In this document: positions 1 to 64,000 of the stretch, piece after piece | Layout of the letters: every line of letters begins with the position of its first letter | How positions within the stretch are numbered: the first letter of the stretch is position 1 | Assembly: GCF_032854445.1 (NCBI RefSeq) | Contig: NC_088295.1 | Coordinates: forward strand, 10,279,385-10,343,384 | DNA length: 64,000 nucleotides | Source: Liolophura sinensis | Lineage: Eukaryota > Mollusca > Polyplacophora > Chitonida > Chitonidae | Direction of reading: 5' to 3' | Translations under genes and position numbers: made by a program | Notes under the pieces: model-generated | The model's input: only the letters and a program-made list of their open reading frames with translations | Database searches by the model: none | What the model was told of the DNA's origin: nothing

Positions 1-55
1 GTTCACAGTCCTCTCGCGGAGAGTCGACAGAATGGACACTCCATTGGCAGCATAG

Positions 56-2384
56 TCTCCCAAAATTGATGCAGTTTTAGTTAAATTGGAGGCAATGGAA
101 AAAGCGAAAATGAAGAGGAGGGAAACAATGGGAAAAATTTTAGATAGCATCACGGAGGTACAGTGAATGTTCAGAACTGATCAGTTCTGTCTACAGCAAT
201 AATTACGAACATCACTTTCTACCCTAACCCTGGGCAAAAACCTCTTTAATGTTGTTGCAAAGTTCAGGCAAATTACAATTTTGGTATGTTTAGAAAATAA
301 GCAAGGATACTCGATAATAACTCACAGTTGCCTTGACTACCACATTTCATACCTTTAGGTCTTGACCCAAGAGGTCGAAGGTTTAAATCCAGCTCTAGTA
401 ACGTGGGCTGTAGTCTTGTCCAGATAGTTTGGAGAAGTATTTATGGTGCTGACTCAGGTAAATAAACGTTGAAAAGTTACTTAAAGCACCTTAAAGAAAG
501 ACATTGTCATATTTCTGATGAACAGTGCTTGATTCCTTTAACTGGTTGAAGGTGTCATTGAGTTGTATTTTGTGATTTGTGTGCAGTCTGATGGAAACAG
601 TGATGAGATGAAGAGAGATCAGATGGAGAGGCTAGTGAGAGAAGAGTTGGAACGGTGGGATTCAGAAACCTCAATTGGCCCTACCAGTGCCCGAGGCGGC
701 TCCCCCAGTGGCAGCAGGTAGTGGCCCAGGGGCAATACGTAACAGATCCGGGCGAGACTCAGGGCAGAATAACGTAAGTCAGTTAACATAAGTGAAAAAT
801 TCTTGAGTTTGATGTTAGACAACAATCAAATAAATACATAGTCAGTTAACATCTGAGAACTATTCTAAGCCAGATGGATGTGACAATGTTTGCCGAGATA
901 TCTCGTGGAGATCACATGTGTAGCTGATGAATAGATGATGCCTACCACAGTTCCTGCCCGTGCAAGATTTCTTTGTTGTATTTGACCTTTAGGTCTTGAC
1001 TTATTTACGCTAACTAACTTAAAATTTCTCCCGCAAAATTGCCTTTTTGGAGGCGAATAAATGTCGCAAAATACTATTTCTGGTTCTGAAACGTACATTT
1101 TCCAGTAAGGTATCATCTTACCATCCAAGCCAAACCTTAAAGCACCTTCATTTATCGATAGAACTCTTACAATCAGGAAAATGTTAGTCAAGGACTAAAT
1201 TTATGTTCATTTCCTTGAACTGCACTGAACAGTGATCGAATGATTTAAGTCTACAGTACATGTGTTAGTGTGTTACAAGAATATTTATTTGGTATCAATT
1301 GCTAACTTTTCAGCAAACTTCGGAGGTGTAGAGGTAATTGCATTTATATACACTTGATGTTGTGGTAGATGCATTTATTTTTGGTTTCATTTTTACCACA
1401 TCATTTTTGTTTTTTTATTGTTAACTCATTAATGCCATTTTTTTAAAATTGATTGTTGACAATGCAAATGCAAGGCAACCCTAACCAATTGCATTTTGAG
1501 TATGACGTCACAGCACTCCCAAAGCATCCTGTTATTTTCCCATTAACCATAATTAACATCACACAGAACATTAAATTTCAATTAAACCCACCCGCTGGGG
1601 CCATTTCAGCAATTTGCACCCCTAAAGCCTTGTTACTTGACCGTTTTAACATGACAATTCTGAGGTGAATACTGATGTCAATAACAGTAATAGCAAACAC
1701 ACTTCATTCCTTATAGGCTCACTTCCCTGATCACACCCACACAGTGCTCACCTTAACCCTGGATCTTTGCTAAGCGGTAATTCACAGCAAAACACTTTAA
1801 ACACTATATTGTAATGTTAGTTTTCTTGTTTAGTGCTTCAGTTGTGACCATTTGCCACAGCGATGAGGTGTTTAAGCATGATGTCATAGTTATTTTGTAT
1901 GGTGTATTGTGTAGCATGTGTAGGTGAGTACAATAACAGCTGTAGATTTCTGTGTGCTGTTGAGATTTACTGATTGGCATGTATTGAGAACAGAAATTGC
2001 TAATGAACAGTTTAGCCGGCAGGTTTTCATTTCCTGGTTCTGATCAGCTGGATGAATGTGAAGGAGTCCGAGTTGAACTTTGAAAGCAGTTCATCAACTT
2101 GCAGAACTACTAGTCTGCTTTTCTATCAGTTGAGATTAAATAAAAACTTATTGAAGTTAATTGTACATCAGTATTTTAAAATGGTGATTTGACATTAACA
2201 GGTTTGTGTCCATTGGCTGTGGGCCTCGTCCTACAGGTCGTGGTAGGTATTTTTGTTTGTTGGCCTTGCTTCCCAAATACTTGTGTCTATTTAGATGTAT
2301 ATGAAGTGTTTTTTATCCATATTAAATCAACAGTTGATGATTTTGTTGATTTCAGGATTTCTTCGAGCGAGTTGCCCACAGTAA
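56..2384 (+). CDS. 3' exons of an unrecognised coiled-coil-like protein (5' part outside window)
   Basis: Four exons join in phase: 56-157, 587-717, 2202-2242 and 2356-2384 (TAA). The first exon follows a CATAG acceptor and ends GAG|GTACAG. It encodes 34 residues rich in Lys, Glu and Met (e.g. [20 protein letters not shown]). The second follows GTGCAG and encodes a charged helix-like stretch ([15 protein letters not shown]), then a Ser/Gly/Pro-rich tail. Its donor (AGCAG|GTAGTG) contains a TAG, so without that splice the protein would end at 721. If it is used, the last two exons add a Gly/Arg/Pro-rich tail ending RASCPQ. I do not recognise the family; such Lys/Glu-rich helices are common in cytoskeletal and centrosomal proteins, but that is only a guess. 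The first two exons are fairly secure and the last two are less so. Confidence 0.5.
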
Positions 2385-2567
2385 TGTGTGATGTGAACAT
2401 TCCGTAGACCATTGTTGGACTGGACCACTGGTTTTCCTGTCTCACGCCTAGTGATATACCTCTTAATGCCTCGTCACTCTCTGTACATGTGTTAGTGCCT
2501 CATCACCGTTAATCTCTCTGTGTTGGGAGTTCTTGGCCACAGTCTGCCATCCCATCCCTCCTCAAGG

Positions 2568-2706
2568 CCATAGTGTGATACAGCTGATCATCACGCCTCC
2601 CTGCACAGGGGCCTCGTGTGATAACAGCTGATTATTACACCACCATTCAGAATGGCCCTGATGTGATACCAGCTGATCATCATGCCTCCCCCTGGCTGGG
2701 CCTATG
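2568..2706. repeat. Minisatellite, left part (about 45-bp palindromic unit)
   Basis: Degenerate units of a GTGTGATACCAGCTGATCAT-type sequence with C-rich spacers. This is the left part of the array that continues at 2944, the two parts being separated by a MITE. Units are more diverged here than on the right. Confidence 0.7.
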
Positions 2707-2943
2707 GCCCAGTTGTTCAAAACTGTTTTAAGACTTAGTACCAGATTTAACTTTAAGGCAAATCTTCAATTTAGTACATAGTCCGAAACTATTTGCATAA
2801 CAGTATATTCAGTATGAACTAAATATGCTGCTGTTATACACACACTTTAGACGACTGTTTTGGCTGCTGAATTTAGCTATGGTCTTAAATATAATAGATA
2901 ACTTAATAGCAGTATTAGCTAATACACTTTTGAACGGCTGGGC
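2707..2943. mobile_element. MITE-like element with terminal inverted repeats
   Basis: The left end reads GCCCAGTTGTTCAAAA. The right end reads TTTTGAACGGCTGGGC, whose reverse complement matches the left end at 14 of 16 positions. The 237-bp interior is AT-rich and has no coding capacity. It sits inside a minisatellite that resumes directly after it. No clear target-site duplication is visible. It fits a non-autonomous DNA transposon; the superfamily is not identifiable by eye. Confidence 0.75.
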
Positions 2944-3270
2944 TCTTGTGTGATACAGCTGATCTTCTCACCATCAGAAGGGCCCTGATGTGATACCAGC
3001 TGATCATCACACCACCCCTCGGGAGGGCCCATGTGATTACGGCTGACCGTCACACCACTCCTCTGAATGGCCCTCATGTGATACCAGCTGATTATCACAC
3101 CTCCTCTCTGAAGGGTACTTGTGTGATACCAGCTGACGTCACACCACTCCTCTGAATGGCCCTCGTGTGATACCGGCTGATCATCACACCACCCCTCCAA
3201 AGGCCCTCGTGATACCAGCTGATTATCACACCTCCTCTCTGAAGGGTACTTGTGTGATACCAGCTGAATG
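2944..3270. repeat. Minisatellite, right part (about 45-bp palindromic unit)
   Basis: About seven units of the pattern TGTGATACCAGCTGATCATC followed by ACACC, a C/T-rich spacer and GGCCCT. Each unit core is a hyphenated palindrome: GTGTGAT on the left, CAGCTG in the centre and ATCACAC on the right. A minus-strand reading frame through it is a repeat artefact. Confidence 0.85.
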
Positions 3271-3283
3271 ACTCTGATCATGA

Positions 3284-5229
3284 TCAGCAGACAAGGCTCT
3301 GTTATCAGTTCTAAGCGAAACCTGTGATAATTTCATTTAGATGATGTTCAAAATTTGTACACTCGAATTGATGACTTGTTTGTGTTTTGATTGTGTTTTT
3401 CAAAACACGTTCAGTATCAAGGTCAACATGATACATTTATGTTTGAATCATGATAGGAGATTTTCTCATAAAGATGTTGTGAAACATCAGCAAGAATGGA
3501 GAGAAAGATCTGGTTATACATTTATAACATAGTAACTTAAAAGACCGCCGTCCAAATTGTTAATAATTGAAATTAACTGCTGATTGAAATCAAAACTGCT
3601 GCACATGTATATGTAACATAGTTGGGCATTTTAGCCTACATGTATGTTAGAAGAAAATTGGCTTCTTCTAATTTCTCTATACAGTGTTTAGCTGAGACAT
3701 GAAGTTTCCCTTAGAATCAAGTAGCTGAAAAGAATGAATTGAGATTAAAGTTTTAAATCAAACACTACTAGTTTGTAATGAATTTATGCTGGCGGTGTTG
3801 AGTTGTCTCCCCTTGTGTTTTAAGTGCCATAATCATTATTTGCTCTTTTTAGATGTACAAATTTGTTAATGATTCAATCACAATCTCATTTTAAGAAGGG
3901 TATTACATTTTGTATTAATAAAGGGTATGTTATATTATTATTATTGTTTTGTAACATGATCTATGAATATCATTTACATAAATTATGTTCATTAGATAGG
4001 TAACCATTATTACATTTTGAGAAAAGAATACCTTTTTTTATAAGATGCATGAAGTTTCACTGTTTGATTGCTTTTGGTAAGTAGTATAAAATATTGCTGT
4101 AGATTTTTGACTCTTTATGGCTTAGTTAGTACTTAACTACAGTATGTCTTATTTTGTTTGTACATGTATATTTATCAGTTCCCTGTGTTAGGCTTGGTTG
4201 ACCTTGGTAGCAACATTGCAATGAACTAGTTGAAAATAAGGGATAGCTAATTATTAAATCATGTTGAATAATGTTAAATTGTCTTTGAACTCATTGATGT
4301 GTAAATCATGAAAATGGTCCAAGAAGCTTTGCAGTTAAAACAAGTTTGTATGATTACCTCTGCTTGCCCACAAAGAATAAACCTCTACAGAAGTAACTTT
4401 ATTTATGTTGCCCACTGCATAAGAAATATGTTTCTGTCCAAACAGGTCAATAAAATCGTAATGTGATATTTTACAACAATTACGATGAATCAGTTACTGG
4501 GGTATTCTGCTGAAATTGAATTAAATCAAGCCATGTTAGATGGCAATTTATATCTGTTATTTAAACAGTTACAAAAGCAATCTAAACTGTGGCTGTACAC
4601 AGAGGCACACTGTATTGTTGTTGTGTTAATTTTGCCTTGTACCAAGTTCAGCTAACAAACTTCAGCTTGATGCTGATGTGCTGCTTCACCTCGTGCCTAT
4701 CAGTTAGTAATTTCACCTCCCTCCACATCACCTGTGTCTATGCTAAGGTCAATTCCGTCCAGTTTTTATGTGTGAATAGTCTATATTGTACTTCAGATGT
4801 ATACACGTACTACCTTATGTGGAAGAAGTTTCATGTGTTGGACTTGTGAGGCGAGTGAAGTATACAAGTACTTCATAAAGAAATCAAGTCAAGATCAGGA
4901 AAAAAATAATGTTTTGGGATATCGTATTCAGCAGTCGATAGGCTGGGAAATCCATGTGATATCAAGATCATTAAAGTACATCTATGAAGTGGGATAATTG
5001 ATTGGGATATAATGAATCGGGTTAATGTTCTTTTTTGTAAAGATGTATTACTCTTGTTACTTATTCTGACCATAATTAATAAAAGTATCCACTGTCCTCT
5101 CAACGCATTTGATCTTAGTGTTTCTGGTTTTCTGAAGTCTATGATAAGGTATGGCGGAAAAACTGCCAGCACACATGTTGATTGTTCAATTCTGTGAACA
5201 TTAAAATAAATGGTATTATTATGCCAACC
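3284..5229. other. Intergenic AT-rich DNA, no gene seen
   Basis: No exon with plausible splice sites and conserved-looking protein was found on either strand. Short reading frames here have no recognisable domain. Confidence 0.55.
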
Positions 5230-5231
5230 AA

Positions 5232-5405
5232 CCTACTTAGACTGATCAGAGGGTCCACATGAGTGTTGTTGAATGCTTAATATCACCCAGGTCCCTCTCT
5301 AACAATGAGAGCGGAGGAATCTACAAATTTATCCTAGGGTGGGGTTGACCCCCGCACCCCTTGTGCTAGTGATTCGAACTCCAAGCATCGTAACCATTTA
5401 GGCCA
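5232..5405 (-). mobile_element. tRNA-derived SINE (minus orientation)
   Basis: Read on the minus strand it starts with an A-box-like TGGCCTAAATGG (5394-5405) and a B-box-like GGAGTTCGAATC (5371-5382). The body contains a motif of the form AATTTGTAGATT and GGGACCTGGGTGA. The same body recurs on the plus strand near 34905-35150, which supports a dispersed SINE family. Confidence 0.65.
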
Positions 5406-5559
5406 CATTCTCATGTCAGATGTGATTAGTTATTACCATTAGATCTTCAGTGGAACTTCATTCATAGGTTGACTGGTGCAATTCACCTACTTTCTCTGGT
5501 CATTACATGTACAAGATGTTTCTACATGTAGACAAATGTCCGTACTTGGTTCTTCTTAG

Positions 5560-5725
5560 TATAACTTGCAGAATGCTGGCTTCCTCTCCAGTCTTACTGG
5601 GAACAGTCTGCCAGCAACATGCAGATGGTATGTGGATTTGCCTAGGCTCTGCCAGGTTCTTCCCACAATAATGCTGGTCATTGTTGTATAAGTGAAAAAT
5701 TCAAATCAATAAATCAATCAAAACT
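5560..5725 (+). mobile_element. Mollusc-type SINE, diverged copy
   Basis: Shares with copies near 13467, 14318, 16600 and 24870 the ordered motifs CTTCCTCTCCAG, a GTCTGCCAGCA block, GCTCTGCCAGG, CCCACAATAATGCTGG, ATAAGTGAAAAATTC and a short AATCAATAAATC tail. Confidence 0.7.
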
Positions 5726-7433
5726 CTACACAGGGCACTAATGCACCCAATCTTTGTGGCTAAACGACTCTGTAGGGAAGAGCTGCAGAGGTGAGGGGTT
5801 AGTGTAACCTAAAAATGGTATAGCATGGCCTTCCAATAAGGCAGTATTATAGTTTCCACTGGAACCTCCCTGCAACAAGGGACTGACACTAATATGACAT
5901 GACCACGATAACGATGAAAGCCATATTAATCCTCATACAAACAAAAACTCTACGTAGAGCTAGCATACCTGAAGGACTCTTTAGGAGATAAAACACTGCT
6001 GTAACACCTAAAATTTGCTGTCAAATTACAATACGGGATTATCAGCAGGGGGCAATTACACTCAGACAACTCAGGCAGGAACTGGCTGCTCTCCATGAAA
6101 AATCGTGTGTGGGTGGGGGGAGTGGGGCTAAAGTCTCCCCAGCCTTGCCAATTTTGATTTATAATTTTGATCAATATAAAAAAAATAAACAACAAATAAA
6201 GGCTTTACAATCTATTTATACCTCACATTAATGAGAGTAACATGAGAAATGAATTATGAGAGTGATTACTCTTCTGCCATCCTCATTACCACGGTGAACA
6301 AAAGAACAAAAAACACAGGCATATTTTACACAAAAAACACATGGCTTTTTTTTTACTGCTTTGCTCCCTCACAATGAATGTCTAAATTAATTACAGGTAT
6401 CTTGTAAATTTGGTGGATTTCACAAGCAAGTGATTTGTGACATCAAAATACAGTACCACTTTCATCAATGGTGGGTTCACAAGCAAGTGATTTGTGACAA
6501 AATTCTACACAGCTACCCTTAATTGACCTATAAAGTGGCCCCCTTGAGCACTTTTGAATGGAAGTGATGTACAATACAGCACATTTAATATCACACATTG
6601 TATCACATTACATTATAAACAATTCATACTTTCCACAAAAATATCATTAAATAATCTTTTTCTAGAAATCTAAAATGGTATAAAACCATAAACAATTGCT
6701 GTAAAAAAATTTCTGCAGGAATCAACAAAAAATGATAGCAGTGCATGTAGATACAGGTATAAGTGTAACGAAAATTATGCCAATGCCATCAAATCATTGG
6801 AATTAGCTGATATCTTTTTTTACCTCATATACCTTTTATTAATAAAGAGCTCATTATCTGTACAAGTAACATTGTAATTATATTGACAAACCCATGAAAT
6901 TTTTCATGATATCAGAATTATATCAATAAGGCTGTGTGAGGCATTAATATTTGGCATACCTATATCCTAAATTATAAAAGACACACCTAAATGTAAATGT
7001 CAAACCATGTGAAGACACAAAACACGTCTACTTTCACTACTAAAAGGTATTTATTTCAGAAAGCATTTAATATGTGTCACGTACAGTATTAAATTATCAT
7101 GAGCTGGCAGATTTCCACTTAGACAAGTCTCCTCATAAAATATTCAAATGCTGTTTGAAGCGATTAAATGCTCAACTAACACAAAAGTAACAAACTTCAC
7201 ATGCATATATCATACTAACAAAGAAAATTTAGTTGACAGACTAGAAGAAAACAAAAACAAAGACACCATGCCCTTAAATCCATATGGACAAACAATGTTT
7301 TTTGTTTCTTTTTTCTACCAGACTTTCCAAACTATCATTCAAAAAAACATATTTGACCAATAATATCTAAGTTGCAAGTAGGTCAACAAAATGTCCACAA
7401 ACTTATTAAAAATATTCTGTTTTTTCTGTGACA
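5726..7433. other. Ceramidase 3' flank or 3'UTR, AT-rich
   Basis: No gene was recognised. A short direct duplication occurs at about 6422-6500 (ACAAGCAAGTGATTTGTGAC twice). On the minus strand an AATAAA lies near 7033-7038 and could be the ceramidase polyadenylation signal; this is an inference. Confidence 0.4.
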
Positions 7434-7543
7434 TTATGATGTCATACCTGGTCTCTGCGGGAATGGAATGTAAAGTAGCATTGTAGCATTAGGACGGCTT
7501 GGTGGGACTCCAGATGTGGTGGATCCATCATTAGAGAGGTTAT
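7434..7543 (-). CDS. Candidate alternative last exon of the ceramidase gene
   Basis: After a TAG acceptor on the minus strand an open stretch encodes a Ser/Thr/Pro-rich peptide (NLSNDGSTTSGVPPSRPNAT, then MLLYIPFPQRPGMTS and stop). It would join in phase to an internal donor in the preceding exon (AAAG|GTACAA), giving TPYKDNLSN. The acceptor has a poor pyrimidine tract, and the main last exon already has a good stop, so this is only a candidate. It could also be chance coding-like 3'UTR. Confidence 0.25.
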
Positions 7544-7648
7544 CTATATAGTTTATATGCAATACATTTTTACTTTCCAATTTTTCAGGTTTTCTAGTTA
7601 ACCCTGCCCATGAACAAAACCTATGTTATTAATTGTTACATTAAGAGT

Positions 7649-10600
7649 TTATCCAATTAGATTAGTATTAGCAAGCAGCTTTTTTAACTCAGTGTTGACA
7701 TCGATGGCAGGTCCAACTTTGAACGTTGTTGTTGTACCTTTGTATGGTGTTATAGTACCTCCAATGCTCTTGTGGTGTCCATGGTGGGTTATCCTGTAGT
7801 TACCCGATGTCACTGTAGCTGTGATGTTCCACGTTATGGTCACCTCACTCTCCCCTAGGATGAAGCTTGTATGATGCCATTCAAACCTGTGACATGAATG
7901 CATTTACAAATATCTTGTATGTACACATTTTGTAAGCTGCCGCTACTGAGGTATCATGCAGCAGACACCAGACATGACACTCCATCCAATCACATTATAG
8001 GGCTACTGACACTGGGCCAACCAGTCCCATTTCCTTACCCTAACCTCTCAGTGTTGAGCGCCAAGTAAGTCAGCAACAGGCACCTTTATTAAAATCTTTG
8101 GCATGACCTGACCCTAGTTTGATTTCGGGTCTCCTGGCTTTGAGAGGGACCAAATATCTCGTAACAAATCCTACTCTAAACAGACCCTATGACACACATA
8201 ACTGAAATATATGTCTCATCAAATTAAATTATAGAAAAATGCTAGAACATTCTCAAAGTAATTAACATCAGATTCAATCTGCTATTCATATAACATTCTA
8301 ATATAATTTGGGATGAATTTCGAATAAGGACAATCTACGTTAATCTTTTCTGACACTGAAGATAGTTGTTAAAGCAAATGTTCACTCACAGTGTATCCCA
8401 GTCTGCATCAGTCAACATCACTTCCCATGAGGATGGGGTCTGCTTTTCAACTGTCAGAAAGCTGGTGAAGTTGGCTTGCTAAATGAAACAGAATGACACT
8501 CAATCATCACCCGGTAGCCAAGAGAAATCAATTAATGTAAATCTTGGATTCTACAAAAGGTGTTTTGAAATGCCCTTGTTACACTAAAAATGTCCGAAGT
8601 GTCAAGCTGAGATTCCTTTCTTTTCGATATTTTCAAACAAAAACATGCCTATATTGTAACAACTATCGCATAGCCCTTATGTGAACGGCAATACTGCATT
8701 GTCTAAATTGGAGACGTAACACTGAATTGTCTATATTTCACCTGTAACACTGAATTGTCTATATTAACTTGTCTATATTAACTTGTCTATATTTGAGATG
8801 CAAGACTGCATTGCCTTTTCCGTAACTGTAACACTACACTGTCTATATTTGAGATGTAACACTGAACTGTCTATACCAGAACAGAAACCCTGCATTGTCT
8901 ACACTGGAATTGTAACACTACATTGTCTATACTGGAACTGCAACACTAAATTGTCTATATTTGAGGTGTAATACTGAATTGTCTATACTGGAAAAGTAAC
9001 ACTGCATTGTCTACATTGGAACTGTAACATTACACTGTCCATATTTGAGATGTAACACTGCGACGCCTTTACTGAAACTGTAACACTACACTGTCTATAT
9101 TTGAGATGTAACACTGCATTGTCTATATAGGAACTGTAACACTACATTGTCTATATTGGAACTTTACCACTAAATTGTCTTTATTTGAGGTGTAACACTG
9201 AATTGTCTACATTGGAACATTAACACTACACTGTCAATATTTGAGATGTAACACTGCGCTGCCTTTACTGAAACTGTAACACTACACTGTCTATATTTGA
9301 GGTGTAACACTGCCTTGTCTATACAGGAAGTGTAACACTACACTGTCTATATTGGAACTTTAACACTAAATTGTCTACATTTGAGGTGTAAAAGGTGAAC
9401 TGTCTATGCTGGAAAAGTAACACTGCATTGTCTATATTGGAACTGTAACACTACACTGTCTATATTTGAGATGTAACACTGCACTGCCTTTCTTTAAACT
9501 GTAACACCGCACTGTCTATATTTGAGCTGCAACACTTAATTGTCTATAATGGAACAGTAACACTGAATTGTCTATATTGGAACAGTAACATTACATTGTC
9601 TATACTGGAACTGTAACACTACATTGTCTATATTTGAGGTGCATATCTTATATTTAACACTGCATTGGCATGATTCAGTATGTGAAGGTATGGGACTCAA
9701 ATAGCATCTTTTGCTCTTTCACAGGTTTTAAATTACAACTGACTTCATCATATAACTGTGTAAAACAAACTGTTTTGCTGTTCTGAGTCTGATAGTATTT
9801 TGTCTGCACTCACCTCAACACTGTTGCGAGGATTTCCACTCACAAATTTAACTGTGACAATGTCACCCTATGTGCAGACAAGAAAAACAGTAAAAGATTA
9901 TCATCAACCAAAAATACAATGCTTTCTTTTCAAATTTCTGACTTTATTCTATATTAAAATAAATGCACCACACCTCTGGACAATTAATAATGTGAACAAG
10001 ACATAAATGAGAAATAGTTTGGTCTGTGCATGGTAACATTTTTGTCCAAATATATTCCCGTTTTTAAGACTATACAATTACACTCATCTAATATGAGGTG
10101 AAACAAGATTACAATGGAAGAAAACCTTTTATAAAACTTTATTCAGTGCCTGTACATCTGAATGTGACTTAATTTAAAACTTCCCCTCATGACATACCAC
10201 ATTATAGCTGGAGTCTGGGGCCTGTACCACTGATCCAAACTGCTTCCCAGCTGGGGGCAAGTCAAAGATGACAGGGGGAAGGAAAGATAACTGCTTATTC
10301 AGCAGATTGGGAGGGTTGGGACCTGGTGCTACTTTGGTGCCCTATTAGAAAGAAACAGCAAGTTAGCATGCACAATCCTGAAATCCTGCAATCCTCTCTC
10401 TTTCTTGATTAATCCACACTACAACACGTTAATCTTAATAGCTGCGCATGCATATTTGAATGAAAATTCCTCCATACAAGTTTGGAAACAGTTCTCTCAT
10501 GAACATACGAGAAGAAACAATACCGTGATTAGCAAGTCACCAACTGGTGCCTACTGTTTCCTTCTCATCCAGTTTCTAATTAACATTATTCAATTTTAGC

Positions 10601-13600
10601 TTAATTAGCGCATTAGCTTGACATCAAACAGCCATGCACATGTATCATAGTTTACTAATAACCTTCCACTGACCATAATAGATTTTTACCTTGATCATTG
10701 CCTCTGCCAAGAGTTCAAAGTTTTGGATATAAGCTCTGAGGGTGTGCGGGCCATAGATGGTGGATGCTCCTTCATACCTCTGTATCTGTACAACAACAAC
10801 AAAAGTTCATATAACATCAGCTTCATCACCTACTAGTGAAATACAAAATCCTAGTGAATTTAAAAACAGCATGGAGCAATTCAACATTGACTTGTACATC
10901 ACCAAGAAGATTTGAGATATATGCTTGAAGTTTTACACGTCTCTTATCAATACTTTGTCTCTCCCGGGATCCTCTGTGCTAAGTCAGAAATGATAAATAT
11001 TGCTAATTTCACAGTTTTTTGCAATGACTGGACTCATAAATTAACTCTTGTAGCAAGAATACTTTGTTAGCTGTGTTGACAGAAATCTGCATAGAAATGT
11101 AACATGTTGTCATAAATTTCTCATTCCAACTTTTTTAAATCTTAAAAATCTCCTGATTTTAATGCATGAACAACTGGCAGAATGTCAATATTTAACTCAT
11201 TTTTCAATAACATTCTAAGTCTCTTTTATTTACTTTTTATGGTTGGAGGGTTGCTTATGACAAAAATGCATCGTCACCATAATTTGGTTTACCTGATATT
11301 CCTCGAAAGTAGTGATGTAATCTGCATAGTCATTGGAGAGGCCAGCAATTACAGGTGTGCTTGACACTCCGCCGGATGTTAACACCTGTGGAAGCGTACA
11401 TACATCAACAATTTCACATTAGGTAAACAATAGTACACACATCAACTATTTAACATTGGCTAAATAACAGTACACATTAACAGTATTATCTGATCATCAG
11501 AGGGGAAATGCGTGTTCACCCTAAAGTCTACAAGTCAACTACCTTCTATTTTTTGTGGAAGGCCTGTTGGCTGAGTAGTCTAGACGGTTGACAGGTATTG
11601 CTGGTGACTTGGAGGCTGCTGGTTTGAAACCTGCCGTGGCCTCAGCCAATTTCCAGCACTAGAATCTGTGCTATATTCAGAAAAGTTTAAACCCTAATAA
11701 TGATAACACTGCTACTTAATCCACTTTCAAAATGACATCAATACCTGCCTAACAGTACACATATCAACAATTTCACATTTGGTAAACAACAGTACACACA
11801 TCAATTATTCAAAATTTACTAAACAATAGTACACGCATCAACTATTTAAAATTTGCTAAACAAAAGTACACACATCAACAATTTTACATTCAGTAGTACA
11901 CACATCAACTATTTGCTACACATCAGTACACATAACAATTTCACATTCGTTAAACAATAGTACATACATCAACAATTCAACATTCAGCAAACAATAGAAC
12001 GCACATATCAACAATTCAACTTTAAACAACATAGAACAATTCAACTGTAAACAACATAGAACGCAAACTCACAAAAAGTTATTCCTTTAACATTTCTCCA
12101 TCTTATGAACAGCTTATAACAACATAAAGGGATTTTACTATGTTTTTCCATGTTACATATTTACCACTTTAAAAATAATTTGGTGACAATTTCATATTTC
12201 CTTACAAAAACTTACCTTGGAAACAGCGTTTCTTAACCTTCTTCCAGACATTGTGCTGTGACATAAAATTAAACAAAACAAATTAACAACTGCCTTCATT
12301 CTGCCCAAATTTAACATCCATATTATGTTGTCACTAATTAAAATAAACACCTTTCATACCATAAATAATCTCCTTACTTTCACGTTAGAATGTTTAATAA
12401 TCACTGAAAACAAAACATTTACCTGAATTCACCAGGCACTGCCACAAGGAACATGCTTCCTACTCTTAATAACTGTACATCTACGATATATGGCTGCCAC
12501 TGGTATGGGTTCTTGATCTGAAATAATAATGCAAGATTGACAATTCTTTTCAACTGAAAAATAAAAGCAATGAATTTCATCATTCAATTTCCTCCATCCA
12601 CAAAGAACAACATGGTCAAGACAATATCAAAATGATGCTGAGATCAATATTCAACTATTAAGTCAAGCACATGAAAACAAAACAAAGTTATCCCCCCTAC
12701 TACAGTGTTCTCTTCCTTGCCCTACCTCACCAGTATCCAGTAAGATGGGCTTGGGAGCGTGACAGCTTCTCTGAGCATCAGTCGGTGTGGCCAGAAAATC
12801 TCTGACCAAATCCCAGAACAGGTTTTCTGACTTCGACCCTAAAGGAATAAACATACAAGTACAAAGTGTAATTTACCTTAGTTACAAACTGCACGAATAT
12901 CAAGGGTAGAAACACTTTAATGTAAAACTTCATTAAATTTTCCTCTATCATACTAAAATACCATTTTATCTCGTAATAATATATTTAACACTAAAGTACA
13001 TAACAACGTTCAATTAAATAGTAAATACTGGTATCAAGATTTCACAAATACAAAAAAACTGACCTTGGACAAAATTGAACATGCCAGGCCCATCTGTGGT
13101 ACCAGCAGCAAAACTGTATCCCATGGCAGGTTTACAGGTTTTAACCTACAATTTCATATAAACGAAGCATTAATTACAAGTAAGTTACAAAATTTCATCA
13201 CAAGTGTGTGCGTGTGTTAGTTATGAAAAGGTGAAGAGTTACTGACCTTTGTGGTAGAGTTCAGCTGTATCTCCACGTTTGTCATGTCCACATACGTGTG
13301 CTTGAAATCTACAGGCCCGGTGATCAGTTTGCTAGCAGATTTATACAATTCCTAAAAAACATAACACAATAACAAACAAGTGTTAAAGAGACATGATGTG
13401 TCTAGTAAGTACCATGAGTTTTAGTAATTAATACACAATGTCAATATCTGTCAGCACAATATGGATAGTCGTGGGTTTCCCCTAAGCTCTGTCCGGTTTC
13501 CTCCCACCATAATGCTGGCCTCCGACGTATAAGTGAAATATACCTGGAAACACTGTAAAACACCAATCAAATAAAACAAATAATACACAATTTCAATAAA

Positions 13601-16600
13601 CTGAACCGACCATTACATTGTCCAATCGTATCATTCTCAGCCATTTCAACATGTTTTGTTTTGCTGCTTTTTGTTTTTGTGATCATCACCAGCTAATGAG
13701 ACGTACTGGCAAAGTACAATGTTTCCACTTATGTAATATTAGGGCTTTATTTTCGTCATGCTTTACCAGACTCTACATGGATTCCTGAAGAATCGCTGTG
13801 CGACAATCCACCAGAATCTAAACATAATACCATAAGGCAGTTGCTCTAGTGCATATATAAAAGAAGGGTGATTTTTAGGGATTCCAAGTTCATTGATCTG
13901 AAACAAAGTATAACAGATTAAAATAAAAATACATTAACTTGAATATGGATTCTTTTACTGGATTCCAAGTAGATTAGCTTAGGTTTATGGGAGTGAATAT
14001 TTTAGTATTAAAAGTTTATTAGTCATGACAAGTTTAAATTAGTCTAAATCAGTAACAACAATCACACACGAAAGGCAACACTGGTTTCAAAATGACGTAA
14101 CAAATCTGGCTTTCTGGACACTCACCATTGCTTTATTGTACTGATTTAACCCTATGATCCTTGTACTGTCTGTCATGTCTTTGCCAGGTCCAAATGCAAC
14201 ACACATCTCATTCTACAAATGGAAAAGTTATCAGAGTTCATAATTCATTGAGTTAAACATAACTTCAATGATGATCATACAGTCGAGTACATGAACAAAT
14301 GGTCTACTAATATTTAATATCGTGGGTTTCCCCTGAGCTCTCCCTGGTTTCCTCCCACCAAAATGTTGGCCACCCTTGCATAAGTGAAATATTCTTGAGT
14401 ACATTGTAAAACACCAATCAAATCAAATAAACAAATAAATAAATAGGAGGTTTAATATCACATGTCCCCTACTGAATCATCAGAATAATAGCTATGTCAA
14501 AGTCCACAATATCAGAACAATGGTGGTCATAAGTTTGTGAAGAAAGAACAAAATGACCTGAAACTACTTTCTTTCACCTATATAACTTCCTCTGGTTAAG
14601 CAATCTACGAAGTCTCAATTTAAATGACAACCCATTCTGAAAACTCTCCAAAAATGACAGTGCAAAAATGACCATGATTTGGTCAAAAATGAGTGAGACC
14701 ACCACAAACTTGAACTTATTCTGCATCAAGTCCTGTTGAAGACATGCAACAAGTTTCAATCAATATGATGTATTGTTTTGAAAGTGATTTCATGATGGCC
14801 TGGGGGATTGACAGGCTAAGTATACCAATAGTATTCTCTCCTCCCAAGCACTGTTACACGCACACTTACACAGAGTTAATTACCTTTCCATTGCAGGTGC
14901 TTGTTGGGTTGTCACAGGGTAGGCCAGTATCCAGACAGTGAGGGCCTTTAGTGTTTGGAGACACATCCCCTTCATTGCTCTGTGCAAATGCGGCCACAAA
15001 CTTTCCCTGTAATTATATAAAGGTGCTACCTCATTAGAACCAAAGGAAACTTCAGCTACTGCATTTGACCTAAAAATTCAACTATAGAATTTTTTTTTTT
15101 TTGGTTTTGGAGGAAAATAAAGATCCTCATCACAAACCTTTGGAAGTAAAACTTTTTCCCCAGTGGGATGTGATCCTAAATTGCAAGATGACTTAACAAC
15201 ATATTTTTAAGACCAACAGAACTCTTAGCAAAATTTAAGGTAAAACATGCTACATACCATAAATCTGACGTGTATAAGTGAATCAAATAGTTGTATCAAA
15301 TACTTTACAATCTTAAACAAAATTATTATAATGAAAGAATTTTGTATAGAAGACCACCTTCACACACTAGTGTCATATTAATTGAAAGAGACAACTAAAA
15401 TCTACATTGTGTTATCCCAGGAACAGTCAACACTGGGTAATTACTGAACAGTCTGGGTAAACATGAAACAAAACAGACAAGTGTACGCAGTGATATCACA
15501 ACTTACCTGTCCAGGTAAGGTCCCTTTGTTCATTTCCCTCTCGAATAGCTGTGAGGCATATCCCTTATTATCACCACTGATCAAGCGATTTGTGTTGTTC
15601 ATACTGGTGCAGTGAACTGCAAACCAACTGACAGAAGAAAACAACACATACACTGACAACCTTCAATACTTCTAACAGCTGTCTTTATGTGATTAGGTTT
15701 TGTTTTTAAACCAACCATTTCCCTTATCGGAGAAGAGTCCGGGTTATGTACATGTAGATTTGAGGCTTTATCCAAAAGCCAAGACATATTTGTATACATT
15801 TCATGCAGTTCTCTCTATCCTAAATGAACAAATGAACTCTCTTTAATGCCCACGTTAAACAAATCTAGACACTCACTGCTAAGCAAATCACACTCAGGCT
15901 TGCCAACGAGATGATTTCCTGCAATCTGTGGGATATTTCAGAGCTGTTGTTGGTGTACAACTGCACATTTATAACCCACTAACTGTTTAGTGACGCTTTT
16001 GCAGTCGCACACTGCAACTGTTATATGTAATAAAAGAATCTGAAATGCAGCCTAATTATGTTATGGCAAGAAGGAGGGGGAGGAGGCGTTGATTAGGGTT
16101 TGGGGGTTGGTAGGGTAGTGATGTCGCTGTCAACAACCTGCCCTGTCTGAGGAGAAATCTTCTTTGAAGTCTTGTTTAATCCTTACCTAATCATTCCGAT
16201 GCCATTCCCGTTACGGTCCACAAACTTCAGCACTGTCATGTTTTTATCCACATTGTGAACATATCTAAGTAAGACAACATAGCATTGTATATGTAATTAG
16301 CTGCTAAACATTCAACAAAAAGGAAATACATAATATTAAACTTTAAATAAACGTTATCACTACATGACTTTTATGTAATACTTACTGAAAGGTAGACGCC
16401 ACTTATATAAAAGTAGTCAAACATATCACATTATTTGGTGACATCTGGGATAGTATATTTTGCAGTAACATAAATAAACAGACAGGACATCAAGATTTGA
16501 ATTTTTTTACCCCAATGCTTATAAGCCTACAAGATTCAAAAGCCACAAGACATAAACTTATTCCTTACATGTATTAACTGCCTTACACAACAAAGGGCTC

Positions 16601-19600
16601 ATGGACTTGTACCGACGACGGCCAGCATTATGGTGGGAGGAAACTGGGCACAGCCCGGAGGAAACCCATGACCATCAGCAGGTTGCTGCCAGACCTTCCC
16701 ACTTATAGCTAAAGAGTATATATTAAATGACAAACACAATAAAGCAATTATTAATATGCGTATGTATTCTACAAAATCAACGCTAACCAGCAACAGAAAT
16801 AACAACAACTCACTTTGCCCTCTCTTCCCCAGGGTTATTAGCATAAGCTGTTGGGCTTCGATTGATGTTAGAGTCCAGAAGTTCCCCTTCATTCATGTAA
16901 ATATTGCCTGGCTGCACAGACTCGTGGGCATTCTTCACACTCTGTTTAATAGATCAGGTCTTTCTTCATATGCATACATAACTATAACACACTTTAAATG
17001 AAAATGCAAACACAATGCGCAATCTGATTGGTTTCCATTTTTTATTCTTTCATTGTTGGTTAATGCCATACTTAATCATTTTTTGCCGATATGGTTATGG
17101 ACAGATTGCCAAGACAAAACCACTGACCTTTGGCAAGTTATTATAATGTCAAACGTTTCCATATGTGAGCTGATGGTGAGTTTCTCAAAAAGGCCTGAAA
17201 ATACCTTACATAACCTCCTTATTACATTAGCAATCATCTGTTCTCCTGAAATTAGTTGATTTCTGTTTTTCAACTTTTAAACAAAAACAGTCTGAAATCA
17301 ATGAATTGAAGGAAAATTGAATCCCATCGCTTCATATCTTTGGTTAAAGTGATACTCTTCAAACTTCCTACAAGATGCATGAGAGAAAGACAATAAAGCA
17401 CTTACTCATATGTCAAACACTAAGGGCCTGAGAACAATGGAAGCTGGGGAATCTTGAACATTATGTGTCCAAGAATAGTAGTATTGTGTGACCTAGCAAG
17501 TAAAAGGTGATGAACACCTTTACCACTTTGAAACAACCTGCTTCCACATTGTGTTCCTGCTTGTTTCAGTTTTTTAGAATGCTGCAGCCAGCTTAAACAA
17601 GGGGTTTCTGAAATAAAAAGGTATGTTTTACCTGGACAACACCAGCCACAAAAGTGGAGTAGGATTCCTTCACGAAGCCCAGAGAGGTGATGTCAAAGAG
17701 GAGGTACTGGTGAAAGCCGCCAGGGCCAGAGTGGGTGTGGATGCCACTTATCACCACGTTTCTCTCTGTGTAGAGGTCTCCATACACGGCCTTTAGCCTA
17801 GAGATTACCTGGCCACATAGACAACAATAACACACTGCCTAATACTGTCACTCAGACCTGAGTAGCTACAGTAGATACCCAACATAAAGCTTGCCTTTTG
17901 TGCATTACACCAATAATTTCTGCAAAATTAAGGTAGGCCAACATCACTAACGTGGAAAGAAGATGAAACAACTGTTTTAGGCAAAATGCTCAATAAAATG
18001 TTTGATATAAAGCCCTTTTCAAGATGCTGACAGAGTGACCCAAAACATTTTTTTAAGAATGGCAAAGCAGAAGGAAAAATGATTGCCTTTTTGAAGTCAA
18101 AACTAGATTTTTCATCCAAATTAAACAGGGATTTATAGAAGTCGATTTAATGAACTGAAAATCAGGTAAAAAATGTCCAAGGGAGGTAACTTATTTATGA
18201 AATTCTACTCACAGTCAATACAATACTATATTAATAAATGAACACTTAAATAACTTCGGAAATGTTTTTAATTAATTCTCATGAATACTTTCATTGAATG
18301 CCAATTCCACCTGTAATGTATCCATTTGTGTGACATTGTTAGCATTTTATTTTTTCAAGCTCTACTTCTTACTTTTTAGCGTAAATTTGTTAAACGCAGT
18401 AATGTGTAGGGAATTCAATATGCCAACATTAAAGAACAGATGGAAATACTGCGATTTAGCTTTTCTTCACAAAATTGTCAATAGCTATTTTAACTGCACT
18501 TATTTAACAGGTGTTGTCTCATACCATGTTCCTGTATGAAGTTTTATGAATCCACTTTGTTTTACACCATGGCGAGCAGAATTAATATTCGGAAAAACAG
18601 TATTTGTGTTAGAGCGCAAAGATATTTCAATGTTCTCCAACAGGGTCTTAATATCAATACATTAACAGGTTAATAGGTTTAGGCATCAGTGCAAAGAGTT
18701 GTTGCTATTCTAGTGTTTTGAAGCATATATCAGTGTTTGACACTGTATTATATACATCACGGAAATCTAATCTTGGTTTATTTACATACTATATGTAAAC
18801 AATGCATATTTGTTCTGTATCAATTAAATATACTACTGTTATTGGTCCTGTTACATGGCCCATATATGGACCTGTTGGATTTGATGTGAAGAAAACAAAA
18901 CAAAACAAATTACCTTGCCCAACATCCAAACAGTTTTTATCCTAAAAAAGATTTTTTGATGTGAAAGTTGACAGAAATCTTTACACAAGTACTCACTAGA
19001 TAATAAAATTTGATTTTGTCTATAAAACCTCAATTCCTCAATTCAGATTACCTCAATTCAGATTTCAAATCAGCCAATAAAATTTATTTAAACTCAATTT
19101 AGCACCCCAACAAAACTCAATTTCTGAAGTTTGGTTTGTAAAATTTCAATTTCAGTGAATTCTAAGACAGTATAAAATTTCAGAAGGATTAAGGTAATCC
19201 CCACCTCTAATTTAATGAGCTGAGAGACCATTCCTGTGTCTACACTGATGAAAACCACCCTTGTCTTGTTATCACTGTCCCCAATGATGAATGCTCTGCT
19301 GTACTGACGGAAGTGGATTCCCCTCGCTGTTTGACCAGGATTAGCATAACCCATCTGAAAACATCAAAAATACTGTGTGAACTTGGGAAAACCCTAGGCT
19401 GTGTAAGCCTCTGTCTAAAGTCGATAAAAATGGTAGAGAATCTGAACATGTCACATATAGATCAGTTTGTATCTTACATTACTAACACACTTAATAGGTG
19501 TTTAGTATTCAAATAAAAAAAACATATATACATTATCCCTAAACTAGGTCCCAGTGTTTTATGCTAGGAGGAAATCTAGCAGAGCTCATGGGAATTCAGA

Positions 19601-20439
19601 GCCCCTATCCATGTAGCTGATAACTTAATTCCTGACCGAGGGCCAAGTCACAGCCAATAAAGTAGGAGCTGTATTTTTAGTCTATGGCTAGTCAAACTCT
19701 GCAAGCCAAATATTAATCTGTATCAGTAACATTAGTGGTAATAAATTTTAGATATTTCCTCTGAAAATATGCGTAGGCCTACTACGACTGTGAAACTTTC
19801 ATGCTGGGTGAGATATGGCAAAGAGACATGCTCTAGGTACTAAGTTAGTAACATGTTTACTGCTCATAAGCAACTTCTACAGCAAAATAAATGACACTCA
19901 ATGATAAAGTTCACCTAAAGGAGCTCTAATATATCCGTTTGGAGAAGCCGGATCAATCCCAGGTCAAGTCATATCAAGGATTTTAAAAATGGTACTTGTT
20001 GCTGCCTTGCTTGGCGCTCAGCACTGAGAGGTTAGAGCCAGTATCAGTATAATGCCTGGGTGAGGTGTCATGTCAGGTGTCTTTGGCATGATACTACAGT
20101 GAAAGCAGCACTTCCGCAGCATAGATTTGCCCTGCCACCAGAAAACACACGATATAAACACGCACCTAATGACTCCTCATCACCATGAAAACTTGTTAAC
20201 TATATGACGTAAGACATTAAGCATTCATTCATTCATTCTGATTGGAATTGTAGTCCGTCCATGTGCCTGAAACTGAAAGCTACAAATTCAGGTAAATGAA
20301 AGTGTACCATGTCAACTTCTGCGGCTGGACCCGTGATGTCAGCTATACCAGCACCAACAATATAGTTGATGGCACATCTTACGTAAGTAATCAAACAAAC
20401 AACAATCAGTCCACCAAACGTCACCCTTTTCCAAACCAT
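7649..20439 (-). CDS. ASAH2: Neutral ceramidase (non-lysosomal), complete, 19 exons
   Basis: Hydrolyses ceramide to sphingosine and fatty acid at neutral pH. Coding exons in order: 20439-20308, 19354-19205, 17808-17632, 16941-16814, 16264-16187, 15627-15507, 15006-14884, 14212-14126, 13351-13247, 13145-13064, 12838-12726, 12517-12423, 12255-12216, 11385-11293, 10785-10690, 10341-10198, 9867-9814, 8478-8390, 7886-7649. All have GT-AG ends and compatible phases, and sum to 2145 nt (714 residues plus stop), close to the family length. Residues 1-22 form a hydrophobic signal sequence. The catalytic domain has SGIHTHSGPGG (about 115-125; zinc His), WFAVHCTSMNN (His 227; zinc), NEGDVSPN (Ser 278, the family nucleophile), VPGEFSTMSGRR (Glu 462) and NDYADYITTFEEYQ (zinc Tyr region). 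About 550-714 is the C-terminal Ig-like domain. No Ser/Thr mucin box follows the signal sequence, so a secreted form is likely. Family assignment is secure; exact ortholog name is by similarity. Confidence 0.93.
7930..8165 (-). mobile_element. SINE family A copy, in ceramidase intron
   Basis: The reverse complement matches 19925-20135 over most of its length. Shared blocks are the AGGTCA head, AAGATTTTAA, CTTGGCGCTCA, CACTGAGAGGTTAG, GGAGTGTCATGTCTGGTGTC and GCATGATAC. Its head resembles a tRNA promoter. Confidence 0.75.
8690..9650. repeat. Minisatellite of about 28-29 bp in a ceramidase intron
   Basis: More than 30 tandem units of the form CATTGTCTATATTTGAGATG plus TAACACTA, with two alternating variants (TTTGAGATG and TGGAACTG). 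It fills most of the intron between the exons at 9867-9814 and 8478-8390. Confidence 0.9.
11402..12070. repeat. Minisatellite of about 37 bp, split by a SINE
   Basis: Units of CAATTTCACATTAGGTAAAC plus AATAGTACACACATCAA lie at about 11402-11485 and 11748-12070. The gap between the two blocks holds a SINE. It lies in the ceramidase intron between the exons at 12255-12216 and 11385-11293. Confidence 0.8.
11561..11705 (+). mobile_element. tRNA-derived SINE inside a minisatellite
   Basis: The head reads TTGGCTGAGTAGTCTAGACG, a good A box, followed by the B box GGTTTGAAACC at 11621-11631. The spacing suits an RNA polymerase III promoter. A body with CCAATTTCCAGCACTAGAAT follows. It is not a tRNA gene because no cloverleaf closes around it. 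Confidence 0.65.
13467..13585 (+). mobile_element. Mollusc-type SINE, 3' part
   Basis: Carries GTGGGTTTCCCCTAAGCTCT, TTTCCTCCCACCATAATGCT, ATAAGTGAAATATA and AAAACACCAATCAAATAAA in the family order. Intronic in the ceramidase gene. Confidence 0.8.
14318..14450 (+). mobile_element. Mollusc-type SINE, 3' part
   Basis: Same order of motifs as at 13467: GTGGGTTTCCCCTGAGCTCT, TTTCCTCCCACCAAAATGTT, ATAAGTGAAATATTCTTGAG and an A-rich AAATAAACAAATAAATAAA tail. Confidence 0.8.
16600..16712 (-). mobile_element. Mollusc-type SINE, minus orientation
   Basis: The plus strand shows the family in reverse complement: GGCCAGCATTATGGTGGGAG, GAAACTGGGCACAGCCCGGA, GGAAACCCATGACCATCAGC and AGGTTGCTGCCAGACCTTCC. 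It lies in a ceramidase intron. Confidence 0.8.
19925..20135 (+). mobile_element. SINE family A copy
   Basis: Plus-orientation partner of the copy at 7930-8165. It has a B-box-like GGATCAATCCC, then GTCAAGTCATATCAAGGATT, CTTGGCGCTCAGCACTGAGA and TGTCATGTCAGGTGTCTTTG. It lies in the first ceramidase intron. Confidence 0.75.
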
Positions 20440-21265
20440 GATGAGACAACTGCGCAGACGTTAAAGTAGACCATGTGAACTGACAGATGGTCACGTGATA
20501 GCATCGAGTCGAGTCCATAAAAAGTCCAGGGATTGAGGATGTCCAAACATATCCATTGATGCAAATATCGTGGGCGATATGCCATACGATAATTTAAGTT
20601 AACATTATTTATTATTTTGCATACTTTCATTTATTAAATAATGGTTTCTTAACGTAATGTAAAAATTAAGTCTTCTACCGCTTGTTCCATATTCTCCCCT
20701 TCTTCAAGTAAATAGACAGTCCCAAAGGGTGAGGCAAATGTTTGACAGGCACTTCGTAACAATTGCAGCTCCAAATTATGAACATGGACTTTTTTTTCAA
20801 CATGCTGTCATCAGAGTTCTAAAATTCAAACATTTATCAACAGTGTTTAATACTATGTCTATTCGGTAATTATTGTACAACCTACTCGTTGTAACTCTCC
20901 TGTAATTTGTTGAACAGAGCAGGCAAAGTCCGTTTCGTTTTCGTGTCATATACGTACCAGATGTGAAAAGGAGCACCGAGCGTCTAGCCCCCGGTAACTT
21001 GATACACTGTGGAGACTTGGATAGGAGGTTGTCGTCCGCAGCAGCCCTCAGAGTTTGTCCGCAAAGTTTCGGCAGCAGTTGATGCTCGGCTGAGATTTGT
21101 CACGTAAGCCATCGTACGACGTGTACAACTTCCAGAAAGTTCAACTTCAAGAGAGCACTGTGCCGTCCAACGCAAGCCAATTTTAAGAAGAATGTGGATT
21201 TCTCTGTAGTTTGGAAACTCTTGCCCAATTCTTAGTTGCCTCCTTCATCGATTTTGACTGACAAA
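20440..21265. promoter_or_regulatory. Shared 5' region between divergent ceramidase and P4HA genes
   Basis: The start codons of the minus-strand ceramidase (20439) and the plus-strand P4HA (21266) are 826 bp apart, head to head. Both 5'UTRs and core promoters, or at least their proximal parts, should lie here unless non-coding first exons exist. No convincing TATA box in the right place was seen for either gene. A minus-strand reading frame at 20984-21175 has no recognisable domain and is not called. Confidence 0.5.
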
Positions 21266-24200
21266 ATGCAGCTTTCCAGTTTGAATGAAATACTTTTTGT
21301 ACTTGCCTGCGTGGCACATTTTGCGCATGCCGAACTTTTCACTGCAGTTGTGGAACTTCAAAAAGCTTTGTACGCAGAGAAAGAAGTTGCAGGAGAGCTG
21401 AGAAAATACATCCGATCAGAAGAAGAAAGACTTGAAAAATTACGAGCGTGAGTATGACTTTGGAAAGTAGATTTTAATTCAGAATCAGATGGCAATAATT
21501 AGTATGAATGTTGTTGTGGGTTAAAGGAACTTGCATAAAATAGCCAATATCATTGTGGAACGTTCAACGAAGCAAACTATAGGTCATGTAGGTGACAATA
21601 AAGAAGACATTCCAACAAATTATGCAAAGAAAAAGACTTGTGGCACACAGTAATACTCTTATGTTTGTGAATAGCTTGTGAATCATTCAATATAATATGG
21701 AATCGTTAGCTCAAGAGGCTGAAGAAGAATAGAATAAGTAATTATTTAGTAACAATGTATAAAACATTGAATGGTTGATTCCTTATTGAATATATTTAAA
21801 TTGGATACACATTCTCTTAAATACGGGTTCTTTTGTGTACTTGTATGTAGTGGTTTGATATCTTGCAGTAATTAAATTAATCCCGATAATTCAACTCCCA
21901 CAGGCTTGACAGCATCCTTATGTTAGGAGGCTTGTCTGGTACCTGGCCATGGTTGGTGTCATCTGCCCATAAACCTGGGTACTTTTAATGTGGAATAGGC
22001 ACTGGGACTTGGTCAAGTGGTCAAGTGCTTGTGGGCCACTGGTGATGATAAACAGTTGATGTCCCTTATGTGGTCATCTGCACAGTCTTACATTCATTGA
22101 AGACCACTTGTCTTCAGTTAGTATAGTGTGCTTATCTGTACGTCACTTGTGGAAAAGTTTGTCAGTAACTTCCCATAGGTCAGTGGTTTTCCCCAGGCAC
22201 TTTGGTTTCCTCCATTTGTGAAAGTGACTTTCATCACATAGTGAAAAATTCTTCAGGACGTCATTAAACAGCAATCAAATAAATAGATTAACTTGTGCAT
22301 GGATCTAAATACAAATCTTCGAAATAACAGCAAACATTCGAATTCTCTTTAATGAAGTTTAGGAGTCAGTGGGAAAGTTTCACATAAGAAGGGCTTTCCA
22401 GTTTTCCATTCATTCAAATTTCACCTCGTTTTGTTAAGCTACATTGTGCCTACTGTTAGACTGCTAAATTTTAGTACTAGAAAAATACATGGTAACGATG
22501 TGCCTGAAAAAGGAGAAAGAATGATGATTATGGAAATCCTGATAGAAGTTCTTTTTCAAGTATCCCCATCCTGGAGATTTCCCAGATAGTTATGGGTTTC
22601 CGAGGGTCTTAAAGAGGTTATACCAGAGATTATTGGTATCAGACCACAAATTGATTTTTTGAAATTCCATCACTTTGGTACTCATATTATTAAAACTTTC
22701 AAAAAGTATAACTGTTGGCTTGTTTGTTTTTTTGGTAAGTATTTTGGTATACAACAGTAACTTGTAAACACATACCACAAGACAAAGGAATTAAAGGTAA
22801 TATACAATGTACATGTACGAATGTATACTGAGCCCCAACATGTACTGCAGAGGAATTAACAATATGTACAGTACACCAAGCCCTGCCCAGCTATGTGAAC
22901 CTGAGCTTATTTAATTTTCTGTCTGACATGCACATGGAATTGTAGAGCAACCCACATTATACATTTGTACAAAACATTTTAATACTGTTTAATAATATGT
23001 TTAACACTGATGAATCTGTTATTGTCAGCAGTTAAAATTTGAAAAATTTGATTTGCTCATTTTTATAATGTTTTTTTTTTCTTTTTTGGCCCTTCACAAT
23101 CTGCACTGTAGCTTTTTTAAGTAGAGTGCATGTAGGCAATGTTTTAATAAGTTGCAGTGTGCTGATCCACAGTGTGCACAGGTTGAGGCTACCACATCTT
23201 GTGTGACATTTACCTGGTTTTAATTTATGCACTTATGAAAGAAATACTTGTCTGACAGCTAATGCCTAATGTCATATATTCTCCTTTGTGAGACAAAAAA
23301 AAATACTGGTATACTAAAAAAATAAATAAAAAGCCTGTTTAGTTATTATAAATATAAAAAATTATTTCTATTTTGAACCTGTTTTCAATATATGTAACCT
23401 GCACCTCTGGTTTTGATTTAGTAATTTATTGTTCTATTCCTCACCTAACTTTGACGTATAATAATTCAGTTTCTCTGCTTTTTCTTACAGAATAGCCAGC
23501 GATTATGAGCGGCATGCTAATTTAGCTTTAGGAAACACAGAGTACTATTTAGCAAATCCAGTCAATGCGTTTTTACTTGTGAAGAGGTTCACTCTGGACT
23601 GGGGAAAATTAGACAGCTTGCTCAGCACTCAAGCCAATACAGGTAAGTTATGAATCATGTTTTTGTTTTGCTCTTGTGGAATTTTTTTCTTATAAAGGAA
23701 GATCTTGAAACATTGAATCAAAAAAGTTTATTGAAGGAAGGACAGTGGAAGAAAGACATCTGAAACTTACTGACAGGCAATCACTTCACATTTCCTGTTT
23801 TAATTCTGCAAAAAAAACTTTAAATAGGAAGACAATACTTAAGACAAGATAGTTTTTTTTTTTGATGTTATAGTGGTGTATTAATCAGATGAATTTCACA
23901 CATCAAACTATGATCTTGTTGAAAACAAAGTATCTTTAAAAAAAATAAAATATTTTTGCTTCTTAAAAAGCTGAAGGCATTAAATTTCAAATTGTGTGTC
24001 AGTTGATATCTGTTCAAATCAAGCCTTTTCCCAGAATGGATATAGGGGTTCTTACTTCAGCCCTGCCCCTAAGCCACTTAACATGGGAGGTTTATGACAA
24101 ACAACATGTATGAGATTGTTGCAAACACAAGTCCGTACCTCTGTGATCAATTAATTTCACGTAATTAGGCCTGTAAAATGAAAGTCGTGCCTCAGTGACC

Positions 24201-27200
24201 CCAACAGACTGAATTACATAATTACATTCCTATTTCTTTAGGAACCATTTGACTAGGAAATAAAGATGAAAGGCATTTCACCAACTTGTGGCTAGTAGAT
24301 ATTTTACCTGTTCATGGGCTACTTTTGATAATAAGTATCCTATATGTACTATGATGTCTAACCTTGCCAAGTTTTTGCTTGAAAACCATGTTTTCTTCCT
24401 AAATTGTAATACACATGTAATCACCAACACACATGTAATCAGTAGCGAACATGTGTCACAACAGATTGAAATATTGAAACAACATTTAAGCCGGGCCTAT
24501 GCCAAGTTCAAATCTCAACTATCTGCCGGGTGGCACTGCGCTTATACCGTCCACGAATATTGTCTGAGGGAACAAGCCGTAATGATGGTCTGGTTGAACT
24601 GTTTCTTTATGTCATAGGACATTATTCAGGAGTGTTATCAGAGTAGGTTTCAGTCAGTTATGGGCTCAGGAGAGAACTCACATCAATAAACCTGCCTTTA
24701 GTTTTATAAGCATTCATAATGTTCGCTAAGATAAAGTCTGATAGTTATTGGTTACTGAAATCTTTGTGTGAACATTTTAATTTCTATGTAAGTTGTCTAA
24801 AACCAAGCTTTTAACGTTAGATTTCTTTCGGGTTATGCTAGCACAGTACAATACCCACCAATGCGATCGCTTTGAGTGCAAGTCCAGCTTATGCTGGCTT
24901 CCTTTCCAGCTGTATGTGGGAAAGTCTGCCAGCAGCCTGCAGATGGTCGTGGGTTTCCCGCGGGCTCTGCCCGCTTCCTCCCACCATAAGTGAAGTATTC
25001 TTGAGTACGACATAAAACACCAATCAGATAAATAACTTCTTTTGTACAGGGTTTTCATTTAGAATTAGGGGAGGAGGTCAAAGCTCCAAAAGTAGGCAGA
25101 TGAACTGAAAGCAGTTATGTCACAATTACCATTGATTTAAAATTAAATCTTCTAATTGCTTCATTTTCTTTTCTCTTTGATTATTTTAGTTATGTTTTCA
25201 ATCTTTAGTTCCTCTTGTAAGTGTCAAAATAAGATCAACTAACCAGTTAGGATGATGTATTCCTTGTGTTAATACCACTTTACCAGACAAGAACAGTATA
25301 GATTGGCACTGTCTGTGTTATAAACGAGCAGTAATTAGAGTAATTGGGAACAAGGAAATGTTTTACAGCACATGTGCTGTCACCTTATTCATGTAGGAAA
25401 CCCACAAAACTGTTTTGATGTACGGGATAAATCTGTCTGGTGGACAGCTCTTAATTAGGACTGCTCGACTGGCCGAACCTGTGATTATAGGATCCAATTT
25501 ACTGACTGTCCCTCAGCGGACGTCCTCAATAAATAATTAGTGATTAGAATGAGAAAGTAGAGAGATTCTATTCCACGCGTCTCCGGTATGACGGTGACAT
25601 ATGTTGCTTTGAAGCAGACGCTGGTCTGTTGTCGGCAGATTTACCTGTATTTAGAGCTCGCAAAGCTGGTGTCCTGGTGACAGCTCGTTTTTTGTAAACA
25701 AAGCTTGATAAATTCATCTTACCTAGAGTGAGAAGGTCTACACCATAGCAGAGACACTTGTGCTTCCTGTGTTACTAGGTGTCTGGTCATTAGAACAGCA
25801 GGGTTAGGAAGGAATAAGGTGTCCTTTAGACTACCTACTGTGAGCATGGGCATGGATGCTGTGCCAGATAAAGGGTTGCATAATGTAGGTTCCTGATTAA
25901 TGCCTGGAAGAGCTGTCATCGCTTTGAATCATGGCAACCTCTGTAACAAAGAGAATTTTTTTTTACATCATTTCACCATTGTGAAAGCCTGTCATGCCTG
26001 TAATTACTTTAGTTTGACGTAAATTGACACCATAATAAAAGGTCTGAATTGTACAATTTGTATGTATGTAGTGGTGAACATGTCCTGTAATCTCCTTTTG
26101 CTTGTACAGTTGAAAATTTGCATGCCAAATAGTCCTACTAGGAGCATGAAAATTTTTTTTGTGAACATACTGCATACCATATTGTAATTTCGTTTCTATC
26201 CAGATTAGGGCTTTCATACCTTCATTGATATGTTACGGACGTTAGGGATGTGAAAGAGGTTTTACAAAATCTTGGACAGTTTTGACAGGGTGTATTTCCC
26301 CATTCTGACTGTTCGATTGAGCCCTGGTCATGATGAGTGGGAAAGTCTGTTGGTGACTTGCTAAAGGTTGATGGGTTACCCTCGGCACCTCACTCCACCC
26401 ATAAAACCCACCATGATCACAGGTGAAAAATCCATGAGTATGGCAGTTAACCACAATGAAGCCAAGATGTTAACTGCCTACTTTTATCCCCAGAATTGCA
26501 TCACATTTAATCTGGATAAATCCATGTAAATATATCTTTCTTTTTTATGATAAACTTACATTAGGGATAATAATGGATTAATAGAATGCTGAAGAAACCT
26601 TACATCTACAATTTTAGTATGGTGGGCTCTTGTACTGTATTATGTGGTAAACCTTGCTTGAGTACGGCATAAAACACCAATCAAATAAATTAATAAATAA
26701 ACTGTGCCATGCAGTATTCATTGTTTCATTGATTTATTGGATCTATTGAAACATTAATTATGATGTCACTGAACATTCGTGACTTGTCAGTCCTTGATTA
26801 ATTTCTAGTCCTGAATATTTTATAATGAAAGATGCCTACACATGCATCTCCTAGTACCAGAATTGCTTATTAATTAAACATTGCATGGCAAGTTTAGTTG
26901 CAGATTGTTTTATGAAAACTCTCTCAATTGTTTAAGTCCATATTTATCGGCATATATACATGCAGTGAAAACAAATTTAGGTTGATGTTTACCATACTCT
27001 AACAAGCCAGTGTACAAGGACTTGAGTGAGTCAAATGTGTTGCAAATACAAGAGATCATAGCATAGCACAACTGTGCAGTATTGTGTAGTGTTTAGTACA
27101 GTCTAGTCAATGTTATGGACCAGTGTCTAATTGCCATTTGTGCATGCAGGAAAATGATTTCCCCATAAACAGATGGTTAAATGTTAAAACTTGCCTGATT

Positions 27201-30200
27201 TATGACTAAACAGGAAGTGGCCTACATAATATTACATGTACATCATTTGTAATGTTTTCAAGTGCTATATTGTACTACCAGTGATAACATGCTTTATGTT
27301 GTGTGGGAAACCAGATACTATTACTGTATTCCTTATGCCAATAAGTTATGAGAATCCTGGATTACCTCTGTAAGAAAGATGCCAATGATGTCATGTATAT
27401 TTTATTTACATGTATATGGCAGTCCCTCTCATACTTTCAGTTGGTGTTGTGTGAAGCATTGTGGCTATATTGAAGATACACATGATATAATAAATACAGT
27501 AAATGCCGAGGATGCATACACAAGTGGATTTTAAATGCCAAGATCAGGAGAGTTTAAGGAGTAGTTTTTATGGTTGATCTGGCTGTAGTGAGTACATGAA
27601 TTGTGTGTGTGTGTTGTGAATGTGATTATCAGAGACATCTGTACATAACTGTTCTACAGCTTTATCCTGTGGAGTGGGCACTATTAAAATGGTTGATTGT
27701 TTCTCCTCAGTCGGCGGAGGAAGTGGGCTTCCACAAATTTCCCAGCCAGCTTGGGAAACTCCCGCAAAATGTGCATCCCTCATGACCACATAAATATACC
27801 TTCCTGAGAAAGTAATAGCAAGTTACCATGCTGATGTTGAAGTTCAGTGATGTAAAAATATATAAATACTGGATATGTAGAAATATGCACCATGGCTCTG
27901 TAGGGATTTATTTAAAGTCTGATTAATAAGCTTTGTTCCATAAACAATTTATAACGACCACTTTTTACCTATGCATGGTAAATGTAGAAATATGCACCAT
28001 GGCTCTGTAGGGATTTATTTAAAGTCTGATTAATAAGCTTTGTTCCATAAACAATTTATAACGACCACTTTTTACCTATGCATGGTAAATGTACAATTCA
28101 TTTGAAGGATAATTGTATGATTTTCATATTATCAGTTTGATGAAAATAGCTTAACAAAACAAGTTAAAACCCTAAGAAATCAGTGTCATTTGTTGTTATA
28201 AATGTGGTGTTAACTTGGTAGCATGTTTTCCATTATTTACTTCTTACCCTTTATGGCCTAAATCTTAAAATGTTATTTACATGTATTGAGATGATCTCTC
28301 CTTGACATTATGCTACAATTCTGTAAAACTTTCTGTAACTTACATGTAGACTTGTACATAAAAAAAGACATACTTGAACGTAAGGTAAGCATTTTTAGTT
28401 TTGGAGTTGTGTAGATAAAAACTGGCAGGACTGGGTTGTACAAATGTAAATAAGTATAGCTTAAACAAGCTGAAGATCATTGCTCAAACCATATTATTAA
28501 ATCGGCAAATCATTTTTTGTAAAAGTACAAGCACAATTGTTTCACACCATTGGTAGCTGACCAATGTATTCAGGAATAAATGAAAACTTACATTCTACTA
28601 ATATCAGATACATTTATTTATGTCTTAATTTATTTGATTGGTGTTTTACGCCATACTCAAGAATATTTCACGTATATAACTCAGGTGTGAGTTTCTAATG
28701 CGATGCTAGTCTTTTGATTAATTATGCATAAACCACATTGAACAGTACCTGTGTATGCTACATTACATATAACATGGATAGGTCTTGTCTGGCCGGCGAA
28801 GTACCTGTGTATGCTACATTACATATAACATGGGTACGTCTTGTCTGGCCGGCGAAGTACCTGTGTATGCTACATTACATATAACATGGATAGTTCTTGT
28901 CTGGCCTGCGAAGTACCTGTGTATGCTACATTACATATAACATGGGTACGTCTTGTCTGGCCTGCGAAGTACCTGTGTATGCCACATTACATATAACATG
29001 GATAGGTCTTGTCTGGCCGGCGAAGTACCTGTGTATGCTACATTACATATGACATGGATAGTTCTTGTCTGGCCTGCGAAGTACCTGTGTATGCCACATT
29101 ACATATAACATGGATAGGTTTTGTCTGGCCTGCGAAGTACCTGTGTATGCTACATAACATATAACATGGATATGTCTTGTCTGGCCTGCGAAGTACCTGT
29201 GTATGCTACATTACATATAACATGGATAGGTTTTGTCTGGCCTGCGAAGTACCTGTGTATGCTACATAACATATAACATGGATATGTCTTGTCTGGCCTG
29301 CGAAGTACCTGTGTATGCTACATTACATATAACATGGATAGGTTTTGTCTGGCCTGCGGAGAAGCCTCTATTCATGTCATTTGTTTATTAGTCTCTGAAC
29401 CTTGTATTTTGGGAATTGTGCATTTTTTTTTCTGTCGCGATTGCTTTCACTATGATATGATCAGATGGTAAAGCTCATGCACTCGCTTATTAAGAGAGAA
29501 TGCATTTTTTTATACGTCTATGTAACACTGAAGTACAGTGGTTGAAAGAATTTTGAATGCACTTGGGGTTTTGAAAACTCATCGTTGAGAAGTCTTTTCC
29601 TAATTGCTGTTTATTTGTTTATTCCAGACCTCCTTACAAGAATAAATGAGTTGCGTGCTAATTTCCCAGATGTTGAAGATCTGAATGGGTGGCAGCTGCA
29701 CTGTGCGGCTGCAAGACACTTATCAGCTGAACACCAGGGAAATCGCCTCTGGCATTTTGGGGGGACACAGTGTCGTCAGAGCTTACAGGTATGTTTTCCC
29801 CATACTAAATCATTCCTCCCGATTTTCTTGTCATCAGTTTTCATGCAGTTTTGTGTTGCATTTTATTTCCATCTCGACTGATGAGCTTCCCAAAGTAGAG
29901 TATTGTGGTAATTCCAACAAAAGATACAATCATGCATCATGTCATATCTCTTATTTTACATGAACTCATTTGTTTAAATTTTTTTTTACAGAATTCATAA
30001 ATATTTTTATCTTCTTTTTCTGTTGAGTTTGCCCGTAAAGCATGTCATAGAATCTGATTTATTATTAATCGATAATCCTAAAACTGTATGTATTTTTAGT
30101 CTGCTCTTTCCTAATATATTTGCTGATATTTTTGTATTTTGATATGTTTGCCAGAGGATAGACTAGAGAATGTGATAGCATGATTAGAATGACATCTCCA

Positions 30201-33200
30201 GTTTTGTGCAGTTTTGGGGCTTTTTTTCATGATGCAGTTAATCTTTCCCACCTACCCTTGTGCTCCCTTTAGTTCTCATTCTGGCAGGACAGGCTCGTTA
30301 AGCAGGATGTCTTCCCCTTTTTATGACATCACTCACATAATGTTTGCATCCAGGAGACCTGTTTTATGGCTGTGTCTGAGAACTGATCGATAGCCCATGG
30401 AGATTTCATCAAAGTGACTCTGACTATATGTGATCCAGCCTAATAGCTTTGTGTTGACTCTAATTAAGACCAGATGTTCTTCAGAGACCATAGTTTTTTG
30501 TCTTCTTAGCTTTCATCTCAACCTAAACTATCCTCAAGGCAGTTCAATCCAGTCCTGCTCTTTTTGTTATTGAATGTGTCGGAATCATGCAAAAAGCCAA
30601 CAGTTCAAACTTTGACCAAGGATGTAATACTCTTGTTAGCTTTAAAAAGAACATATATGTACATGTGTACTTGTTTCCATTTGAAATTGTACTACAACAT
30701 CTCTTAGGCTATACACTTGAGGGATTCAGCACCATTTTGTTCACTTTAAACACTGTATATCATTGTATAAACCCTATATTGTCTGTATCTAACTTGAGGA
30801 GAGCAGCGACTGAGATTGTGAGTATGTTGTTGTCCATCAATCATAATGCACTTTTTTTTCCCTGATCTATCCTCTGAAAAAGGTCTATTAAATCCTGTGT
30901 GTCATGATTTGTAGTTGTTTTTACATCAGGAACAAAGGTAACAAGTGTTGAGCCTTGGTTATTCAAGTCCATGTACTTCTTACCCTTGGGCTGAAAGGAA
31001 GTCAGTTATTTTACGTGTCAGTGTACATCTATGTCTAGATGTCTAAGTATGGACACCCATTGTGCAAATCAGATGGAGTTTTTATGCTTCTGATTTGTAC
31101 TGCTAAGCTGTTAATATTTCCCAGAATTTAATATTCCTAAAACAAATCCACATAGAATCATCATGATTTACCTAGCAGATGTACTTCAGGGATTGTGAGA
31201 AATTCATTGGTCATTACTTGTTCCCATTGAACCAGTCCTAAGTGATGATTTTATGTTCACATGGTATTTTTTACTTTTGTACACTTCATTTATAATGCAT
31301 TGCATGATTACAGTGAACCAAATTTAGCTTTGGAGCTAAATGTACACTAAATATACATATAAATCTGTCTGTACTTGCTTATTTAGTTGTGTGTTGGAAA
31401 AATCTCACTTATGTACTGTATGACATTGAAATGTGCGCATGGATTTTGTTGACTGTCAGTTGTATTGCTAAAACATTTATAACCCTGAGTATATACTGTC
31501 CTTTGGCATGTGTGTTATCAGTGAGTGTTGTGTAGTCCAGCTGTTAGCTGGTTTTGTCAGAGTGTGGACAACTTTTCCTTACCCCTTCTGGACTAACTCA
31601 CTTTCTTCAAAGAGCTATGAGTTATTCATTGTTTCCTTTTGCCATTTCTGAATTGTACGTATATGTAACCCACTGAAAAGATTCTGGTATTGGATCTGTG
31701 ACTTCTGGCAGACTTCTGCTATCAAACCAGACAGTCTCTCTCTTCATGTGTGGGTGGGCCATGTACATGATAGACAACTCTGCCAGGAACACTCTTTTCA
31801 CCTTGTCTCTACCCCCTGTTAACCCCTGCATGTGGAATGTGTTGATTTCAGCTGGGGACTGCTTCCAGCTGGGCAAGTTGGCCTATGAGGACACCGACTA
31901 CTATCACACTGTCCTGTGGATGCAGGAGTCCTTACTAAGGCTGGATGCTGAGCTCAATAAAACAGCTGATAAGCCAGATATTCTAGACTACCTGTCTTTC
32001 TCCATGTATAAGGTAAAATGTACAGGTGTTATTAGGTCAGGTAGACTTTAGACCACTCTTGAAGCAGAGGTAAATTTACCTGTTTCTTCTGAAATCTACA
32101 TTCACTTTCTTAAAACTCTGCAAATAAGTCACAAAATTGTCAGGGGACTGGCAATATGTATTTTACTGGTGAATGTCTGAATTTGATTCATTAGTTTTTG
32201 AGCAAGAACAGGTATTTTAACCTCTATCTATAATATTATTAACTAACAGGTCATCCTGATAAGATTTATTGCATGTAAGTGATAACTGGTCTCAGAAATC
32301 TGTCACCATGCCAATGTTAGCGAAAAGTCCACTTTTTTGATCAGTCTTTAATACATACCAGATATGCCCAGGACAAACCGTTGCTGTTCACGGGCTAAAC
32401 AGTGAAAATACACATCTAATAAAAACAGAAAATGGACGTTTCCATATTGGCACATATGGCATCTTTTCGACCTTTTTTTTTTTTTTTTTTTTGTTTTTCT
32501 GTAGGCTTTAGGATGAGTGAAATCACACAGTGAAATTTGACACAAATGGTTAGATCACTTGGGAGTACTGTACTTCATTTACTGTTAACTATTAAAAGGA
32601 AAGACAACACAACACTACCTTGAACACTGTTTTGCCTTTATGCCATATGAGTATGGGTGGCACCCCTAACATGTCACCTCTCATGGCTTCTTAAGAATTC
32701 CAGATTAAAAGATGATTTATACATCACAATTCATCAATTGTGGCCATTTAGGTCTGTTTCCTCTTCTGAAATAACCAAAGTGAAATTATTTGTTGTCTTT
32801 CCTTTTAATGATATTTCTAATGTACATAATGACTATTACAGGGTAAGTTTTCAGTTGTAATTATATGATGAAGATAAGGATATTTGATAAGACAAAACAA
32901 TGCAATCTTACTTTTTGGATAAGTTTGAATCCGCTAAAAAATTATTAAAACGTTAAAAGTTTTCAGGGGTTAATCCAGACTGGCAAGTCATTCTGGAAAG
33001 AACTTCGATCTATTCTTAATTTTGAAAAAGTGTTCATGTTACTTGTTTTTCTTTTTTTTCTAGCAAAAACAGCAAATCTGAAAGTTGTAATAAGTTTTGT
33101 GATCAATAGCGTGTGAGATTAGGTCTTGTAAGATAATGGTTCCATTTATTTCCACATCTACAAATTGTGGGTGCCGGAAGTGGAAATATGGCAGTAACTC

Positions 33201-36200
33201 TGGCATTTCGCAGTAATTGATGGACATCTGCCCTGTTAATGGGTCTCTGTCTCATACATATGGTACTGACAGGTAAATGATACACACATTCATCATAGAG
33301 CCAATACAGCACATAACTGGCTAAATGATGGGTGTTTGAATGCTGAAAAGGAACTCCCACTGGAGTGTTCAAGTACATATAGCCAAGATATTGGTACAAA
33401 CAATTGAACTTAAATTGCTTATGGAGACATAGATATTTAGCATCAGTTTATCATTAAGTTTGCCTGTGTAATATATTAATATATGGTACATCATATCATA
33501 CATTCTGGTGAACACTTGTTCTTACTAACCTTGTTCTGCCTACTAATCATACCTCTAAGCTTGAAGACTTCTGACCTCACTTTCCAAGGATTTATGATTA
33601 ATAACTGTATATATTGCATGATGGCAAATTATAATACAAAATTCTTGTTGCATAAGCACATGTATAGATGAAGTTGAAAGTATTGCATCTTTTACTACTA
33701 CATGTGTATTGAACATTTCCTGTCTAATGATGATCACAAGTTGCATGATCCTGGCATGAGAACGATTAGGCACATGTGCATTTCACTAAGCCATGTGGCT
33801 TTATGTTTGTGTAACCCAAACTCTAACATGCTTGCAGCACGTTAATAAGGACCATAACTGCTTCCTTTGCCTTTGACCAGAAAGGTCTTATGGGTGAGTG
33901 ATCTCAATTGAAATGCTGGGCTTCCCTCAAATTTCCAGCTGAGGACTGTTTCCAGCTAGGCCGGTTTGCTTACAACCAAAAAGACTACTACCACACTGTG
34001 ATGTGGATGCAAGAGGCACTAGAGCGGGGGATCAATGAAGTGAACAAAACCATAGAGCGACCTGTTGTTCTGGACTACCTTGCCTATGCTATGTCCAGGG
34101 TAAGAGTTGGCTTCTGGGATATGCCCCTTAAACACAGTACTGTATAACATACTGATCTTGTGGGATACGCGGGTGATTGTACTCTGTCTATAGTTTGTCA
34201 TGCTGCTTGATGCCCTTAGCCCCAGGACTGGTGGCGGTTATAGTATTGTAATCAGGCTCATTTCTAAACGACTGCTGCTTTCTGTGTGGTGGAGTTCAGG
34301 TTCAGGATGACCTTGTTATAAGCCTACATGTTCTGTTTTCCTTATTCTTTTGGTAGTTTGGTACCAGGTGACAGCTTTACCAATACGCAAACACTCAAAG
34401 TAACCGTCTATACATGTGATAAGGATGTTAAAATGTCGGTAAAAATAAATCAGAAGTTGTTACCCATGTAGAAACTTTGTGATGTTACTTCTACTTGCCT
34501 CTTAAAGAATTTACATTATATCTGTGTGATTAATTTCTTATTGATTAATTTTATCTTTTCGTTTGTAGCAAGGAAACATGATGCACGCACTGAAGCTAAC
34601 AAACGAATTACTAGAGCTGGGTAGGTGCACATTTATGTAAAGATTTAGACCCCTAGTGTAAGGATTGAAAAATAAAGAGGCCAGGAATTTATCAATGACC
34701 GAGTGCCTCACATGATGTGCAGGTTTTTCAGATCCTGAGTGTATGTCTGGGAATTTGCTCTTGCCAAAACATGTGTTCTTGAAAAAGTGGATCAGACATG
34801 ATTAATTCTACATCTCATATGTACATGTACAGAGGAAGGTTAATCTGCCATGCTTAAGAATTTGTCTTCATTTTTTATTATCGTTACGCCACACAAAGTA
34901 TGGGTTTAAACCTGGCCTGGGACAGAATTTGTAGATTTCCCTGCTTTCATTGCTTGTGGGGCCTAGGTGACAAGTGGTGATTATTAGTGAAATATTATTA
35001 AGTGCGGTCTATATCACCGGTATGGTGAGCATACATTTGTACATCGCTTGTGAAAAGTTTATCAGTAAGTTACAAAAGGTCAGTGGTTTAGTGGGCACTC
35101 TGGTTGCCTCCACCCACTGACACCCATTGTTTAAGTGAAAAATTCTTAACTTGCAACTGCCTACACTCAAAAATGTATGTGCACTACATTAAATAGTCGT
35201 TGTCTTAGAGGTTTAAAGTCGGGTGTTTTGTCAGGCATTGGGCACAGGTCAGAGATTTTAATTCTCTAAACAATCTGATTTCCCCCATCCATATACTTGA
35301 CCACTATCAGAAATTCAACAAGTCCATAAAAATTTTAAAATCTTGGGCTGTCTTAATGGTATAACAAGTGGAAATTAAGGTAGCTGGACATTTTGATAAT
35401 TAAAGGATAATGGATGTACCGTTCAGACGTTTTGATAACTTATTAGTTATTTGGAGATTGTTTTACATGTATAACAAATGTTCACTGTGGACCGCTGATC
35501 TCTAATCTCTAATCAGAGAATGATGGAAAACAGGGATTGCGGATATTTACAAGTTGTATATTTGTGCAGTCCCTGTTCAAGTCCACTGTGTGAGATAGGA
35601 AATACAGGTACATAAATGTTGTCACTTGTATCTGTTGTCCTCTATTTGGCCTGATATGAATATTGCAGAGCCTGACCACGAGAGAGCTAGGAACAACAAG
35701 GCCTTTTACCAGTCAAGTCTACAGATAGAGTTGGGAGATAAGCCCCTGAGTGACGATATCGTTCCTGAGGTGAAGAACCCCAGGCAGATGGACCCCTACA
35801 GATCCACAGAGGAGTTCCTCACCTATGAGGCGCTCTGCCGGAACGAGGAGACGCAGGTGAGCAGTTGGCCCAGGGGACAGAAAGCTACGCCCAGACTAGA
35901 GAATACAAAGCTATGTTCTGGCTCAGGGGACACAAATCTGTGCCCTGCCCAGTGTGTGTCCAGGTGACACAGCACTACTTACAGGCCCAGGGAACACAGA
36001 ACTTCATTCTGGCCTAGAGAACACAAAGTGGCACATAGCTGCTCAGGGGACACAAAGATACGCCTCTGGCCAAGGACTACAAAGCAACACTCTGGCCTAT
36101 CAAAAATAAAGCCTATTGAAATTAATCCCAATTGGCATATCTTGCTGTTTATAAATTATTGAATGATGGGATAGCCACAGTAGCTTAGTGTTTAGCAAGA

Positions 36201-39200
36201 ATCTTATAATTTGACATTCATATAGTGAACATTTTGTTTTAATCACCACTTGGTAACATTGAACTAGTATTATGATTAAGCCTTTTTAAAAGCAATACAT
36301 ATATTGAGATTTAGATGGATCCCATTCGTCCAGGTTGAGAAAAGGTGCTTAGCTAGAATCAGCTATCATGACTGGGATTTGTACAGACTGTTGGTACTAA
36401 AAGTCCACTATTTTGCCAAGTGGAATGTACTTGAATGTACTTGCTCAGTGTTATGGAAGTGAAATATCTGCTACATGTGAACAAAAGTCCTCATTCTTTG
36501 AGCGCCATGCTGTGATACCCCGCGCTGACTCTTCTGTGTGCCAATGCTGGAAATTGTCTTGTCAGCCTCTCTGACAGGAAATTTTGCAAGATAATTAGTT
36601 TAGCCACATGTCACTTGCATGTCTAATCAGGAGCTACATTTAAATTCTAGCTGTCTGGCAAGGTAATGGAATTGCTTGCAGCTGAATGTCCATTTAGGTT
36701 ACCATAAATGCCTTATTCCTTTTTTGCCAACACCGTCATGTCATTGGATCCAAACAATACATAAAGGCTCATTCTTTTCCAACCATGGTAACTAACTAAG
36801 CTTAAGCTTATTGAATTGAAATAGATTTTGTGATAATTAGAATCTTAAAATAGGCTCAACTTGATAACTTTATAATTCATTACTGCCTCTAGCTGAGTCA
36901 CTTAATACCTATACATCAGTAATAATTTTCTTCTACTGGTCACTGTACATCACCCATCATTTCATGGAAGTTTTCAACAGCTACCAAAAATTAATCACAT
37001 TTTGTACTACTGCAAGACTAATTGTTAGTGAAAAATTCTGTTTACATATAAATGAATTGCTTATGTATCTTCTCCTTGAATCCATAAAATTTTACCATTT
37101 TCTATCATTTTACCAAATTTAGCTAGATGTTTACACAAATTGCAACATATTAGTCAGTAAATTCAACATATTACACAGAAAGTGTGACACTTTTGGCAGG
37201 ATGTACAATATATTACATGGAAAGTGTGACACATTAGACAGGATATACAACAAATTACACTAAAAGTGACATTAGTCACTATGTACAACATATTACACAA
37301 AAAGTGATGCATTAGACAGGACATGCAACATTTTACACAAAAGTATGACACATTAGACAAGATATACGACATATTACACGGAAAGTGTGACATATTAGCC
37401 AGGATATACAACATATTACACAAAAATGTGACACATTAGCGAGGATGTACAACATATTACATAGAAAGTGTGACATATTTGGCAGGATATACAACATATC
37501 ACACAAAAATACGACACATTAGCCAGGATATACAACATATCACACAAAAGTGTGACACATAAGACAGGATATACAACATATTACACAGAAAGTGTAACAC
37601 ATTTGGCAGGATTACAAATGTGCGCACAGTTTGGTATTATAAAGTATATGATGTGCCCTATTTTAACTTACAATAGTAATATAAAGGCTATAGAGAGAGT
37701 TGTCTGTAACAAAGACTGGCATGTTCATTTTAATAATGTTTTGGTGCTGGTAAAATGTCGCATTTCTGTAAGCTACAAGTGTATCCACTTATATCAAATT
37801 ATTGTGAAGTGTTTTGTACATTGTGTAGTGGTATTGTATGAGTCCATGTCGTGTTGAAAATCTGTATTGGGTGAGACGCCACAGGTGTCGAGTCCAATGC
37901 AGATTTCCAACACTCGGACAAGTAGAATACTACTCCAAAATGTACAAAGCACTCCACAATGACCTATTTATTATATAGATTAAACTGTCTACCAACTAAA
38001 ACCTCGCGCACAAATAACGAGCAAAGATACACGTATAGATTAAGCTGGCCTGGAGGAAGGTCTTTCGATCTCCCTGATATCAGCGAGCAATGCACTCACA
38101 CTCCGCCCCTCCCACTGCTTTTATCATATGAAGTTACCTCCCTTTGCTACGGTACAGTAGGAAAAAAAATACTGCTCTTGAAGATCCAGTATCGCTCCAA
38201 GTACAGTACGGTGACATGGTACGATGCAACGGATTTCATTGGATCACATTTATATTAATAAGAGTTATTCTCCTCATTGTTAATATGTAATATATAGAGT
38301 CCATTAGTACACAGTATGTGAATACCACTCCCCAACTTGACCCTCATATGTCTCTGTAGGTGTATGCTGACAGGCACAAGTTGAAGTGTCAGTACAAGCA
38401 CAACAACCACCCCCTGCTACTGCTGGCCCCTGTCAAGGAGGAGGAAGTATACTTGAACCCCTGGATTGTCATCTACCACGACCTGATGAATGATGTAGAA
38501 ATACAGACCATCAAGGCCTATGCCACCCCCAGGGTAAGCACCTCTGGCACAAAATTACAAGTGATAGAGATGTCTTGCTGAAGTGACATGACAGTAACGA
38601 TGGGTTACATTTAGGTTTCCAAAGTTATCAAAATATTGGAACAGTTATAGTTTGTGTCTAGGACTTTTGGTAAGATACTGTGAGATGGTAATAGATATAA
38701 TTAGCAAAACAGTTAGTTGAAGCACTTACATTACTTTCTGAAGTAACAGATAGCCCTAGTGGAATTTTCCAGGCATGGAAGTTAACAGCATAATGTTGGT
38801 CATTGAGTACATTTCTGGGTGATGGTAAGGTATAATTGTGTTGTATCCTTCTGTCTGTCAGTTGAATAGAGCAACAGTTCATAATGCTGTAACAGGCGAG
38901 CTAGAAACAGCTTTCTACAGAGTTAGTAAAAGGTATGTGCGTTACTGTAGGGCATGTAGCCTGTGTCTGCATAGTGGGCATGCCCAAGCTTCGTTGCGAC
39001 TCTCTCCTCCTCTGCTGTGTGATGTGCTGTGACCAGAGAGAAATCGCTGTTTTAACATAGCTGTCATTTCTTGCCCATGTCCGTGTAGCCTTAGATCATG
39101 CGTTGGTGTATGCACCAGTACCTGCTACATACATAAGTGGGGATCTGCATGATGATGGAGCATGTAGTTTTGTCAGCGCACTTCTGTATACTTACTGCAG

Positions 39201-42200
39201 TATTTACTAACTTATATGGATGTTGTGAACCCAAAATTTCTGGATATTGAGAATTTTTTGTATTTTTTTTTTTTTTTATGAATCCTAGATTTCTTTTTTA
39301 ATGAGAAATTATCCAAAATTTCAGCACAGTTGTACATGTAGAGTATAAGATGACAAAGGAACATTTTACAACCTAAGTTGGAACTATTTTGTTGAATGAC
39401 ATTTATGAGTAAAACTCATCTCAAAGATCAGTTCTTTCTGTTATAATTTACAATAAAGACACGTGTGTGTTATAAATAGAATTGCTCAAAGCATTGTTTT
39501 AGATGTAAATTAGGTGAGGCAAGACAAATTCAAGAAACTTTAAAATGTCCTCATTTACTGTACACATACATGTAGATGTGTTTGCTTTAGCTTGATTGAT
39601 GGTATTTGTAGATGTACAAGTTACATGTATATGTGCACCAGTGCCATTTGCTCACTATTTTTGTAAGAGGAAATCAGGTCAAGGGACATGTCAAAGCATT
39701 TATCAAATGGAAATCAAGAAGCTGCTCAGTCTATCTGCATGTATTGTACAAATGGCTGCATGTTACGTCTTGTTTTCTGCATGTTTCTCACCTCTACAGC
39801 TGTCCCGAGCCACCACTGGGACAGACGCCACTTTAAGCGAGCACAGAATCGCCCGCAGGTTTGCTGTCTTTGCCTGGCATTAGCACAAATGTGTCTACCA
39901 TACACCTCCTCTGACTTAATACAAGTAGTTTCATTCAGTCTGTAGCTGCTAACCACCCATGGCTCTCTGCTTTCTAAAATAATGGTGATCCATAAATCAA
40001 CCTCTTCAGTTTTTCAAAATCACTCTCGGTTGTTCTTTATATGAAACCAAAATTTTTTCCAGCATTTACCCTGGCATTTTGGAATGACAAAGCTGCAAAA
40101 TACAGGAGTGTGGCTTGGGACTGCAGAATTAACATTGAGATGACAATCTAGATTTAGTCTTTATTCTTTCATACTGCATTTTGTATCTGTTGTAGTATAT
40201 TGTGTTTATATATCCTAGTATCTGGAAGCAGTAAATGCATGGAGATATGTGATAAGATGTTACTGATATTACCGCAAGACAGCTACCCTACCTTTGTCCA
40301 GAGGGTTAAATTATCCTAAGTTCTGGCTTGATGCAGTCAAATTGTGTTTGTCAGCAAAGCTGAAATGGGCAGGACCCAGAAAAAGGGAATGCTCTCTTTA
40401 AGAGGCTAAATGGGGAAAGACTGTGATGTGAACTACTTTTATAAGGTTTTAGTGGCACAAAATGGTTAAATAAAGGAGGGAAAATATGACCAGCAAATCT
40501 GTTGGATGCAGAACAAATGTGATTATTCTAAATATATGCAGAAACCTCTGCTATTGGAGACAATTCGTATGGTCATGCTTGCCTCTCTGATTTATTAGGT
40601 ATTACCTATGCCAGTATGGGTGTGATTGCTGTCCCTACCCCTGAACATTAATACGTATAGGGTGTTTTGGAGTGCACTAAGTGATAAAAATAAAATATTA
40701 AATGTATCAACTAAACGAGAAATTGTGGAATAATTATGCTCAAACTATTTGTTGAATTTGCTTTTTAATTACTGCCTCCATGGTTTTCACATGGCTTAGA
40801 GCACCTGTCAGCTTTTTGTACAACTATCACTCATTACAAATACATGCAGGTGTATGTAATACATGCACTTGCAAGAACCACGAGCACAAATACTAGTACG
40901 TATGTGTCTGTGTGTAAAAGTTAACATCTTCAAAGCACTTGTGTGTGTTTCTGTAGATATAATATATTCTAACATTCCATGTCGCATCATGCTATTTAAC
41001 CAACTTGGCACTTCCATTGTGTCATCAAAAATAATATTCAGAAGTAGTTTTAATTTTTTATGTTGACAGTAACCTTTGTTAGCACATTTAAGTATGTAAA
41101 ATTGAATTTCAAAGAACTCTTTTTAAAGGGGAAGTTTATTACGGTAAAGGTGAAGACTAAATTGTGTCAGAATGTAATATACTTAATTACCATGAGTTTA
41201 TTTTGGTCAAGGTGAAGACTGCAATGTGTCTGAATGTAACATACTGATGTTAACTATTCTACAAGCAAAGCCACACGTTCCATGGGTTCATGTAATATGT
41301 TAAAAGTTTATTTGATGAGAAAGGAAAATAAAACTGTGATGCTAAATTTTGAAGTAACTAAATCTGGTTTTTTAAGCATCTTGCATGTTTTTTTTTTGCC
41401 TTCAGCGCTTGGCTAAAAGGATTTGAGCATCCAATATTTGAACGTATTAACAAACGGATAGAAGCAGTGTCTGGAATAAACCAGGAGACCTCAGAAGATT
41501 TACAGGTGGGTGTATAAATTTTCCGTAACTGTGGTGTTCTGTTAGCTCCCATCGTTTAAGCCATAGGCATTTTTTCTGTGAAATCCAGAAGTACTAAAAT
41601 GAATTTAAAATCTGTCTAAAATAACAGTAGTGCTGATATTGTCAAAAAACCAACATTTCATCATGTGGATGGGGGATAGTTTGTGCTTATCTGGCCTGTT
41701 AGTTCATCACAATTCAGTTTCCTGGAGCTATTTTTCAAAACGGTTCATCATATGGAATTGAAACTTAATACATACTTCACCATGATCACTTACAGAAAAA
41801 GTTTAACTTTTGTGTATTTATTACCTGCCAGTTTGAGGACTTCTTCCATAATACATTGTTAATTGTATTGAAATTAAACTTGGTACATCTATCCTCCATG
41901 ACAAGTTACATAAGTTCTTTAAGAGGCATATAGAAGTTAACGTCACAAAGTTTCTATATGGATAACAACTTCCGATTTATTTTCTGCTAACGTTCCGACG
42001 AACATTCTAACAGTTATCAAACATGTACATTGAAATGTCAGTAAAAATAAATCAGAAGTTGCTATCCATATAGAAACATGTCAAGTTGCATGTCATGTTC
42101 AGGTTTTGTTCTTTTAAATGTTGATCTTGAGCATAACTGTTATTCTGCTGGCCGGAGCCAGTAAAGGGAGCAGCACTTATCAATGCAACCTTACTGGATG

Positions 42201-45200
42201 TATTGTTCAAATTCAGCCCCCATTTTAACTGCCCAATCATTTCTGACCGTCTCTTTCCAGGTTGTTAACTATGGTATTGGAGGTCACTATGAGCCACACT
42301 ATGACTTTGCCAGAGTAAGTACTTATATAGTTATGTACAAAGTCTGAGCCATTGTATTGATAGATATAATGAAACAAGGGAACTCGTGGAAATGATTTGT
42401 AAGTACTGACCCATAAGGGACATGGCAGTTCTCTTTTTGTTGACTCTACATTTTTTATTTTCCATTTTAACAGTTTTAACAGTCTGAGTTTTTTGTTGTT
42501 TTTTTTTTTTTTTTTTTAATGCAGCCCCCCCCCCCCTCCCTTCCCCAGTAAAGAAAAACTCCCAGAAAAAGAAATTGTGTGGGAGTTTTGTAATTTTGTT
42601 GTTAAGCAGACGAAAAAAAACGCCAGAATTCCCAGAAAAAGATCTTGGGACCAGTGATAATAAGGCAGTCGTATCACGTTTTGCTTCACTGTGGATGCTG
42701 TCACTGGGTTATTATCTCACAGCTTGGGATAACTAAGCCAGTCATTTGGCCGCAGGTATCGTGATTTAAACAAGACCATGAACCAAGTTGTGCTGCAATA
42801 GGCTGAATGTCTCAGGGCCCAAGGTCTTTTCTGGGAATTTTCTCTCTTCCTTTGGGCCTGCTTAAAAAAAAAAAAAAAAAAAACATAGCAAAAAAAAAAG
42901 AAATTTGCCATGTCCTTTATAGGGCTCCGTATGTAAGAGTAAATGAATGTTTTTGTTGTTATTTCATCTTAAATTACCGGTGTGATGTTTGTCAATTGAA
43001 CTTGTGCAGAATACTCTTCTGTGAAAGAGTAAAGCTTTAAGTCTTGCTTTGTGCTATCAACCAATCAGTTTCAAGTGATTGTGTTTTTTCTATAGATGTC
43101 ACTCATAAAATGAAATACCATTGGTTTACATCCTCGGATAACCTACTGGGTGCAGTGGGCATTCTAAATATTATATACAGGTGTTTTCACTTTTTGGAGC
43201 GAACAGTGTATGCCTCTTTGGGGCCACTTTAACAAATCTTTGTAGATTAAATTGCTTGTAAATCTCTACGTAAATGACGTACAGCTGACATACACAGTTT
43301 GTGAAAGTGACATCATATTAAAGAATGTGTGCCTCAGCTGTCTTTGAAAACCTCTTTGAACTATAGCATGTTGTTATTATTCTGTGAGACATTGGTAAAT
43401 CAGGATATTATGTCCCATGACACTCCAGCAGACCTTGGTCTGTTAGAATAACCTGTGACTGCAATCTTCCGGTGTCCTTATGACAGGACTTAGGTCTCCT
43501 ATTGATTTTGTGTCTGAAGACACTCCAGATTAACTGTGTCTCGTTGTTTTCCTGTGGCTCATACATGTATGTCGTTACCTGAAGTACAGATAATGGTGCT
43601 AATTGTCATTTCCTCCAGACAGCTTCCGGTTTCCAGTGAAGCAAACTTGATCATTTCGTTCCACCAGATAGCGGGTCTTCCCTGGGTTTTTGCAATGAAC
43701 TAATTGCTGATCGGGTTCTTCCTGATTAGGTTGTGGTTTTATGTCAGGCAGTGTATCAGGCACCTGCCAAGGTGTGGTTGTTTTCTCCTTCCCATTGGGC
43801 TTTTCTCAGTTTCAATCCCTTGTGAATCTGACCAAGCGCATATAAGTGACATTTACTTGAGTTCAACTCCAGTAAACACCAAACACCAATCAAGCCTGAA
43901 TTTTATTAAATGACCCCATGATCTCAATAGGCAGGATGTATAACTTCTGAAAAGTATTTAGCTTATGCTTTTATATCTGATACTTTTGTTGTGTCCAATG
44001 ATCTCTGTGCACTTAGAGGCTTCACTGTTGTAGATTAAGATGCATGTACAGTCCTCGAAAAGCAGAGGCAGTTTTATTTAAAATCCAGCTTACAGTCTCA
44101 ACCACATTTGTTCTCTAATAATATTTTCTTGAACTTTTAGGTCAGGACAAACCTGATTTCAAAATTATATTTTAGCTTGGATCAGTCTCATACTTGAGAC
44201 TACTTGAGAATATGTCTTGATTTTGTGTCATATGTGGGAAAGTTCATGAGTTTCATGTACTTGTGCCCAGGTTTCCTCAGGACAGTTTGGTTTCCTATTA
44301 CCATGAAGCTTATAGCCATTGTACCAGTATTGGTATGTCTTATTGTGTATGGTATTAAAACTAAATCAAGAACCTATCTTTCAGAGGGAATCAGAGACTC
44401 GGTTTTGACGTATTAAACTTTGAATTTTTGATATTTGGTAATAAATATATGTATACATGTATATTTACAGGCAGATCTTCCTATTATTAATAGTTACCTG
44501 TAAATATGTATATTAATGGCACTCAAGATTTTCAATAATTAGAACTGAAAATTTGAATTGAATGTACATTTATGGCCTAAGATTTCACCCCCAGAATTAG
44601 TTGCACAATTTGCTTTCATGTGTTTTGCTGTTTTGATGTTTGTTTGGAAGATAGAATTACAGCAACAAAAGCAATATATTATGAAATTTCTTTATCATCA
44701 ACAGTGGACATTTTGGGGTGAAATTTTAGGTCATTTATCGTAATTATAGCGTAAAACAGGTACTACAATTGGGTTAAATTCCCAATGTAGGTATCTGAAG
44801 GCTGACTAGAAGATGGTATGATACTGCGGCCTGTTTGCCAACTGTGTAAACCCTGAGTACATGTATGTTCATATTGAAAGCATGGGTATAGTCTTGCTCA
44901 GCTGGTAGAGGTTGGCATGTAAGGCTGTACAATGGAATGGCATTATCCTAATGGTCAGTGGTAAGTGTGAAACAGAGATAACCTGCCATCTACATGGTGC
45001 ATTGCAGAGAAAGGAAAAGACTCCGTATGAAATACTTGCTGGGAACCGGATTGCAACCGTGTTGTTCTATGTAAGTCACACTGCGTACTTGTCACATGGT
45101 CAACGAGAGAAGCCTGCGGTGGATGTAAGAATGGGGTGCTGGGTAGACAGGCTTTAGGCAGGACTAATACACTAGCACATACAGAGGACTGCTGCACCTA

Positions 45201-47499
45201 TTTCTGCCATACCTGTGAATGATACAGAGGATTGCACTTGATAATTCTATGTAATGGTGCATCCAGGATGTGTGCATGAATAACCAGTACATTTGGACTT
45301 GATGATGTGTATGAACATGTAGGTTTGGAGCCATGTTTCACCTTCGACTGGATAGGTCATTAACATCTTCAGGGATGCCTTTCAGAATTCTTACTTTCAA
45401 ATGATATCCTGATGAAACTAGCGTCTAGTTTCGTCAGATGAAAAAAAGCTGTCAGCGAAAAATGGAACATGGTCACTGCCCTGTCTGGTGATTGCATCTT
45501 TTATAGGGTCTATTTGACATGAAGTGAAATTTGTAGGAACAAGCATCCAGAAACTTTATTAAATGACCTGTATCAGTAATTTGGATGGCGCATTTAGTGA
45601 ATCAAGGCTCTGTATGGACTGGGTGTGCTGGTCCTGCTTGTAGTCTGTTACCATAGGAGTTAGATGCATTAGATGTGCAACCACCGAACTGTGATGATTA
45701 ATTTCTCTTTTGTTTGTAACCTAGCTTGTATTAACTGTCCTATCATTGTCACAGAGAGACGAAAAACATGCTTTTCCCGAAGAGCAAGCAAACAGGATTG
45801 CCACACTGCTGTTCTATGTAAGTTTAGATGTTGTAGGAGTCCTCGCTGTATGACAATTCTGCGGTCTTAAACCCACCAAGCTCTCTGCAGGTTCTTCCCC
45901 ACCTGATCGCCTGCACTCACCCACCTTGTCTGTGTTTGCCACTGACTGAGAAAGGTTGTGCTTAGAACTAGCCTGGCTCTAGCCACTACTTACACCACTG
46001 CAAACAAACCCCCCATTAGCAACTACACCTAGACGCTCACACAATTACAGTCTCGACAAAACTTACCTTTTCCACAGGGGTCTGGGGAATTTATTTAACC
46101 AGTAAAGAGCGCAGACCAAGTGGTGATTGAATTCCTTTCTCAGGGGTAGGGAACGGTAGCAGAGGTGCATTATGTGGCATTCAAGCAGTTGACAATTTGC
46201 CAGAATTGTTGAGGGGAGTATAATCATGTGGTGATAAATACAGCATTGTGGACAAGAAATCAATTTCACCCAGGATAGGTGCACCATTGCTGTCAAATGA
46301 TGTGGAATAATAAAAAACAAGTTTACTTTGGCTGATTCGTATGTACTGAAGGGTGGTGGCTTTGTCAGGGCACTCCAGTTTTCTCCAAACATGAACTTGA
46401 CTTGTAAATAAAAGTCATAATCATTTAGGGAATTCGTCTCGTTTAAGCAGTGGATCAGAAAGTTTTATGGAATACTTGTGAGACAGTATTTGTATGACAA
46501 TTTTATCCAGAATCATGAAAGCTGCCATTAAAATTCAAGTACATGCACGTGTGTGTGTTTCCCCATTTTAAGGTAAAACAAAAATGATTAAAAATTGCAA
46601 GATAATGTAATTTTGACACATACACTGTATTAAATATAGCTGAATTAGGCGTACAGTATTTGTGAAACAGTCGGTGGTGTGTGATTTGGCATTAGTGTAG
46701 GGGTATGGTGAGGGGTAAAGGTTTGGTAGCTGCATGTATGGGGGGGGGGGGGGGAGGTGGAGGTGCACTCAGTGCTGTGGCTTTGTCATGTACATATCGG
46801 CTCTGGGCTTGGTCAAAAATAAGCTGCATTAACATTGCACTGTTCTGAATATGTGAGGTGTGGTTAACAGTAGATTTGCATGAGCTGTAATTGCCGTTTT
46901 TATATGTAATGTGTTCAGATGTTGTTGAAAAGTTCCATGTTATTAATTTATGCATTCTTACGTTTTGGGTTATAATGTACATGTACGTGGGAATATAAAA
47001 TTCCTCTTTTAATCTGCTGCTAGTTCTAAAAAATAGTCACCTGCATTAAATAAACATCTTAAGTTTTTAAACTTTTCTCGAGTAAATTTCAGTTTTACCA
47101 CTATATTTTATCTGCATGTTGATGCAATTTTAGAAGAAGAAATGGTTGTGATATTAGCTCACCAGAGTGACTTGTTTCTTGTACAGATGAGTGATGTGGT
47201 TGCTGGGGGTGCCACTGTCTTCCCCTACATTGGCGTCAAATTATTTCCTGAGAAAGTAAGTAATCCAGGCCATCCTTTCCTTTATATTTTAAAATAACTA
47301 TGTAATTTTTGGTGGGCCTGAAGAAGCAGAGGAACTGGGACTTGGTTTACATACGGAGCTATGATACAATCTAGTAAATTTGCATTTGACGCAGATTTGT
47401 GACCGCTTTATTAAAGAGGCCATCAAATTTTGTGAATAAAGTTTCCTCTCTTCAGTTTTGTAAATAGTTTGTTTAGATTGAAGGAAATCTAACATTAGG

Positions 47500-47548
<49 letters not shown>

Positions 47549-47801
47549 TTAGGAATGGCAAGTGTTGAAAATGTGTTCTAGGCAGACATGTTACAGGTTC
47601 ATGCATTGTATAATTGTTTGTGTTACGTAACAGGGTGCAGCGGCGTTCTGGTTTAACCTGTACAGAAATGGAGAAGGAATATATGATACACGACACGCAG
47701 CCTGCCCTGTACTCTCTGGCTCCAAATGGGTCTGCAACAAATGGATGCATGAACGAGGTCAGGAGTTCCGCCGGCCCTGCAGCCTGCGACCTGATGAGTA
47801 A
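21266..47801 (+). CDS. P4HA: Prolyl 4-hydroxylase alpha subunit, with three tandem alternative exon pairs
   Basis: Catalytic subunit that hydroxylates prolines in collagen-like X-Pro-Gly repeats in the ER, as a complex with protein disulfide isomerase. Exons: 21266-21447, 23491-23642, 29628-29788, 31852-32012 (4a) or 33939-34099 (4b), 34569-34620, 35669-35856, 38360-38533, 38862-38932 (8a) or 39800-39858 (8b), 41406-41505, 42261-42314, 45008-45070 (11a) or 45755-45817 (11b), 47187-47255, 47634-47801. With exon 3 read in its conserved frames the protein is about 532 residues; human P4HA1 has 534. The start at 21266 gives a signal peptide (MQLSSLNEILFVLACVAHFA). The N-terminal helical domain is followed by the peptide-binding TPR region (about 145-245) and the 2-oxoglutarate/Fe(II) domain (about 345-525). 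Iron ligands are in EPHYDF (His 428, Asp 430) and DTRHAACP (His 498); the 2-oxoglutarate Lys is in SGSKWV (508). The His-Lys spacing of 10 matches the family. Exon 3 has frame breaks, listed separately. Confidence 0.92.
21900..22290 (+). mobile_element. Composite SINE copy in P4HA intron 1
   Basis: The right half shares CGTCACTTGTGGAAAAGTTT, GTCAGTAACTTCCCATAGGT, TTTGGTTTCCTCC and AGTGAAAAATTCTT with the element at 34905-35150. It ends in AGCAATCAAATAAATAGA, the tail type of the mollusc SINE family. Confidence 0.6.
24865..25035 (+). mobile_element. Mollusc-type SINE, longest and best-preserved copy
   Basis: Runs from TTTGAGTGCAAGTCCAGCTT through CTGGCTTCCTTTCCAGCTGT, GGAAAGTCTGCCAGCAGCCT, GGTCGTGGGTTTCCCGCGGG and CTTCCTCCCACCATAAGTGA to ACACCAATCAGATAAATAA. 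A reading frame on either strand through it is a repeat artefact. Confidence 0.85.
26285..26455 (+). mobile_element. Degenerate SINE copy
   Basis: Keeps a weak version of the family order: GGGAAAGTCTGTTGGTGACT, GGTTACCCTCGGCACCTCAC, AGGTGAAAAATCCATGAGTA. Intronic in P4HA. Confidence 0.5.
26640..26702 (+). mobile_element. SINE 3' end fragment
   Basis: Only the family tail remains: TTGAGTACGGCATAAAACAC followed by CAATCAAATAAATTAATAAA. Confidence 0.7.
27875..28093. repeat. Near-perfect 107-bp tandem duplication
   Basis: The segment starting ATGTAGAAATATGCACCATG is followed, 107 bp later, by a copy that looks identical, ending CCTATGCATGGTAAATGTA. Intronic in P4HA. Confidence 0.9.
28622..28685 (-). 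mobile_element. SINE 3' end fragment, minus orientation
   Basis: Reverse complement of the family tail: TTATTTGATTGGTGTTTTAC, GCCATACTCAAGAATATTTC, ACGTATATA. Confidence 0.7.
28745..29362. repeat. 56-bp minisatellite in P4HA intron 2
   Basis: About 11 units beginning GTACCTGTGTATGCTACATT, then ACATATAACATGGATAGGTC and TTGTCTGGCCTGCGAA. Units differ at a few positions (GGATAG, GGGTAC, GGATAT). It ends 265 bp before exon 3. Confidence 0.92.
29628..29788 (+). CDS. P4HA: P4HA exon 3, with three reading-frame breaks
   Basis: The acceptor TTCCAG and donor ACAG|GTATGT are good. The incoming frame reads RINELRANFPDVEDLNG. Conserved family sequence then continues in other frames: a short VAAAL stretch, then RLQDTYQLNTREIASGIL, then VSSELTA joining exon 4 (A|GDCF or A|EDCF). 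The breaks fall at about 29688, 29703 and in the run of six G at 29759-29764. A single one-base shift near 29688 could replace the first two, but it loses the conserved Ala-Ala-x-Ala-Leu spacing before RLQDTY. As given, the exon cannot produce the family protein. Miscalled homopolymers are likely; a genuine mutation remains possible. Confidence 0.75.
31852..32012 (+). CDS. P4HA: P4HA exon 4a (alternative copy), peptide-binding domain
   Basis: 161 bp, entering after one base of a codon and ending at a codon boundary, between TTTCAG and AAG|GTAAAA. It encodes GDCFQLGKLAYEDTDYYHTV, LWMQESLLRL and a region ending LDYLSFSMYK. This matches the TPR-like peptide-substrate-binding region of P4HA (human DCFELGKVAYTEADYYHTEL). 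It is about 57% identical (30 of 53 residues) to exon 4b, 1.9 kb downstream. Confidence 0.9.
33939..34099 (+). CDS. P4HA: P4HA exon 4b (alternative copy), peptide-binding domain
   Basis: 161 bp with the same phases as exon 4a, between TTTCCAG and AGG|GTAAGA. It encodes EDCFQLGRFAYNQKDYYHTV, MWMQEALERG and a region ending LDYLAYAMSR. If spliced after 4a, the frame would shift and meet TAG after six codons. If both copies were skipped, the frame would also fail. Confidence 0.9.
34415..34486. mobile_element. Half copy of an inverted-repeat MITE
   Basis: Matches the right arm of the element at 41940-42083: GTAAAAATAAATCAGAAGTT, then TAGAAACTTTGTGATG. No left arm is visible. Confidence 0.6.
34905..35150 (+). 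mobile_element. SINE copy in P4HA intron
   Basis: Shares ACAGAATTTGTAGATTTCCC and GGGGCCTAGGTGA with the reverse complement of 5232-5405. Shares GAAAAGTTTATCAGTAAGTT and AGTGAAAAATTCTT with 21900-22290. Confidence 0.65.
35868..36110. repeat. Degenerate tandem repeat beside P4HA exon 6
   Basis: About six irregular units around CAGGGGACACAAAGCTACGC and TCTGGCC start 12 bp after the exon 6 donor at 35856. The open frame running from the exon into this repeat is a read-through artefact. Confidence 0.55.
37150..37615. repeat. Minisatellite of about 41 bp in P4HA intron
   Basis: About 11-12 units of ACAACATATTACACAAAAAG, TGTGACACATTAGACAGGAT with small indels. The minus-strand Cys/Met-rich reading frame across it is an artefact of the repeat. 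Confidence 0.88.
38862..38932 (+). CDS. P4HA: P4HA exon 8a (alternative copy), 71 bp
   Basis: 71 bp, phase 0 in and 2 out, between CTGTCAG and AAAAG|GTATGT. It encodes LNRATVHNAVTGELETAFYR and VSK. Length, phase and position match the two 71-bp mutually exclusive exons 9 and 10 known in vertebrate P4HA1 (human LSRATVHDPETGKLTTAQYR). Confidence 0.92.
39800..39858 (+). CDS. P4HA: P4HA exon 8b (divergent alternative copy), 59 bp
   Basis: 59 bp with the same phases as 8a, between CTCTACAG and CGCAG|GTTTGC (a weaker donor). It encodes LSRATTGTDATLSEHRIAR, then Ser shared with the next exon. It keeps the x-x-R-A-T start and R-I-x-x-S end of the family, but is four residues shorter. Using 8a and 8b together leads to a TAA within 8b; skipping both leads to a TGA in exon 9. 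Confidence 0.72.
41406..41505 (+). CDS. P4HA: P4HA exon 9
   Basis: 100 bp after TTCAG, ending TTACAG|GTGGGT. It completes the SAWLKGFEHPIFERINKRIE region of the catalytic domain and joins either 8a or 8b in phase. Confidence 0.9.
41940..42083. mobile_element. Inverted-repeat MITE, about 140 bp
   Basis: The left arm (GTTTCTATATGGATAACAAC, TTCCGATTTATTTT) and the right arm (AAAATAAATCAGAAGTTGCT, ATCCATATAGAAAC) are reverse complements with a few mismatches. About 65 bp separate them. It lies in the P4HA intron before exon 10, and a half copy is at 34415. Confidence 0.8.
42261..42314 (+). CDS. P4HA: P4HA exon 10, iron-binding HxD motif
   Basis: 54 bp encoding VVNYGIGGHYEPHYDFAR. The EPHYDF segment carries the His and Asp that bind Fe(II) in this enzyme family. 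Phase 0 on both sides, so it joins 11a or 11b directly. Confidence 0.93.
42315..45007. other. P4HA intron 10, with homopolymer tracts and a SINE
   Basis: Contains a T tract followed by about 13 C (42500-42537), an A tract near 42863-42881 and a SINE at 43715-43900. No further exon was recognised. Confidence 0.55.
43715..43900 (+). mobile_element. Degenerate mollusc-type SINE
   Basis: Shows TCAGGCACCTGCCAAGGTGT, GTTTTCTCCTTCCCATTGGG, ATAAGTGACATTTACTTGAG and CACCAAACACCAATCAAGCC in family order. Confidence 0.6.
45008..45070 (+). CDS. P4HA: P4HA exon 11a (alternative copy), catalytic domain
   Basis: 63 bp, phase 0 on both sides, between CATTGCAG and CTAT|GTAAGT. It encodes RKEKTPYEILAGNRIATVLF plus Y. 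This is the segment right after the HxD motif; human has GNRIATWLFY at its end. Confidence 0.88.
45755..45817 (+). CDS. P4HA: P4HA exon 11b (alternative copy), catalytic domain
   Basis: 63 bp, phase 0 on both sides, between TTGTCACAG and CTAT|GTAAGT. It encodes RDEKHAFPEEQANRIATLLF plus Y, identical to 11a at 11 of 21 positions, with the conserved NRIAT and LFY. Including both copies keeps the frame, so mutual exclusion must be enforced by splicing, not by frame. Confidence 0.88.
45818..47186. other. P4HA intron 11, no exon seen
   Basis: Contains a run of about 14 G at 46741-46754 inside a purine-rich stretch. Nothing else recognised. Confidence 0.5.
47187..47801 (+). CDS. P4HA: P4HA last two exons, 2-oxoglutarate site and C-terminus
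   Basis: Exon 47187-47255 encodes MSDVVAGGATVFPYIGVKLF. Exon 47634-47801 encodes GAAAFWFNLYRNGEGIYDTR, HAACPVLSGSKWVCNKW and an end with RGQEFRRPC, then stops at TAA. The His of RHAACP (third iron ligand) and the Lys of GSKWV (2-oxoglutarate carboxylate) are both present. Confidence 0.94.
47500..47546. repeat. (AT)n microsatellite
   Basis: About 22 uninterrupted TA dinucleotides in the last P4HA intron. Confidence 0.95.
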
Positions 47802-50800
47802 TCATTGTTTAGATGTACATCGCGCCCCATTATAGGTGTTCCCATCATTGTGATTTTCATTCCATTGATCTTCAAATCGCGTGCTTCACCATGGCATTGG
47901 GTGTTGAAAGCTACAGACAGTATGCAAATATCCTGACAGGAAGTTACTTGTATATATTTATATCATGATGTACGTATGAATGCATAGATGGTTCTGGTGT
48001 GATTGATGTACTCTGATAATGGCAACTTGTATTCACACACCAACGGTACGTCTTTCTTATTCTTCCTACCTTTTCTTCTTTGTGTCATTGACTGAATGCA
48101 TGATCTACTGTAGCGCCTATTTAAGAAATTCCTTCTCATTGCCACCAGTGATAAAAGGCATGATTACAGCTGTTTGTTTGACATCACTTAACATTATAGA
48201 CACCATTATTTGTCAGGCAATAGAAAATGTGTTCACAAGCTTAAGTACTATCAGTAGAATTGTGTGTTAAATAGATACTTTTACAGACATTGATAAGTGT
48301 CATTGTCAAATTTATTATCTCTGGATTCTAGGTACCCAACTTGAAAAAGCCTTTTTTCTTGTAAAAGTATTTGTTGTAGTAAAAAATTCAGCCCCTATTT
48401 CCATTTCTGCTCTAGAGAAATCCTACATCAACCTTTTTACAAATTAAAACTATTTTTTTTTTGTCATTGCCCATGAAGATTGTGTCCATTTCTGTTTTCA
48501 CTGGTTACTGGTAACTGACATTCTGCATAGTAATTGTTGTATTATTATGTATACTGGGAAGACTATGAATTGGTTTAAGCACAGCTTTTTTCATGCATGC
48601 TTTTACATGTGATATATGTGTGCAAGAAGATATTAGGATGTTGACAGCCATTTTATATATTGATTGAAATTTTGATTGTATTTAACATGAACTGGTCTCT
48701 GTTGCAAAACCATGTGGGTTAATATGGGTGTAAATCTAAAATTATGTCTTTGTATAGCAAACTGCAACCATAGTTAAATATACTCTGTGTATACAAATTT
48801 CTTCAATTTGTCAGGAGCTTTTTTTCTGGTATTTAAAGGTCAGTGTTTCCATGGGCACGTGATTGTATTTGCGGCCGTCCTTGTAATGGCTTGGTGCATT
48901 GACAGTAGCATTTTACCTTGGTGATTCTTCGTCCTTGTCAATACAACCAAGCAATAAATCCTGGTCTGATGATTTAAAAATGTGCCATTGCATTGAAGTG
49001 TGCATTAAAAATTGTACAGAGTACAGGTTTAATACACTTACATGTATTTCCCATTCCTGGAAGTACCAGAGAAGTAATCGCAATGGCAAACGCATGTTCA
49101 TGGAAACACAGAAATACACAGGTCTGTCTGACCCACCATGTCAATTTTACATAGTTATATATGCTTGCTGACAACGAACAAGATTACCCTTTAAACCGTA
49201 TATTATGATAATGTTTAGATAATTTTTTTCATATGTTCTTTTCATAGTCTTCTTAGTTTGAAAATTGGTGAATGTTCGGAAACACCAGTGATGTAACTTC
49301 CAGGTTGTATCTAATATAGATGTGTGTTCGTTTCATGTGAAATTTTAAGTCAACTTTTGTTGACAGCATTCATAGCCTGATGTTAAGACAATGAACTTCA
49401 TTCTTCCACTTGATTATTTCTTTTTTGGGAATGAGCCGTCTTGTCCCACTGTATTTCCATATTGTGCCAATTTGCAAATACAGATGCAATATATTTATAG
49501 ATATGCAAAACCTATATTCATTGTTTGTGCATTTGTTAGGTTATGTACAAATTAAAATATAGATAATGGATCATAACATTTGAATTATTTTGGGATGTGT
49601 TATTCATGTATGCCAAAAGTTAATCATGATGAAATGCTTTTACCCTCCTGTCACATTAACAGGAAATCTTATTAGAATATCATTTACATGTGGTATATGC
49701 TATATTTAGTTGTTATTGTGCAATTTCTCTCAGAGTTGTTATTCCTGCTTCAGATCACCACCTTAACTTCTTTGTGTCTGAAATTGTGGCAAAAATAACT
49801 GTTTGCTTGTGTTTGTCTTCATCTGTTGTGGATTTGTATATACTACTGTGGTACAAACATGCCCATGCTGCATGAAAATAAGTGAAGGTTTGCAAGGAAG
49901 ATGTGTTAGTACTTAGTGGGACATATTTTGCAAATAGATGTAAAAAGTTCTTAAGTATTTTTTCACATTTCGTGACTTGCATAAGGAGGGTTGTTTACAA
50001 AGTATCTTATAGCTAAGTATTATTGAAAGACCACAAAAAGCAGGGCTAAATTTTAGGTGTATTACATGGAGGTATCTAATGGAGAAGTAGAAAGGACAAC
50101 TGTGAAAAAGATTGTTGTGGTACATATACTATATGTTCCAGGTTTACTGAGTGTTAGACAGTAATTTTAGTCTACCTGTCCAGTCTAGGGGCTTGTCGGC
50201 AGACCATCATGTGTATTCAGTGTATGTAGGTTATGTATTAAGGTTCTTCTGTGCAGATGCAGTATTCATGAATTGTCAACATCTCATGGCAGAAACCAGA
50301 ACTTTTATCATTTTAGGTTTAGCTGGTGTAATTATGAACGAATATTTGATGTACATGTAATAAAAGTTTTAACGCATGACATACTGTTTCGGCTTTTGGT
50401 GATTGTGTCATCCGTTACTCTGCATGGTGATAATAGACATTTACAGCAAAGTTAAGAAATAAATGACTACAATGTAAATATTTGCTGCAAACTGTTATCA
50501 GTATAAACAGCATACTCCTTACAGCACATGCGCGGCGCTCTACGCTCGCTTTACATCACCGCCACCACGAGACCAGCTTGAGTTTGAGAGCCTGTTAGAT
50601 GTTCGTACATGTAGTCTTGTTCAGGCTTAGCCTCAGCACTTGTCTCTCCTTGTGCAGAACTATTTGATTAACATGGGTTGGTTGTATTTTCTGACATCAC
50701 TTCCTGCCACATCACCATAATTCCAACCCAGTGACCTCGGCATTGTTAAAGATTTTTGCACAAATGTTTGCTATTGGTGGCAGTGATGGTAAGTGTAAGG

Positions 50801-51117
50801 TTGAGAGTGACGCATGCCCCGTGGGAAGTATGTATAACAAGCTCTACATAAAGTGATCTGCAGTTACGTTTGGTTGATCCAGTGAGCCAAGTCAGTAGAG
50901 TCCTTTAGTTAGAAGTTACAAGTACTAACTTGTAATTTCAAATCAGAATTAGTTTAGCTATTCTAGTTTGAAGTTACAAGCTACAAGAACTAAAGGTCTA
51001 TAAAAGGTCTCAGACAAATGACAAAAACAGTAAAACCTTCATCCTGATTCGGTTTCCTCCAATTAATGGCACTTTTAAGTCTTTTTTTTATGTTGTAAAA
51101 ATTGAAAGCATACTATA
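47802..51117. other. P4HA 3'UTR and downstream flank
   Basis: No coding sequence recognised. AATAAA signals on the plus strand lie at 48953-48958, 50359-50364 and 50458-50463; any could end the P4HA mRNA. If the last is used the 3'UTR is about 2.7 kb. Confidence 0.4.
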
Positions 51118-51890
51118 GCAGCTAGTTCATCTTTATTTGTCTTATGGTAGCCTCCCTATGGTGTTTCCTCAGCATTGTACAGTGGCTAGTTCATCTTTAT
51201 TTGTCTTGTGGTAGCCTCCCTATGCTGTTTCCTCAGCAATGTACATCAATTTATCTTTGCTTCTCTTGTGGTAGCCTCCCTGTGGTGTTTCCTCAGCATT
51301 ATACACCAGCTAGTTCATCTTTATTTGTCTTGTGGTAGCCTCCCTATGGTGTTTCCTCAGCATTGTATAGCAGCTAGTTTATCTTTATTTGTCTTGTGCT
51401 AGCCTCCCTATGGTGTTTCCTTAGCATTATACACCAGCTAGTTCATCTTTATTTGTCTTATGGTAGCCTCCGTATGGTGTTTCCTCAGCATTATACAGCA
51501 GCTAGTTCATCTTTATTTGTCTTGTGGTAGCCTCCTTATGGTGTTTGCTCAGCATTGCATAGCACCTAGTTCATCTTTATTTGTCTTATGTTAGCCTCCC
51601 TATGGTGTTTTCTCAGCATTATACAGCAGTTCATCTTTATTTGTTTTGTGGTAGCCCCCCTATGGTGTTTCCTCAGCATTATACAGCTGCTAGTTCATCT
51701 TTATTTGTCTTATGGTAGCCTCCCTATGGTGTTTCCTCAGCATTATACAGCAGCTAGTTCATCTTTATATGTGTTGTGGTAGCCTCCCTATGGTGTTTCC
51801 TCAGCATTGTACAGCAGTTCATCTTTATTTGTTTTGTGGTAGCCCCCCTATGGTGTTTCCTCAGCATTATACAGCTGCTAGTTCATCTTT

Positions 51891-52896
51891 ATTTTTCTTG
51901 TGGTAGCCTCCCTATGGAGTTTCTTCAGCATTATACAGCGGCTAGTTCATCTTTATATGTCTTGTGGTAGCCTCCCTATGGTGTTTCCTCAGCATTATAC
52001 AGCGGCTAGTTCATCTTTATATGTCTTGTGGTAGCCTCCTTATGGTGTTTCCTTAGCATTATACACCAGCTAGTTCATCTTTATTTTCTTATGGTAGCCT
52101 CCCTATGGTGTTTCCTCAGTATCTTATAGCAGCTAGTTCATCTTTATATGTCTTGTGGTAGCCTCCCTATGGTGTTTCCTCAGCATCTTATAGCAGCTAG
52201 TTCATCTTTATTTGTCTTGTGGTAGCCTCCCTATGGTGTTTCCTCAGCATTATACAGCGGCTAGTTCATCTTTATATGTCTTGTGGTAGCCTCCCTATGG
52301 TGTTTCCTTAGCATTATACAGCAGTTCATCTTTATTTGTCTTATGGTAGCCTCCCTATGGTGTTTCCTCAGCATTGTACAACACTTCATCTTTATTTTTC
52401 TTGTGGTAGCCTCCCTATGGAGTTTCTTCAGCATTATACAGCGGCTAGTTCATCTTTATATGTCTTGTGGTAGCCTCCCTATGGTGTTTCCTCAGCATTA
52501 TACAGCGGCTAGTTCATCTTTATATGTCTTGTGGTAGCCTCCTTATGGTGTTTCCTTAGCATTATACACCAGCTAGTTCATCTTTATTTTCTTATGGTAG
52601 CCTCCCTATGGTGTTTCCTCAGTATCTTATAGCAGCTAGTTCATCTTTATATGTCTTGTGGTAGCCTCCCTATGGTGTTTCCTCAGCATCTTATAGCAGC
52701 TAGTTCATCTTTATTTGTCTTGTGGTAGCCTCCCTATGGTGTTTCCTCAGCATTATACAGCGGCTAGTTCATCTTTATATGTCTTGTGGTAGCCTCCCTA
52801 TGGTGTTTCCTTAGCATTATACAGCAGTTCATCTTTATTTGTCTTATGGTAGCCTCCCTATGGTGTTTCCTCAGCATTGTACAACACTTCATCTTT
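51891..52896. repeat. 503-bp higher-order duplication inside the minisatellite
   Basis: A block of about eight units with its own variant order (CTATGGAGTTTCTTCAGC, CTCCTTATGG, CCTCAGTATCTTATAG, CATTGTACAACAC) is repeated at a 503-bp offset: about 51891-52393 and 52394-52896. Confidence 0.8.
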
Positions 52897-54169
52897 ATTT
52901 GTTTTGTGGTAGCCCCCCTATGGTGTTTCCTCAGCAGTATACAGCGGCTAGTTCATCTTTATTTGTCTTATGGTAGCCTCCCTATGGTGTTTCCTCAGCA
53001 TTGTACAGTGGCTATTTCATCTTTATATGTCTTGTGGTAACCTCCCTCTGCTGTTTCCTCAGCATTATACAGCGGCTAGCTCATCTTTATTTGTCTTATG
53101 GTAGCCTCCCTATGGTGTTTCCTCAGCATTGTAGAGCAGTTCATCTTTATTTGTTTTGTGGTAGCCCCCCTATGGTGTTTCCTCAGCATTGTACAGCAAT
53201 TCATCTTTATTTGTCTTATGTTAGCCTCCCTATGGTGTTTCCTCAGCATTGTATAGCAGCTAGTTTATCTTTATTTGTCTTGTGGTAGCCTCCGTATGGC
53301 GTTTCCTTAGCATTATACACCAGCTAGTTCATCTTTATTTTCTTATGGTAGCCTCCCTATGGTGTTTCCTCAGCATTATACAGCAGCTAGTTCATCTTTA
53401 TATGTCTTGTGGTAGCCTCCCTATGGTGTTTCCTCAGCATTATACAGCAGCTAGTTCATCTTTATATGTCTTGTGGTAACCTCCCTTTGGTGTTTCCTCA
53501 GCATTATACAGCAGTTAGTTCATCTTTATATGTCTTGTGGTAGCCTCCCTATGGTGTTTCCTTAGCATTATACACCAGCTAGTTCATCTTTATATGTCTT
53601 GTGGTAGCCTCCCTATGGTGTTTCCTCAGCATTATACAGCAGCTAGTTCATCTTTATATGTCTTGTGGTAGCCTCCCTATGGTGTTTCCTCAGCATTATA
53701 CAGCAGCTAGTTCATCTTTATATGTCTTGTGGTAACCTCCCTATGGTGTTTCCTCAGCATTATACAGCAGCTAGTTCATCTTTATATGTCTTGTGGTAGC
53801 CTCCCTATGGTGTTTCTTCAGCATTGTACAGCAGTTAGTTCATCTTTATTTGTCTTGTGGTAGCCTCCCTATGCTGTTTCCTCAACAATATACAGCAGCT
53901 AGTTCATCTTTATTTGTCTTATGGTAGCCTCCCTATGCTGTTTCCTCAGCATTGTACAGCAATTCATCTTTATTTGTCTTGTGGTAGCCTTCCTATGGTG
54001 TTTCCTCAGCAGTATACAGCGGCTAGTTCATCTTTATTTGTCTTGTGGTAACCTCCCTATGGTGTTTCCTCAGCATTATACAGCAGCTAGTTCATCTTTA
54101 TATGTCTTGTGGTACCCTCCCTATGGTGTTTCCTCAGCATTGTACAGCAGTTTATCTTTATTTGTCTTA

Positions 54170-54490
54170 TGGTAGCCTCCCTAAGGTGTTTCCTCAACAA
54201 TATACAGCGGCTAGTTTCTCTTTTTTTTCTTATTGTAGCCTCCCTATGGGGTTTCCTCAACATTGTACAGCAGTTCATCTTTATTTGTCTTATGGTAGCC
54301 TCCCTAAGGTGTTTCCTCAACAATATACAGCGGCTAGTTTCTCTTTTTTTTCTTATTGTAGCCTCCCTATGGTGTTTCCTCAACATTGTACAGCAGTTCA
54401 TCTTTATTTGTCTTATGGTAGCCTCCCTAAGGTGTTTCCTCAACAATATACAGCGGCTAGTTTCTCTTTTTTTTTTTTCTTATTGTAGCC
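54170..54490. repeat. Triplicated two-unit block inside the minisatellite
   Basis: Three successive blocks of about 120 bp each combine CCTCCCTAAGGTGTTTCCTC with AACAATATACAGCGGCTAG, TTTCTCTTTTTTTTCTTATT and a standard unit. Confidence 0.8.
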
Positions 54491-55214
54491 TCACTATGGT
54501 GTTTCCTCAGCATCTTATAGCAGTTAGTTCATCTTTATTTGTCTTGTGGTAGCCTCCCTATGGTGTTTCCTCAGCATTGTACAGCAATTCGTGTTTCCTC
54601 AACAATATACAGCGGCTAGTTCCTCTTTTTTTTTCTTATGGTAGCCTCCCTATGGTGTTTCCTCAGCATTGTACAGCAGCTAGTTCATCTTTATTTGTCT
54701 TGTGGTAGCCTCCCTATGGTGTTTCCTCAGCATTGTATAGCAGCTAGTTCATCTTTATTTGTCTTATGGCAGCCTCCCTATGGTGTTTCCTCAGCATTGT
54801 ACAGCAATTCATCTTTATTTTTCTTATGGTAGCCTCCGTATGGTGTTTCCTCAGCATTGTACAGCGGCTAGTTCATCTTTATTTGTCTTATGGTAGCCTC
54901 CCTATGGTGTTTCTTCAGCATTGTACAGCAATTCATCTTTATTTGTCTTATGGTAGCCTCCCTATGGTGTTTCCTGAACAATATACAGCGGCTAGTTCCT
55001 CTTTATTTTTCTAATGGGAGCCTCCCTATGGTGTTTCCTCAGCATTGTACAGCGGCTATTTCATCTTTATTTGTCTTATGGTAGCCTCCCTATGGTGTTT
55101 CTTCAGCATTGTACAGCAATTCATCTTTATTTGTCTTGTGGTAGCCTCCCTATGGTGTTTCCTCAACAATATACAGCGGCTAGTTCCTCTTTATTTGTCT
55201 TGTGGTAGCCTCCC

Positions 55215-57872
55215 TGTGGTGTTTCCTCAGCATTGTACAGCGGCTATTTCATCTTTTTATGTCTTGTGGTAGCCTCCCTATGGTGTTTCCTCAGCATTGT
55301 ACAGCGGCTATTTCATCTTTTTATGTCTTGTGGTAGCCTCCCTATGGTGTTTCCTCAGCATTGTATAGCAGCTAGTTCATCTTTATTTGTCTTGTGGTAG
55401 CCTCCCTATGGTGTTTCCTCAGCATTGTACAGCGGCTATTTCATCTTTTTATGTCTTGTGGTAGCCTCCCTATGGTGTTTCCTCAGCATTGTATAGCAGC
55501 TAGTTCATCTTTATTTGTCTTGTGGTAGCCTCCCTATGGTGTTTCCTCAGCATTGTACAGCGGCTATTTCATCTTTTTATGTCTTGTGGTAGGCTCCCTA
55601 TGGTGTTTCCTCAGCATTGTATAGCAGCTAGTTCATCTTTATTTGTCTTGTGGTAGCCTCCCTATGGTGTTTCCTCAGCATTGTACAGCAATTTCTCTTT
55701 TTTTTCTTATGGTAGCCTCCCTATGGTGTTTCCTCAACATTGTACAGCGGCTAGTTCATCTTTATATGTCTTGTGGTAGCCTCCCTATGGTGTTTCCTCA
55801 GCATCTTATAGCAGCTAGTTCATCTTTATATGTCTTGTGGTAGCCCCCCTATGGTGTTTCCTCAGCATTGTACAGCGGCTATTTCATCTTTTCATGTCTT
55901 GTGGTAGCCTCCCTATGGTGTTTCCTCAGCATTGTATAGCAGCTAGTTCATCTTTATTTGTCTTGTGGTAGCCTCCCTATGGTGTTTCCTCAGCATTGTA
56001 CAGCAGTTCATCTTTTTTTTTCTTATGGTAGCCTCCCTATGGTGTTTCCTCAACATTGTACAGTGGCTAGGTCATCTTTATATGTCTTGTGGTAGCCTCC
56101 CTATGGTGTTTCCTCAGCATCTTATAGCAGCTAGTTCATCTTTATTTGTCTTGTGGTAGCCTCCCTATGGTGTTTCCTCAGCATTGTACAGCAATTCATT
56201 TTTATTTGTCTTATGGTGGCCTCCCTATGGAGTTTCCTCAACAATATACAGCGGCTAGTTCCTCCTTATTCTTCTTGTGGTAGCCTGCCTATGATGTTTC
56301 CTCAGCATTGTACAGCAATTCATCTTTATTTGTCTTGTGGTAGCCTCCCTATGCTGTTTACTCAGCATTGTATAGCAGCTAGTTCACCTTTTTTTTTGTC
56401 TTATGGTAGCCTCCCTCTGGTGTTTTCTCAGCATTATACAGCGGCTAGTTTCTCTTTATTTTTCTTATGGTAGCCTCCCTATGGTGTTTCCTCAGTATTG
56501 TACAGCGGCTAGTTCATCTTTATATGTCTTATGGTAGCCTCCCTATGGTGTTTCCTCAGCATTGTACAGCGGCTATTTCATCTTTTTATGTCTTGTGGTA
56601 GCCTCCCTATGGTGTTTCCTCAGCATTGTACAGCGGCTATTTCATCTTTTTATGTCTTGTGGTAGCCTCCCTATGGTGTTTCCTCAGCATTGTATAGCAG
56701 CTAGTTCATCTTTATTTGTCTTGTGGTAGCCTCCCTATGGTGTTTCCTCAGCATTGTACAGCGGCTATTTCATCTTTTTATGTCTTGTGGTAGCCTCCCT
56801 ATGGTGTTTCCTCAGCATTGTATAGCAGCTAGTTCATCTTTATTTGTCTTGTGGTAGCCTCCCTATGGTGTTTCCTCAGCATTGTACAGCGGCTATTTCA
56901 TCTTTTTATGTCTTGTGGTAGGCTCCCTATGGTGTTTCCTCAGCATTGTATAGCAGCTAGTTCATCTTTATTTGTCTTGTGGTAGCCTCCCTATGGTGTT
57001 TCCTCAGCATTGTACAGCAATTTCTCTTTTTTTTCTTATGGTAGCCTCCCTATGGTGTTTCCTCAACATTGTACAGCGGCTAGTTCATCTTTATATGTCT
57101 TGTGGTAGCCTCCCTATGGTGTTTCCTCAGCATCTTATAGCAGCTAGTTCATCTTTATATGTCTTGTGGTAGCCCCCCTATGGTGTTTCCTCAGCATTGT
57201 ACAGCGGCTATTTCATCTTTTCATGTCTTGTGGTAGCCTCCCTATGGTGTTTCCTCAGCATTGTATAGCAGCTAGTTCATCTTTATTTGTCTTGTGGTAG
57301 CCTCCCTATGGTGTTTCCTCAGCATTGTACAGCAGTTCATCTTTTTTTTTCTTATGGTAGCCTCCCTATGGTGTTTCCTCAACATTGTACAGTGGCTAGG
57401 TCATCTTTATATGTCTTGTGGTAGCCTCCCTATGGTGTTTCCTCAGCATCTTATAGCAGCTAGTTCATCTTTATTTGTCTTGTGGTAGCCTCCCTATGGT
57501 GTTTCCTCAGCATTGTACAGCAATTCATTTTTATTTGTCTTATGGTGGCCTCCCTATGGAGTTTCCTCAACAATATACAGCGGCTAGTTCCTCCTTATTC
57601 TTCTTGTGGTAGCCTGCCTATGATGTTTCCTCAGCATTGTACAGCAATTCATCTTTATTTGTCTTGTGGTAGCCTCCCTATGCTGTTTACTCAGCATTGT
57701 ATAGCAGCTAGTTCACCTTTTTTTTTGTCTTATGGTAGCCTCCCTCTGGTGTTTTCTCAGCATTATACAGCGGCTAGTTTCTCTTTATTTTTCTTATGGT
57801 AGCCTCCCTATGGTGTTTCCTCAGTATTGTACAGCGGCTAGTTCATCTTTATATGTCTTATGGTAGCCTCCC
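55215..57872. repeat. 1,329-bp higher-order tandem duplication inside the minisatellite
   Basis: Rare variants recur at the same 1,329-bp offset: GGTAGGCTCC at about 55590 and 56919, GTCTTGTGGTAGCCCCCC at about 55838 and 57167, and GTAGCCTGCCTATGATG at about 56280 and 57609. The copies span about 55215-56543 and 56544-57872 and look almost identical. Confidence 0.85.
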
Positions 57873-58587
57873 TATGTTGTTTCCTCAGCATCTTATAGCA
57901 GCTAGTTCATCTTTATTTGTCTTGTGGTAGCCTCCCTATGGTGTTTCCTCAGCATTGTACAGCAGTTAGTTCATCTTTATTTGTCTTATGGTAGCCTCCC
58001 TATGGTGTTTCCTCAACAATATACAGCGGCTAGTTCCTCTTTATTTTCTTATGGTAGCCTCCCTATGGTGTTTCCTCAGTATCTTATAGCAGCTAGTTCA
58101 TCTTTATATGTCTTGTGGTAGCCTCCCTATGGCGTTTCCTCAGCATCTTATAGCAGCTAGTTCATCTTTATTTGTCTTGTGGTAGCCTCCCTATGGTGTT
58201 TCCTCAGCATTGTACAGCAATTCATCTTTATTTGTCTTATGGTGGCCTCCCTATGGTGTTTCCTCAACAATATACAGCGGCTAGTTCCTCCTTATTCTTC
58301 TTGTGGTAGCCTCCCTATGGTGTTTCCTCAGCATTGTACAGCAGTTAGTTCATCTTTATTTGTCTTGTGGTAGCCTCCTTATGGTGTTTCCTCAGCATTG
58401 TATAGAAGCTAGTTCATCTTGATTTGTCTTGTGGTAGCCTCCCTATGGTGTTTCCTCAGCATTGTATAGCAGTTAGTTCATCTTTATTTGTCTTGTGATA
58501 GCCTCCCTATGGTGTTTCCTCAGCATTGTAGAACAGTTAGTTCATTTTTATTTATCTTGTGGTAGCCTCCCTATGGCGTTTCCTCAC

Positions 58588-61500
58588 ATGACACCAAAGG
58601 CTCCAAAAACATGACGTCCTCCCCAGATAGAGCTGAGAACACACCAAAGGCTCTACTTCAATTATACCCTGGGAACAACACATTCCTCTCCTGTGAGAGC
58701 GATGCACAGTCAAGGCATTTCAATGTTAATTGAACAACTGATTTCACCTAAATGTCTGGCGTGTAAAAATGTGCTTTTACAAGCATGTAAATGGCTTAAA
58801 ATGAACATTTTGATGCCAAGACTTAAGCTTTTTTTTAAATAGTAAATGAATCAAACTGCACAGTAAAGAACGTTTCAGTGGCTCTATATAGTGGATGAAT
58901 AAAGTAAAATGTGGGTCTAGAAAAATGCTAAAACTCTATTGAAATTGCAGTAATTATACCAGATTTTCTGGGTTTAATCACCACCTGTGTGTTCCTGATT
59001 TCGTCAATTTCACTACATTTTTGTGATGGATACCATCTTGTTTTCTCCACCTGCTGCGAAGAGCAGTGCAACTATTTTACCTCGTCCATGTAAATGGACT
59101 CCTGTGATATTTAAAAATGCTCACCTTAATCATAATCACTGACTGTTGGAATTTGAAAATACGTAGTATCGGTGGCACACTAAATGAATAAAGTAAACCA
59201 AAAAAGAAAAGTTCACATAGAAGAGGCGTTATCATCTGCCTGTGCTCAGCACGTTATATGTACAATATATGTGTAGAGATTGAGTACATCTACATGACCG
59301 CTCCTTTGGCACCGACACTTCGAGGGATATATGGGTAAAGGGACTGAACTCTGTCAAGCATTTTAAAATCAATGCTGTAGTAGGGCGCTGAGCTGACCTT
59401 GACCGAGATGTGAATCACAGCAGACATCAAAGCGGATCTCACCTGCCGTACTCAGGTGTGTCGTCTCAACTGATCACAGGTAGGCTGAACATGCCGTCTA
59501 TCGGGTTGAAGCTTTTTTCTTGATATCGCAAAAGTTAATTCAGGTAGGTATTTTGATTGCTTGGAATTTCCCTAACTTTGTGCCAATGAATGTGTTGTCG
59601 TTGATTTGTTTTTGACCAGCTGTAAAGTGTAGGCCTAAAGCTGATGAAGTGTGTAGTGTACACCGGTGTGGTGAGGCCACGGAATCGGTTCCCTGTCACG
59701 CCACTCTGATTTCTGTCGCTGTATAATATCCTGTCATTTATTCAACAGAAGTGTTCACCGTGTCTTGCTGTCAGTATTATTCATGGTATGTTGGCCCAGG
59801 TTTATAATTATATAAGCTTACACCGTGGAAGGCTTCAGTTGTGGCTATAGTAGTAAAACACCCCTGAGGGTGAGCTGTACACTGTATAAACTTGTAAGCA
59901 GGTGTCTTGATGATCTGATGTACTTCTGTCATAGACATATTGAAAATTAAGTTTTCTGTGGGCTGTGGTGGCGCCATCAATCGCCGTCCTCGATCAGCTT
60001 GTCTGATACAAAGGAGTGTATGGTAACACTTGATTCCTTGTTTCCCTTCAGACTGTTTTGGAAAAATGTTGCAGGCAGAAGAATAATTTTCATTTTACAT
60101 TATCGTTATTTTATGATTTCACTTTATGTGAGAGTTTTTGACAAGATTGAATTGAAATAATGAATGATGACGTACAGGATTGATGTACAGACTGCCAGAC
60201 GACGAGACACAAATGATGAATTATCATGTCTGATGTTAGAAACTGGATTTTGAGCATTCTGGTGTTGATATGCATCTTTTACAGCCGTGCGACAGTGTGG
60301 TGGAAAGATTTAAGAAGCAGCATTTAATTCATGGAAGAATTAAGCAGCATGGAAGCATTTAACATGCAGAGGTGAAGCATGTTTAGGTTTGAGGAGATAG
60401 GCATATCTGATATACTCCATGTGGTCATACATATGTACCTAATATATTGTAGGCCCATCCCAGCTGACAGTCGACTAAATATAATTACATACTAAATGCT
60501 TTAAAAAGAAATTAAATAAAATGATACCGTAACTCATGGGCACTTAAAAATCTGACTGTCATAATTTTACAAGTAAACTAACAGTACATTTTGAACCATC
60601 CTTAAATTTTTGTTTAGTTATTAAACTGATGGACCACACTTAGAGAGCAGTCTAAACTTTGCAGCATACCTCATCCTGTTAGGAAGTGAAGGGGATGTGT
60701 GTAGAATGTTTTTTCATTAACATTAAGAAAACACAGAAATTAACACTGAGAAAATTTTTTTGAAAAATGCTATGCAAGTCCCAATAAATAGAGGATAATG
60801 CACGCTGACAGTTGAATAACATAAGAACTAGTGTTGTTCAAGTTGGAGGTGTAAATGATAATGGTTTGTTACTTTGCTCTATGTGTACTCCATTAGTAAT
60901 CCGCTTTCAACTGAACAGGTATATTAAGGAACATACCTGTAGCAGCACATCGGCACCAGAGATATATTAACATATATATTATAAGCAAAATAAGTGGTGT
61001 GTCAAAAAAATTAGATTTTTAAGGAAATCAACAAGTCCGTCTTTGATATTCATTAATATAGTTTTCATTTTAAAAAGTATTTTTTACCAGCCAAGCATAT
61101 ATTTGCAGGCTCTCAAGAAAGAGACCACAGAACAAGAAACTTGACATTTTCTGGATTTTTAAAGTTTGGTTTACATGGCCTTTGCTTGATTTTGACTGTT
61201 TGTACTGAGTACGTGTACATGCAGCTGTATATAGTGGTTTTGTCTGTGAAATATCCTGTTAACATATTAACCACATTTTCATTGCGGCCTAAAATTAGTA
61301 ATCATTTCGCTAAAGCTACATGTATGTGAGCCAAATCATTTTCTACCATATTAGGTTTGAATCTCAATACACATGTATGTATATTTGTATATACTTCTTC
61401 CTTCCTCTCTACTACCAGTTTTGACTGATCCTTAATGCTATACTAGCTTACCCAGAGTCTACCCAGGTATCCCCAGGGGTGAGATATGACCTGAGGAATT

Positions 61501-64000
61501 TAGTGAATTGCCTGAAAAATGTTAACCCAGTGCAAGAGGTTTTCAGTCTAGACATGCTTGACTGACTTCAAATGGTGTCTGAAGTTCATGTCAAATAGTA
61601 GACACACTGTGAAGATCTAGCCCAGTGAGGTTTTATAATGACTGGCATTATGGCTTCACAGCAGTCTAGCATTTCATGTGCGGGTACATTAAAGCCAGGT
61701 TCAGAAATAGCTATATGTAGAAATGAGTATGAACCAGAGTTGGCTTGGATCACTATGATCCACAAGTCTACACTCACCTGTGGCACTAGGTAATGCTGCA
61801 CCAGTATCAGCAGTTGTAGGTGATTACAGGTGAATCATTATTTCACCTGGGTGTGAAGGAATGGGGAGACTTTACACCTGAGTGAGATAATATCAAATGA
61901 ATTACCCGGCTTACTGAATGATAAGGAAGTATATCCCACGGGCATTACATACTTATCTTTTTCTTCCAGGTTTTGTTCTATAGATGTTGTGGGATAATCT
62001 TAAAATAGGTGATGTGTACAAGTGTGTCTGTTTGCCCATTTTTTCCGTTCATTGATGTTTTGTAACATCTGTGTGTTCGTTCCTCCGACTATTCTGATCT
62101 GTAGGCTGTTATCAAATCAGCATAGTACATGTAGCTACTTGTAATAAACAGCTTACAAATAGTAATAGGTCATTGTAATAGTATACTGTATTTTTTCTCC
62201 TAATTCCCAAAATTTGTCTGTAGGTTTGTCTGCTATTCCATGTCCCTATGTTCTATTCCAAGCTATCATCAAATTAAAATGAAAAGTACACTACCATAGT
62301 TTTGAAACTGCTGCCTCTCAAATCATTCTGTGAAAAGGCTTGGGGCTCAGTTTTCTTTCTTTTATTGCATAATTACATGACTGCTTTTATAACAACTTGG
62401 TAAAAATAAGCGTTCCAAATTATTAATTTACAGAATTTCCCATTAGCAACATCATTCATTATTTTGGAGTACATCTACTTTGATATACATGTAATTTAGT
62501 CATTTAATTTAAAAATGTTTATTTATATTGTGACCTGATTAGTGATATGACATACAGGTACACTGCAAGTACCTATGTCTGGTACATGTACATGTAAATG
62601 TGTCCATAACCTTTCTCACCTGCACACTCACACCTGTGGTACGTTGCTTTATTCAGGATTTACTGATCCGCTATGTACATTGTGTGGCATACCTGTAGTA
62701 CTGTATAGGTGTGTTGAGTCAACAGCATTTCACACCTGTACCCTAATGTTATGCACCCCACCTCTCCCCACCTACCTCTAGAGGCTCACGTGCATACATA
62801 CCATAGCTCATTTCCTTTCTGTGTCACAAGCATAAACAGCACTCGGCTAAAGATGTTATACAAATATCCTGTATAATTGACAGAGTGTGGTCAAAGGTAC
62901 ATATGTATAGAATTCCACTTTGGACTGCTGCTAAATCCTGACACAATTACACATGCATGTTCACCGGAAACAGAAATGGATAACAAACTAATACTGAGTA
63001 TAAGCTGACCATGTTCTGTCAATAGTGTTTACTCAGACACAATCTTACCACAGTGTATTTATGCCTGTTTTTCTGAAAGCTTGGTGTCAGTATTTTGGAC
63101 TTTTCACTCAGCTCTTTTTAAAGCCATCCAGAAGGTTTCACTTGTTAGGCCATGTGTTCAAACCTAGCTTTTGCCACATCATTCAGATTTTAATTGGAGG
63201 GTGATCAGGTAATGGGCAATGTGCTATGTTCTCAAGGTTCTGTCTCGTTTTCTCCAACCTTAATTCTGTATGTATTTGTATTTTTGACATTACTTTGCGT
63301 AAGATGTTCAGCACCAGCAAGATTAAGCAAATATAGCCTAAATGGCCTCTAACTTTCACATATTTTCTGATTCTGCAAATTCAGCTGATTTTAGAAAGGT
63401 GCTTTGAAGTTTGCTTTGAACATGGGATGATATTCTACTGGAAAACTTTCAGCAATAGAAATAAGATTTGTGACATTTTTTTGCATTTTTGGAGGTGAAA
63501 GGTCATTTAGGGTATACCTTTTTGAGCTGCACAGGTGCCTATATGTGCAATCCCTGTATGTGTGAGCAATGAATATTTATGTTTTTGCCCCCCTTTCTGT
63601 TGTAAGATTTTATTTTTCAATTAGGCAATGAATTGGCACAATGAAATTTTAATATAAATGACAACATTATTTTTGTTTTTTATATTCATAATACGGAATA
63701 CATGAAAAGTGAAAGAAGCACTCATTTAAATCATGGGATTCCTAATACATGTACCATCTGAGTGTGTCATACCAGTAGGATTTATATGTGAAACTGATTT
63801 GTGCAGTAACCTAATGATATCTACATAATGAAAGATTTACATGGGCACTTTCTGCCGCTGTAGGACTTACATCATGGGATATATTAGCATTCTACATGAG
63901 CTGTATATGTAGTGAAACTATTTGATGTCTCAAAATGTATGTTCATGTACTTCATGTTTTCTCTAATAATGTATATTTCTAAAACCAATACTTTGTCATA
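58588..64000. other. Downstream region, no supported gene
   Basis: AT-rich DNA with no exon that I can support on either strand. A GC-richer patch at 59380-59480 ends in CTGATCACAG|GTAGGC and could be a non-coding first exon of a gene further right, but this is a guess. Confidence 0.45.

Follow-up and report, generated by a model that had tools for sequence, protein, structure and literature searches.

Can a single gene for the alpha subunit of collagen prolyl 4-hydroxylase (P4HA) supply a series of enzymes that differ in how they hold their collagen substrate? This question is raised by a locus of the chiton Liolophura sinensis, located in a stretch of 64,000 nucleotides (the window) for which a sequence-only reading had proposed tandem copies of exons 4, 8 and 11 in matching phase. 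With a probability of roughly 0.7 we regard this gene as one of an ancient lophotrochozoan type, whose tandem duplicate exons are used singly and swap elements that contact collagen. The proposed doubling is strongly supported for exons 4 and 11 and moderately for exon 8, where the second copy is a probable one. As many as eight enzymes could in this way come from a single gene.

Judged by domain and structure matches, the plus-strand region from the ATG at 21266 to the stop codon ending at 47801 is a single collagen P4HA gene with 13 exon positions and three extra copies, and all introns, including those of the alternative copies, have GT/AG ends. Exon 1 (21266..21447), whose borders were mapped, contains the start codon, a hydrophobic leader and the start of the dimerization domain, and matches Pfam P4Ha_N weakly (E 9.2e-4; 19.5 bits, cut-off 25.3). 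The domain continues in exon 2 (23491..23642; P4Ha_N 41.2 bits, above the cut-off) and ends in exon 3 (29628..29788), which needs more than one frame as assembled. The substrate-binding domain is encoded by exon 4 in two copies, 4a (31852..32012) and 4b (33939..34099), by exon 5 (34569..34620; alignment with 9hpq) and by exon 6 (35669..35856), which by alignment also carries the linker. The catalytic domain, placed by alignment with 7zsc, starts in exon 7 (38360..38533) and proceeds through the hairpin loop of exon 8a (38862..38932), the usual form of the family, or of the probable alternative exon 8b (39800..39858). It then runs through exon 9 (41406..41505), exon 10 with the H-x-D motif (42261..42314), the beta-II/beta-III substrate loop in its copies 11a (45008..45070) and 11b (45755..45817), and exon 12 (47187..47255), and it ends in exon 13 (47634..47801) with a conserved His, a conserved Lys and the stop codon. 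We take H-x-D and the distal His to be the iron ligands and the Lys to be the 2-oxoglutarate ligand.

Two composite proteins, 4a-8a-11a and 4b-8b-11b, score well above the Pfam cut-off of 27 for both TPR_P4H (115.8 and 116.0 bits) and 2OG-FeII_Oxy_3 (48.8 and 50.1 bits). The best solved match is the catalytic domain of human P4HA2 (7zsc, E 2e-86), with the HxD...H and Lys residues conserved. In a quickly built, midpoint-rooted tree of 267 constant columns the chiton gene stands beside 23 rows that comprise named molluscs and two further sequences (SH-aLRT 88), a placement that fits a chiton origin. The Pfam domains above cut-off and the position among molluscs thus bear out the assignment to one P4HA gene of molluscan origin. 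The whole assembly that we searched comprises 609,464,459 bases (609.46 Mb) in 632 contigs; the published Liolophura assembly is described with 609.5 Mb, 632 scaffolds and 14x HiFi data (PMC11068029), and a later correction gives the species as L. sinensis (PMC12441733).

Both copies of exon 4 are 161 nt long and match each other by tblastn with E 1.3e-19 and 60% identity over 50 amino acids (57% over all 53). The copies of exon 11, both 63 nt, are linked by tblastn with E 0.004 and 52% identity over 21 amino acids. We also scanned for phase-compatible stretches resembling the exons and scored them against random-sequence nulls: exon 4b reached 177, compared with at most 18 among 100 random sequences, and exon 11b reached 54, compared with at most 26 among 400. 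At the level of sequence, pairs 4 and 11 are therefore secure as homologous tandem copies of the same phase. The pattern of substitution indicates that the copies are old and under selection at the protein level. This is clearest at pair 4, where the third codon position is the most diverged (identity by codon position 0.68/0.75/0.47) and dN is 0.31, while dS is not computable, as under synonymous saturation. For pair 11 the identities are 0.52/0.67/0.57, with dN 0.48 and dS 1.24. The introns flanking the copies showed no likeness beyond that of shuffled sequences in any of six comparisons.

All eight combinations of exons 4 to 13 are open and distinct, with a length of 365 or 361 amino acids. 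The claim of eight products stands as far as these exons go, but it has to be qualified, since exon 8b is only probable and exon 3 is frame-broken as assembled. Inclusion of both copies, or of neither, leads to an early stop or a frame shift at exons 4 and 8, whereas at exon 11 the frame is kept upon double inclusion or skipping. A check by the reading frame is therefore present at pairs 4 and 8 only.

The elements that would be swapped can be located on human structures. The substrate-holding loops of human P4HA2 are given as residues 363-376 (hairpin) and 435-448 (beta-II/beta-III) (PMC9676403), and the 72-residue spacing between them agrees with the sequence of 7zsc. Exon 8a aligns to residues 361-383 of P4HA2 and exon 11 to residues 436-457 (7zsc alignment with checked numbering), and R435, with which the beta-II/beta-III loop begins, is still encoded at the very end of exon 10. 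The groove of P4HA1 is described as lined by Y158, D192, Y193, Y196, Y199, R223, N227, Y230, F231 and Y233 (PMC12433258). By a hand count on the alignment, exon 4 carries positions Y158, D192, Y193, Y196 and Y199; copy 4a has a phenylalanine at 196 and a tyrosine at 199, copy 4b a tyrosine at 196 and a serine at 199. From these alignments to the groove and the two loops, each alternative exon would replace an element that contacts collagen. The proposal that the substrate-binding domain, the start of the catalytic domain and the segment behind the iron motif vary is thereby sharpened to the substrate-binding groove and two substrate loops of the catalytic domain. The ligands of iron and 2-oxoglutarate, as assigned above, stay in the constant exons 10 and 13.

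We propose that the choice between 4a and 4b would swap helices lining the proline-binding groove of the peptide-substrate-binding domain, and that the choice between 11a and 11b, and probably also between 8a and 8b, would exchange both of the loops that enclose the collagen chain in the active site. The isoforms would share the same dimerization and the same catalytic chemistry. From the groove residues, 4a and 4b are predicted to differ at the P5 pocket. With such exchanges of groove and loops, splicing would tune which X-Pro-Gly contexts or which collagens are bound and hydroxylated. We infer that the copies are used in chiton RNA, one at a time, and that this changes specificity; by analogy with the human structures, the isoforms may be expected to differ in substrate choice.

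Relatives of the chiton were surveyed by two protein searches (best 120 of 2916 and best 120 of 3095 matches; union 130 proteins), and eight same-species protein pairs were compared outside and inside the three segments; these isoforms are mostly gene-model predictions. In Haliotis asinina and Mytilus galloprovincialis the predicted isoforms are identical except for exon 4, in M. trossulus exon 11 is the single difference, and in Physella exons 4 and 11 differ while the rest is identical. For these four species the isoforms are listed on contigs of equal size, which suggests one gene each. The Biomphalaria isoforms differ in exon 11 and in addition by 24 gap columns, and the protein pairs of Mytilus edulis and Dermacentor show no difference at the segments of exons 4, 8 or 11. 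A look for the same pairs in related molluscs, proposed as a check by the sequence-only reading, thus found pairs 4 and/or 11 in several of them; a second exon-8 type is absent from the named molluscs among the 130 listed proteins.

The predicted proteins of the brachiopod Lingula anatina (P0098 and P0108) differ at exons 8 and 11 and are identical in the remainder, and one of them holds two copies of exon 4 and lacks exon 5. Although they are listed on contigs of different size, the two proteins probably derive from one locus. As judged from these predicted proteins, Lingula seems to share the three-position design, with two types each of exons 4, 8 and 11 at the positions found in the chiton; its second exon 8 comprises 24 residues, compared to 19 in the chiton 8b. 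The sequence-only reading knew of no description of a three-pair gene; judged by Lingula, the chiton gene does not seem to be the only one of its kind. When we searched with the Lingula region for more proteins with a b-type exon 8, the two Lingula proteins alone were returned.

Two full copies of exon 4 were detected by a pattern search in five of the 130 listed proteins. Both copies occur in tandem in Candidula, Pinctada, Tegillarca, Aplysia and Lingula, and as isoforms in Haliotis asinina, Mytilus galloprovincialis and Physella. In all eight relatives one copy has an aromatic residue at position 199 and the other a non-aromatic one, and in 5/5 relatives with tandem copies the aromatic copy comes first, the same order as in the chiton. 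Residue 199 is aromatic in 37 and non-aromatic in 20 of 57 exon-4 segments, of which two are from the chiton and 55 from 50 of the 130 listed proteins (two Nucella proteins with partial second copies excluded). The b-type is the single exon-4 type seen in cephalopods among the listed proteins. Two copies of exon 11 were found in three of the 130 proteins, from two ticks and the nemertean Lineus, and two types of exon 8 in one, from the annelid Owenia fusiformis (P0113). In the nemertean and tick proteins (P0072, P0116 and P0120) both exon-11 versions stand in-frame, and double inclusion may be real. By eye, Owenia P0113 also seems to have the short exon-5 segment twice in succession, possibly an additional pair, which was not seen in the chiton.

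Bivalves, gastropods, the chiton and Lingula all have pair 4, and its order is a then b in the chiton and in the five proteins with tandem copies; this argues for one origin before the split of molluscs and brachiopods. When an exon-4 peptide tree is built from every column, 18 of 20 b-type segments cluster, including that of Lingula (support 89/88), with the a/b labels assigned by residue 199. Without the columns from D192 on, in a reduced tree that omits Tubulanus and Dreissena, neither the placement of all 18 b-type segments in one clade (p-AU 0.45) nor a sister relation of chiton 4a and 4b (p-AU 0.40) is rejected. By itself, the tree is therefore also compatible with a private duplication in the chiton lineage.

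Tandem alternatives at the two catalytic loops have counterparts in vertebrates. Human P4HA1, of the same family, has one tandem pair per gene that is spliced singly (9/10, also 9a/9b or 10a/10b), which we take to lie at the position of exon 8 and to encode the catalytic hairpin loop. Both human copies have the usual 71-nt form, whereas the chiton 8b is 12 nt shorter. The exon 12b variants of P4HA2, with 12a as the alternative, lie very likely at the position of exon 11, as we presume. A review describes mutually exclusive transcripts for both P4HA1 and P4HA2 in vertebrates (PMC12525012), and for P4HA2 another paper describes a pair of splice variants that differ slightly within the catalytic domain and involve exon 12b (PMC9676403). 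The sequence-only reading drew the comparison with the P4HA1 pair but overlooked P4HA2, whose single pair of mutually exclusive variants belongs to another paralogue than the exon-8 pair. The 9a form of human P4HA1 has been reported to result in more invasion and collagen deposition than 9b (PMC11868403).

Whether these similarities go back to common ancestry is evenly balanced in our view. Convergence would mean that the same loops were duplicated independently in several lineages, leaving the vertebrate pairs at exons 8 and 11 as lookalikes of those in the chiton. In a human-fly comparison common ancestry was reported for 7 of 42 shared tandem-exon events (PMC9741552), and the order of the long and short exon-11 forms differs between the ticks and Lineus. 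The exon 8 and 11 peptides are moreover too short for a tree. On the other hand, it is the identical two loops of one gene family that are affected in several phyla. A more far-reaching scenario, in which an early bilaterian P4HA already had alternative exons for both catalytic loops, the lophotrochozoans kept both in one gene and added the groove pair, to yield a combinatorial code for reading collagen with up to eight enzymes, and the vertebrate paralogues divided them, appears rather unlikely to us.

A doubtful, but still serious, alternative concerns exon 8b. Possibly pairs 4 and 11 alone are real, and 8b merely resembles an exon by chance or is a degenerate copy no longer spliced, so that four products could be formed, as in other molluscs. 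Exon 8a has 71 nt (23 residues) and 8b has 59 nt (19 residues), and tblastn did not match either copy to the other at E <5. Exon 8b is an exception to the claimed good splice sites: of the 15 donors of the gene its donor scores lowest (0.3), while the acceptor is sound (5.4). In the scan 8b ranks second among the exon-8 candidates of its intron, and its score of 25 lies below the maximum of 28 in a null set of 400 random sequences. The absence of a second exon-8 type from the listed proteins of named molluscs agrees with this two-pair alternative. In contrast, a score of at least 25 was reached by just 5 of 2000 random introns and by no block among the other 43 in the window (0/20 on the plus strand, 0/23 on the minus strand), and 8b fits in phase between exons 7 and 9. 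A stricter scan (0/1000) is given no weight, since its site thresholds were partly set from 8b and excluded even 8a. Among known forms 8b scores best against the usual oyster exon 8 (29), followed by the second Owenia type (19), 8a (18) and the second Lingula type (13); these scores give no sign of a kinship with the second types. Such a second type of exon 8 exists in both Lingula and Owenia, and that of Owenia follows the usual one, like that of the chiton. We consider 8b, from these sequence features, to be probably a genuine alternative copy of exon 8.

That the locus is a decaying pseudogene and its duplicate exons are relics is very improbable. The suspicion arises from exon 3 (29628-29788), which according to the tblastn pieces starts in one frame and goes on in another, with at least two shifts. 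The frame changes lie near the G runs 29687-29689 and 29759-29764, within about 80 nt, and a third frame at the end of the exon is indicated by a five-residue match (E 1.7) and by the phase that exon 4 requires. As several frames are needed, the assembled sequence does not contain a straight-through full-length protein. However, exons 1 and 2 and all eight combinations of exons 4 to 13 are open, and both composites score high on Pfam. Together with the G runs and the 14x HiFi data this suggests that the shifts are probably errors of sequencing or assembly in low-coverage data.

The doubt whether the second copies are collapsed neighbouring paralogues has been answered in the negative. Within the window the constant exons gave no second match below E 0.05, a search with low power for short exons. 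Exon 4b found in the whole assembly itself, 4a, one weak paralogue (E 0.07) and nothing else. The matches to exons of the P4HA-like paralogues on contigs C1 and C4 (150 kb, E <0.05) are 28-62% identical, apart from three exon-10 stretches of 15-16 residues in these regions with 75-87%. Although such paralogues exist and exon 3 hints at local sequence errors, collapse or misassembly is extremely improbable, because just exons 4, 8 and 11 are doubled, each between its proper neighbours, 4b has no further close copy genome-wide, the paralogue exons are diverged, and relatives show pairs at the same places.

As to how the copies of the chiton gene would be kept apart, steric exclusion by a short intron was considered and discarded. 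The inner introns of the three pairs measure 1926, 867 and 684 nt, which by the usual rules is too long for this mechanism. Pairing of intron ends gave z values of -0.4 to 1.4 in nine comparisons (stretches of up to 700 nt, 12 random pairs each), in a crude test based on whole-stretch energy that would miss short docking sites. The AG-exclusion zones span 17-68 nt, the longest belonging to 8b. As both exon-11 copies are present in the two tick proteins and the nemertean one, strict exclusion at exon 11 may not be general.

Several independent choices between tandem exons within one gene are also a feature of arthropod Dscam, for which three variable clusters of mutually exclusive exons are described (PMC3364881). 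The chiton P4HA differs from Dscam in having two copies per cluster and in encoding an enzyme and not a cell-surface receptor, and the long-range intron pairing of the Dscam type left no sign in the test described above. Among the listed titles and abstract openings of open-licence PMC articles on this family and on duplicated exons, often a small share of the matches, none described three pairs in a P4HA gene or an alternative exon for the substrate-binding domain. The design itself is not unique, as its elements can be seen in publicly available gene models for other molluscs and for Lingula. What the substrate-binding domain contributes to hydroxylation was still called unknown in a paper of 2025 (PMC12433258). 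If used, the exon pairs would represent natural swaps of collagen-contacting surfaces with fixed chemistry, and both substrate choice by collagen prolyl 4-hydroxylases and this contribution of the substrate-binding domain would become directly testable with naturally kept isoforms. Their use would further hint at a way in which an animal with a small number of P4HA genes could modify many kinds of collagen, and would make the two single-pair genes of vertebrates a test case for the division of alternative exons among paralogues.

The surroundings of the gene contain further features. Upstream, at 7649-19363 on the minus strand, lies a neutral ceramidase gene, in which three open reading frames match ceramidase domains (two N-terminal, one C-terminal). 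Intron 2 of the P4HA gene harbours a perfect two-copy repeat of 107 bp (27875-28093) and 11 copies of a 56-bp unit with 93% matches (28744-29358). About 3.3 kb past the stop codon a tandem array (51117-58586) comprises about 118 copies of a 64-bp unit with 85% matches.
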